Below are positions 1-64,000 of a stretch of DNA of 64,000 nucleotides, piece after piece. Position 1 is the first letter of the stretch, and each line of letters opens with the position of its first letter. Source of the DNA: Magnolia sinica (taxonomy: Eukaryota; Streptophyta; Magnoliopsida; Magnoliales; Magnoliaceae); assembly GCF_029962835.1 (NCBI RefSeq), contig NC_080584.1, positions 76,040,862 to 76,104,861 of the forward strand, read 5' to 3'. Both the position numbers and the translations under genes were made by a program. The notes under the pieces are model-generated. The model saw only the letters and a program-made list of their open reading frames with translations, was not told the DNA's origin and did no database searches.

Positions 1-992
1 GCCAGAATTCCTCGAGTCCTCGACGACTCTATGTTATGTGCTTTGTTACACCTAAATCCAAAATCCACTCGTTAGATATAGTATCAACGGAAAGAATTTC
101 AGAACAAACGCTTACATACAAAGTATCTTGTGACTGAGAAATTACTGCATTTTTATGGGCACACTGCCGAGTATAATGGCCGAAATTTTCACAGACAAAG
201 TAGACTATATTTGTCTTTTTCTGCTTTTTCTTTCCATTCCCCTACTTGAGATTTGAAGCAGGTGATGTGGTCTTCTGTTCTTGATTATTCTTCTTCGCCT
301 TCTTGCGAGCTTTGGACCGTTTAATGTTAGCTTTCCGTTTATGAGTCTCTGCTACAAAGGCCTTGGCCGAACCTGGCTGAATTGCATTAATTTCAACCTC
401 ACGTATCAAGTGGCCATAAAAGTCTCTGAACGTAGTGATAGAATTAGTATGGTTCAGAATTCTTTTGATTTGGGCCCAAGATTCAGGTAAGGAACGGTGC
501 ATGGCTATATTTTTTTGATTTTCAGTCAATTTATACCCAACATTCCTAAGGGCACCTATCATTTACTCCATCTTACGAATATGATCTTTGATGGGCAGCC
601 GACAGGCATCCTGTACTCCAGGAATTCTAATTCCATTGCCCTAACTCTCGCATCTGACTTCTACGCATAGGCATCTTTAGTGCTTCCCAGATTCCCTTAG
701 CGGTTTCATGCACTTCATACATAGGTATGAGTTCTTTGTACAAACTGCTAAGAAGGGCCTTACGAGCTGAACAATTTTTTTTTCGTCATTTATTATAGCG
801 AGTCATCGCAACCCTATGTTCTTGTAAATTCTCATTTTCAGCCAAGATGGGTTCCTCTTGATCTACATCGAGTATGTGAGATATGTCGTCCTCGTCCAGA
901 AGGCATTGCACCGCGCGGGACCAGTCTTCGTAGTTGTTGCCGTCGAAATGTTGTCATTTCAGCTGTTCAGCGATTAATGCTTTGGTGGTCAT
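1..992 (-). pseudogene. Copia retrotransposon gag and start of protease, degenerate and cut by window edge
   Basis: Read on the minus strand from an ATG at 992. The start MTTKALIAEQLK is followed by a stop and then HFDGNNYEDWSRAVQCLL, the usual N-terminus of Copia gag (UBN2 family). The middle (about 560-780) reads on after frame changes (KELIPMYEVHETAKGIWEAL). The longest clean piece is 242-562, with PESWAQIKRIL and a Lys-rich tail. After a TAG stop the same frame holds a zinc knuckle at about 160-213 (YFVCENFGHYTRQC), whose first Cys has become Tyr. At about 31-70 it reads WILDLGVTKHIT, a decayed form of the Copia aspartic protease motif WILDSGATxHxT. The family packages and matures retrotransposon RNA; this copy is dead from several stops, at least one frameshift and lost active-site residues. 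The rest of pol should lie left of the window. Confidence 0.85.
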
Positions 993-1439
993 CTCTACAT
1001 TGCATGAGTATCACTACTTAGCTAAGATCTAAGGTATTGACACTAATCATTAGCATTTCTACGTGTTATATAAATTTTCAAAGTATAAAAGCAGTTAACA
1101 CATCTTAATGAGATCTAAAAGTCCACATACCTGAATAGGCAGTGTAGAACAGTCAAGTTCTCTAATTAAGATGGGTTTAATACTTTTATAAGAATAAATT
1201 TATATAACGTGCAACCTTCCATTACATGGTTGCATGCATCATTTGGTAGAGGAGAATAAACTCCCACTCAGGTTATGCACAACCTATATATTTTAGGGAG
1301 CATTTAAGCACTAAGTTTTGTAATTTCTAATGAAAAATGTAGGGGACTAAGATCTAAACATATCAAACCTAATTATATCATACATATTATCATCAGAAAA
1401 AATAAAGAAAGTGCTTAAATATGAAGAGAGTTCAATCTT

Positions 1440-1560
1440 CACTAGTGATCATGTCCATTAGAGATGGATCTGATCATCACCGTTAATGATCATTGTTGAT
1501 GATGGATCCTTTCATCAACATTGATCATCATGGTTGATGATTATTTCGATCACTAATGAT
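1440..1560. repeat. Short GATGATCATTGTTGATGATGG-like repeats
   Basis: Several imperfect copies of GATGATCAT / GTTGATGAT / GGATC alternate here in both orientations, giving local palindromes such as TGATCATCA. No gene. Confidence 0.5.
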
Positions 1561-2039
1561 CTCTTGATCAATAGTGAAGAAAAAGTTATAAAGGAAACAT
1601 CATTCATATGCCACATTACACAAGAGGGGCATCATACGAATTCATGGGACCATCATATCATAAGCATACATGCATTCATTACACACAGCACTTCACTTGT
1701 GCATCGTTATGTATTTGTAATATGTGCATCATCATTACCAGATGAGTGGCCCTTATTCCATGTACATGTGCCACATTGCTACAGGCGACATGGAAATCAG
1801 ATTGCGTACTTAGTAAACTCCTTTGAGCCAATCTCAAAAATATGTGGTTTATCCATGCCGTGCATCCATGTGGCCCACTTGATAATTATATTTGTCATAA
1901 ATGCAAGCTCACTAGATAGATGGACGATTTGGATACAACATATACCTCGTGATAAGATCCATATGTGTTACTGACTGCCTAGTTCTCCATATGGATAGAC
2001 GGTTTAGATACAACACATATCTTGCCATCTGAGCAACGC

Positions 2040-2620
2040 ATGAACATTTTATAGCACATGGATACAACACATGGATACAATACATGATTTGCACATGGAT
2101 ACAACACATGAATACAATACATGAATATTCAATATGGGAAATATTCAATTTGGGTTGCTGACGTACAAGAATACAACACATGAATATTCATGGGTTGTTG
2201 ACGTACATGAATACAACTATGGAAATTCATGGGTTGTTGATGTACATGAATACAACTATGGCAAGATGTACACTAGCCAAATCGTGTACAGATGCTATGT
2301 ATATAGTTGAAGTTATCTATCAAAACAACATGGGTACACATGTGTACACGTGCACATCGGCCAACATATGTACACACGTGTACATGTGCACAAGTGTACA
2401 TCAGCTAACATATGGGGAAGTTAGTCTAAACACGTGTACACATGTACATCAGCCAACATATGTGCATATACACTTGTGTGCATGTACATGAGCCATCATG
2501 TGTGTACATGTACATGAGCCATCACGTGTACAACAATAGCCAACAATTCATGAGTCATCACACCTGTACATGTACATGAGCCATCATGTGTACAACAACC
2601 AACAATTCAATTATGGTGAG
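2040..2620. repeat. Interspersed short tandem repeats (ACATGGATACAACACATG and TGTACATGTACATGAGCC)
   Basis: From 2040 to 2270 the unit ACATG(G/A)ATACAACACATG recurs with single-base changes. From 2330 to 2620 a TGTACA/CACGTGTAC motif and TACATGAGCCATCA recur at 30-60 bp spacing. The motif TGTACATGTACA is self-complementary. Small open frames here are products of the repeats. Confidence 0.6.
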
Positions 2621-3376
2621 ATACGTCACCAGTAGCTACGTTTTAGTAGTTGACTTTAATTCAACAACTATTTAGTTGGTATGATGCACACATATGGGGT
2701 ATATGCTACATACTTTCATGGTTTGGTAATCCACACCGCTGGTAGATTGAGTTGCACCATGGATGGACTATACCATACAAACTTTCCTTCATGGGACAAT
2801 ATTAACCTTTCCATCTGTGGTCTACCAATAGACGGTTGATTATAGAAAAACACAACAACAGTCCACATTCAACATTAAAGTGGGAGTATATATCTGCTGT
2901 AATGTATATCCATGGGGTACATCATGTGGATTATTTATTGTATGGTAATCATATATGGATCCACTTATCAGAATAAGAATGTGTGTACTTAGTCATTCCG
3001 TTTTTCAAATACACCAGCTAGTAGTGTATTTCAATACAACAACATTAGCCACTAATAGCTATGTTGTATTTCAATACAACAACATCAGTCAAACCGATCT
3101 CTACGTATGCTTAAGATATGGCATAATGTAGACTAGCCATTATGACCTCCCGCGTGTACAAAAGTTATGGTATAACATATATTTGTGATGTACACGCATG
3201 TGTTATATTTCTATTGTGATGTAGACGCATGCGACACATTACTTGGTTCAATCCTTAAATCAACAAAATGGTATATATGAACCAATACCATTTGAAAGCC
3301 TTGGATTCCAATCCAAAAAGAAAGGATAGGTCACTTACCTTTTTAGATGAAAATAATCAGAGATCTGCCGTTAAAT

Positions 3377-3389
3377 GCTCTGATACCAC
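3377..3389 (-). other. Copia primer-binding site (initiator Met-tRNA)
   Basis: On the minus strand this reads GTGGTATCAGAGC. TGGTATCAGAGC is the classic complement of the 3' end of plant initiator methionine tRNA used to prime reverse transcription in Copia elements. It abuts the LTR end with a single base between, and it fixes both the element's orientation and the LTR boundary. Confidence 0.9.
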
Positions 3390-3872
3390 TGTTGGTAAGC
3401 GCGGAAGGTGGGCCCTCAAGATTTGACGGTCTACACGAAGTTCGGAACCTTCACAAAGTAGAAGAACAGTGCTTCAACGGCCCGCCTATCTACTACTGGA
3501 GCAGATGGAACTATTCACACCTCTGATCCTACGGTATATAGTGGCCCCGGATTGCGATCTATGGATCAGATCGTCCCAAGGACAAGCTAAAATGGACAGA
3601 CTATAGCGCACACAATATCTCTCTGTATACTCTTGGTTTATAGTATGACTCAATTGCTTTACACGAGAGAAGCGCATTCCTTTTTATAACAGAAGGAGAG
3701 TTTGGGTGGAATTGAGATAAGGCCAAATAATCCGATCAAATCCCTATCTTCAATTAAAAATCAAATTCATATTTGAATTTGAAATTTAATTCAAAGGAAG
3801 AGACCGGAGAAAACATAGGACATATCCACTAGTGATTGCTCACAAGTGGGCCCCACTGATCTACGTCCAACA
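3390..3872 (-). mobile_element. Copia 5' LTR, 483 bp
   Basis: The block begins TGTTGG and ends CCAACA, so it has the TG...CA ends and a 6-bp terminal inverted repeat expected of an LTR. The tRNA-Met primer site flanks its 3390 side. On the minus strand it starts at 3872 and ends at 3390, making it the 5' LTR of the element whose gag lies at 1-992. The partner LTR is outside the window. Its outer edge lies 232 bp upstream of the receptor-kinase start codon. Confidence 0.85.
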
Positions 3873-4104
3873 CATTCAGCTCGAACTTGCATCTGGGTTG
3901 GACGAGTCAATTCAAGTAGCCGAGTCTTATGATCATGTTCCAGACTGGCTATAGAAGTGGTCATAAGCTTTCAGTAGTCACCACTGAACACTTGGTATGG
4001 TTGGGTAATCAGGCAAATCGGAGTTTTCTTCCTTAACTGATCGGCCACAGGTGCCATTCAATCAGCTTCCATTGCTGGTGAATTGCAAGCTTGTTAATCA
4101 TTCG
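3873..4104 (+). promoter_or_regulatory. Remaining upstream region of the receptor-kinase gene
   Basis: Only 232 bp separate the Copia LTR from the start codon at 4105. I see no convincing TATA box. The native promoter was probably displaced or cut by the Copia insertion. A GTG-initiated extension to 4051 is open but the signal peptide begins at the ATG pair at 4105/4108. Confidence 0.4.
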
Positions 4105-5326
4105 ATGATGAAAAGAAAATCTGGCAAACTGTTTATTCTTCTCAGTTTCTTCATATTCTACTGCCTCTGCATTCGATTTTCCCACGCGGCGGATACCATC
4201 ACACAAGACCAACTGCTCCCTGACAGGAAGACCTTGATTTCTGCTGGTGAGGTTTTTGAGCTGGGCTTCTTCAGCCCCGGCAAGTCCAAGAGTCGTTACG
4301 TGGTAATATGGTACAAGAAAGTCACGAAACAAAGTGTTGTATGGGTTGCCAATAGGAAAAATCTAGTATCGCATTCATCTGGTGTCCTTACAATCAACAA
4401 CAACAATGGAAATCTGATGATCTTGGATGAGATTGTAGGCAACTTCATGGTGACATCTGATTCTGCTACCAATCAAACTAGTGCTCGGCTCTTAGATTCC
4501 GGAAACCTCATACTGATAGAAGGGAATTCGACGAATGATGAAGGCCAGGTCATATGGCAAAGCATTGATTATCCTACCGATACGTATCTCCCTGGCATGA
4601 AACTGGGAGTGAATAGAACGAGTGGGCGAAAATGGCTCCTTGCTTCATGGACAAGTGAAGATGACTCTGCTCCTGGGGACTTCACTTTTGTAATAGATTC
4701 CAATGGATTGGCTCAATTTTTTATACAGAGAGTACGACAAAACTACTGGACTAGTGGCACTTTGAACGGGGAGATTTTCAGCCTTGTTCCTGAAATGAGA
4801 ACAAATTATTTATTAAATTGCAGCTACGTATCGAATGCAGATGGGACATATTTTATTTATCCACTTTATTATAAAACTATAATTTCAATACTGGTGATGG
4901 ACGTGTCTGGGCAAATCTGCGAAGGGACGGTGCTCTCTTTCTGCAAGTGCTTGCACAGGTTTGAGCCTTACTCTCGACGAAATTGGGATGCAGGTGATAA
5001 ATCAAAGGGGTGCGTGAGGCGAATAGAACTGAAGTGTGGGAGTCAAGATGGGTTCTTGCGGTTGAGTGACATGATGTTTTCTGGTAACCCTCGACTTCTA
5101 AAGAATTCAAGTCTCAGCCTAGAATACTGCAAAATTGAGTGCAGGAGAAAATGCTATTGTATTGCTTATGCTTCTGCTCATGACAACAGAACCGGATGTT
5201 CCTTTTGGGATGGAGAGTTGATGAATCTTGGTAAGATCTCCGCCAACATCTCTAGAAATGTCCCTGATCTTTATGTTCGTCTTGCTGCTTCAGAGCTTGA
5301 TCCACCTAATGACTCTCAAACAAAAA
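4105..5326 (+). pseudogene. G-type lectin S-receptor-like Ser/Thr kinase, exon 1 (extracellular region)
   Basis: The family comprises plasma-membrane receptor kinases with an outer lectin region and a cytosolic kinase, related to Brassica SRK. Residues 1-28 are a signal peptide (basic MMKRK, then LFILLSFFIFYCLC). A bulb-type lectin domain follows (about 30-150: LISAGEVFELGFFSPG, VVWVANR, LDSGNLIL, IWQSIDYPTDTYLPGMKLG). Next come an S-locus glycoprotein domain (LASWTSEDDSAPGDFTF, YWTSGTLNGEIFSLVPEM) and a PAN domain (about 310-395) ending in PDLYVRLAASEL. About 30-40 residues are missing between MDVSGQI and FCKCL, where family members carry the Cys-rich EGF-like stretch. The next in-frame codon is TAG at 5332-5334; a weak donor AAAA|GTCACT at 5326 has the phase (1) needed to join the transmembrane exon. 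Confidence 0.85.
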
Positions 5327-5439
5327 GTCACTAGAAATGGTAAATTTTAATGATTTATCTTCATTTTATTTTTCCCAATCGCGGTTATCTTTTTTAAAAT
5401 GTGTATTTGTTTGTTTTCAGGACAACAAATGAGACTTTT

Positions 5440-5700
5440 AGCGGCGCTCACAAGCGCCGCTATAAGTCCCTGTAAGCGCCGGTGATTCTATTATTGGCGT
5501 CGCTAAAAGTATTGGCGGAGCTAGTAACTTCTATCGGCGCCTTTCTGAGCGCCGATAATTGTCTGTTTTTCCGACGCGAAAAAGTGCCAGTAAAAATCAC
5601 TTAGAGCGCCGGTAAAAATGGTTTGCGGACACTTTTTCTTGCGAAAAAGCGCCGTAAGATTTCTACACAAGAGCCGGTAGAAGCCTTTGTATGGATTTGT
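5440..5700. repeat. Left subterminal repeats of the gene-carrying CACTA element
   Basis: GCGCCG/CGGCGC motifs recur every 20-40 bp in both orientations (AGCGGCGCTCACAAGCGCCG, CTATCGGCGCC, GAGCGCCGATAA, AAAGCGCCGTAAG). Such short palindromic subterminal clusters bind the CACTA accessory protein in known members of the superfamily. The following 5700-6130 is AT-rich with no recognisable gene. Confidence 0.6.
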
Positions 5701-6276
5701 GAGGCCCTAGCATGCCAGTAATTTTTTTTTATTATATATAATTCAATCAAAACCTATATTTTTTAAAGATTTGAAACATAAAAATGATGCAATACAAATA
5801 AAACTGAATATTTTAAAAAAAATTATATTACCACACAATAAAAAAAAATATTACAATAAATGGTCTTGAATGTAAATAAATAAATAAAAACAAATCCTCT
5901 ATATGGTCTTACTCCTAGCACGAGTGGCGTCAAAAGGCTGAAGTGATTTGAACTCTAGATTGCCCCACTTGTATGCAACGAGAAGAGTGGATCACCCACC
6001 ATTAGCCCTTTGAAAATTGCTCCTATGATAGCCAGAACCAGGCTAGTCCTTAGCTGCTCCATGGAAGTTAGTTTTTCGGCTCTTTACGTGGCTTCCCATC
6101 AATGGCATAACCATGGTTACAATGTTACTCTACTTATAGTATGGGGTCTATAAAAGAAAAAAAAATAAATTCATTAAAAATTGTCTTGGGAAAAGAGAAC
6201 AAGATAAATACAGATCTACATAATTTTCAAAAGACCCAAAAAGAAAAAAAAAAAAGAAAAAAAAAGAAAAGATTAC

Positions 6277-6400
6277 CTTGGAATGTGAAAAAGACCCACT
6301 TTGTTTGCATACAAAGGGCTTATACTTGTGATTTGATCCATCTGCTTCCACTTTTGTACCAGAAAAGATGAACAAAACCATCAAAGCAGCTCCCACCAAT
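6277..6400 (-). pseudogene. TM9SF/EMP70 family first-exon fragment
   Basis: Reads MVLFIFSGTKVEADGSNHKYK and then, after a one-base frame change, PLYANKVG and a donor AAG|GTAATC at about 6276. Plant transmembrane-9 (EMP70) proteins of the endomembrane system start with a signal peptide followed by ADGS(D/N)HKYKxGDxVPLYANKVGPFHNP. Here the GDxV residues are missing and the frame shifts, so this is a decayed capture of exon 1 only. It lies inside the gene-carrying CACTA element on the minus strand. Confidence 0.6.
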
Positions 6401-6770
6401 TTCACTAAAGGGCTAAAAGCTTTCCACCAAAGAACCAAATGGTTCTATGTCATTCAAATAGTATTAGAATTACATGATGTTAGGCTGGTCGAAAAATAAA
6501 TTTATTAGACTTTCAACTGGAGCCAATTTAATGATGTTCTTACATTGTTTTACACCCCCAAAAGCATAGGGCTGACACCATTTTTCCTCACAAAGATTTA
6601 ATCTACCAAGCATGTATTGAAGTTAGGTTGACACTTCTCATTTACAAAAATAAAAACAGATGGAAGAAAAAGGAAACATATTCAAGATCACTGCATCAAT
6701 CAATACATGGTAAACAAGGATTTCAAGTGATTAATGTCAAACAGTAAGCATGCCATCAATAGAACCATAC

Positions 6771-6874
6771 CTATTACTTCCATCTAGAGCAGAAGCCACC
6801 ATGGCATGCCTCATATCAGAACTAGTTTGCAATGATTGAGCTTTCAACATCTGCTGCTGTCGAGCCAATGATGC
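6771..6874 (-). pseudogene. Captured exon of unidentified gene
   Basis: A 104-bp segment with a good acceptor (ATTACCAG|GCATC) and donor (AATAG|GTATGG) on the minus strand. It is open and encodes a Gln-rich piece (SLARQQQMLKAQ, then SSDMRHAMVASALDGSN). The boundaries and clean frame suggest a captured exon. I do not recognise the family. Confidence 0.45.
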
Positions 6875-6988
6875 CTGGTAATATTTGTACAAAGAATTAG
6901 ATAGATGGCTAAAAGTTTAACACTGACCATAAAATAAAACCAATATTTTATATCTATTTAAGCTTTGTTTGGATGCACAACCAAATCA

Positions 6989-7252
<264 letters not shown>

Positions 7253-8832
7253 TTAAACATGACCACTGATATCCCTCTTGCCAAATGAGAAGACTCACTG
7301 CTATCGCTGTTTCCATATAAACATGATGCCCTCCATTTATCACGGCTTTAAAGACCATTTGGAAGTTTGGTGAAATAAGGATTTGTTCTACTATTCCAGC
7401 AGAACAAATCTGCTATCTGTTTTCCATGGAGATGGGGACAATGTTAGCCTCCCATTTACCAACCTTACCACTCCAGATTGTAAGTGCTAATAGTTGCTAC
7501 AACTTGCAGCTAGGATGGAGCATAGATGCCAATCCCATGCAACTGAATATAAAACCTACATACTGGTTTCTACTTCCTCACAGGATCGTCACTCTCTTGG
7601 AAGCAGTGGCTAATTATTAATATTATCAGGCGAACCAACTTTTTGAGAGAGCATGGTGTTCTTAATCAGGAGAGACTGAAGTGGCTATTTGCAGCACACA
7701 CCCAAACGTGGTGAAATCCGGGCAATTCATCTGATGGGCCTACCATTAATGTGATCTGGCCTACCAATCAGGTTGGCACACATTAGCAAGCCACACGCCA
7801 GAATCATAATCATCATCTCTGTTTTTGGGATCAGCTTTAGTCGCCAATCAAAGTTGAAACATGAAGAAGTTGGGTGGCTCATGTATGAGAAAAATGACTG
7901 GTTAGAAAAAGATGAGGAACAGTCTATGTTCAACATATTTTTGGGCCAGGGTGGCTCCCACCTTATGTGTGGGCCGGATCTCTACATGTGCCAAGTTGGC
8001 ACTTGTCCTGTGAATTACCTCTTCACAGTTCTCTTTTCTGGATTATTTTCGGGGGGATCCAGGGCACATTTTTTGCAAGATGCTTGGGGTACTGGAATTT
8101 TGAAGTTTTATATGTTCATGTCAGTGAACAGGGACCATAAATGTCAATGTATGGCGTTCAAATGATAATTTGAACCCTGACTACAACTGACTATTTTCAA
8201 TATCAACAATGCTTTCGGTACAAACTTCTTGTAATGAGAAAAGAAGTCCAAATTTGAGTATCTGCAACAGTGTAACATAAACTTAAGGAATAACCTAACA
8301 CTTAAAATGACAGTCAGTGTTGGCTTACCTTTGCAAAGTGCTCGAAAATTCTCTACAGCAATGACAAAAAACAAATAGAGATTAGGTGACATCCAAAAGC
8401 CATATGAGAAAGCACTAGAACAATCAACAAAATGGCAATGGGTTGCAACTTGTAAGGAAAACAAAAAATGATAACTGCCATTTGGGTCCCACTGCCCTGC
8501 CCCAAACATCAGTGTTTCGATGTTTCAACTTTCAACTGCTTGATGAAATTTGAAATGAGGGGAACTGTTTTTTATTTGTGGATGAAAGGCAAAAATAAAA
8601 AACAGAAAATTGATAATTTCTATTTGGGTCTCACTGCACTGCACCAAATGCTTGACCAAATTGCATAGGGCTCCAAAGGTGCTGGAGGCAGGTGGGGCCA
8701 CTTCCATCATCATTCAATGATAATATTCAACCATAGAGGAATGCCACTATTGGGTTTTGTTCTGACCTTCCATGAAAGAAGGGAAACCAAAGAATTCCAC
8801 CACTGCTGATAAATCAATTACCTCTCTTGCAG

Positions 8833-9318
8833 GGCCGACTGAAAATTGTAGATTTTGGATGGTCAGTGCAATCCAGAACAAAGAGGCTCACCATGTGTGG
8901 AACTTTGGATTATCTAGCACCAGAAATGGTAACAAACAAAGCACATGACTACACAGTTGACAACTAGACCTTGGGCATCCTCTGCTATGAGTTCCTTTAT
9001 GGCGTCCCACCTTTCGAAGCCGAGAACCAGGAAGATACATTCAAAAGGTTAGAAAAGCTTCATCTGCCTATCTACATTTCCCAAAGTTTACACAGAGCTT
9101 ATAATACTACTATCTATGTGTAGGATTGTGGAGATCGACTTGAGTTTTCCTCCCACTGCTCATGTGTCTGCAGAAGCAAAGGACCTGATCTGTCGGGTAT
9201 GATGATCAGAAGCATCTATGTATTGAAAATCATTGCGCATAAGCGTCTATGTATGTGTTAACATTCTAGTTGTAAATGTACAGCTTCTGGTGAAGGATTC
9301 TTTAAATTACAGCCCAAC
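8833..9318 (+). pseudogene. Aurora protein kinase fragment (three partial exons with introns)
   Basis: Exon a (8833-9047, after TTGCAG) reads [26 protein letters not shown] and [20 protein letters not shown]: the DFG motif, activation segment and APE of plant Aurora mitotic kinases. Exon b (9124-9196) gives IVEIDLSFPPTAHVSAEAKD, and exon c (from 9284) gives LLVKDSLN before identity fades. Intron boundaries are retained, so genomic DNA rather than mRNA was captured. The Trp of VDNWTLG is a TAG stop at 8965-8967, and the N-lobe, HRD loop and C-terminus are absent. It is a non-functional passenger in the CACTA element. Plant Auroras phosphorylate histone H3 Ser10 and act in spindle and plate formation; none of that is expected here. 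Confidence 0.85.
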
Positions 9319-11363
9319 AAAATTCTTAACACAGATAAATTACAGATCATATAGTTTGCACAATAGAAAATATGAGTAAAGCACCTTCAGTATTGTCAGC
9401 TGCTCAACATGATCTATCATATAGTTTGAACTGTTGAAGTTTCTAGGATGACTGTGGCTCTATCACAGTGCACTCTACCTGATGAATGGCCCTGAACTGT
9501 GACACATGGAAGTTGAATCATAGCCCTTTCAAATTTATGCAAAAATCCATCAGCGGTGAATTCTTACAAATGTTCTCGCCTTAATATAAGTTGGATAACG
9601 ACCCTTTTGAATTAATGCAACAAAAAAAAAAAAAGCACAGGCCCACCAATCTGATCCATGTGGGAGGTACAAGTCCGTGGAAAATTCCTTCCAACACCTT
9701 GTGACAACCATATTAATTGTCATGAAGAAATGAAAACAGTGGTTGAAGAACAAGCTAAATATCAAATATGAATGTCTCACACAATGCATGAATGCTACAT
9801 GTACAGCGGCAAATACAAATAGCAAGCTGATTGACTCTAAGAAAAAGGGCCTGGACTTAAATCAATAAATGCCCATCTGATACAAAATATGTACAATAAA
9901 TAGTCCTCCAAAATGTAGATTTTCTCACTATTATGTGATTATTTATCTGGAGATTGGATTAGTGGTCATTCGTTATGCTGTTAGAAAATGGAAAATACCT
10001 GTTGGTCCTATTTCAACAAACAAGTGTCCACGAACCAGTGGTTAGGATCTTGCTCTGCATTTTCTGGATTCCCGCAAATAGAGTAAAAAGCTTGTGCAAA
10101 GGAATGGCGAAAACACCAAGTTCTTTGATCAGCAGTTACTCCCCTATACAGAGTAAAAACAGAAAATATCAGATTCTCACCCTGCACAAAAAGAAAAGAA
10201 AATATCAAATTCTTGCCCTGCACAAAAAGATGAGACCTGGATATGTGGAGCCACAGGAAACTATGTAAAGAACAAAACAGTGAAATTCAAGTAAGCTAAC
10301 ATGTTCAAGGTCTGCAAGATCTGGAAATCTGTCTCACGAAAGCGGAAAAAAAGAAGAGGAGAAGCTAAAATATAGTGAGAATTAGCAAACAAAATGCAGA
10401 GGAGCTAAAAGACCCTGGTTACAAGTTCCAAAACCCAATTTCAGGTTGAAGATGATGAGATTGAACCATGCACCAAAAAAATCTTCATCTAAGAGATGAT
10501 TGTCTATAAAGATGAATTGGATCCAGGGACTCTCACTTCTTGCCAAGGAACTGCCCCATACGAGCTTCCCATTGGCCGCATTTGTGCAGTTAAATAATGA
10601 TGGAAATCTAGACAAAAAGAATATTCACTGGTATTAAAAAAAGCATCAAATAACATATTCACTGTAAGCAGAAAAATAATTACTAAAATATGCTCCACAC
10701 ATTGTAAACTTCAACTTTGCACATGAAGGTATAACATAATCAAGGGCAACTGATTGAAGTATAAGGAAACATAGTACGCATCCATCCAAGATAATGCAAC
10801 ATAAGCATTACCTGCATAATAACAACTCTTCAACATAAGGAATAAAAAAACATAATAAACTTCCAGTTCTTTGCTGGCACCAATGAAGTGTCTGCATTGA
10901 AACCAAAGGTACTTCATGGGATTTTAAAATTTTAAAGATGATATACAACAACCCATTCGGTGAAGCAAGGACTCATCTTCAAAGAAAATTCCCCATGAAA
11001 ACATGCACATGAAACACAAAGCTTCTTTATTTTTTTCAAGTTAACAGCACATACGCACACAAACATGCAAGGCAACCATATCTCACCTGAACATGAGATT
11101 GTGAGTATCCACCATAGCTGCTGACTTTACTTTGCTAAACACTCCCTGCAATGAAAAAAAAAATTGTAATAAAATGACTTAGTGAAGAGAAAACGCATAC
11201 AAAATATAGTAGGTCCACAAAAGATCATATTGGGGTGGTCTACCTGATGCACAGCCTAGATGTAGCACATGTATGCCACATTCTCATGTGTTGGAATGTT
11301 TGTTGTCTATTGAATTAGCAAACCTTTACAAGAAGGGTGTAGCCATGAAAGATGAAAGCTCAC

Positions 11364-11464
11364 CTTTCCTCTAAAATGGAAGACGAGCAAAGAGAACAAC
11401 AGTTGGAATTCCCACAATGTAGAAAGCTCCAAGGTTAATGAGAGCACTGGTCTTTTGCCACCCT
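11364..11464 (-). pseudogene. MATE efflux transporter exon fragment
   Basis: The minus strand reads GWQKTSALINLGAFYIVGIP followed by TVVLFA and, after a one-base frame change, LVFHFRGK. Plant MATE (multidrug and toxin extrusion) transporters carry GxGWQxxGAxxNLGxYYLxGIPxxxxLxFxxxxxGKGLW in one exon, so both motif and exon size fit. A donor (AAAG|GTGAGC) follows. The frameshift and lack of any other MATE exon nearby mark it as a captured fragment. A further short exon-like piece (11094-11143, minus) does not look like MATE and is unassigned. Confidence 0.65.
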
Positions 11465-11949
11465 CATCCTATAGCAGTTCCTAAATGATTGAAGAATTTA
11501 TAACAGCATGTGACTGATTCAAATTGAGAATCTTCACAAACATGAAAGTGAAAATGACTAAAATCTACTATAAACATAATTGTCATGAGCATAAATCTAG
11601 AACTCACTAAGTTGACACATTTGAATTCCCACATTGATGATCAAAGTTTGAAATTCCAATGGGAATACAGAAGCAGTTGGAAGCTGAAAACTTCAACAAT
11701 GCTTCCAAAGCATCACCAAAAAACAGAGGCCAGAAAAGAACATTCAATTTTGGCCTCTATCATGTACTAAGACTCCAATCTAGTATTGTGCTAGGTTGCC
11801 TCATTGAGGAACCATCAAAGTTTAATTTCCACCACCCAATCAATGGGCAAAACCACTTGACAAAATAGCACAACAAAAAGCAAGAAGGCCCATCTCAAGC
11901 AAAATTAGAGAAATAAAATGAATATCACCTCCTTATGTTGCTTCCTATA

Positions 11950-12340
11950 CATGGTCCAGGAAAGCTTTGACAGCTTCAGCTGGTTGTGGAAGTACCTCTT
12001 GCATTTTGAATTTGCAAACAACAGTTAAGGTAGATCCCAAATTAGAAAAGGTGACAGCAAAAGTGAGATACAGGCATTTGAATGAAATATATAGAATACA
12101 AGCTACCATATTGTGATATGCTACATTTTGAAAGGTACTGTTTGTAGGCAAGTACAATCCAATACAAAATACACATTAATATACTCATAATGTGTGCATC
12201 TTTTTTTTCTTTTTAATGGTACAGAAATCAGAAAACCCAAAGCCAATTTACCTTTGCCTGGTCCGAACAGAGAAACCAAACATGTCATTTGTCGCAAAGC
12301 TCTTCGTAGGATGATACTTGAAAAGAATCTATAATAACAA
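11950..12340 (-). other. Exon-like pieces of unknown origin in the CACTA element
   Basis: Two minus-strand pieces have good splice-like edges and amino-acid composition: one around 11947-11995 ([16 protein letters not shown]) and one around 12250-12300 (FATNDMFGFSVRTRQR, donor after AAAG|GTAAAT). Neither is long enough to name. They fit the pattern of captured gene pieces but could be chance. Confidence 0.3.
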
Positions 12341-12877
12341 AAAAAAAACATACATCATCCACATGTTTTATTAGCCAGGCATGCCTGCTCCACAAATGCA
12401 TCGACATATTTTCATGGCAACGGTTCACATACAAGATTAATGTAAAGAGGTCATATCTAGAGGTCGTATCCCCTTTGAGAAGGATGAGTATTTCATGTTG
12501 TGACGAACAAAAAAGAATGCAGGTTAAACAAATCAAGAGCCAAATACATATTATCTAATCCCCTTAAAATCTTGAATAGTACAAGTATCTGAAGCAGATG
12601 GTTTCACACCCAAACTCACAAGTATCTGATGCAGATGGATTTGTAGCCACAGTGGCATGTTTGGATGCTCAATTATATTGTATTGAGATAAATAAAGAGT
12701 GAATTTCCAAATTGGCATGGCACCATTCTAATTCATAGTAATGGTGGAAGCCCAAGTTGCAATTCCATGCAATTCGAGTTGTGTACCAAATAATTTTAAA
12801 GGTCATAGCAGCAGATATGGGGCCCAGTTCCACATTGTTCAGTTCCTTCTTTATCAGCTTGATTTATTACAATGCAG

Positions 12878-12948
<71 letters not shown>
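12878..12948. repeat. (TA)n microsatellite
   Basis: About 70 bp of uninterrupted TA. The two open frames across it encode only alternating Tyr-Ile. Confidence 0.95.
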
Positions 12949-12949
<1 letters not shown>

Positions 12950-13398
12950 CTAGCCATTTCTCAGACGAACATCATACATATTCTACTATGAAATGGTTGG
13001 TTTTTCTGAGCAAAAACAAGTATTGCCCTTTTATGCACAAAAAAATAAAATAAAAAAAATAATTAAAAAAAAACAAACAAACAAACAAACACAATACAAT
13101 CAAAGTAATAAAAAAGAGGGATGAAAAGGAAAAACAGAGACAATCATAGATCCAGAAAACATCAAGTACCCTGATTATATTTCCACGCCTGAGGAGCAGA
13201 ACAACCTAATTTTCAGGGTAGAATCGTGGGCCCTGGAATACGATCTAATCAGTGTGGTCCACTGGATGCAGAATCCGAACCTCTCATGCATGTGCCCACG
13301 TGCAGATGTGTAGGGCGCTGTGTGCGAATGGAGAATGCAAATTCAAATGAAAAAAAAAAAAACCCATTTTCTCATTCTAATCTTCCAAGATGCAGACC

Positions 13399-13400
<2 letters not shown>

Positions 13401-13480
<80 letters not shown>
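13401..13480. repeat. (CT)n(TA)n compound microsatellite
   Basis: About 40 bp of CT followed directly by about 40 bp of TA. A 30-40 bp unit containing CAAATCCCTAAAAATGGATT is repeated just downstream at 13590-13660. Confidence 0.95.
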
Positions 13481-13483
<3 letters not shown>

Positions 13484-13819
13484 GGTTTTAGCTAATACCT
13501 TTGAACTTGTGAATCAGATCAACACCATCAACAACCCTGATTCGAGAATCTGCAGATGTAATAAGCACTTCTAAATTAGGGATTCGACCATGCAAATCCC
13601 TAAAAATGGATTCGACAATGCAAATCCCTAAAAATGGATTCTACAACGCAAATCCCTAATTAGGGATTTGTATTTAACAAAACATATTCCTAATCAAGTA
13701 TTCTAAAATAGATCATACCTGAGAATCTGAGATTCACCAGCAGCAGAAGACCGAACTGCAGCAGAGTGCAGAAAACAGATCCAAAACCCTAGGAAACAAG
13801 AGAGTAGCAGATCTAGATA

Positions 13820-13885
13820 CTACGGAGAGATCCCAAAGCAGCCGTGAGAGAGAAAGAGGAGAGAGAGAAGGAGAGAGTCGTGGAG

Positions 13886-13975
<90 letters not shown>

Positions 13976-14075
13976 GGGTAGGAAATAGGAGATTCGTGGA
14001 GTTGCAGAGAGAGAGAGAGAGAGCGAGAGAGAGAAAGAGAGATGTGAGAGAATTTTTTTTTTAATATGGTACGAG

Positions 14076-14120
<45 letters not shown>
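13820..14120. repeat. Long purine (GA)n tracts
   Basis: Three GA blocks (13891-13973, 14006-14042, 14079-14119) are separated by related spacers; GATGTGAGAGA plus a T-run and AATATGGTACGA occurs twice. The plus strand is almost pure purine for about 250 bp. The minus-strand open frame is a Ser-Leu artefact. Confidence 0.9.
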
Positions 14121-14365
14121 TGAGAGAGTTTTTTTTTTTTAATATGGTACGATATCCGTCGTTGGGTCTTCGTTAGCGCCGATAAACGTGCAGCGCAAAT
14201 GCCGTTTATACCGCTTTTTGTTGTAGTGTTTCTTATGTTGGTAGAAGTAGGAAACTGCAAGTCTATCTCAGTCAAACAGATTCTATATGTATGTTATGCA
14301 TGTGCTGTGAGCCGCAAAGGCTTTCAAATGTGCATTCTGTTTTCTACTAATCAATACAAGTTCAG

Positions 14366-14478
14366 ACACAGGAAAGAAGAAGAGGCAGCAAGTAATCATT
14401 GCAGTAACAATCACTATTTCCATCCTTTTATTGGGCTCCGTTATGTGTTATTTATGTAGGCGAAATCTCACGCCTAAG
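14366..14478 (+). pseudogene. Receptor-kinase exon 2 (transmembrane segment)
   Basis: Just after the right end of the CACTA element. Acceptor TTCAG|AC, then TGKKKRQQVIIAVTITISIL and LLGSVMCYLCRR: a basic flank, a single membrane-spanning helix and a Cys-Arg cytosolic edge. Donor CCTAAG|GTAAAA. The phase (1 in, 0 out) fits exon 1 ending at 5326 and exon 3. Its distance from exon 1 (9 kb) is due to the CACTA insertion. Confidence 0.75.
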
Positions 14479-14565
14479 GTAAAAATTCTCTTACCCATGA
14501 ATTGGGCAATGGACATTTTGATTCATGAAGTGAAGTGGGCCTTTTGCTGACAACCAGGGAAGCAG

Positions 14566-14769
14566 GAGAGAAGCCAAGAAGTATTGTTTCATGAGTTACG
14601 AAATAATGGGCCAGATGACAAGGAATCAATCAATGCAAACAGGCTCAGAGAAGGCAGGAGGAAGGGTCTGGAGTTGCCGTTATTTAGTTTTGCAAGTGTA
14701 GTAGCTGCTACAGATAACTTCTCTCCAACAAATAAGCTTGGGCAGGGTGGTTTCGGCCCTGTTTATAAG
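14566..14769 (+). pseudogene. Receptor-kinase exon 3 (juxtamembrane and glycine loop)
   Basis: Acceptor AAGCAG|GAGAG, ending VYK|GTAACC. It encodes the juxtamembrane Arg/Lys-rich stretch ([19 protein letters not shown]), [20 protein letters not shown] with the ATP-binding glycine loop, and ends in phase 0. This matches the conserved exon plan of S-domain receptor kinases. Confidence 0.85.
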
Positions 14770-15544
14770 GTAACCATTAATTTCATTGATAACTAGTCTA
14801 ATTTATATAATAAGAAAAGAACTTGTTTCTCTGTATATGGATTTGAAAAAAAAAAAGGTTTTAATTATCAAGAAAATGCAACACATGATTTATGTCAGGC
14901 TCTTTTTTTTTTTTTTTTCCATCCAGTCTCGAAGGGAACTCACAACTGCAACTGGCACATGGTTATGTTACCATGTAGAGATCAGAAACCCCAACGAACC
15001 CAATTGGGAAACTACTACAGGCTGGGATCATGACCATGTGTTGGCGAATCTCAAGGAACAGAACTCTGTGCGGAAATTGAATAGCTCAGATGGCTGACTA
15101 TAAACTTGAAAATCATCTAAAGAGAGTGAGAAAGAAATTGAAATTCAATGACACCATATTTCACAAATACCATTTAAAATAGTATTCGTATTTCCTATTA
15201 AGTTTTTAACTCATACTCACTATGAAAATAGTTCCAAGAAAGAAGCAAAATCCTAATCAAGCTCCTGAACTACAACTGTCATTTGAAAGGATGAACAATG
15301 CACTTGACAGAAAATAATTCACCTCATCTGATTCCCTCTCCAAAAGGTAGTGTAGAGGTAACAAACCTTCTCTCTTACCATCAATAACGTAATTAGTTCT
15401 CAAATTTTCATGCCTGTCTCAACATATGATGTCTGTCACCAAAGTACTGCTTCAAAAAGATTATATTGATTGTGAAACACCAATATAGATAATAAGATGA
15501 CGATGTACGGCCAATGACAATTGCAGTGAAAAGGCTTTCCAGAA

Positions 15545-15755
15545 GGTAAGCTGCCCGAGGGACCAGAAATTGCAATGAAAAGGCTTTCCAGAAGTTCTGG
15601 ACAAGGTCTAGAAGAGTTCAAAAATGAGATTATACTTATTGCCAAAGTACAACATATGAATCTTGTTAGGATCTTGGGATGCTGCATCGAAGGAGAAGAA
15701 AAGATACTACTCTACGAATACATGCCCAACAAAAGTTTGGATTCTTTCCTCTTTG
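15545..15755 (+). pseudogene. Receptor-kinase exon 4 (catalytic Lys, helix C)
   Basis: Reads [40 protein letters not shown] and [18 protein letters not shown], ending FLFG|GTCCGT in phase 1. The catalytic Lys (AMKRL) and helix-C Glu are kept. No acceptor gives the required phase at the start. The 26-bp stretch ATTGCARTGAAAAGGCTTTC... is duplicated, once just before the exon (15519-15545) and once in it (15567-15595), so the original splice site seems to have been overwritten. A 670-bp gene-free stretch (14880-15540) precedes it. Confidence 0.75.
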
Positions 15756-16220
15756 GTCCGTTACTCTTAACACTTGCAACTTAACACAAAAAGCATCATT
15801 TCTCAAGTTGCTGTCTCTCATCCACTGTACATGTGCCATACATGGACTCTTCTCAAACCATCCAAACCTAAGCCCCATTCCGGATGGATCACGACTAAAA
15901 ATTCATACTGATAAGATGATCTTAATCATCAGATTCTGGTCAAGATATTCACACTGACCAGGAGCCAATTTCTTTTAACCGAAATCTATTAGTACGATTT
16001 TTGGGACATGGTGCATCCACAACTCACACTATGATTACGATGATCTGGCTTAACAAGCTTCTCTGCCACGTGTATAGTGGATGAGATAACGCTACTTAAA
16101 AAATGGACTATTTGTAAGTCTTCTCCTTCAATACATCATATCATTTATGTTGGTGGGATATTCACTACCGTGCACTAAAATATCTTCCTCTTTATGTATT
16201 TGAATCTAAAAATGATGCAG

Positions 16221-16454
16221 ATCCAACCAAGGGAAAGCTATTAGATTGGGGAAAACGCGTCCACATCATCAATGGAATTGCTCAAGGGCTTCTCTATCTT
16301 CACAAGTACTCCAGATTGAGAGTTATTCACAGAGATCTTAAAGTAACATTCTCTTGGATGGTGAGATGAACCCCAAGATATCAGATTTTGGCATGGTGAG
16401 AATTTTCGGGCGAAATGAATCAGAGGCAAATACAAATAGGGTTGTTGGAACTTA
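16221..16454 (+). pseudogene. Receptor-kinase exon 5 (catalytic loop, DFG), frameshifted
   Basis: Acceptor ATGCAG|ATCC, then [20 protein letters not shown] and RVIHRDLK. Directly after HRDLK about four bases are missing compared with the family (HRDLKASNILLD), so the frame shifts and stops within ten codons. In the other frame the exon continues with [20 protein letters not shown] and VVGT, ending at a correct donor TTA|GTAAGC. The missing bases fall in the catalytic loop and remove the metal-binding Asn context, making the kinase inactive. Confidence 0.85.
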
Positions 16455-16583
16455 GTAAGCAAATTCACTCACAAGTACAAATCTACACCTAACGACGAAA
16501 ACATCTGTATATATACCCATAATAAATATGCCCATCAGATTGTCTAACTTCAATTGAAATTTTGTTGAATGGTGAAATTCCAG

Positions 16584-16734
16584 TGGTTATATGTCTCCCG
16601 AGTATGCAATGGAGGGCCTTTTCTCAGAGAAATCTGACGTCTTTAGCTTCGGAGTCTTACTTCTAGAGATTGTCAGTGGCAAGAAGAACACTAGCTTTTA
16701 TCATTCCGATAGGTCTCTAAACCTTCTGGGATAT
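16584..16734 (+). pseudogene. Receptor-kinase exon 6 (activation segment to C-lobe)
   Basis: Acceptor TTCCAG|TGG joins exon 5 to give [20 protein letters not shown], then [16 protein letters not shown] and NLLGY|GTGAGT. It contains the APE-equivalent SPE and the conserved DVFSFGV. No lesion is visible within the exon. Confidence 0.85.
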
Positions 16735-16848
16735 GTGAGTAACCAGAACAAATCTACCATCTTGGTTTCATGTTTCAAAACACCTTGTTTTTTTTTCCTT
16801 TTGGAATCCGACAATGACTTACATCCATGGAAAATGTAATTGTTTCAG

Positions 16849-17157
16849 GCATGGGAATTGTGGAAGGATGGTAGGGTCTCTGAGTTGATGGACCCGATGT
16901 TAGGTGATCCAACATCTACCTGCTGCGACATTTTGAGATTCATCCAAATGGGACTCTTATGTGTGCAGGAAAGTGCGAAGGATAGACCCATGTCCGACAT
17001 TGTTTCTATGCTTAGTAATGAAATGGCAACATTGGCTAATCCGAAACGACCAGCATTCTTTCTAGGAAGAAGGGGTCTTGAGGAGAATTCATCTAAAAAC
17101 CAAACAGAGAATTGTTCCAATAATGATTTAACTATTTCTGAGATAGAAGCTAGATAG
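16849..17157 (+). pseudogene. Receptor-kinase exon 7 (C-lobe end and tail)
   Basis: Acceptor GTTTCAG|GCATGG, then AWELWKDGRVSELMDPMLGD, RFIQMGLLCVQESAKDRPMS and the tail ending LTISEIEAR with TAG at 17155. These are the typical last kinase subdomain (CVQxxAxDRP) and the (T/S)xSEIEAR-type C-terminus of S-domain kinases. No lesion is visible within the exon. Confidence 0.85.
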
Positions 17158-17667
17158 ACATTCCCACTTCAGAACAGAGTATGCCTCTTTTTTCCAATCA
17201 ATGGATGTTTTAGTTGGTTGGAGTTCAAATAATTCTTACCATTTTATGTCAGTCAGATTAAATGATTATGTTGTATCGTCCCATATGAGACAATGTGTAG
17301 TATGGGTCAGATTGTGGGACTTATTCTCTCAACTACCATAAATAAGCTATTGTTTCTTCGAATTATAGAGTTGAATGTGAGTAATTAAAAAATTTCTATT
17401 CATTGTTCTGAATTCATCAGCAAACATTGATGGGAATCATCATCCCTTTCGAGCAAGTTTCTTATAGTGGCCCATATAGCATATGGTATCAGACACATTC
17501 TGGCTCCTGGTACACCACTTAAACCTTGATCCTGACACTCCTAACTGTACTTCTTCCATTGCCAGCTGACGAAACCCAGCAATGCTGAAACCAATCTTTT
17601 AAGAAGTAAGAAGATGCGAGTGTGTGAATCCCTCACAATACTGACGAAAATGGGGTTGACCTAGAAC
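17158..17667. other. 3' flank of receptor-kinase pseudogene, no gene
   Basis: AT-rich sequence without coding signal, leading to the target-site copy TCAAG at 17668. Possible 3' UTR of the former gene; no clear polyadenylation signal was fixed. Confidence 0.4.
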
Positions 17668-17672
17668 TCAAG

Positions 17673-19550
17673 TGTTGAGGGTCAAATATTGCATATTAGA
17701 CCCCGATTATTACTTGACCTTATGAACATGATACTATTTAACGGCATATTTTAATCATGTTTTTTGTTGCAAGGTGAATTTAGAAGCTTGGACTTAAAAG
17801 AGTGCTAAAAGCCTAGATTTAATACTCATAAATTACCAAGGTAAGGAACAGACTTCAAGGGACCAAGATCGAAGAATTTACACGCCAGAGATCCAAGAAG
17901 ATCACGCTACTCACGTTAAATGGGCCTAAAAACCGTCTGGAATGCAAGATCATAGGGTTCCCACCATCGGTTCGACTCAAAACTTCATATTTGGCCTACG
18001 AACCATAAATTAACCGTACACATCAAATTTCAGCCATTGGATCCTCATGAAAGTGGCCAAACGGATAGATTAGCTCCTAAAATCCTGATTTGAGGCCCGC
18101 CTGGTATCTGGATATGCTTCAAATTCGATATCAACCCTTCAAAGTAGGCAAAAAAAATGAATGGATGGAGCGGATTTATCAAAAACATCACTACGGACCC
18201 CACATGTGCATTGCACATGCACAGTGTGTACAAACACTTGTTGTGCGCCACAACCACTAGAGTCAGTTAGGGTTACACTGACCGACAGTTTCCAAAAAAA
18301 TCTCAGCATCTTTACGCTGTCTGTCCGTTTTTCACTAGTGGGGCCCACCATCATGCATCTCAATGATCTGGACTGTCCATTCGATCCAGAGGGGGGGCTT
18401 GACCCTCGCCTAGGTGGCCTTTTGGCCCCATACACAAATACACACGTGGATCGCCAGAAAATGTAGGATGGACGACGAGTTGATTTTATACAATGGACTG
18501 CACCAAAACTCAACCAAAACCACTCTTTTTCAACTGAAATTTCATCAAGAATCCAATGAATGAGGTGGATTTCGTCGAAAACACTACCATGCATGTACTA
18601 CGTAAGGAAGTCGGTTCTGCAAGTTTATGGCCGACCTAAGGACCTCCTTCTGTTTCCATAAAAGGGAGAGAGAAAGAGAGCTTAAACATCCAAGCTTGGA
18701 TGTGTGGGGTAGCCGTGGAGGCAAATCTGGAAGCCAATTTTCACAAGTTCCTTTCTTCTTTTATTTTTTTCTTTGTTTATTTCTTTCCATTTCTGAGATT
18801 TTAGCATGTTTATGATAGGTTAAACCTCTTAGCTAGGGCTAAGAGGTGAAGCTTGTAGCGTGATTGGAATGCTTACTTGGTTTTGATTCATGTTTTGTTA
18901 AACTCTTTTGGGTTCTAGTTTAATTATAAAGGTATACTTCTAGTTTTTAATGGTTTGTTATGACTTAAATTACAACAGATCTGCGATAGTTTTAAGTATG
19001 TTCTTTCCATTATTGAGATTGTGAAATTAGTAAGACCGATTGTTTACCATCGTCCCATGGGCATGGTAGGGTGACGGAATCCTTCCTAACTTTCACAATT
19101 CTCTTATGATTGGCTGTGAGATTGGTAAATTGTTATTGTTTGTCATAGTTTCATGGGCATAGTTAGGTGACGGGATCACTTCCAAATCTTCACCACTCTT
19201 ATCTATTGATGATTAGATCAATGAGAAGTTCAGAGATTTGACAAATCTCTTTTTACCAATTGGATAGGATAGGACTTTAAATCCAGTTGTATTCTTGAAT
19301 CAAGTGTAGATCTCCCTGATCTCTACAAGTAGATCCTTGACACCCTAGTTTCCCTCCTTTGAATTTTACAACTTTTATTTAATCAAAATTCACAATTATT
19401 CCCTTAATTCTTCCTGATTTAGATCACATTTTCGCCTAGTTCTAGTTCTAGTTACTTTTAGATTATGTACAAGGTTCAGTCCCTGTAGTTTCGACCTCGG
19501 TCTTACGAAGATTATTACTGCATCACAACCCTATACTTGGGGTGTGAACA
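17673..19550 (+). mobile_element. Solo LTR of an Athila-like Gypsy family, with 5-bp TSD
   Basis: It starts TGTTGAGGGTCAAATATTGC and ends CTTGGGGTGTGAACA, so the ends are TG...CA. The five bases before (17668-17672) and after (19551-19555) are both TCAAG, a perfect target-site duplication. No internal region is present, as expected after recombination between two LTRs. The opening 60 bp and long stretches within match, in reverse, the 3' LTR at 26998-28961. A TATA-like CCATAAAAGG lies near 18655 with a GA-rich stretch after it. Length is 1878 bp. Confidence 0.9.
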
Positions 19551-19599
19551 TCAAGAAGCCCAAAGCACAGATAACAGTTTGGATAAGGATTGACGTAGG

Positions 19600-20960
19600 G
19601 ATGAACGTGATGAGGTCAATCATCGTCTTCCCCAAGGATAACTACTCCAAATCCACGGAGTTTCTCTGGACTCCTCACAGAGACTTCTAAAATCTATGAG
19701 GAAAAAACAAAATAAATAGAAATAAATTCCATAAAATTCGTAATTTGATTGATGAATAATAAAAACGAATTTACAACTCTTTAAATATGGATACCAAGCC
19801 TTGGAAGAAATTTCATAATTTAACTATAAGTAAAACTACCTAAAATTCGTAACTTACTATAAATAGTAAATTTACTATTTTTGGTAAGGGTCCTATGTGG
19901 CCTAACCATGTTATTCTTCTAATTTTTATAAGCACTTTTCATGTTGGACACAACTCCTAAAGCCTAGCGGATGAAGAGTTATAATCAAACCAAAACTTAC
20001 TAAAAATAGTAAAAACAGAAATAAACATGAAATTTGACCATCGATCTGTTGGAATTTTGCAAATTTAGCGTGGGCAACCCAACTATTGGCTAAAGTAGCT
20101 CGTCCTACCCCAAAATCATATATGATATGTCAAGTAACTCATTCCATTTTGCGAGATATGCCTGTTTTAAGGTTTTGACGGTCTTGATGACTCCCACCTT
20201 CTATTGGGCCTTCTCTGGTCCATCTTGAACATGAAAGTCGACCTGATCTACATCAGGGATGCCCCCCCTTGAAGGTTCCCTGATGTTCTTTGAGGCCTTC
20301 TTGTTTTCTATTTGTTATGTGACGCAATGATGAACGTGATGAGGTCGATCACCGTCTTCCTCAAGGAAAACTACTTCGAATCCACGGAGCTTCTCTGGAC
20401 TCCTCACAGAGACTTCTCGAATCCATGAAGAAAGATAGAAAATAGAAATAATTCTAAAAATAAATTTTTTGATAATTGATAGATGAAATAAACGATTCTA
20501 CAACCGTTTAAATAGGGATACCAACCCTTGTAAGAAGTTTCAGAATTAAATTGCAACTAAAACTCCATAAAATTCATAACTTACTATTTATAGTAAGTGT
20601 CCTATGTGGCTTAACCACATTATTATCCTAAATTTTCTACATGTTTTTTATATTGGACACAACTCCTAAAGTGCCAACAGATGAAAAGTTATGATCAAAC
20701 CAAAACTTGCTAAAAATAGTAAACATGGAAGTAAACATGGAATTCTACCGTCGATCTGATGAAATCTTGCAAATTCGGCGTGGGCAACTCGGCAAGGTTG
20801 GCTAAAGTAGCTCGTCCTACCTCAAAATCATATATGGTATGTCGAGTAACTCATTCCGGTTTGTAAGATATGCATGTTTTAAGGTTCTAATAGTATTGAT
20901 GACTTTTACCTTGATCTGGCCTTCTCTGGTCCATCTTGGTCATGAAAGTGTCTGCAACTC
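19600..20960. repeat. 729-bp direct tandem duplication
   Basis: The first unit starts GATGAACGTGATGAGGTCAA at 19600, the second GATGAACGTGATGAGGTCGA at 20329. They stay similar (CCACGGAG(T/C)TTCTCTGGACTC, GCGTGGGCAACxC, GGCCTTCTCTGGTCCATCTT) for about 640 bp, with unit-specific ends. Copies differ at many sites, so the duplication is not recent. I see no coding frame. Confidence 0.75.
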
Positions 20961-21144
20961 GCTCTATATCATCATGTCATCCAATTTACTAATAAGATGA
21001 CACCACCTGAATGAATTAACACCCCCCAAAGAAAAGTATTGCAAAAACTCAGGTGGGCCTTAGCACTTGCTTGCCTGGGAAAACTCAGGTGGGTCATGTC
21101 ATCCAATCCACAAGGACATGGATTTGCTGGAACTGTTTTAGACT
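20961..21144. other. No gene
   Basis: Short spacer with an AACTCAGGTGGG(C/T)C repeat; nothing else seen. Confidence 0.3.
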
Positions 21145-21440
21145 AGAAGCTAGGGGGCCCACCATTATGCTTGTGAGAAATCTACTATGTTCATCTTTTT
21201 TTCTTCAAATCATGTTAGGACATGGACTAAAAAATGAAGCAGATTCAAAACACAAGTGGTCTGCATGCTATGAAACGGTGAGAATCGAGCATCTAGGCAT
21301 GAAACATTCTTGGGGCCATTGATGTTTTGGATCAGGCTAATATTTTGTGTTTTCAGTTTATCGCAGTAGGAATTACCATATGAATGGTATGGATGGAATA
21401 TAAACATCATGGTGGGCCTCGAGGAAGTTTTGACAGCTAT
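21145..21440. repeat. Palindromic GGGCCCACC dispersed element
   Basis: Left arm GGGGGCCCACCATTATGCTT; right arm, reversed, GAGGCCCACCATGATGTTTA. The interior has the family's AAAAAATGAAGCAGATTCAA and ATGGTATGGATGGAATATAA stretches. It looks like a non-autonomous terminal-inverted-repeat element. No coding capacity. Confidence 0.55.
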
Positions 21441-23204
21441 CATGCAACCCATGGTGATCAGAACTAGTCATCTGTTGATTGATGTCTTAAATCTGTGAAT
21501 CAACAGGTCTTCGATGCCATCGAGCAGACTAAATACCATCAAAGTCCTATTCGATGTCATCGTAAAAATCGGAAATTTATTATGTTTGTTGCTGGACACT
21601 TTAGGTTTTATGCAGAAGAATACCATGGAAAGAGGTTTGATGCTATCAAAGGTTATTAGATGACATTGATGCTCAAGTGGACCATATGGAGATGACTCTT
21701 GCATTTAATGCTTTGTGCATTTATTGTGACCCAAGCTCACAATTTTGTGGTCTGCTCCGGCATTGGATCTGCTTCAGTTTTCGGCTCACTCTTTAAAGTG
21801 ATCTGAAATTTTTGATGGACGCCCTGGATAAACATATACGTCAAGGAGGACCCCACAGGAGCTATGGTTGGACCGCTTATTGTCCCGGGGTCGGACTCAA
21901 TCTGCTTCCAACTTGCGCTGGCAGAAGAAAAGTCTAAGAATCAAATGACCGGATATTCTAACTGGCGCGTTTTTATCTTCTGGGTCAGGTATGATAGAGC
22001 CCCCCAGATATAAGCTCTGCATTTATTCCTATAATGTCTTTTGCGGCAACCTCTTCCAAGTAATTTCTCTGAAAGGAATCATGTACACACTTTTTTTTTT
22101 TTTTTTTTAGTGGTTCTCATCAAATATGATTTTTAACCCATTTACTCAGAATAATATTTATTGGATGATCCTGACCGCTTATATACAACTAGTTGGTAAT
22201 TTAAAATGTAAATTTCTTTTACATTTGCAGCCCACTTGATCATTGGAAGGATTAGGGAAAACTATCTTCAGAGATAATGATTTGATCAATTTTTAAGGTG
22301 GGCTTAGTTGACACCAGGCCCAAACATTATTTTAAGCTTGGGATTAAGACTGCTGTGCTGGTCCCATAGATTATAGCTGGCAGTTACAGCTAGGACAGAT
22401 CTGGTACGGTGATTAGATTAGTGGACGTGCAGTGACGTAGATGGAGAAGATATGAATGATTGTGCAAGACAATGAACTGAAAATCATTGAATCTAATCCA
22501 TCGACATATAACATCAGTGAATAGAAGATGTGATCAGTCAGCTTATGCCATTTAAAATTTCTACTTCTTGAAAGATGAAAGAGAAAAAAAATTAATTTTG
22601 ATACTTTGATAGTCTGACGGATATGCACCCACTTATAAATTAAAATTGCATGTGGCATCCATATAATTATATCAAAGCATCGGGTACCCACTTATATGTA
22701 GGGTTGTCAATGGGCCAGGCTGATTGGTTGAGCTTTTGGGCCGGCCTGCCTCAATCAGCCTCGTTAGGCTTGAGCTTCTATCTAGTGGGCCCCACCATAC
22801 TAATGGCTCTGACACCATTTGATAAATTGGGAGTTCATTTGCCTCCTGACATCACTTAGTGGGGCCCACAAGCTGAGTGTTCGGAATCATCCAAGCCACT
22901 TATTTAGTTTCCATTACGGAAAGAGTTACATTAGTAACAAAACAAGGCCCTGTCCTACATGTAGAATCAGCAATCCTCTCCTCATTCCAATTTCATTATC
23001 AAAGTTGGGCGGATGTGAGAAATTATTTGAAAGAAGTTGCAAAAAAGATAATATAAAAATCAATCTTCTTTGTGGACACCATGATGCGTGACCTGGTAGA
23101 GGAAAGTGCATAGTTAGAATCTAGTAATATGATTGTTAGACTTTTGTCCATTCGGAGAAGGCCATTTTAGGTGCACCCCGGCCTTACCCAAGACAGTGCA
23201 GCCA
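21441..23204. other. Gene-free intergenic DNA
   Basis: No supported gene. A partial GGGCCCACC-family piece lies at about 22780-22880 (AGTGGGCCCCACCATACTAA, then TTAGTGGGGCCCACAAG). A T-run lies at 22090-22110. The open frames are short and have no recognisable domain. Confidence 0.4.
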
Positions 23205-23655
23205 TTATTGTGTGGCCCACCATGTTGTATGTATTCTATATCCATGCCGTCCATACATTTTATTTGGCCATTTTAGTGGATGATCTAAAAAATGAAGCGA
23301 ATGAAATCTCAGGTGGACGATACCATAGGAAACAATGCTTATAATTGAACACTCCACCATTAAAAACCTCCTAAGACCGAGATATTTTCCATAATGCTTA
23401 TTTGCCATCCAACATGTTAATAAAGTCACACACCTGGATGAAGGTAAAAACAGATATTACCAGGGTTCATAGCTTTTGTGGCCACAACAATTTTTTAATA
23501 GTCAATCATCATTGTTTCCCATGGTATGACCCACCCGAGATTTTAATCTGCTTCATTTCTGGATCATTATATAAAATGATCCGAAAAAATGGATGTACAG
23601 TATGTAGATATAATAAATACATCAACGTCAGCGTAATGGCACCACCGTTTTGGTT
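23205..23655. repeat. Long imperfect palindrome of the GGCCCACC family
   Basis: The left half (GTGTGGCCCACCATGTTGTA ... AAAAAATGAAGCGAATGAAA ... TACCATAGGAAACAATG) and the reversed right half (GGTGGTGCCATTACGCTGAC ... GAAATGAAGCAGATTAAAAT ... TACCATGGGAAACAATG) align along most of about 200 bp each, around a centre near 23430. The whole element is a long inverted repeat, so a transcript would fold into a hairpin. Confidence 0.7.
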
Positions 23656-23759
23656 GAGGACCAGGCGGTACCTAACCTATGTAGCATTGTCATATTTTTA
23701 AAGCCTTGTTGACGCCACTGTCTGGAAGGGAAGCTGAATGCGTGGCATGCTACGCACCA

Positions 23760-24170
23760 CGGAACTTGGGGTGCATCCCACCCACAATGATGTATAATGT
23801 CATATTCTAATGATTTATTGATTTTTCTTCGTTATTTAAGAGAAATAACAAAAGAAAATTGAGTAAGATGGAAAGCTCTAGTGGACCACACCACATAGCC
23901 GTGGTGATTAAATCCATCCATTGAAAATTTATAACGTTTTGTGTTAAGCAGATATTTGTTTCTTTTCCTTTCAATTAGGTCTGTGTAATCTTATGAACAT
24001 ATTAGATGGAAAATAAACAACAGGGCATCATTGTCCTACTGCTTTCTGTGATGTAGTCCAGTTGAACTTTAGATCTGTCATATTTTTTGGGTTATGCCCT
24101 GAAATGATCTCTTCAAATGGATGGACGGTGTAGATACATTTGGAGAGATGATTTTAGGCAATGACCCAGA
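23760..24170. repeat. Second GGCCCACC-family element copy
   Basis: It has the CCCACCCACAATGATGTATA end, the internal GTGGACCACACCACATAG / GTGATGTAGTCCAGTTGAAC pair and the ATGGATGGACGGTGTAGATA end. Similar in layout to the copy at 23205-23655 but more decayed. Confidence 0.5.
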
Positions 24171-24547
24171 AACTGATTTTGTTTCGTATGCTCTCCTCAG
24201 CCTTTAGGAAATTCACGATCGTCTCAATCCTGACAAATGGGACTATGATTTGGAAATTCAGGATGTTGCTGTTTCGCTTCCCACCTCTGACTTTTCACTT
24301 TAGATCTTTTTGTAACCATCATAAGTCCTTAGATTTTTCACTTTAAATCTTTTCCTAACCATCCATTCGTTAGGCCACCGATGGAAAGGCTGCAATTACC
24401 ATACCAAGGAATATTCCAGAACTAGTCCACCCAAGACGGAAAACAACATAATAGTGATCTGGATTGCCAAATCGATGGGCCCACTTGATAGAGTTTCGGG
24501 AATCGGATATCTTGTCACCTCTGCGCACAGATATTCCAGTGCTCCGG

Positions 24548-24800
24548 GTTGTGTGGGGCCCACAGAGATGTCCTGGAGAAATCCATTCCATCCATCTGTT
24601 TTTCAAGACCATAATAGTACATGAATCTAAACATCAGGCAGATCCAAAACTCATGCAGGCCATATCACACAAAACAGTTGGGATTGAATGCCTGGTGTGA
24701 CGGAAGATTTGTATCAGGATGATATTTGTGCCTACTGTTTATCTGAGTGGTAATAACCTTATGAACGGTTTGGATGGCATATAAACATCATGGTCAACTA
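24548..24800. repeat. Third GGCCCACC-family element copy
   Basis: GTGGGGCCCACAGAGATGTC at the left, ATCAGGCAGATCCAAAACTC inside, and TTTGGATGGCATATAAACAT near the right. A further half-copy follows at about 24850-24960. A short (TA)n tract lies at 24975-24992. Confidence 0.5.
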
Positions 24801-25264
24801 CAGGAACTTTTCAACTGTGGGCATTTCCGTTCCCCCTCTTTCGTTTGGTGTGACCCACTTGAGTATTTCATCTCCATGATTTTTATAATTATGTCCTATT
24901 ATTATTATTATTTTCAAAACAGATGGACGGAGTGGATTTATCACGGACATCTCCGTGAGCCCGAAAAAGCCCCATATATATATATATATATATTTGTACT
25001 CAGGTCACGGGCAATCCGCTTCCAAATGAGAAATTGACCGTACTCGCCTCGAAGTTTGGGCAAATTATCTAGAAAGCTACGTCATTCCATATATTTTAAG
25101 AAGGTCTCTGTGACATGCTTCCGAAAATTACTTGGACCAAAATGCCCTTGTCTTTGTTTCAGTAGATGTACGGTTTTCCAGGGAAGAAGAAGTTACGTCG
25201 TATTTAATGCCGAGAAAGTGATGTGTACAGAGCCCTGTTTTTGCACGTGGGTAAGGACCAAGCT

Positions 25265-26046
25265 CGTGGGGCCCACATTGATGTATGTGTATAATCCATG
25301 CCACCCATCCTTTTTGTCATGTCATTTTAACGTCTTGGGCCCAGATATCAGCCTAATCCAGAGCTCGTGTGGGCCACATAATAAAAAATAATAGGGACAA
25401 TGGAACCCACTATTGAAACTTTTTAGGCTCACTGTGATGTTTGTTAGAAGTGGACACTACCCAAGTCAGGACTTTTTTGGGCCCACGCAGAGCAGGCCGA
25501 TAAGGTGGACGGAATGGATCACCCCATTGTGGACCTTAAGCTATAGTACCAATGGTTTGGTAGAAAATGTCGTGAACATGTTCAAAACCACGGTCCATAC
25601 AATAAAACATGACAACCACGACCTATATAACATGGCAACTACAACCCATGCAAACCACGACCCAAATGGGCTCACATTGATGTATGTGTATAATCCATTC
25701 CATCCATTCTTTTTGTCATGTCATTTTAGGGCTAGGGCCCAAATATCAGCCCAATCTAGTGCTTTTATGGCCCACAAAATAGAAAATAATGGTGATTGTT
25801 GAAAGTTTCTAAACTCACTGTGATGTTTGTTAGAAGTGGACATTGCCCAAGTTAGGACTTTTTGGACCCACGCCAAGCTGGCCAATAAGGTGGATGAATC
25901 GGATCACCCCATTGTGAGCCTTAAACTATGGCACTAATGGTTTGGTAGAAAAGGAACTGAACACGTTGAAAACTATGATCCATACAACATGACAACCACG
26001 ACTCATATAACATGGCAACTACGACCCATGCAAACCACGACCTAAA
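25265..26046. repeat. 399-bp tandem duplication
   Basis: Two units begin CACATTGATGTATGTGTATA at 25274 and 25673, and a third truncated start lies at 26905. Both full units carry GTGATGTTTGTTAGAAGTGG, a GGATCACCCCATTGTG motif and end with CATGACAACCACGAC...CATGCAAACCACGAC. The end motif is the reverse complement of the minisatellite that follows. Confidence 0.75.
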
Positions 26047-26830
26047 TGGGCCGTAGTTATATGGATTGTAGTTGTCATGTTATATGGGTCTTAATTGTCC
26101 TGTTATATGGGTCTCAGTTGTATGGATCGCAGTTGTCCTATTATATGGGTCGTAGTTATCATATTATATGGGTTGCGGTCGCAGCTGTCCTATTATATGG
26201 GTCCTAGTTATCCTGTTATATGGGTCTCAGTTGTGTGGATCGCAGTTGTCCTGTTATATGGGTCGCAGTTATCCTGTTATATGGGTCACGGTCGTAGTTA
26301 TTCTATTATATGGGTCTTAGTTGTCTTATTATATGGGTCTTAGTTGTATATATCGCAGTTGTCTTATTATATGGGTCGCAGTTATCCTGTTATATGGGTC
26401 GCGGTCGTAGTTGTCCTGTTATATGGGTCTTAGTTGTCCTGTTATATGGGTCTCAATTGTATGGATCACAGTTGTCCTGTTATATGGGTTGTAGTTATCC
26501 TGTTATATGGGTCACAGCCGCAGTTGTCCTGTTATTTTGGGTCTTAGTTGCCCTATTATATGAGTCTCAGTTGTATGGATCGCAGTTGTCCTATTATATG
26601 GGTCGCAGTTATCCTATTATATGGGTCACGGTCGCGGTTGTCCTGTTATTTGGGTCTTAGTTGTCCTATTATATGGGTCTCAGTTGTATGGATCGCAATT
26701 ATCTTGTTATATGAGTCGTAATTATCCTATTATATGGGTTGCGGTCACAGTTGTCTTGTTATTCGGGTTGCACTTGTCTTGTTATATGGGTCATGGTTGT
26801 CATGGGTTGTGGTTATCATGTTATATATGG
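26047..26830. repeat. Minisatellite of GTTATATGGGTC units
   Basis: Roughly 25 to 30 units of 22-25 bp with the core CCTGTTATATGGGTC followed by TTAGTTGT, GCAGTTAT or CGGTCGTAGTTGT variants. Three open frames across it (encoding repeats such as LLYGSQLSCYMG) are repeat products. The unit is the reverse complement of the ends of the flanking 399-bp units. Confidence 0.85.
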
Positions 26831-26997
26831 CCCACAATGGGGCGATCTGATCCATTCACCTTATCGGCTAGCTTGCCGTGGGCCTAAAAGTTCTGACTTG
26901 GCCCCACATTGATGTATGTGTATAATCTATGCCGCTCATCCTTTTTGCCATGTCATTTTAGGGCTAAGGGCCAAATATCAGCTTGATCCAGTGAATA
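26831..26997. repeat. Inverted piece and third start of the 399-bp unit
   Basis: 26831-26900 is an inverted copy of the distal part of the 399-bp unit (CACAATGGGGCGATCTGATC, GGCCTAAAAGTTCTGACTTG). From 26905 the direct unit restarts (CACATTGATGTATGTGTATA) and stops at the truncated LTR at about 26998. Confidence 0.7.
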
Positions 26998-28961
26998 GAA
27001 CTAGAATTATAAGAAGATGAAATCTAAATCAAGTGAATATGAGGGAATAATGGTGAAATATTAATCTAAAACTTATAAATTCAAAGGTAGGAAACTAAGG
27101 TGCCAAGGATCCACTTGTAGAGATCAGGGAGATCTATGCTTGATTCATGAACTTAACTGGACTTTGAGTCCCATATTCATCCAGTTGGAAAATATATCAC
27201 TAAAACTCAATTTGAACTTCCTTTAATCTAGTTTTCAAGAGATGAGAGGTATGAGAATTAGAGTTGATTCCATCACAAAACCATGCCCATGAGACAAAGT
27301 AAACAACAGAATTAAACCAATCCACAACCGATCTGAAAGATGTATAAATGTTAGGAAGGATTCCATCATCCAACCATGTCCAAGGAGCAATGTTGAACAA
27401 CAGGGCTTCCTAACTTCACAATCAAAATAATGAAAAAGAAATACTCAAAGCCATTGTAGATCTATTGTAATTTAAGTCACAACAACCATTAAAAACTAAA
27501 GTAATTCCTTATAATAAAACTAGAATCAAAGTTAGTTCATAAACATGAACTATAGCTGTAGAAATCTACCCATCACGGCACACGCTTCACCTCTTAGACC
27601 TAGCTAAGTGGTTTTAGCCTGACATGATTAGGCGAGATCTCTCAAAAATTCATAAGAAAAACAATAAAAAAGAAAATTATAAACTCTCTCTCTTTCTCTC
27701 TCTTTCCAAACGTCCAAAGATAAGATGCAATGCTCTCTCTCTCTCTTCTCTTTCTTTTATAAGAGTGGTGAAGTCAGATAGTGAAATCCATACGCAGCAA
27801 GAGGCAGTGGAATAGCTGTTTGTGCACCGCAGCGCTCGTATTTAAAAGCTGCTGTGAAAGCTTTTTGTGCAGCCAAGATGACAGCATCCCAACTCCCACT
27901 TCCATTGCTTGTTTTCCAAAGAAACAATGTCCCCTGGGACATTTTGGGATGGCCTATACAACGGACAGTCCAGATCGGTCATCTGATCATTGCCATGGTC
28001 ATACAACGACCGCAAAAAAATGGAGAGCATCCAGACGCCGTTCGCTGTTGGAGTTGGTGGGGTCCACATACTTCAGTGTCTGAGAAATCCACTCCGTCCA
28101 TTCGTTTCTTCTCAAAAAACCGTTCTGAGATGGTTGGTTTTAGATTGTTGTTGACGCTGCCCACTTGATTGATCTTGCGGCAAATATTCTACCGTCTAGC
28201 ACATATGCAACCTCTTTCTGGCATTCTTCAGACCAAGAACCACCAGATCTTGGTCAGGAACCTCGTATGATTCGAATGGACGGATCGGATTGAGCTTATG
28301 GGTCCATATGGTTGCCCACAGAGATCGTGCGGAGGTCCCCTGTTCGTCTGTTCACAGCGGGATTTTGGATTCGAAACTAAGTTGGGTCAGCGCTTGCTGA
28401 CCGACTTAGTTGATTCGATGCACGGCGACTGTGGTCATGCACCATACGCATTCTCTTTCCAGTGGGGCCTACGATGATGCATCAAGGAAAATCCGTCCCG
28501 TCCATCCATTTCCTCAATTAATTTAAAGGGTTGAGACCAAGATTAAAGCATATCTAGGTATCAGGTGGGCCCTAAATCAGAGATTTATGGGCTGATCTGT
28601 CCTTTGGGTCACTTCCACAGGGATACAATGGGTGAAATTCGTCATGTACGGTTAATTTATGGTCCTCAGGCCAGATATCAAGTTTTGAACCATTTTGGGT
28701 GAATTTTAAGCCTCTTTAGTATGAAATACTTGATTTTCTCGAATCCCAAGCATGTAAATTCTTTGATCTCGGTTCCCTGGAGTCTGTCCCTTGCTTTGGT
28801 GATTCTTAAGCGTTAAATCCATACCTTTAGCATTATTTTCAGTCCACACTCATAAATTCACCTTGCAACACAAACACGATTAAAAGAGGACGTTAAACAG
28901 TATCATGTTCGCAAAATCAAGTAATAATTGGAGTCTAATATGCAATATTTGACCCTCAACA
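26998..28961 (-). mobile_element. 3' LTR of the Athila-like Gypsy element, end truncated
   Basis: On the minus strand it starts at 28961 with TGTTGAGGGTCAAATATTGC, the same start as the solo LTR at 17673, and runs to about 26998. Its last roughly 100 bp, present in the solo LTR, are missing where the GGGCCCAC repeat begins. A TATA-like TTATAAAAG lies near 27755 with a GA-rich (CT on plus) stretch after it. The element's internal region adjoins at 28962 and above. Confidence 0.85.
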
Positions 28962-30180
28962 CAATTCCCAACCAGCATTTTACTAGTCCCGAGCAAATTA
29001 TGCAAAAAATAGTTTAAGAAGCACGAGACCATTCCTATAACCCCGGGTGAATTTTGCAAAAGAATCTAGATACGAGAATTCTAAGATTCATGAATGTTAG
29101 GCATTACTTTCTCCTGGACTCAAGAGCACAGTAAACTTCATAAGCAAGTTTAAAGTATTAATCCGTTAATTAGAACAATTCTAGACATTGAGTTTCATGG
29201 GTGTATAGTGTAATCTCAGCTTATCAACATTAAGATTCACTTCTCTATGTCATGATATCATTGGTAACCAGCAAGAGCATTCATGACAACCAAAACCTAA
29301 ACCAAAACTTGTTTTACAAATCATCTTTTTCATCAACGGCTTTCATGCCGTGTCAACCTTGGGGAATCGAACATTCACCTATAGGGAGCAAACCTATGGG
29401 TGAAGACCATTCGCCTAACCCCTTTCTATAGGCAACTGTTGTTTAGTTGGGTATTTATTTCTTTTTCTTTATCTTCAATTCTTTTTTTTTTCTTTTTTCT
29501 TTTCCTTCTTATTGAGCATGATGGGAAAATTTCCCATGCTGGTTCCTTTTATGCTTAGTGATTACCAAGTTAATCCTTCATCAAACTAAAACCTTAATAT
29601 GTAAGCGAGATGTGATATGTGGAAACATGACTCAATCAATGTTTACGACTTTTAATCTTGTATTAATAATACGAACTTAACCGTAAAATCTAACAGCTAA
29701 CTAAAACCAAGAGTGTAAATCACCAACATTCTGTATCTTATAATTCTCAAATCGCGACTATTTTTCAAAATTACTTCACATTCACAAGAAATTCCCGAAA
29801 AATGTTAAAAAATTTCACAATTTTCACAAATTTTGCTCAAGACCGAAAAAATACTGATTATGTAACCTAATCTCCCACCCCCAAACTAAAATCTATATTG
29901 TCCTTAATGTAAAAGAAATAAGCACGCAATGTACATGAGACAACGAAGGTAAAGGGGAGTGATGGAAAGATAGTACCTAGATGAAGAAATCGAGAGGCTT
30001 TACCAAAGATATTAGCGTGAGAAGAATGAAACCAATAAAAGAAAATTATCCTAAAACAACTGGAAAGAAAACTAACCTAATGGCATAAAAACAATTAATC
30101 TAGAATGACAAAAGCAAACTACCCTAGTCCTATGAAAGCAGTAAATCTACATATACCTCCATCAGACTAGGAGATCAATC
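28962..30180 (-). other. 3' internal region of the Gypsy element, no gene
   Basis: About 1.2 kb between the end of pol and the 3' LTR. There is no open frame of note and no env-like ORF of the sort seen in some Athila members. On the minus strand GGTTGGGAATTG directly precedes the LTR. A pyrimidine-rich patch lies at 29455-29510 (plus). Confidence 0.6.
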
Positions 30181-30660
30181 CTAGTAAACAGGATTATTCA
30201 GAGGCATGGACATGTCCTTTGAATCAAATTTCTCGATAAATGACTTTAATCGATGTCCATTCACTTTAAACTCATTGCCATTGTCTGGATTCTGAATCTC
30301 GACAGTTCTATAAAGATAAACAATAATAACAGTGAAAGGACCAGTCCAACGAGATAAGAGCTTACCCGGAAAGAGATGTAACCGAGAATTGTACAAAAGG
30401 ACTTTCTGACCTGGCGTAAATGATTTTCGCAGAATGTGTTGGTCATGAAAAGCTTTCATCCTGTCATTGTAAATTCTCAAGTTCTTGTACGCATCATTCC
30501 GGATTTCTTCAAGTTCATTTAATTGAAGTTTGGGCAGCGAGCCAGCGTCGTCTAGATTGAAATTCAGATTTTTGATCACCTAATAGGATCTATGTTCCAA
30601 CTCCACAAGCAAGTGACAGGCTTTCCCATAGACGAAAAGGAGACATTCTAATAGGGGTCT
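30181..30660 (-). pseudogene. Gypsy integrase C-terminal region
   Basis: The minus-strand frame 30181-30579 reads [20 protein letters not shown], then [20 protein letters not shown] and [11 protein letters not shown]. SRWxGPF plus a VNGHRLK ending is the usual C-terminal module after the integrase core in plant non-chromovirus Gypsy elements. No chromodomain is visible, which fits Athila/Tat rather than Tekay/CRM. The link to the core is broken at about 30580-30710. Confidence 0.8.
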
Positions 30661-31500
30661 TAAATGTAGTACGATAAGCCCATAAAGCATCGATCAATCG
30701 AATTGATCAATTCTTACGGTCGGGGTTAACCATTTTTTCCAAGATATATTTGATTTCCCTATTGGAAATCTCAGCCTGCCCACTTGTTTGTGGGTGGTAT
30801 GAAGTGCTCACCTTATGAGAGATACCATATTTCTTCATTAAGCTCTCAAATGATCTATTACAAAAGTGTAAGCCCCCATCACTAATGATAGCTCGAGGCA
30901 TTCCGAATTGGAAAATGATTTTCTCTTTTAGGAATTTAATAACCACGCGATGGTCATTATTCCGACACGGAATCACTTTGACTCATTTAGTGACATAGTA
31001 TACAGCGAGCAAAATATATAGATTTAAAGATTGAGGGAATGGTCCCATAAAATCGATGCCCCAACAATCAAATGTCTCTATGATAAGAATGAGATTAAGG
31101 GCATCATATTTCGATTGGACAACGCTCCCAATTTCTGACAATTCTCACAAGTTTTGCAAAACTCATGAATGTCCCTAAACATAATGGGCCAGTAAAAGCC
31201 ACACTGTAGAATCTTGGTTGTGATTTTTTTAGCAGAAAAGTTACCACCACACGCTTGTGAACAACAGAAGGAGATGACACTCTGTTGCTCATTGTCTGAC
31301 ATACATCTCCTTAAGATTTGGTCTGGACAATATTTAAACAAATATGGATCATCATAGAAAAAGTTACGCACTTCGATGAAAAATTTCTTCTTATCTTGCG
31401 CAGTCCAATGTGTTGGCATGAAACCTGTGGAAGATAATTAGCTATATCAGCAAACCAAGGTGACTGAGATACTTTGAACAATTTTTCATCAGGGAACATG
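30661..31500 (-). pseudogene. Gypsy integrase (zinc-binding and catalytic core)
   Basis: From about 31420 down: QILRRCMSDNEQQSVISFCC and KILQCGFYWPIMFRDIHEF, CKTCENCQKLG, the HHCC zinc-binding domain. The two His positions in family members (CHSxxxGGHF) appear here as Cys and Asn, so the finger is probably lost. The core follows: WGIDFMGPFPQSLNLYILLA, then a TGA stop at 30983-30985 where the family has Trp (SKWVEAIPC), then [15 protein letters not shown] and [20 protein letters not shown]. The D, D, E positions can all be seen. It would insert the element's DNA copy; this copy is dead. Confidence 0.85.
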
Positions 31501-31539
31501 TCATTGATATGTGTCATCTCAACTAAATCAGAGGGATTA

Positions 31540-31993
31540 AGGCGGGAAAGGTGATCAGTACTCCATTTTTATCTTTAAAATCTAAATCAAATTCTTGGAG
31601 TATGAGGATCTATCTTATTAGGTGGGGCTTAGCATCATTCTTATACAGAAGATACTTAAGCGCCGCATGATCTGTGTAAATAATGATCTTGGATCCGATC
31701 AAATTGGACCTAAATTTTTCCAAAGCGAACACTGCGGCCAAGAGTTCCTTTTTGGTAGTCGAGTAGTTCACTTGGGCAGGATTTAGAGTCTTACTCGCAT
31801 AATAAATAATGTACGATTTCTTATCTTTTCTCTAACCTATAACCACCCCAAGCACATAATCAGACACGTCGCACATAAGTTCAAAAGGAATGCTCCAGTC
31901 AGGTGGCTATATGATAGGTGCACTGGTCAACATGCCTTTAAGCTTAGTGAAAGCTTCCTGACATGGCTCAGTCCACTCGTATGGTGCATCATT
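31540..31993 (-). pseudogene. Gypsy RNase H domain
   Basis: The minus strand reads PFELMCDVSDYVLGVVIG, stop, [38 protein letters not shown] and [14 protein letters not shown]. These are the Asp, Glu and Asp positions of the RNase H fold of Ty3/Gypsy pol. At least three stops interrupt it. It degrades the RNA strand during reverse transcription in intact relatives. Confidence 0.8.
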
Positions 31994-33299
31994 TTAAAGT
32001 AGATTATATAGAGGATGAGAGATGAGACTAAAGTTCTTTATGAATCTTCTGTAAAATTCGGCGTGTCCTAAGAAGGATCGCACGTCCCGTATGTTCTTGC
32101 GTGGAGGTAGGTTAGGGAAAAGATCGATTTTTGCCTTATCCACCTCGATTCCTTTAGACGAGATAGTATGTCCAAGGACAATTCCCTTATAAACCATGAA
32201 ATGACACTTCTCCCAATTAAGTACCAAGTTCTTTTCTTCACATCTTTTCAGCACACATTTAAGACTTTCTAAGCACTCGCTGAAAGATGGACCAAAGACT
32301 GAGAAATCGTCCATGAAGACCTCTAAATATTGCCCCACCATATAAGAAAAGATACTCATCATACATCGTTGAAAGGTGCCAGGGGCATTACATAGCCCGA
32401 ATGGCATCATTTGGTAAGCAAAGGTGTCGTAAGGACATATAAATGTAGTCTTTTCCTGATCTTCAAGGGCTATCTCTATCCGATTGTAGCCCGAATACCC
32501 ATCAAGGAAATAGTAATAGGAATGACCAACTAACATTTCTAAGATCTGATCAATGAAGGGTAAAGGAAAGTAGTCCTTCCTCGCGACGGTATTCAACTTC
32601 CTATAGTCAATGCATATTCTCCAACCGGTAGTAACTCTAGTTGTCATGAGTTCATTATTGGCATTAGATATGATGGTGATTCCGGACTTCTTAGGAACCA
32701 CCTGAGTTGGACTCACCCATTGACTATCAGATATAGGGTATATAATACCCACATCGAATAGTTTAAGAACCTCGACCTTAACCACTTCTTTTATATTTGG
32801 ATTTAATCTATGTTGTGATTGCCGAGAGGTCTTCGCATTATCCTCAAGATAAATGTGGTGAGTACAAATCGAGGGGTCAATTCCCTTGAGGTCTCCAATC
32901 GTCTATCCAAGGGCTCTCTTATGTTCAATGAGAATAGATATGAGCATACACTCTTGTTCTTTATAAAGGTGGGCAGAAATCACTACCGGGTATGTCTCAT
33001 CTTGAACTAAATATGCATATTTTCAATCAGAGGGCAAAGATTTTAAGTCAAGCTTCGGTGGCTTGAGGTTAGACGGTAGAGGCACTTCATCAATTTGGGA
33101 CAACTCTTCAAATTTTGGCCTCCACCGATTAACTTCAAGTACCGACGCAGCATCAAGCATGGCACACATCTCCTTAATCACGTCATCATCAAAATCATGA
33201 GAGTGGAGCCAAGCATGTCTCTAAAGGTCAGAGGATAAAGTCAAAGGTGTCCTATCTTCTACGAAAGTATCAATCATGTTAATGTCATGAAAATCGTCA
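31994..33299 (-). pseudogene. Gypsy reverse transcriptase
   Basis: The clean frame 31994-32785 contains GWRICIDYRKLNTVARKDYF, QMMPFGLCNAPGTFQRCMMS and EVFMDDFSVFG, in which FMDD is the catalytic YxDD-type box, then KIDLFPNLPPRKNIRDVRSF. Upstream (32786-33050) the same gene continues as SAHLYKEQECMLISILIEHK with two stops, then ICTHHIYLEDNAKTSRQSQH and LNPNIKEVVKVEV. The family is Athila-like Ty3/Gypsy. The catalytic aspartates are intact; inactivity comes from stops upstream and in RNase H. 33050-33299 is less clear linker. Confidence 0.9.
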
Positions 33300-33698
33300 T
33301 CATCCTTTAACCGTCTGCCTGTGTTGAAAAAGATATTCATTTCTAATATCATATTCCCTAAAGATACTTATGACACCATTCCTGCAATTGATAATTGCGT
33401 TTGAGGTGATAAGGAATGAGCAACCAAGAATGATGGGAATCTGTGTGCTCATGTTACCGATGAGTTTAGTATCCGGGATGATAAAATCTACAGGGTAGTA
33501 AAATCTATCGACCTGGACCAACAGATCCTCAATTATCCCTCTCGGTACACGAATAGAGTGATCAGCAAGTTGTAGTGACTATTTGTATACCGAGTAGGGA
33601 ATCAGATTGACACTCGCTCCTAAGTAAAGAAGTGCGTGCTCAATTCAATAGTTCCCGATTACACATGATATGGTTGGGCTACCAGTGTCCTTGAATTT
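33300..33698 (-). pseudogene. Gypsy aspartic protease
   Basis: The minus strand reads LLYLGASVNLIPYSVYK, stop, SLQLADHSIRVPRGIIEDLL, VQVDRFYYPVDFI and IPIILGCSFLITSNAIINC. Relatives have LxDLGASVNLLPYSVY, so the catalytic Asp is Tyr here, and a second stop precedes the motif. It would cut the Gag-Pol polyprotein. Both a lost active site and stops show it is dead. Confidence 0.85.
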
Positions 33699-34921
33699 CT
33701 ACGGTATATCTTGCTTTAGGATAACACTCACTTTCTCAGTCAAGAAGATTTTCTTTTGAATATTTTGTCGTCTTTTAGTCGTATATAAGTCTTTTAGAAA
33801 TTTGGCATATGAAGGTATTTGTTTCATGGCATCAAGTAGAGGAATGTTGATTTTCACTTGTTTCAACACCTCTAGAATATCCTGAGAGTTAAAAAGAGGT
33901 TTTGGTGCAACCAACTGTTGGGGAAATGGAACAACTGGCTTCCCTTGAGGTTCCGGTTCTAACTCTGGTGGGGCATGGCAAGATCCATCTTCTTTGTCCA
34001 CTTCTGGGTCCTTAGGCTTTTCAGCCCTAATTGAAATAGTTTTGTCAATGATCTTCCCACTTCTAAGAGTGGTGATGGATTTAGCTTGCTCCATGTAATT
34101 TGAAGAGCTTGGGTCGTTAACTTCATATTGTGGTTTAGGATTGGGAAGAGGTTGAGCTGGGAAGCTCCCCTTGTTCCCAATCGTATTTTCAACCTTAAGT
34201 CCTTGTATCACTTTTGTAAAGTCTTGAAAGGCTTGTAGCGTACCCTGATTGAAAAGCTCTTGCTTTTGAAAGTGTTTTAGAACTGAATCCTCTTGAGGTT
34301 TCTCTTGAATTGGAATTTGATTTAGGAAACCTTGAGGTGTAGCGGTTTGTCCATTCCTCCAACTGAAGTTTAGATGATTTCTCCAATCGGGATTATATAT
34401 GTTAGAGGTGGGCCCACTAAAAGGTCTTTGGTAATTGCTTACAACATTAGATTGCTCATTTAGTACCTCTTGAAAGGCAGATATAGTTGGGCAATTTTCA
34501 GTAGTGTTAATGTTGCAACCACAAATACTGCAAACAATTTCTTTAGTCTTATCCTTCTTTAATTCCATGGCCTCGAGTTTTCTAGTGAGATAAGCTATTT
34601 TAGCATTGATATCATCATCCTCTTTCAGGAGATACATTTCACCCCTTTCCTTAGAATGAGTCGGCCTAAACATAGTACTTGGTCTAGGAGAGATGTCCCA
34701 TGATTGTGTCTTCTCAACAAGCTTATCAAAGTAGTCCCACACCTCATCAACACCTTTATTCATAAAATCTCCATTGCATATCGTCTCGACTAATTGGCGT
34801 ATGGGAGATGTCATTCCATCATAGAAAAAGTTCATGATGCGCCACATTTTAAAACCATGTTGTGAGCATGAACTGACGAGATACTTGAACTGTTCCCAAA
34901 TTGGAAGAATGTTTCATCTTC
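33699..34921 (-). pseudogene. Gypsy gag, N-terminus removed by CACTA insertion
   Basis: The open frame 33699-34847 reads MWRIMNFFYDGMTSPIRQLV, EMYLLKEDDDINAKIAYLTR, CSICGCNINTTENCPTISAF, NYQRPFSGPTSNIYNPDWRN and HLNFSWRNGQ, the gag of Athila-like elements. The frame continues upstream through IWEQFKYLVSSCSQHGFK to a stop near 34915, and homology ends at 34921 where the CACTA terminus begins. The zinc-knuckle-like C-x2-C-x8-C stretch is present. The missing gag start and 5' LTR are predicted on the far side of the CACTA element, beyond the window. Confidence 0.9.
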
Positions 34922-35400
34922 CACTACCAAAAAAACGGGTAAAGGCTACGGATTTAATCCGTAGCCATAGACCTAAGGCTACGGATTAAGTCCGTAGCTA
35001 GTCCGTAACACGACCGTCGTCGTAGGTGCCATAACGATAGGTCTGGAACCTATGGCTACAGATTTAATCCGTAGCCATAGACCTATGGCTACGGATTAAA
35101 TCCGTAGCCTTTTCCCCTGTAGCAAAAAAAATAAACAGCTATAGATATTATTTGTAGCTGAAAGTCCGTAGCAATAAGCCAAAATTTAAAAGGCTATACC
35201 TATCTGATTATTGGCTACGGATTTAATCCGTAGCTATATTGTAAATAGCTATAGATATAATCCATAGCAATTATATCTGTAGCAAAAACTTCAAACAGCT
35301 ACGGATATTATTTGTAGCTGAAGGTCCGTAGCAATATGCCAAAATTAAAAAGGCTACACCTGTTTGACTAGTGGCTACGGTCAATATCCGTAGCTATTTT
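34922..35400. repeat. CACTA terminal and subterminal repeats
   Basis: At least seven palindromes of the form GGCTACGGATTTAATCCGTAGC occur, near 34944, 34975, 35052, 35083, 35211, 35299 and 35373, some as weaker AGCTATAGATAT variants. Each is self-complementary, as expected for binding sites of the CACTA DNA-binding protein. The pattern ends at about 35400. Confidence 0.8.
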
Positions 35401-35817
35401 GTACATTGAAAAATTAAATCACCTATTCATTCAATTACCACCTGTTCATTCAAATACCACCTGTACAATCATTCATTCATTCAATTACAATCCTTCATTC
35501 ATTCAATTACAATTACAATCCTACATTTAATTAATTACAATTACAATCAATTACAGTTACAAATACAATAATGCTGAAAATACAAATCTTTGGCTTCATT
35601 AGAGAAATGTGCTCGACTTCACTGAATTTCAGCAGCTTCGTATATTCCATCATCCTACAAACAGTCATGTCATTCATAAATTAGAATGCCCATTAGAGAA
35701 AAGAAAGACAGTAAAAGAAGTGCATCACATATAACCACTTTTTTTTTCTTAATGAATTAAAAAAAAAACTCAAAGAGGAATGAAATTGACATAAAAGAAA
35801 TGGTCTCACCATATGAT
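35401..35817 (-). other. Spacer with possible last CACTA exon
   Basis: CATTCATTCAATTACAA repeats fill 35410-35560. On the minus strand near 35655 a good acceptor (TTTGTAG|GATG) precedes a short open piece DDGIYEAAEIQ and a stop. It could be the last exon of a CACTA gene whose intron would then contain the satellite. Evidence is weak. Confidence 0.3.
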
Positions 35818-35959
35818 TATAGGTTTAGATTTAGGTTATAGGTTTAGGTTAAGGTTAGGCTATAGGTTATAATTAAGTTTAGGTTATAGGTTAAGGTTTA
35901 GGTTATAGATTTTGGTTTAGGTTTGGTTTAAGGTTTAGGTTATAGGTTATAGCTTTTGG

Positions 35960-37800
35960 GAACTTGATTACAGGTTAAGGTTTAGGTTTAGGAAATCGGG
36001 TTCGGGTTCGGGATCGGGTTTAGGTTTGGGCTTTCAAGTTTAGGTTTAGGTTAGGGAGTTGAGATTAGGATTAGGTGTAGGTTTGGGTTTAAGAATTTGA
36101 GAATACATTTAGGTTTTAAGTTTAGGTTTAAGTTAAAGGTTTTAGGAAAGGTTATAAGTTTAGGTTAGGTTTATGTTTAGGTTTAGGTTTAGGTTATAGG
36201 TTATAGCTTTAGAGAATTGAGAATGGGTTATGGTTTAGGGAAAGGTTAGGTTTAGGTAATAGGTTTTGGGATTTGGGAATAGTTTTAGGTTATAAGTATA
36301 GGTTTAGGTTAGGTTATAGGTTAAGGTTTAGGGATTTGAGTTTAGGCTATAGGTTTAGGTTTAGGTTTAGGTTTAGGTCTAGGTTGAGGTTTACGGAATT
36401 GAGTTTAGGTTATAGGTTCAGGTAATATGTTTTGGGATTTGGGAATAGTTTTAGGTTATAAGTATAGGTTTATGTTAGGTTATAGGTTAAGGTTTAGGGA
36501 TTTCAGTTTAGGTTATAGGATTAGGTTTAGGTTTAGGTTTAGGTTTAGGTTTAGGGATTTGAGTTTAGGTTATAGGTTTAGGTTTAGGTTTTATGTTTAG
36601 GTTTAGGTTTATGTTTGGGTTTTGGGATTTGAGAATGGGTTCGGGTTTAGGTTATAGGTTTTGGAATTTGAGAATAGGTTCGGGTTTAGGTTATAAGTTT
36701 TGGTTTTGGTTTAGGTTTATGTTATAGGTTTTTGGATTTGAGAATGGGTTATGGTTTAGGTTTAGGAAATCGGGTTCAGGTTCGGGATTGGGTTTAAGTT
36801 TGGGTTTTCAAGTTTAGGCTTAGGTTTAGGTTAGGGACTTGAGATTAGGATTAGGTGTAGGTTTAGGTTAAGGGAATTGAGTTTAGGTTATAGGTTTAGG
36901 GAGAGGTTAGGTTTAGGTAATAGGTTTTGGGATTTGGGAATAGTTTTAGGTTATAAGTATAGGTTTAGGTTAGGTTATAGGTTAAGGTTTAGGGATTTGA
37001 GTTTAGCTTATAGGATGAGGTTACGGTTTCGGTTTAGGTTATAGGTTTTGGGATTTGAGAATGGGTTCGGGTTTAGGTTATAGGTTTTGGTTTTGCTTTT
37101 GATTTTGATTTTGGTTATAGGTTTGGGTTTAGGTTATAGGTTTTTGAATTTGAGAATGGGTTCGAGTTTAGGTTATAGGTTATGGTTTTGGTTTTGGTTA
37201 TAGGTTTAGGTTTAGGTTTAGGTCTAGGTTGAGGTTAGGTTATAGGTTTAGGTTTAGGTTCAGGTTTAGGTGTCGGTTTAAGTTTAGGTCTAGGTTGAGG
37301 TTAGGTTATAGGTTTAGGTTTAGGTTTAGGTTTAGGTGTCGGTTTGGGTTTTGGTTATAGGTTTAGGATTAGGTCTAGGTTGAGGTTTAGGGAATTGAGT
37401 TTAGGCTATAGGTTTAGGTTTAGGTCTAGGTCAGCGGTTAAGGTTTAGGGATTTGAGTTTAGGCTATAGGTTTAAGTTTAGGTGTAGGTTGAGGTGAGGT
37501 TATAGGTTTAGGTTTAGGTTTAGGTTTAGGTGTCAGTTTGGGTTTAGCTTATAGGTTTAGGTTAGGTTATAGGTTAAGGTTTAGGGATTTGAGTTTAGGT
37601 TTAGGTTTGGGATTAGGTCTAGGTTGAGGTTTAGGGAATCGAGTTTAGGCTATAGGTTTAGGTTTAAGTCTATGTCTAGGTTAAGGTTTAGGGAATTGAG
37701 TTTAGGCTATAGGTTTAGGTCTAGGTCAGCGGTTGAGGTTTAGGGAATTGAGTTTAGGCTATAGGTTTAGGTTTAGGTCTAGGTCTAGGTTAAGGTTTAG
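35960..37800 (+). repeat. Left diverged edge of the satellite with GGGTTCGGG caps
   Basis: Less ordered TTAGGTTATAGG sequence without the 2.6-kb period. Cap units with AAATCGGGTTC(A/G)GGTTCGGG and TTTCAAGTTTAGG lie near 35997 and 36770. Similar caps occur at the right edge (55441, 55805). The local (GTCAGCGGTTAAGG, GTGTCGGTTTGGG) motifs return at 53130-55260. Confidence 0.8.
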
Positions 37801-39430
37801 GGAATTGAGTTTAGGTTTAGGTTTAGGATTAGGTCTAGGTTGAGGTTTAGGGAATTGAGTTTAGGTTATAGGTTTAGGTTTAGGTTTAGGTTGAGGTTTA
37901 GGGAATTGAGTTTAGGCTATAGGTTTAGGTTTAGGTTTAAGTTTAGGTTGAGGTTTAGGGAATTGACTTTAGGCTATAGGTTTAGGTTTAAGTCTACGTC
38001 TAGGTTAAGGTTTAGGGAATGGAGTTTAGGCTATAGGTTTAAGTTTAGGTCTAGGTTGAGGTTTAGGGAATTGAGTTTAGATTATAGGTTTATGTTTAGG
38101 TCTAGGTCTAGGTTCAGGTTTAGGGAATTGAGTTTAGGTTATGGTTTAGGATTAGGTCTAGGTTGAGGTTTAGGGAATTAAGTTTAGGCTATAGGTTTAG
38201 GTTGAGGTTTAGGGAATTGAGTTTAGGTTATAGGTTTAGGTTTAGATTTAGGTTGAGGTTTAGGGAATTGAGTTTAGGTTTAGGTTTAGGATTAGGTCTA
38301 GGTTGAGGTTTAGGGAATTGAGTTTAGGTTATAAGTTTAGGTTTAGGTTTAGGATGAGGTTTAGGGAAATGAGTTTAGGCTATAGGTTTAGGTTTAGGTT
38401 TAAGTTTAGGTTGAGGTTTAGGGAATTGAGTTTAGGCTATAGGTTTAGGTTTAAGTCTACGTCTAGGTTAAGGTTTAGGGAATTGAGTTTAGGCTATAGG
38501 TTTAAGTTTAGGTCTAGGTTGAGGTTTAGGGAATTGAGTTTAGGTTATAGGTTTAGGTTTAGGTCTAAGTCTAGGTTCAGGTTTAGGGAATTGAGTTTAG
38601 GTTTAGGTTTAGGATTAGGTCTAGGTTGAGGTTTAGGGAATTGAGTTTAGGTTATAGGTTTAGGTTGAGGTTTAGGGAATTGAGTTTAGGTTATAGGTTT
38701 AGGTTTAGATTTAGGTTGAGGTTTAGGGAATTGAGTTTAGGCTATAGGTTTAGGTTTAGGTCTAGGTCTAGGTTGAGGTTTAGGGAATTGAGTTTAGGCT
38801 ATAGGTTTAGGTTTAGGTCTAGGTCAGTGGTTAAGGTTTAGGGATTTGAGTTTAGGCTATAGGTTTAAGTTTAGGTGTATGTTGAGGTTAGGTTATAGGT
38901 TTAGGTTTAGGTGTCAGTTTGGGTTTTGATTATAGGTTTATGTTAGGTTATAGGTTAAGGATTAGGGATTTGAGTTTAGGTTTAGGTTTAGGATTAGGTC
39001 TAGGTTGAGGTTTAGGGAATTGAGTTTAGGTTATAGGTTTAGGTTTAGGTTGAGGTTTAGGGAATTGAGTTTACGCTATAGGTTTAGGTTTAGGTCTAGG
39101 TCTAGGTTGAGGTTTAGGGAATTGAGTTTAGGCTATAAGTTTAGGTTTAAGTCTAGGTCTAGGTTAAGGTTTAGGGAATTGAGTTTATGTTATAGGTTTA
39201 GGTTTAGGTTTAGGTTGAGGTTTAGGGAATTGGGTTTAGGCTATAGGTTTAGGTTTAGGTCTAGGTCTAGGTTAAGGTTTAGGGATTTGAGTTTAGGTTT
39301 AGGTTTAGGATTAGGTCTAGGTTGAGGTTTAGGGAATTGACTTTAGACTATAGGTTTAGGTTTAGGTCTAGGTCAGCGGTTAAGGTTTAGGGATTTGAGT
39401 TTAGGCTATAGGTTTAGGTTTAGGTTTAGG

Positions 39431-42400
39431 TCTATTTTAAGGTTTAGGGAATTGAGTTTAGGTTTAGGTTTAGGATTAGGTCTAGGTTGAGGTTTAGGGA
39501 ATTGAGTTTAGGTTATAGGTTTAGGTTTAGGTTTAGGTTGAGGTTTAGGGAATTGAGTTTAGGCTATAGGTTTAGGTTTAGGTTTTGATTTAGGTTGAGG
39601 TTTAAGGAATTGAGTTTAGGCTATAGGTTTAGGTTTAAGTCTAGGTCTAGGTTAAGGTTTAGGGAATTGAGTTTAGGCTATAGGTTTAAGTTTAGGTCAA
39701 GGTTGAGGTTTAGGGAATTGAGTTTGGCTATAGGTTTAGGTTTAGGTCTTGGTCTAGGTTAAGGTTTAGGGATTTGAGTTTAGGTTTAGGTTTAGGATTA
39801 GGTATAGGTTGAGGTTTAGGGAATTGAGTTGAGGTTATAGGTTTAGGTTGAGGTTTAGGAAATTGAGTCTAGGTTATAGGTTTAGGTTTTGGTTTAGGTT
39901 GAGGTTTAGGGAATGAGTTTAGGCTATAGGTTTAGGTTTAGGTCTAGGTCTAGGTTGAGGTTTAGGGAATTGAGTTTAGGCTATAGGTTTAGGTTTAGGT
40001 CTAGGTCTAGGTTAAGGTTTAGGGAATTGAGTTTAGGTTATAGGTTTAGGTTTAGGTTTAGGTTGAGGTTTAGGCAATTGAGTTTAGGCTATAGGTTTAG
40101 GTTTAGGTCTAGGTCTAGGTTATGGTTTAGGGATTTGAGTTTAGGTTTAGGTTTAGGATTAGGCCTAGGTTGAGGTTTAGGGAATTGAGTTTAGGCTATA
40201 GGTTTAGGTTTAGGTCTAGGTCAGCGGTTAAGGTTTAGGTATTTGAGTTTAGGCTATAGGTTTAGGTTTAGGTGTAGGTCTAGGTTAAGGTTTAGGGAAA
40301 TGAGTTTAGGTTTAGGTTTAGGTTTAGGTCTAGGTTGAGGTTTAGGGAATTGAGTTTAGGTTATAGGTTTAGGTTTAGGTTTAGGTTGAGGTTTAGGGAA
40401 TTGAGTTTAGGCTATAGGTTTAGGTTTAGGTTGAGGTTTAGGGAATTGAGTTTAGGCTATAGGTTTAGGTTTAGGTTTAGGTTGAGGTTTAGGGAATTGA
40501 GTTTAGGTTATAGGTTTAGGTTTAGGTCTAGGTCTAGGTTAAGGTTTAGGGAATTGAGTTTAGGTTTAGGTTTAGGATTAGGTCTAGGTTGAGGTTTAGG
40601 GAATTGAGTTTAGGTTATAGGTTTAGGTTTAGGTTTAGGTTGAGGTTTAGGGAATTGAGTTTAGGCTATAGGTTTAGGTTTTGGTTTAGGTTTAGGTTGA
40701 GGTTTAGGGAATTGAGTTTAGGCTATAGGTTTAGGTTTAAGTCTAGGTCTAGGTTAAGGTTTAGAGAATTGAGTTTAGGCTATAGGTTTAAGTTTAGGTC
40801 TAGGTTGAGGTTTAGGGAATTGAGTTTAGGCTATAGGTTTAGGTTTAGGTCTAGGTCTAGGTTAAGGTTTAGGGATTTGAGTTTAGGTTTAGGGTTAGGA
40901 TTAGGTCTAGGTTGAGGTTTAGGGAATTGAGTTTAGGTTATAGGTTTAGGTTTAGGTTTAGGTTGAGGTTTAGGGAATTGAGTTTAGGCTATAGGTTTTG
41001 GTTTAGGTCTAGGTCTAGGTTAAGGTTTAGGGATTTGAGTTTAGGTTTAGGTTTAGGATTAGGTCTAGGTTGAGGTTTAGGGAATTGAGTTTAGGTTATA
41101 GGTTTAGGTTTAGCTTTAGGTTAAGGTTTAGGGAATTGAGTTTAGGCTATATGTTTTGGTTTAGGTTTAGGTCTAGGTTAAGGTTTAGGGATTTGAGTTT
41201 AGGTTTAGGTTTAGGATTAGGTCTAGGTTGAGGTTTAGGGAATTGAGTTTAGGTTATAGGTTTAGGTTGAGGTTTAGGAAATTGAGTTTAGGTTATAGGT
41301 TTAGGTTTAGGTTTAGGTTGAGGTTTAGGGAATTGAGTTTAGTATATAGGTTTAGGTTTAAGTCTAGGTCTAGGTTAATGTTTAGGGAATTGAGTTTAGG
41401 CTATAGGTTTAGGTTTAGGTTTAGGTTGAGGTTTAGGGAATTGAGTTTAGGCTATAGGTTTAGGTTTAGGTCTAGGTCAGTGGTTAAGGTTTAGGGATTT
41501 GAGTTTAGGCTATAGGTTTAAGTTTAGGTGTATGTTGAGGTTAGGTTATAGGTTTAGGTTTAGGTGTCAGTTTGGGTTTTGATTATAGGTTTATGTTAGG
41601 TTATAGGTTAAGGATTAGGGATTTGAGTTTAGGTTTAGGTTTAGGATTAGGTCTAGGTTGAGGTTTAGGGAATTGAGTTTAGGTTATAGGTTTAGGTTTA
41701 GGTTGAGGTTTAGGGAATTGAGTTTACGCTATAGGTTTAGGTTTAGGTCTAGGTCTAGGTTGAGGTTTAGGGAATTGAGTTTAGGCTATAAGTTTAGGTT
41801 TAAGTCTAGGTCTAGGTTAAGGTTTAGGGAATTGAGTTTTTGTTATAGGTTTAGGTTTAGGTTTAGGTTGAGGTTTAGGGAATTGGGTTTAGGCTATAGG
41901 TTTAGGTTTAGGTCTAGGTCTAGGTTAAGGTTTAGGGATTTGAGTTTAGGTTTAGGTTTAGGATTAGGTCTAGGTTGAGGTTTAGGGAATTGACTTTAGA
42001 CTATAGGTTTAGGTTTAGGTCTAGGTAAGCGGTTAAGGTTTAGGGATTTGAGTTTAGGCTATAGGTTTAGGTTTAGGTTTAGGTCTATTTTAAGGTTTAG
42101 GGAATTGAGTTTAGGTTTAGGTTTAGGATTAGGTCTAGGTTGAGGTTTAGGGAATTGAGTTTAGGTTATAGGTTTAGGTTTAGGTTTAGGTTGAGGTTTA
42201 GGGAATTGAGTTTAGGCTATAGGTTTAGGTTTAGGTTTTGATTTAGGTTGAGGTTTAAGGAATTGAGTTTAGGCTATAGGTTTAGGTTTAAGTCTAGGTC
42301 TAGGTTAAGGTTTAGAGAATTGAGTTTAGGCTATAGGTTTAAGTTTAGGTCAAGGTTGAGGTTTAGGGAATTGAGTTTGGCTATAGGTTTAGGTTTAGGT

Positions 42401-45400
42401 CTAGGTCTAGGTTAAGGTTTAGGGATTTGAGTTTAGGTTTAGGTTTAGGATTAGGTATAGGTTGAGGTTTAGGGAATTGAGTTGAGGTTATAGGTTTAGG
42501 TTGAGGTTTAGGAAATTGAGTCTAGGTTATAGGTTTTGGTTTTGGTTTAGGTTGAGGTTTAGGGAATGAGTTTAGGCTATAGGTTTAGGTTTAGGTCTAG
42601 GTCTAGGTTGAGGTTTAGGGAAATGAGTTTAGGCTACAGGTTTAGGTTTAGGTCTAGGTCTAGGTTAAGGTTTAGGGAATTGAGTTTAGGTTATAGGTTT
42701 AGGTTTAGGTTTAGGTTGAGGTTTAGGCAATTGAGTTTAGGCTATAGGTTTAGGTTTAGGTCTAGGTCTAGGTTATGGTTTAGGGATTTGAGTTTAGGTT
42801 TAGGTTTAGGATTAGGCCTAGGTTGAGGTTTAGGGAATTGAGTTTAGGCTATAGGTTTAGGTTTAGGTCTAGGTCAGCGGTTAAGGTTTAGGTATTTGAG
42901 TTTAGGCTATAGGTTTAGGTTTAGGTGTAGGTCTAGGTTAAGGTTTAGGGAAATGAGTTTAGGTTTAGGTTTAGGTTTAGGTCTAGGTTGAGGTTTAGGG
43001 AATTGAGTTTAGGTTATAGGTTTAGGTTTAGGTTTAGGTTGAGGTTTAGGGAATTGAGTTTAGGCTATAGGTTTAGGTTTAGGTTGAGGTTTAGGGAATT
43101 GAGTTTAGGCTATAGGTTTAGGTTTAGGTTTAGGTTGAGGTTTAGGGAATTGAGTTTAGGTTATAGGTTTAGGTTTAGGTCTAGGTCTAGGTTAAGGTTT
43201 AGGGAATTGAGTTTAGGTTTAGGTTTAGGATTAGGTCTAGGTTGAGGTTTAGGGAATTGAGTTTAGGTTATAGGTTTAGGTTTAGGTTTAGGTTGAGGTT
43301 TAGGGAATTGAGTTTAGGCTATAGGTTTAGGTTTTGGTTTAGGTTTAGGTTGAGGTTTAGGGAATTGAGTTTAGGCTATAGGTTTAGGTTTAAGTCTAGG
43401 TCTAGGTTAAGGTTTAGAGAATTGAGTTTAGGCTATAGGTTTAAGTTTAGGTCTAGGTTGAGGTTTAGGGAATTGAGTTTAGGCTATAGGTTTAGGTTTA
43501 GGTCTAGGTCTAGGTTAAGGTTTAGGGATTTGAGTTTAGGTTTAGGGTTAGGATTAGGTCTAGGTTGAGGTTTAGGGAATTGAGTTTAGGTTATAGGTTT
43601 AGGTTTAGGTTTAGGTTGAGGTTTAGGGAATTGAGTTTAGGCTATAGGTTTTGGTTTAGGTCTAGGTCTAGGTTAAGGTTTAGGGATTTGAGTTTAGGTT
43701 TAGGTTTAGGATTAGGTCTAGGTTGAGGTTTAGGGAATTGAGTTTAGGTTATAGGTTTAGGTTTAGCTTTAGGTTAAGGTTTAGGGAATTGAGTTTAGGC
43801 TATATGTTTTGGTTTAGGTCTAGGTCTAGGTTAAGGTTTAGGGATTTGAGTTTAGGTTTAGGTTTAGGATTAGGTCTAGGTTGAGGTTTAGGGAATTGAG
43901 TTTAGGTTATAGGTTTAGGTTGAGGTTTAGGAAATTGAGTTTAGGTTATAGGTTTAGGTTTAGGTTTAGGTTTAGGTTTAGGGAATTGAGTTTAGTATAT
44001 AGGTTTAGGTTTAAGTCTAGGTCTAGGTTAATGTTTAGGGAATTGAGTTTAGGCTATAGGTTTAGGTTTAGGTTTAGGTTGAGGTTTAGGGAATTGAGTT
44101 TAGGCTATAGGTTTAGGTTTAGGTCTAGGTCAGTGGTTAATGTTTAGGGATTTGAGTTTAGGCTATAGGTTTAAGTTTAGGTGTATGTTGAGGTTAGGTT
44201 ATAGGTTTAGGTTTAGGTGTCAGTTTGTGTTTTGATTATAGGTTTATGTTAGGTTATAGGTTAAGGATTAGGGATTTGAGTTTAGGTTTAGGTTTAGGAT
44301 TAGGTCTAGGTTGAGGTTTAGGGAATTGAGTTTAGGTTATAGGTTTAGGTTTAGGTTGAGGTTTAGGGAATTGAGTTTACGCTATAGGTTTAGGTTTAGG
44401 TCTAGGTCTAGGTTGAGGTTTAGGGAATTGAGTTTAGGCTATAAGTTTAGGTTTAAGTCTAGGTCTAGGTTAAGGTTTAGGGAATTGAGTTTTTGTTATA
44501 GGTTTAGGTTTAGGTCTAGGTTGAGGTTTAGGGAATTGAGTTTAGGTTATAGGTTTAGGTTGAGGTTTAGGAAATTGAGTTTAGGTTATAGGTTTAGGTT
44601 TAGGTTTAGGTTGAGGTTTAGGGAATTGAGTTTAGTATATAGGTTTAGGTTTAAGTCTAGGTCTAGGTTAATGTTTAGGGAATTGAGTTTAGGCTATAGG
44701 TTTAGGTTTAGGTTTAGGTCTAGGTTAAGGTTTAGGGATTTGAGTTTAGGTTTAGGGTTAGGATTAGGTCTAGGTTGAGGTTTAGGGAATTGAGTTTAGG
44801 CTATAGGTTTAGGTTTAGGTCTAGATCTAGGTTAAGGTTTAGGGATTTGAGTTTAGGTTTAGGGTTAGGATTAGGTCTAGGTTGAGGTTTAGGGAATTGA
44901 GTTTAGGTTATAGGTTTAGGTTTAGGTTTAGGTTGAGGTTTAAGGAATTGAGTTTAGGCTATAGGTTTTGGTTTTGGTCTAGGTCTAGGTTAAGGTTTAG
45001 GGATTTGAGTTTAGGTTTAGGTTTAGGATTTGGTCTAGGTTGAGGTTTAGGGAATTGAGTTTAGGTTATAGGTTTAGGTTTAGCTTTAGGTTAAGGTTTA
45101 GGGAATTGAGTTTAGGCTATATGTTTTGGTTTAGGTCTAGGTCTAGGTTAAGGTTTAGGGATTTGAGTTTAGGTTTAGGTTTAGGATTAGGTCTAGGTTG
45201 AGGTTTAGGGAATTGAGTTTAGGTTATAGGTTTAGGTTGAGGTTTAGGAAATTGAGTTTAGGTTATAGGTTTAGGTTTAGGTTTAGGTTGAGGTTTAGGG
45301 AATTGAGTTTAGTATATAGGTTTAGGTTTAAGTCTAGGTCTAGGTTAATGTTTAGGGAATTGAGTTTAGGCTATAGGTTTAGGTTTAGGTTTAGGTTGAG

Positions 45401-48400
45401 GTTTAGGGAATTTAGTTTAGGCTATAGGTTTAGGTTTAGGTCTAGGTCTAGGTTAAGGTTTAGGGATTTGAGTTTAGGTTATAGGTTTAGGTTTAGGTTG
45501 AGGTTTAGGGAATTGAGTTTAGGCTATAGGTTTAGGTTTAGGTCTAGGTCTAGGTTGAGGTTTAGGGAATTGAGTTTAGGCTATAAGTTTAGGTTTAAGT
45601 CTAGGTCTAGGTTAAGGTTTAGGGAATTGAGTTTATGTTATAGGTTTAGGTTTAGGTTTAGGTTGAGGTTTAGGGAATTGGGTTTAGGCTATAGGTTTAG
45701 GTTTAGGTCTAGGTCTAGGTTAAGGTTTAGGGATTTGAGTTTAGGTTTAGGTTTAGGATTAGGTCTAGGTTGAGGTTTAGGGAATTGACTTTAGACTATA
45801 GGTTTAGGTTTAGGTCTAGGTCAGCGGTTAAGGTTTAGGGATTTGAGTTTAGGCTATAGGTTTAGGTTTAGGTTTAGGTCTATTTTAAGGTTTAGGGAAT
45901 TGAGTTTAGGTTTAGGTTTAGGATTAGGTCTAGGTTCAGGTTTAGGGAATTGAGTTTAGGTTATAGGTTTAGGTTTAGGGAATTGAGTTTAGGCTATAGG
46001 TTTAGGTTTAGGTTTAGATTTAGGTTGAGGTTTAAGGAATTGAGTTTAGGCTATAGGTTTAGGTTTAAGTCTAGGTCTAGGTTAAGGTTTAGGGAATTGA
46101 GTTTAGGCTATAGGTTTAAGTTTAGGTCAAGGTTGAGGTTTAGGGAATTGAGTTTGGCTATAGGTTTAGGTTTAGGTCTAGGTTTAGGTTAAGGTTTAGG
46201 GATTTGAGTTTAGGTTTAGGTTTAGGATTAGGTATAGGTTGAGGTTTAGGGAATTGAGTTGAGGTTATAGGTTTAGGTTGAGGTTTAGGAAATTGAGTCT
46301 AGGTTATAGGTTTAGGTTTCGGTTTAGGTTGAGGTTTAGGGAATGAGTTTAGGCTATAGGTTTAGGTTTAGGTCTAGGTCTAGGTTGAGGTTTAGGGAAT
46401 TGAGTTTAGGCTATAGGTTTAGGTTTAGGTCTAGGTCTAGGTTAAGGTTTAGGGAATTGAGTTTAGGTTATAGGTTTAGGTTTAGGTTTAGGTTGAGGTT
46501 TAGGCAATTGAGTTTAGGCTATAGGTTTAGGTTTAGGTCTAGGTCTAGGTTATGGTTTAGGGATTTGAGTTTAGGTTTAGGTTTAGGATTAGGCCTAGGT
46601 TGAGGTTTAGGGAATTGAGTTTAGGCTATAGGTTTAGGTTTAGGTCTAGGTCAGCGGTTAAGGTTTAGGTATTTGAGTTTAGGCTATAGGTTTAGGTTTA
46701 GGTGTAGGTCTAGGTTAAGGTTTAGGGAAATGAGTTTAGGTTTAGGTTTAGGTTTAGGTCTAGGTTGAGATTTAGGGAATTGAGTTTAGGTTATAGGTTT
46801 AGGTTTAGGTTTAGGTTGAGGTTTAGGGAATTGAGTTTAGGCTATAGGTTTAGGTTTAGGTTGAGGTTTAGGGAATTGAGTTTAGGCTATAGGTTTAGGT
46901 TTAGGTTTAGGTTGAGGTTTAGGGAATTGAGTTTAGGTTATAGGTTTAGGTTTAGGTCTAGGTCTAGGTTAAGGTTTAGGGAATTGAGTTTAGGTTTAGG
47001 TTTAGGATTAGGTCTAGGTTGAGGTTTAGGGAATTGAGTTTAGGTTATAGGTTTAGGTTTAGGTTTAGGTTGAGGTTTAGGGAATTGAGTTTAGGCTATA
47101 GGTTTAGGTTTTGGTTTAGGTTTAGGTTGAGGTTTAAGGAATTGAGTTTAGGCTATAGGTTTAGGTTTAAGTCTAGGTCTAGGTTAAGGTTTAGAGAATT
47201 GAGTTTAGGTTATAGGTTTAAGTTTAGGTCTAGGTTGAGGTTTAGGGAATTGAGTTTAGGCTATAGGTTTAGGTTTAGGTCTAGGTCTAGGTTAAGGTTT
47301 AGGGATTTGAGTTTAGGTTTAGGGTTAGGATTAGGTCTAGGTTGAGGTTTAGGGAATTGAGTTTAGGTTATAGGTTTAGGTTTAGGTTTAGGTTGAGGTT
47401 TAGGGAATTGAGTTTAGGCTATAGGTTTTGGTTTAGGTCTAGGTCTAGGTTAAGGTTTAGGGATTTGAGTTTAGGTTTAGGTTTAGGATTAGGTCTAGGT
47501 TGAGGTTTAGGGAATTGAGTTTAGGTTATAGGTTTAGGTTTAGCTTTAGGTTAAGGTTTAGGGAATTGAGTTTAGGCTATATGTTTTGGTTTAGGTCTAG
47601 GTCTAGGTTAAGGTTTAGGGATTTGAGTTTAGGTTTAGGTTTAGGATTAGGTCTAGGTTGAGGTTTAGGGAATTGAGTTTAGGTTATAGGTTTAGGTTGA
47701 GGTTTAGGAAATTGAGTTTAGGTTATAGGTTTAGGTTTAGGTTTAGGTTGAGGTTTAGGGAATTGAGTTTAGTATATAGGTTTAGGTTTAAGTCTAGGTC
47801 TAGGTTAATGTTTAGGGAATTGAGTTTAGGCTATAGGTTTAGGTTTAGGTTTAGGTTGAGGTTTAGGGAATTGAGTTTAGGCTATAGGTTTAGGTTTAGG
47901 TCTAGGTCTAGGTTAAGGTTTAGGGATTTGAGTTTAGGTTATAGGTTTAGGTTTAGGTTGAGGTTTAGGGAATTGAGTTTACGCTATAGGTTTAGGTTTA
48001 GGTCTAGGTCTAGGTTGAGGTTTAGGGAATTGAGTTTAGGCTATAAGTTTAGGTTTAAGTCTAGGTCTAGGTTAAGGTTTAGGGAATTGAGTTTATGTTA
48101 TAGGTTTAGGTTTAGGTTTAGGTTGAGGTTTAGGGAATTGGGTTTAGGCTATAGGTTTAGGTTTAGGTCTAGGTCTAGGTTAAGGTTTAGGGATTTGAGT
48201 TTAGGTTTAGGTTTAGGATTAGGTCTAGGTTGAGGTTTAGGGAATTGACTTTAGACTATAGGTTTAGGTTTAGGTCTAGGTCAGCGGTTAAGGTTTAGGG
48301 ATTTGAGTTTAGGCTATAGGTTTAGGTTTAGGTTTAGGTCTATTTTAAGGTTTAGGGAATTGAGTTTAGGTTTAGGTTTAGGATTAGGTCTAGGTTGAGG

Positions 48401-51400
48401 TTTAGGGAATTGAGTTTAGGTTATAGGTTTAGGTTTAGGTTTAGGTTGAGGTTTAGGGAATTGAGTTTAGGCTATAGGTTTAGGTTTAGGTTTAGATTTA
48501 GGTTGAGGTTTAAGGAATTGAGTTTAGGCTATAGGTTTAGGTTTAAGTCTAGGTCTAGGTTAAGGTTTAGGGAATTGAGTTTAGGCTATAGGTTTAAGTT
48601 TAGGTCAAGGTTGAGGTTTAGGGAATTGAGTTTGGCTATAGGTTTAGGTTTAGGTCTAGGTCTAGGTTAAGGTTTAGGGATTTGAGTTTAGGTTTAGGTT
48701 TAGGATTAGGTATAGGTTGAGGTTTAGGGAATTGAGTTGAGGTTATAGGTTTAGGTTGAGGTTTAGGAAATTGAGTCTAGGTTATAGGTTTAGGTTTCGG
48801 TTTAGGTTGAGGTTTAGGGAATGAGTTTAGGCTATAGGTTTAGGTTTAGGTCTAGGTCTAGGTTGAGGTTTAGGGAATTGAGTTTAGGCTATAGGTTTAG
48901 GTTTAGGTCTAGGTCTAGGTTAAGGTTTAGGGAATTGAGTTTAGGTTATAGGTTTAGGTTTAGGTTTAGGTTGAGGTTTAGGCAATTGAGTTTAGGCTAT
49001 AGGTTTAGGTTTAGGTCTAGGTCTAGGTTATGGTTTAGGGATTTGAGTTTAGGTTTAGGTTTAGGATTAGGCCTAGGTTGAGGTTTAGGGAATTGAGTTT
49101 AGGCTATAGGTTTAGGTTTAGGTCTAGGTCAGCGGTTAAGGTTTAGGTATTTGAGTTTAGGCTATAGGTTTAGGTTTAGGTGTAGGTCTAGGTTAGGGTT
49201 TAGGGAAATGAGTTTAGGTTTAGGTTTAGGTTTAGGTCTAGGTTGAGGTTTAGGGAATTGAGTTTAGGTTATAGGTTTAGGTTTAGGTTTAGGTTGAGGT
49301 TTAGGGAATTGAGTTTAGGCTATAGGTTTAGGTTTAGGTTGAGGTTTAGGGAATTGAGTTTAGGCTATAGGTTTAGGTTTAGGTTTAGGTTGAGGTTTAG
49401 GGAATTGAGTTTAGGTTATAGGTTTAGGTTTAGGTCTAGGTCTAGGTTAAGGTTTAGGGAATTGAGTTTAGGTTTAGGTTTAGGATTAGGTCTAGGTTGA
49501 GGTTTAGGGAATTGAGTTTAGGTTATAGGTTTAGGTTTAGGTTTAGGTTGAGGTTTAGGGAATTGAGTTTAGGCTATAGGTTTAGGTTTTGGTTTAGGTT
49601 TAGGTTGAGGTTTAGGGAATTGAGTTTAGGCTATAGGTTTAGGTTTAAGTCTAGGTCTAGGTTAAGGTTTAGAGAATTGAGTTTAGGCTATAGGTTTAAG
49701 TTTAGGTCTAGGTTGAGGTTTAGGGAATTGAGTTTACGCTATAGGTTTAGGTTTAGGTCTAGGTCTAGGTTGAGGTTTAGGGAATTGAGTTTAGGCTATA
49801 AGTTTAGGTTTAAGTCTAGGTCTAGGTTAAGGTTTAGAGAATTGAGTTTATGTTATAGGTTTAGGTTTAGGTTTAGGTTGAGGTTTAGGGAATTGGGTTT
49901 AGGCTATAGGTTTAGGTTTAGGTCTAGGTCTAGGTTAAGGTTTAGGGATTTGAGTTTAGGTTTAGGGTTAGGATTAGGTCTAGGTTGAGGTTTAGGGAAT
50001 TGAGTTTAGGTTATAGGTTTAGGTTTAGGTTTAGGTTGAGGTTTAGGGAATTGAGTTTAGGCTATAGGTTTTGGTTTAGGTCTAGGTCTAGGTTAAAGTT
50101 TAGGGATTTGAGTTTAGGTTTAGGTTTAGGATTAGGTCTAGGTTGAGGTTTAGGGAATTGAGTTTAGGTTATAGGTTTAGGTTTAGCTTTAGGTTAAGGT
50201 TTAGGGAATTGAGTTTAGGCTATATGTTTTGGTTTAGGTCTAGGTCTAGGTTAAGGTTTAGGGATTTGAGTTTAGGTTTAGGTTTAGGATTAGGTCTAGG
50301 TAGAGGTTTAGGGAATTGAGTTTAGATTATAGGTTTAGGTTGAGGTTTAGGAAATTGAGTTTAGGTTATAGGTTTAGGTTTAGGTTTAGGTTGAGGTTTA
50401 GGGAATTGAGTTTAGTATATAGGTTTAGGTTTAAGTCTAGGTCTAGGTTAATGTTTAGTGAATTGAGTTTAGGCTATAGGTTTAGGTTTAGGTTTAGGTT
50501 GAGGTTTAGGGAATTGAGTTTAGGCTATAGGTTTAGGTTTAGGTCTAGGTCTAGGTTAAGGTTTAGGGATTTGAGTTTAGGTTATAGGTTTAGGTTTAGG
50601 TTGAGGTTTAGGGAATTGAGTTTACGCTATAGGTTTAGGTTTAGGTCTAGGTCTAGGTTGAGGTTTAGGGAATTGAGTTTAGGCTATAAGTTTAGGTTTA
50701 AGTCTAGGTCTAGGTTAAGGTTTAGGGAATTGAGTTTATCTTATAGGTTTAGGTTTAGGTTTAGGTTGAGGTTTAGGGAATTGGGTTTAGGCTATAGGTT
50801 TAGGTTTAGGTCTAGGTCTAGGTTAAGGTTTAGGGATTTGATTTTAGGTTTAGGTTTAGGATTAGGTCTAGGTTGAGGTTTAGGGAATTGACTTTAGACT
50901 ATAGGTTTAGGTTTAGGTCTAGGTCAGCGGTTAAGGTTTAGGGATTTGAGTTTAGGCTATAGGTTTAGGTTTAGGTTTAGGTCTATTTTAAGGTTTAGGG
51001 AATTGAGTTTAGGTTTAGGTTTAGGATTAGGTCTAGGTTGAGGTTTAGGGAATTGAGTTTAGGTTATAGGTTTAGGTTTAGGATTAGGTTGAGGTTTAGG
51101 GAATTGAGTTTAGGCTATAGGTTTAGGTTTAGGTTTAGATTTAGGTTGAGGTTTAAGGAATTGAGTTTAGGCTATAGGTTTAGGTTTAAGTCTAGGTCTA
51201 GGTTAAGGTTTAGGGAATTGAGTTTAGGCTATAGGTTTAAGTTTAGGTCAAGGTTGAGGTTTAGGGAAATGAGTTTGGCTATAGGTTTAGGTTTAGGTCT
51301 AGGTCTAGGTTAAGGTTTAGGGATTTGAGTTTAGGTTTAGGTTTAGGATTAGGTATAGGTTGAGGTTTAGGGAATTGAGTTGAGGTTATAGGTTTAGGTT

Positions 51401-53130
51401 GAGGTTTAGGAAATTGAGTCTAGGTTATAGGTTTAGGTTTTGGTTTAGGTTGAGGTTTAGGGAATGAGTTTAGGCTATAGGTTTAGGTTTAGGTCTAGGT
51501 CTAGGTTGAGGTTTAGGGAATTGAGTTTAGGCTATAGGTTTAGGTTTAGGTCTAGGTCTAGGTTAAGGTTTAGGGAATTGAGTTTAGGTTATAGGTTTAG
51601 GTTTAGGTTTAGGTTGAGGTTTAGGCAATTGAGTTTAGGCTATAGGTTTAGGTTTAGGTCTAGGTCTAGGTTATGGTTTAGGGATTTGAGTTTAGGTTTA
51701 GGTTTAGGATTAGGCCTAGGTTGAGGTTTAGGGAATTGAGTTTAGGCTATAGGTTTAGGTTTAGGTCTAGGTCAGCGGTTAAGGTTTAGGTATTTGAGTT
51801 TAGGCTATAGGTTTAGGTTTAGGTGTAGGTCTAGGTTAAGGTTTAGGGAAATGAGTTTAGGTTTAGGTTTAGGTTTAGGTCTAGGTTGAGGTTTAGGGAA
51901 TTGAGTTTAGGTTATAGGTTTAGGTTTAGGTTTAGGTTGAGGTTTAGGGAATTGAGTTTAGGCTATAGGTTTAGGTTTAGGTTGAGGTTTAGGGAATTGA
52001 GTTTAGGCTATAGGTTTAGGTTTAGGTTTAGGTTGAGGTTTAGGGAATTGAGTTTAGGTTATAGGTTTAGGTTTAGGTCTACGTCTAGGTTAAGGTTTAG
52101 GGAATTGAGTTTAGGTTTAGGTTTAGGATTAGGTCTAGGTTGAGGTTTAGGGAATTGAGTTTAGGTTATAGGTTTAGGTTTAGGTTTAGGTTGAGGTTTA
52201 GGGAATTGAGTTTAGGCTATAGGTTTAGGTTTTGGTTTAGGTTTAGGTTGAGGTTTAGGGAATTGAGTTTAGGCTATAGGTTTAGGTTTAAGTCTAGGTC
52301 TAGGTTAAGGTTTAGAGAATTGAGTTTAGGCTATAGGTTTAAGTTTAGGTCTAGGTTGAGGTTTAGGGAATTGAGTTTAGGCTATAGGTTTAGGTTTAGG
52401 TCTAGGTCTAGGTTAAGGTTTAGGGATTTGAGTTTAGGTTTAGGGTTAGGATTAGGTCTAGGTTGAGGTTTAGGGAATTGAGTTTAGGTTATAGGTTTAG
52501 GTTTAGGTTTAGGTTGAGGTTTAGGGAATTGAGTTTAGGCTATAGGTTTTGGTTTAGGTCTAGGTCTAGGTTAAGGTTTAGGGATTTGAGTTTAGGTTTA
52601 GGTTTAGGATTAGGTCTAGGTTGAGGTTTAGGGAATTGAGTTTAGGTTATAGGTTTAGGTTTAGCTTTAGGTTAAGGTTTAGGGAATTGAGTTTAGGCTA
52701 TATGTTTTGGTTTAGGTCTAGGTCTAGGTTAAGGTTTAGGGATTTGAGTTTAGGTTTAGGTTTAGGATTAGGTCTAGGTTGAGGTTTAGGGAATTGAGTT
52801 TAGGTTATAGGTTTAGGTTGAGGTTTAGGAAATTGAGTTTAGGTTATAGGTTTAGGTTTAGGTTTAGGTTGAGGTTTAGGGAATTGAGTTTAGTATATAG
52901 GTTTAGGTTTAAGTCTAGGTCTAGGTTAATGTTTAGGGAATTGAGTTTAGGCTATAGGTTTAGGTTTAGGTTTAGGTTGAGGTTTAGGGAATTGAGTTTA
53001 GGCTATAGGTTTAGGTTTAGGTCTAGGTCTAGGTTAAGGTTTAGGGATTTGAGTTTAGGTTTAGGTTTAGGATTAGGTCTAGGTTGAGGTTTAGGGAATT
53101 GAGTTTAGGCTATAGGTTTAGGTTTAGGTA
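39431..53130 (+). repeat. Higher-order repeat block, five copies of about 2.46-3.8 kb
   Basis: The marker TCTATTTTAA occurs at 39431, 42084, 45879, 48339 and 50982, giving steps of 2653, 3795, 2460 and 2643 bp. A second marker, TAGGCAATTG, occurs at 40071, 42724, 46501, 48979 and 51622 with matching steps (2653, 3777, 2478, 2643). Copies are nearly identical by eye over hundreds of bases. The long step contains an inner duplication of 1317 bp (TATATGTTTT at 43801 and 45118). Copies 3 to 5 lack a roughly 190-bp block (GTCAGTGGTTAAGG ... GTGTCAGTTTGGG) present at about 38820, 41480 and 44130. Confidence 0.9.
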
Positions 53131-55930
53131 TAGGTCAGCGGTTATGGTTTAGGGATTTGAGTTTAGGCTATTGGTTTAAGTTTAGGTGTAGGTTGAGGTG
53201 AGGTTATAGGTTTAGGTTTAGGTGTCGGTTTGGGTTTTGGTTATAGGTTTAGGTTAGGTTATAGGTTAAGGTTTAGGGATTTGAGTTTAGGTTTAGGTTT
53301 AGGATTAGGTCTAGGTTTAGGTTTAGGGAATTGAGTTTAGGCTATAGGTTTAGGTTTAAGTCTAGGTCTAGGTTAAGGTTTAGGGAATTGAGTTTAGGCT
53401 ATAGGTTTAGGTTTAGGTTTAGGTTGAGGTTTAGGGAATTGAGTTTAGGTTATTGGTTTAGGTTTAGGTCTAGGTCTAGGTTAAGTTTTAGGGAATTGAG
53501 TTTAGGTTTAGGTTTAGGATTAGGTCTAGGTTAAGGTTTAGGGAATTGAGTTTAGGTTATAGGTTTAGGTTTATGTTTAGGTTGAGGTTTAGGGAATTGA
53601 GTTTAGACTATAGGTTTAGGTTTAGGTTTAGGTTTAGGTTGAGGTTTAGGGAATTGAGTTTAGGCTATAGGTTTAGGTTTAAGTCTAGGTCTAGGTTAAG
53701 GTTTAGAGAATTGAGTTTAGGCTATAGGTTTAAGTTTAGGTCTAGGTTAAGGTTTAGGGAATTGAGTTTAGGCTATAGGTTTAGGTTTAGGTCTAGGTCT
53801 AGGTTAAGGTTTAGGGATTTGAGTTTAGGTTTAGGTTTAGGATTAGGTCTAGGTTGAGGTTTAGGGAATTGAGTTTAGGTTATAGGTTTAGGTTGAGGTT
53901 TAGGGAATTGAGTTCAGGTTATAGGTTTAGGTTTGGGTTTAGGTTGAGGTTTAGGGAATTGAGTTTAGGCTATAGGTTTAGGTTTAGGTCTAGGTTGAGG
54001 TTTAGGGAATTGAGTTTAGGCTATAGGTTTAGGTTTAGGTCTAGGTCAGCGGTTAAGGTTTAGGGATTTGAGTTTAGGCTATAGCTTTAAGTTTAGGTGT
54101 AGGTTGAGGTTAGGTTATAGGTTTAGGTTTAGGTTTAGGTTTAGGTGTCGGTTTGGGTTTTGGTTATAGGTTTAGGTTATGTTATAGGCTAAGGTTTAGG
54201 GATTTGAGTTTAGGTTTAGGTTTAGGATTAGGTCTAGGTTGAGGTTTAGGGAATTGAGTTTAGGTTATAGGTTTATGTTTAGGTTTAGGTTGAGGTTTAA
54301 GGAATTGAGTTTAGGCTATAGGTTTAGGTTTAGGTCTAGGTCTAGGTTAAGGTTTAGGGATTTGAGTTTAGGTTTAGGTTTAGGATTAGGTCTAGGTTGA
54401 GGTTTAGGGAATTGAGTTTAGGTTATAGGTTTAGGTTGAGGTTTAGGGAATTGAGTTTAGGTTATAGGTTTAGGTTTAGGTTTAGGTTGAGGTTTAGGGA
54501 ATTGAGTTTAGGCTATAGGTTTAGGTTTAAGTCTAGGTATAGGTTAAGGTTTAGGGATTTGAGTTTAGGTTTAGGTTTAGGATTAGGTCTAGGTTGAGGT
54601 TTAGGGAATTGAGTTTAGGCTATAGGTTTAGGTTTAGGTATAGGTCAGCGGTTATGGTTTAGGGATTTGAGTTTAGGCTATAGGTTTAAGTTTAGGTGTA
54701 GGTTGAGGTGAGGTTATAGGTTTAGGTTTAGGTTTAGGTTTAGGTGTCGGTTTGGGTTTTGGTTATAGGTTTAGGTTAGGTTATAGGTTAAGGTTTAGAG
54801 ATTTGAGTTTTGGTTTAGGTTTAAGATTAGGTCTAGGTTTAGGTTTAGGGAATTGAGTTTAGGCTATAGGTTTAGGTTTAAGTCTAGGTCTAGGTTAAGG
54901 TTTAGGGAATTGAGTTTTGGCTATAGGTTTAGGTTTAGGTTTAGGTTGAGGTTTAGGGAATTGAGTTTAGGTTATAGGTTTAGGTTTAGGTCTAGGTCTA
55001 GGTTAAGGTTTAGGGAATTGAGTTTAGGTTTAGGTTTAGGATTAGGTCTAGGTTGAGGTTTAGGGAATTGAGTTTACGTTATAGGTTTAGGTTTAAGGAA
55101 TTGAGTTTAGGTTATAGGTTTAGGTTTAGGTCTAGGTCTAGGTTAAGGTTTAGCGATTTGAGTTTAGGCTATAGGTTTAAGTTTAGGTCTAGGTTGAGGT
55201 TAGGTTATAGGTTTATGCTTAGGTTTAGGTTTAGGTGTCGGTTTGGGTTTTGGTTATAGGTTTAGGATTAGGTCTAGGTTGAGGTTTAGGAAATTGAGTT
55301 TAGGCTATAGGTTTAGGTTTAGGTTTAGGTTGAGGTTTAGGGAATTGAGTTTAGGTTATTGGTTTAGGTTTAGGTTTAGGTTTAAGTTATAAGACATAGG
55401 TTTAGGGAATTGAGAATAGGTTAAGGTTTAGGTTTAGGAAATCGGGTTTGGGTTCGAGGTCGGGTTTATGTTTGGGTTTTCAAGTTTAGGTATAGGTTTA
55501 GGTTAGGGAGTTACGATTAGGATTAGGTGTAGGTTTAAGTTTAGGGAATTGAGAATACATTTAGGTTATAGGTTTAGGTTTAGGTTTTAGGTTTTAGGTT
55601 AAGGTTATATGTTCAGGTTTATATTATAGGTTTAAGTTAAGGTTGAGGTTTTGGGTTATAGGTTAAGGTTTTAGGTCATGGGTTTTGGTTTAGGTTATAG
55701 GTTATAGGTATAAGTTAAGGTTTAGGTTTAGGTTTAGGTTTAAGTTTAGGTTATACGACATAGGTTTAGGGAATTGAGAATAGGTTAAGGTTTAGGTTTA
55801 GGAAATCGGGTTTGGGTTCGGGGTCGGGTTTATGTTTGGGTTTTCAAGTTTAGGTATAGGTTTAGGTTAGGGAGTTACGATTAGGATTAGGTGTAGGTTC
55901 AAGTTTAGGTTTTGGTTTAGGTTAAGGGTA
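53131..55930 (+). repeat. Right diverged edge of the satellite
   Basis: The motif GTCAGCGGTTATGG occurs at 53134 and 54644 (1510-bp step). Cap units with AAATCGGGTTTGGGTTCG lie at 55441 and 55805 (364-bp step). The last TTTAGG hexamers end near 55925. Confidence 0.8.
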
Positions 55931-55939
55931 TGGTCCCTG

Positions 55940-56290
55940 CAAAGCAAATACAGATATAAATACGGCCATCCGACATAAATGACAGGCCCCTCCAATGCTG
56001 TCCATAAAAAATGGACAGCTTCATCATGGTCATAATAGCAGTTTCCTCTTTCCATGGAACCCCGCTCTTCCGAATAGCTCCGACGCACATCCGGGTCTGC
56101 TCCATTAATTTCGATCAAATACATAAACACGGCCTATCCAAATGGCCAGGCCCCTCCAATGCTGTCCATAGGAAATGGACAGCTTCATCATGGTCATAAC
56201 AACGGTTCCCACCTTCCAAGGACCCCCGCTTATCCGGACAGCTCCGACGCACATCCGGGTCTGCTCCATTAATTTCGAGCAAATTTAATG
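55940..56290. repeat. 164-bp tandem duplication flanking the satellite
   Basis: Two units share CAGGCCCCTCCAATGCTGTC (55983 and 56147), GGACAGCTTCATCATGGTCA and CGACGCACATCCGGGTCTGC. The step of 164 is not a multiple of three and the minus-strand frames shift from unit to unit, so coding is unlikely despite the open frames. Confidence 0.8.
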
Positions 56291-57052
56291 GAGCAAATAC
56301 GTAACCACTTGGTCTCAAATACTTACTTTATAAAAGAAAATCTCCCCTGTTTTCTCAAATATTCTATTTCGATCTTTTTTAGTTCAAATCCATGTCAATG
56401 CATGAGAATCATACATAAACATGGATTTTAAGCAAAATACATGAGGGAAATTACAACATAGATATCATGCACACGATATCACATAATGTACTGTTTAATG
56501 AACTACACATATGCATTCTTGACAAGAGACGTACCAGATGCTTGAATCTGAAATATGCAGCTCCAACCCTCCCACATGCAACATCCACCTGAAAGAATGT
56601 GTATAACCGTCATGCTTGAGTAATCAATATAGGAATGTACAAGTAAAACTATAAAACCAGAGATACTCACTGCATTTTCAAGATCTCCTCCATAGTTGAC
56701 GATTCATTCTAAAGCCCTTCTCCCTCCTCCTTTACCCGGGCTTGGGACCGGCAATGCAAGGAGTTGCATTGGCGGAGTTAAAAAAGAGCTTAGGCTCCAT
56801 TTGGTTTTTTAAAAAAAAAATATTTTTATAAATACTAATGTGATGACCAAATAGAGCCTAAGACTATAAATACGTTCAAATATAGAGTACAAAATTCATT
56901 CAATATTAAAAGAAATAAAAAAACAAGTGCCAAATTAGTTCAAAATGCACACAACAAGTTCAAAATTAGTTCAAAATTCACACAACAAGTTTAAATTGAG
57001 TTCAAAATGCACACAACACATGTTCAATTATACAGTACGAAATTTGTTCAAA
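56291..57052 (-). other. CACTA internal spacer with possible small exon
   Basis: On the minus strand 56540-56595 is bounded by TTTCAG| and |GTACGT and reads VDVACGRVGAAYFRFKHL. It could be a 3' exon of a CACTA gene, but I cannot name it. A GC-rich patch at 56720-56770 (CCCGGGCTTGGGACCGGCAA) and AAAATGCACACAACAAGTTC repeats at 56940-57020 are the only other features. Confidence 0.35.
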
Positions 57053-58869
57053 TTATTAAATTCTCAAAGCCTCTTTCCCCCATTGCACAAATGATCCTAG
57101 ACCGGCCTCTCCAAGTGTAGATGCGAACCCATCTTCTTTCCACAAAGGAGTGTGAGGTTGTATAACCTCAGTCAGGACAACAACAAAAGCTCCATCCTCC
57201 AACGGCTCGCAATGGACAGTTGCATTTGGATTAATTTCGTGTACTTCACCACGAGCAACTACACCACGTTTTCCAAAACCAAGCAAGTCGCATCTCTTAC
57301 CGATATATATAATATTCGGCTACATTTACACATAAAATGGCATTGGTATTGTTAGCGTTTATAATATAATTGTAAGCTCATTATAGTAAAAAATTTATAC
57401 TTGCATACCGACGACGCCTAAGTAGATTTAGCGATTGTTGGTGATGAGAGATTTTGAGTATACTGTCTATCTTTCTGCATATCAACCAACGTTTTCTTCA
57501 TCTCAACTATATTTTAGGTCATACCATCCAATTTTTTCTTCACCTGAGATAACTCTTGAGTTACGCTCTCTTTTTCTTTTATCACATTCTCTACCTTTGA
57601 ACGAGCAGGGGCTGACTTCTTCAGTCCGACCTTGCTTATTGAGCAACCTAGACCCCGCATTCGCCCTCTATTGTCAGACCCAACCAACTGTAAAACATTG
57701 TAAATTAAGTTATTAGGATATTCATAATTACCATAAAACTCTACTAATTTTTAAATTTTATTACTACCTCTGTAAGGGCATCATCCATGCCAGTCATCCT
57801 AGAAGCAGGATTGCTACTATAGAGCTCATCTAGTTTTTCCTGTGAAAAAATACAAATGAATGCAATATAATTCAAAGTTATACTTAGGCTTTTCACAAGG
57901 GTACTAGTTAGTGGTACGAGGGATACACTTACAGCAAGTTCAGGATATTGGACAACTTTGTCCTTTCTTGTATGGGCTCTTAAGAAGACTTCACATCTAC
58001 CTATCTCGACATCAGAGGTAAGATTCTTCTCCATCGCCTTTGGCACATTATATATCATTGAAATACACATCACTAATAGATTTAGATGAATGATAATTCA
58101 AATTTAAATTCAATTTTAAACTATAATATCTATTTTTAAATACATACCATCTTATGGCGAGTAACAGCCATGCTGTGCCTCCCAAGACACGCAGGTCCTT
58201 TTAGCTTGGCCCGATTGACTTTATTCCTTGTGCTTACCCTCTTGAATTCCTCGGTGGTACATTGATCCACGAAGGCCTTCCAATCCTCCATAGGGATACC
58301 TGGGGGGACAGGACCATCTCTTACAGCAATAGAATCCTTGTTCGTAATATATTTTGCAGTCAATCTTCTCTTCTATTCCTCCACGCTTCATTGATGCGTT
58401 TTGTAACGTAATCAAGACTTGCAGCCCAACTTTGACCCTCAAACTCATAAAACTGTGACAATCTTTCTGTGACCATATGAATATGTTCATGAGGCACTTG
58501 GCGAAAGTCCGGGTATATGATCGGGATATGAGAACGAGTGAGGACACCGACATGCGATGCAAAGTCCCTGTGATCGGAACAGTCCTCATTCGGTTGCCCG
58601 AATTCATTCGTCTTTAGGACTTTTTTCCTATCAAGTGGCACAAGTAAAGAGACCCCCCTAGTAATGCCTCTTTTTTTAGATGAAGAAGAAGCTGACACAA
58701 TTACATAAAAAAATAACAGTTATATATACACATCATTGATTACTGCCAATATATAAGGAAAAGGAAATTTACATATATAATTAAGAAGAAGTATCTTATT
58801 ACCTTTGGTATTGCTTGAATCTTTACTCCCAAGCACCTGCGCACCCAATACCTCTGCTTGTGAATCCAT
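57053..58869 (-). pseudogene. CACTA second gene (Transposase_24 / DUF8039 type)
   Basis: Start ATG at 58869 (MDSQAEVLGAQVLGSK), donor near 58802, then 58698 down: GITRGVSLLVPLDRKKVLKT, IPIIYPDFRQVPHEHIHMVT and LSQFYEFEGQSWAASLDYVT. After a one-base frameshift near 58365 it reads TAKYITNKDSIAVRDG and GIPMEDWKAFVDQCTTEEFK. Further exons hold RCEVFLRAHTRKDK (58000), DELYSSNPASRMTGMDDALT (57790), NRGRMRGLGCSISKVGLKKS plus a coiled coil with two stops (57410-57690), and a DUF8039-like end GEVHEINPNATVHCEPL (57056-57320). This is the usual accessory gene after plant CACTA transposases. Function is not firmly known; DNA binding is assumed. Confidence 0.8.
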
Positions 58870-59041
58870 GTGCCTATTTCTTCCCTAATATGAAAAGATA
58901 AGAAAAGATTTTTTTTTTTTTAAGCTAATAGTTAAGAAATAATTTAGATCACAGATAAAGTATAAAAAATTCACTATATTATCCAAACCTTATTTAAACT
59001 TCCTCCAACAAATATCATTCTGTTACATGCTTAGAAAATAC

Positions 59042-62000
59042 AAACAAATCAGTAGATTCTCTTCGATCGTTTTCTTTTCTTTGTTTTCTCGACCACAACA
59101 CTGACATCTTCAGATTTATTGAATATCAATTCATCAACCGTTGCTAATGAGGTGAGATCAGGTCCTGCATCAGCATTACTTACAGCCCTTAATCGTTCCG
59201 ATAGAACGCACGTCTCTTCTTCGACAAAAATTTTTTGGGGAACCTCTAAGACCACATGCCAGTCAGGATTTTTTGGATCTCTGGAGTAGAAAACTTGCGT
59301 GGCATGCTCTGCAAGAATGAAGGGCTCGTCACCGACTTGCCCTGAACTGTAAAGACTAGCCAAATTTACTAATCTCAAATTCGCTTCTGCATCAAAAGAA
59401 ACATCATGATGTGTCACTTTCACCCAATCACACTTAAATAGGACGGGCTTGTACCCTGTTCGGTACTCCAATTGGATAATTTTACGAAGGACTCCGTAGT
59501 AAGGTTGATTTTCATCCACTGTATTGAAATCTTTAGCACTTGATAGAAAGGTTGTCATACCCTCTGTCCTAACCCCACTGTTTTGGTTCGTTTTATTCTC
59601 CTCATAGTCCTTAGTGACAAAGAGGAAACCATTAATACAATATTTATTGTATTGCATAGAAAAAGCTAGAGGTCCTCTCACAACATCTTTAAATTCATTA
59701 TCGTCAGATTCAATGAACGCCGGTTGCCTTTTCAACCAAGATATGAATTCGTCCTCGTTAGGCACCCTGTTGATCCTCTTATAGCATCGCTGCAAGAAAT
59801 CTTTGTGCTTCCTGCGCGATATTCGATAACATTGTTATATTGAAATCGCATAAAGTAAAGAAGATAAATATATATATACATATATATATGAGCTTATTAT
59901 ACATACCATTCCCACTCGTCGTAGCTGGGATGACTCTTCAGTACCCATCTACGAGCTTGTTCGTATTCGATACCCGCTAGGATAACACTTTGACCCGAAC
60001 CTACTGGACCAACATCGTCATCATTAGAGTCATCATCAACGATATCTTCCAACTTACGTAGTCCTGGAATGACTCTGTTAAACCGTTTTTCCAGCTTTTC
60101 CAGTAGGCTTGTTTTCTGTTTTCCTTTATATTGATTGCAGAATATAACTATCTCCTCTTGGATGTACTGCTCTGCAATACAACCCTCAGGTCGTGTCTTG
60201 TTACGGACATAGGCCTTGAATGTCTTCATGAACCTGACAAAGTTAATGATACATTATATATACATGCAAATGTAGATGTTAAGCCGATTTATTCTTATTA
60301 AGCTCACAATGTACCTTTCGAATGGATACATCCATCGATAGTATACAGGACCACATATGCGAGCCTCGTAAGCCAAATGGATCGACATATGCATCATAAT
60401 GACAAATATCGATGGTGGGCATATAGTCCCAAGCTGACATAACGTCCTAGCCATGCCTCTCTCGAGATTAAGGAGTGTTTGAAGGTCTACGATTGTCGAG
60501 CACAAGACATTAAAGAAGGTGCAAAAGCTTGTAATTATAGGACGAATGACCTTTCTATCCCTGAATGCATGCTGGATGAGAACTGGGAGTAAATGTTGCA
60601 TCAACACATGGTAAGAATGAGACTTCATTCCCTTTAAATCCAAGCAATCTTCCTTTACGATGGTCCTCCAATTCGCACTAAAACCGATCGGAACACGCAG
60701 CTCATGTAAAGTTTGGATAAAAAGTTTTTTCTCTTCTTTTCTTAGACAGAAAGACTTTGTTTCTGAATCACCTTGCCATTGTTCATTTTCAGCCATAGAC
60801 ACTTCTTAATTCCCAATTGTTTCAGGTCCCTACGTGCATTAGCATCATCCTTGGTTTTGCCAGGCGTGTTCAACATCAAGGCAACAAGGATTTCACATAT
60901 ATTTTTCTCAATATGCATGACATCAAGGTTGTGACGCACGGGAATATCTTTTCAATACCTCAGATCAAATAATATAGACCGTTTGAAGAACCACTGTGAT
61001 TCAACATCATCCGCTAGCTCTTGTCGGCCTCCATCAATACCCCTTATATTACTCTTCCTAGTCTTCCCCCACTACATATTCAAGTTCACGGTTTGTCTTT
61101 CAACCTCAATCTCATCCAGACGGATCGGTTGATGTCGTATCTCCACCTTCTTGTTGAACGTGCCAGCACTTGTGTCCTTCCTAGCCTGTTCTGACATTGG
61201 CAACCATCGTCTGTGGCCCATATAAACATGTTTCTTTCCATATTGGAGTCGCAAAGAATCTGTGTTAGGACCACATATAGGACAACCATACTTACCCTTT
61301 GTCCTACAACCAGAAACGTTACCATATGCTGGAAAGTCATGAATTGTCAAAAGCAGAACAGCACGCATGTTGAATTTATTTTCATGGTATGCATCGAACG
61401 TCGTGACCCCTTCTCGCCATAACTTTTGTAGTTCATCAATCAATGGCTGTAAATAAACATTAATATCCTTTCCCGGTTGTCGCGGTCCCTCAATGAGCAA
61501 AGTCAACATAGTAAACTGAGGTTTCATGCAAAGCTTTGGTGGAAGGTTGTACGTCACACACATAACGGGCCATGAACTATGCGACATACTGAAAGTGCCG
61601 AACGGGTTAAACCCATCTGTAGCCAAACCCAATCGAACATTGCGAGGCTCAGCTGAAAAATCTGTATACTTGTCATTAAGATTCTTCCATGCAATAGAAT
61701 CAGCCGGATGCTCCATCTTTTCATGTTGAAATTTTCTGGTTGAGTGCCAAGACATTTCTTTCCCCAACCATGGCACACTGAACATTCTTTGTAGCCTTGG
61801 TGTTAATGGAAAATACCTTAACACCTTCCTAGGTATTGTAGATCCTTTTTTCTCAGAACCCATTTCAGTCTTGTACCTAGAAGTTTTACAATTTGGATAA
61901 ATGGTTTTCATCTCATTCTCTCTCCAGTATAAAATGCAGTCATTTGGACAAGCATGAATTTTCACATAATCAAGACCCTACTTTGTAATGATCTTCTTCG

Positions 62001-62341
62001 CTTGGTAGGTATTAGTTGGGGCCTTGTTACCGGAAGGAAACACCTTCTTTAGTAGTTGAAGGAGCTCTGTAAAGCTTTTTTCACTCCATCCATGATTCAC
62101 CTTTAATTTGAAAAGCTGTACAATGAAAGTCAGCACGGTGAAATCTTGGGCCCCAGGCTATAGTTCAGTCATTTTGTCTCGTAGATTTGCTTCAAACTCA
62201 TTAGTTTCATTTTCTCTGAAGACGCCTTCAACTATAGGGGTCACGTTGGGCTCATCCTGTACAACTTCATCTAGGTTATTACCACCAAGTTCTTGAACGA
62301 TCGCGTTGTGAACCTCATTTAAGTTTGAGACACTATGGTAT
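59042..62341 (-). pseudogene. CACTA transposase (TNP2 / Transposase_21 with DUF4218 and DUF4216)
   Basis: Minus strand from the LTR junction at 62341: FTVLTFIVQLFKLKVNHGWS, stop, then KIHACPNDCILYWRENEMKT, LATDGFNPFGTFSMSHSSWP, MLTLLIEGPRQPGKDINVYL, LLTIHDFPAYGNVSGCRTKG and YGCPICGPNTDS (61072-61965), the TNP2 core that cuts at CACTA ends. Next HNLDVMHIEKNICEILVAL and, after a one-base frameshift near 60790, ELRVPIGFSANWRTIVKEDC (DUF4218). A GT-AG intron separates FER from FMKTFKAYVRNKTRPEG (59897-60237). The DUF4216 exon (59049-59795) has YYGVLRKIIQLEYRTGYKPV and EPFILAEHATQVFYSRDP. Stops at about 62159, 61979, 61070 and 60953, the last at a conserved Trp, show it is inactive. Confidence 0.9.
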
Positions 62342-63309
62342 TGTAAGACCCGTGTCCTAATCCGTACCATTCTGTTAGCTTCCGCGGTCCTTCCGGTCAA
62401 ATTTCGGCAACCTTCGCACCGAATTCGGTGTTTGCGCACGATCCTAAGCCAGGTCCCGCGCACCGACGTCGGCTCGATCTGAAACTTATGTCTTGACGAT
62501 CGCGTCGTCGCCGCGGTTCCAACGCCGTGACTTGCGCACCGAACCGATACCCAGGTAAGAAGATGTCGATCAGCGTTTATTCCGAAGAAACACCGCGCGT
62601 TGCGGATTTCGAGGGAATCTCTACACAATTAGTCCCTCTAATTAACCATAAATGCAACCATGCCTCAAAGTACTTCACCCATTCCCTCTTTTTCCAAAAG
62701 TCCACCATCTTTCCACCTCACCATTCCTCTTTTTCTCATTTTCAACTTCAACCATCCCTCTTCTCCACCAATTTCAAACTAAACCATACCTCTCATCACT
62801 CCTTTCTTACAACCATCACTCCACCCATCCCTCCACCCATTATTTCTATCTCTCCCTCTCATTCTCTAGCAAAATTTTCCAAATCCCATGAGAAATTTCA
62901 CTCATCCAACACTCCTCTCTCAACTTCAAGTGTGGCCCACCCTCTCATCTCCAATCTCAACCATTCATCCTTCATCAATCTCCATTAAAAGTGAAGGTAA
63001 GGAGCTAAGGAGTCCAAGGGAGCTAGGAGAAGGAAGATAAGGTGGGTGTTTTTCCATTAATTTAAATTTTAGGGCCCACTTGTTGGTGGGACCCATTTGG
63101 ATGTATGTGATTTAATCAAGAGGGCCCATAGTGGCGGGGTTCCTCTATCTCACCGTGTATCTCTCTCTTTATCTCTCTCATTCTTTCTTTGTAATGGTGT
63201 GGATCCCACCGATAGGTGTTACATCTCCTCCGTCCATCTACATCAGACGGTGTGGCCCACTCTATTATAGGTGATGATCCGCACCCTCTACTATTGGGAT
63301 GGGTCCAAT

Positions 63310-63455
63310 GCATCTTTTTATATGTATATATATATATATATGTATGTTATATTTTATATAATATATGTATATAATAGATAATATAATATGTACTTATATA
63401 TATATACAATATAAGGTAAACATTAAATGTGTATATATATATATATATATATTGG
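63310..63455. repeat. (TA)n-rich microsatellite
   Basis: Alternating TA and TATG runs from 63318 to 63450. Only repeat-derived open frames cross it. Confidence 0.85.
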
Positions 63456-63589
63456 TGGGCCACATTCACGTGGGACCCACCACATTTTTTTGGGAATATA
63501 TACAAACCGTCCAGCGTCCCTGGACGCTGGACGTTGCAACAATGAACCTTTTAAAAAAAAAAAGAGAAGAAAGGAGTGGTGGGCCACTC

Positions 63590-63730
63590 ATGCAGGCCCC
63601 ACCTTGATGTATATGTAAGATCCGAGCCGTCCATGTTGTTCCTCAACTCATTTTAGGCGTTGAGCCGAAAAATGAAGTTGATCCCATTTTCTGGCGGGCC
63701 GTACCATAGGAAACAGTGTCCCTACCTTTG
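63590..63730. repeat. Half copy of the GGGCCCACC palindromic family
   Basis: CAGGCCCCACCTTGATGTAT, TCCGAGCCGTCCATGTTGTT, AAAAATGAAGTTGATCCCAT and GTACCATAGGAAACAGTGTC occur in the same order as in the left half of the element at 23205-23655. It lies within the presumed LTR; the other half is not evident. Confidence 0.55.
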
Positions 63731-64000
63731 ATTTGCTCCCTGATGCTCCTGTACATCTGAAAAAGCCCAATATTGGACTCTATGGGTTGGTATCAAGCCA
63801 CAGAGACCAATGATACTAGAACTTGCTTAGACTGTCTGTATGCGAAAGTGAAAAGAATCATGAACAATTTCAAAAAAAAGGGGAACCTAACAACTTGGGA
63901 GCCTGATCGCTGCTCAATACATTGAGTGGGCTGCCTGACGGACGGACGTGCTGGGGCTCACGGCCCCAGCTGTGGGCCCCACCTTGGCTCCTTTCGATGA

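Follow-up and report, generated by a model that had tools for sequence, protein, structure and literature searches.

A long TTTAGG-derived satellite lies within a CACTA transposon of Magnolia sinica and is probably an inherited part of its family

The window, that is, the whole stretch of 64,000 nucleotides of Magnolia sinica DNA analyzed here, includes a 20.1-kb tandem array derived from the hexamer TTTAGG, located between a CACTA-type terminus and the genes of a transposon. This raises the question of whether the array is contained in the transposon and, if so, whether it has been inherited as a part of the element or belongs to this copy alone. The assembly comprises 1.84 Gb in 127 contigs, of which C1–C19 look chromosome-sized (C19 is 69 Mb long, C29 0.6 Mb).

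The 3′ terminus of the element is the 18-bp sequence CACTACCAAAAAAACGGG, at positions 34922–34939 of the plus strand. A CACTA terminus had already been proposed there in the first-pass annotation, and the proposal stands: the genome contains 95 exact copies of this end and none of a reversed control. To the right, the element had been taken to extend to position 62341. We worked with extended coordinates, which comprise the window and the next 40 kb (104 kb in all). With up to three mismatches allowed, the 18-bp end was found twice in these 104 kb, at 34922 and, in inverted orientation, at extended positions 69717–69734. The trinucleotide TTC precedes the first terminus (34919–34921, no strand) and directly follows the second one (extended 69735–69737, outside the window), which corresponds to a 3-bp target site duplication. 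The second terminus that had been expected right of 64,000 is hence present with identical flanks, and the true end of the element is 69734 and not 62341. In 150 runs of a first-order Markov model, chance would give 0.053 inverted ends over the 48 kb that lie right of the array, before a matching flank is required. From end to end the element measures 34,813 bp and includes the array, the TNP2 gene and the N-terminal domain of TNP2.

Next to the 3′ terminus, positions 34940–35400 (no strand) consist of partly palindromic subterminal repeats of the GGCTACGGATT / AATCCGTAGCC type, recognized from the sequence and from motif counts, and a motif resembling them is present at the other end of the element too. 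A spacer (35401–35819, no strand), which alignment shows to be conserved in other copies, connects these repeats with the array. When both flanks are joined, the minus strand of the DNA outside the element looks tentatively like one retroelement gag gene in two frames, with the frame change near the insertion junction. On the right side the gag domain PF03732 gives a weak match (E 0.012; 16.3 bits, below the cut-off of 24.1). The left side, which presumably is gag-like as well, matched in Pfam only PF13204 (E 0.09), under its cut-off.

The genes of the element are all encoded on the minus strand, right of the array; with respect to them, the array is located close to the 3′ end. The ORFs that we take as the second, TNPA-like accessory gene (57744–58719) gave no Pfam match. 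They are followed by an ORF with DUF4216 (59049–59834), by two ORFs with DUF4218 (59897–60253 and 60254–60805, together 59897–60805) and by an ORF with Transposase_21 (61072–61977, E 1.9e-87), which bears out the earlier reading of a TNP2 transposase gene. TNP2 homologues numbered 1,386 at E ≤ 0.001, the best 120 of them at 45–56% identity. The N-terminal domain that belongs to transposases of this kind, PF13963, was detected in the same orientation in an ORF at extended 66296–66778 (E 8.4e-16). TNP2 of the window copy is interrupted, since about 4.0 kb of other DNA, flanked by 78-bp direct repeats (62267–62344, no strand, and extended 66375–66452; 96.2% identical), separates PF13963 from the rest of the gene. 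With inverted CACTA ends, a 3-bp target site duplication, Transposase_21 and subterminal repeats, the window copy has four of the features by which CACTA elements are recognized.

The array itself occupies positions 35820–55930 of the plus strand, as delimited by TRF, GC skew and word counts. TRF reports a single TAGGTT array (35820–55927), and GC skew stays at 0.79–0.85 throughout 36001–56000 when measured in ten 2-kb windows, in good accordance with the 20-kb satellite (35818–55930) first described. Counts of shared words by diagonal divide the array of the window copy into domains. The core (38655–53800, the right limit being approximate) is built of higher-order units of about 2.46–2.65 kb which are 98.6–99.7% alike on long diagonals, while the outermost kilobases, unlike the core, are rich in single-copy words. 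Word spacing and diagonals distinguish a right-edge domain with a 364-bp unit (54820–55930, left limit approximate). The right flank that follows (55931–56717, no strand) has many copies in the genome and holds a 164-bp duplication at 55983–56284. A coding array is unsupported: on the minus strand no frame between two stops reaches 150 aa. The plus strand contains five frames of 168–204 aa, and the one scanned gave no Pfam match.

The array had been called telomere-like, and this description is correct for the word TTTAGG but not for the canonical telomere repeat. TTTAGG occurs 1,366 times, TTTAGGT 837 times and TTTAGGG 301 times, and in 217 of these 301 cases TTTAGGG is followed by AATT. Two TTTAGGG units in a row (TTTAGGGTTTAGGG) were found nowhere in the whole array. 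Compared with itself, the array matches at 0.629 for a lag of 6 and at 0.461 for a lag of 7, which gives a period of 6. The absence of TTTAGGG doublets, together with a lag 6 above lag 7, does not agree with a canonical telomeric or interstitial telomeric repeat. Judging from its sequence, the array is a hexamer array resembling the telomere unit.

Is the array also present in other copies of the element? We took as sample all 95 exact genome copies of the 18-bp end and scored 250 bp at an inward offset of 1050–1300. In 84 of them, array-type DNA stands at an identical distance inward from the end and in an identical orientation (14–29 TAGG, no CCTA); in 171 stretches of the window outside the array, 250 bp contain at most three TAGG. 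These 84 ends are spread over every one of the contigs C1–C19, and also over C29, C37, C61 and C88. The remaining 11 ends are array-negative (0–3 TAGG). Six of these (L001, L002, L005, L049, L052 and L113) represent one other subfamily, 95.7–100% alike where compared. The three members compared over 3 kb have the end in common with the window element and otherwise match it only weakly and over short stretches, within the 5′ half of the latter. Of the five other negatives (L048, L104, L117, L119 and L123), L048 has weak matches similar to those of that subfamily. Among the 95 ends we saw no related copy without the satellite at a clean empty site, six of the 11 negatives being placed, as the other subfamily. 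The check that had been suggested, that other copies should have TTTAGG-like repeats at a constant internal position, thus gave a positive result for 84 of 95 ends. Containment of the array, previously deduced from order and orientation only, is now established: the inverted partner terminus at 69717–69734, the matching TTC duplication, PF13963 inside these limits and the family survey place the array within a CACTA element.

To read the edges of the array in other copies, we used as query 970 bp of non-array DNA from the right of the array and scored the best 40 of 3,794 candidates. In this selected set, which sets a lower bound, there are at least 39 other copies of the flank besides the window, at 96–97% identity. 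At the right edge, the array abuts an identical boundary in all 29 other copies read (30 loci with the window). The left edge is common to the window and to all six others read (L003, L004, L006, L007, L008 and L044). The trinucleotides outside the 3′ terminus vary (TTC in the window; TGT, GTT, TGT, TGC and TTT in five others), as fits separate insertions. That both edges recur from copy to copy speaks, at the level of the assembly sequence, against an assembly join at either of them.

The length of the array, in contrast to its fixed edges, differs among copies. We paired the 3′ end with the right edge of the array in 18 copies, window included, 16 by means of the flank and two by the position of a predicted twister motif (see below). 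Of the 40 flanks, 24 had no exact end within 45 kb, and 35 of the 62 twister places served as pairing input. Spans from end to edge range nearly tenfold, from about 3.4 to 29.4 kb, with a median of 9.4 kb; 16 of the 18 are within 3.4–13.1 kb and the window copy has the second-longest one. Arrays were read through in the window, L043 and L044, whereas the remaining spans may hold inserts, as that of L028 does near the right edge. L043 and L044, both short copies, are colinear with the window array: the left edge, the core and the right-edge domain based on the 364-bp unit are all present. A core of higher-order units between edges rich in single-copy words is the pattern to be expected if unequal exchange or slippage acts on the core. 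Relative to these two short copies, the window copy probably grew through units of 2.5–2.65 kb that are about 99% alike.

Taking these results together, we consider it very likely that a CACTA (EnSpm) family carries the TTTAGG-derived array as an inherited internal part, located between the second gene and the 3′ subterminal repeats, and that the window represents one copy of this family. One ancestral element would have acquired the array, or grown it, between the second gene and these repeats. Transposition would then have spread the array genome-wide, and in each copy its length would change independently: unequal exchange or slippage would add or remove core DNA, with both edges left in place. 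The interrupted TNP2 of the window copy counts against this reading, as this copy need not be mobile at present. The array is most likely passive cargo, sitting in a part of the element where growth is tolerated; the observations are explained without a function, which is therefore not needed.

As an alternative, we weighed a functional role of the array within the element: it would be transcribed together with the genes as a C-rich repeat RNA, framed by splice-like sites, and a ribozyme would cut this transcript between genes and array. Read by eye, the gene strand enters the array after an acceptor-like TTTGCTTTGCAG/GG and leaves it at a donor-like ATG/GTGAGA. In addition, a 67-nt motif of the type-P1 twister ribozyme is predicted by Rfam at 56718–56784 (minus strand; 72.7 bits, as compared with a gathering score of 67.2). 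It has the same sense as the transposase genes and is located between the accessory ORFs and the array. Of 30 copies, the window among them, 18 have the motif without any change, and retention of the array at 84 of 95 ends could likewise be taken as a sign of use. Nevertheless, stronger constraint on the motif than on its surroundings was not seen across the copies (diversity 0.016, compared with 0.014 and 0.031 in the flanks), and the nearly tenfold variation in span and the missing long frames of the minus strand weigh against a working part as well. Genome-wide, of 82,502 candidates 62 twister places were scored, 57 of them above the gathering score, and none in 14 control genomes. The 15 best places (75.4–76 bits) were not tied to the CACTA family in the pairing of ends and edges. 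We found no paper on twister motifs in CACTA elements in the literature covered, which included few subscription papers. A working array is, in our judgement, very unlikely. The same low probability applies to its more specific version, by which the array would be a giant repeat exon of a C-rich RNA, similar to the telomere complement, from which a self-cleaving twister would split off the transposase message. If this were true, the repeat-exon RNA might mark the chromatin of the element or bind telomere-repeat factors.

As to co-inheritance, the evidence for congruence between array end and flank is mixed. Among 30 copies, window included, one array-edge variant and one variant of the flank next to it always occur together (nine copies with both, 21 with neither). 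Distances in the last 110 bp of the array covary with those in the first 120 bp of the flank (r 0.35), and array-end distances covary with DNA at a distance of 960–1900 bp (r 0.53 and 0.62); in both cases none of 500 permutations was as high. Over the whole first 960 bp of the flank there is no covariation with the array end (r -0.003, 1017 of 2000 permutations as high), nor is there any with the remaining flank segments (r -0.06 to 0.11, 30 copies), and the flank segments themselves scarcely covary with one another. The signal of the flank is thin because the flank was the selection criterion and its mean difference is only about 2.6%. These last results could mean that the array was captured by, or copied into, elements several times through recombination or gene conversion, instead of once in an ancestor. 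The linked variants, the identical boundaries in every copy read and the colinear edge domains argue against repeated capture, which we regard as very improbable. Equally improbable is that the length of the window array is in part an artefact, with near-identical 2.5–2.65-kb units added or lost by the assembler: such similarity along long diagonals would favor it, but another copy spans 29.4 kb, the 16 spans of 3.4–13.1 kb share the same edges, and neither presence nor edges of the array depend on its length.

The interpretation that we favor, an array inherited within a CACTA family, would mean that a DNA transposon family has been passing on a long, strand-asymmetric hexamer satellite through its jumps; a single genome holds 84 ends that bear the array. 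Within this genome it could be tested how satellites grow once planted, and whether the distribution of telomere-like repeats over a whole genome can be determined by one transposon family. It is also a warning that a TTTAGG-rich block within a plant chromosome may have an origin other than chromosome fusion. Internal arrays with the word TTTAGG are a trait shared with plant interstitial telomeric repeats (PMC4219495). The plant telomere unit is TTTAGGG (PMC10827815), and the Magnolia array differs in not having two such units in a row. In the titles and abstract openings searched, which covered few subscription papers, no CACTA element with telomere-like or interstitial telomeric repeats was described.

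The soybean CACTA element Tgmt*, of 20.5 kb, is similarly large; its ends are imperfect, it has subterminal repeats and it is flanked by a 3-bp target duplication, but a satellite is not mentioned in the portion of its description covered (PMC2613891). In bread wheat, satellites match parts of CMC-EnSpm transposon sequences, so that tandem repeats are associated with CACTA/EnSpm elements there too; the Magnolia array, in contrast, lies whole inside its elements, with fixed edges (PMC10827815). The closest likeness is to Jozin of Chenopodium quinoa, a CACTA element of 16,523 bp with Transposase_21 and a captured satellite, a 5,550-bp array of a 171-bp monomer near its 3′ end, which was described in four scaffolds (Belyayev et al., 2022; PMC8978399). 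The Magnolia array differs from that of Jozin in being hexamer-based and strand-asymmetric, with spans of 3.4–29.4 kb. A satellite inside a CACTA element is thus already known, and what sets the Magnolia family apart is the large size of its array, the hexamer base and a family-wide presence at 84 of 95 ends.

A type-P1 twister ribozyme motif lies on the minus strand at window positions 56718–56784, between the TTTAGG-derived array and the accessory ORFs. The motif was found in all 30 loci aligned by the DNA right of the array, the window included, and it is identical in 18 of them. Genome-wide, 57 of the 62 places scored for twister exceed the gathering score, and part of these 57 are located outside the known flanks of the array-bearing CACTA family. 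A 164-bp unit present in nearly two copies (55983–56284) follows directly on the array's right side, and a minisatellite comprising 6.4 copies of a 113-bp unit occupies window positions 26055–26792.

The TNP2 gene is interrupted by about 4.0 kb of DNA flanked by a pair of 78-bp direct repeats, which are 96.2% identical (window 62267–62344 and 2375–2452 of L009, a stretch within the 40 kb following the window). The element itself appears to be inserted in what we take to be a gag-like retroelement gene (window 34500–34921 and L009 from 5738, both on the minus strand), a reading for which the Pfam match is weak and confined to one side.

The 18-bp end of the element is shared by a separate subfamily (loci L001, L002, L005, L049, L052 and L113), which lacks the array and has little else in common with the window element. 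A second TTTAGG array, whose ends were not found, lies some 22 kb beyond the right end of the element, in stretches L011 and L012 (extended coordinates about 92001–98500). Its right-flank homologue (L012:4314–4773) is 84–86% alike to the right flank of the window array in the two longest unduplicated matches. This second array is probably an older relative.
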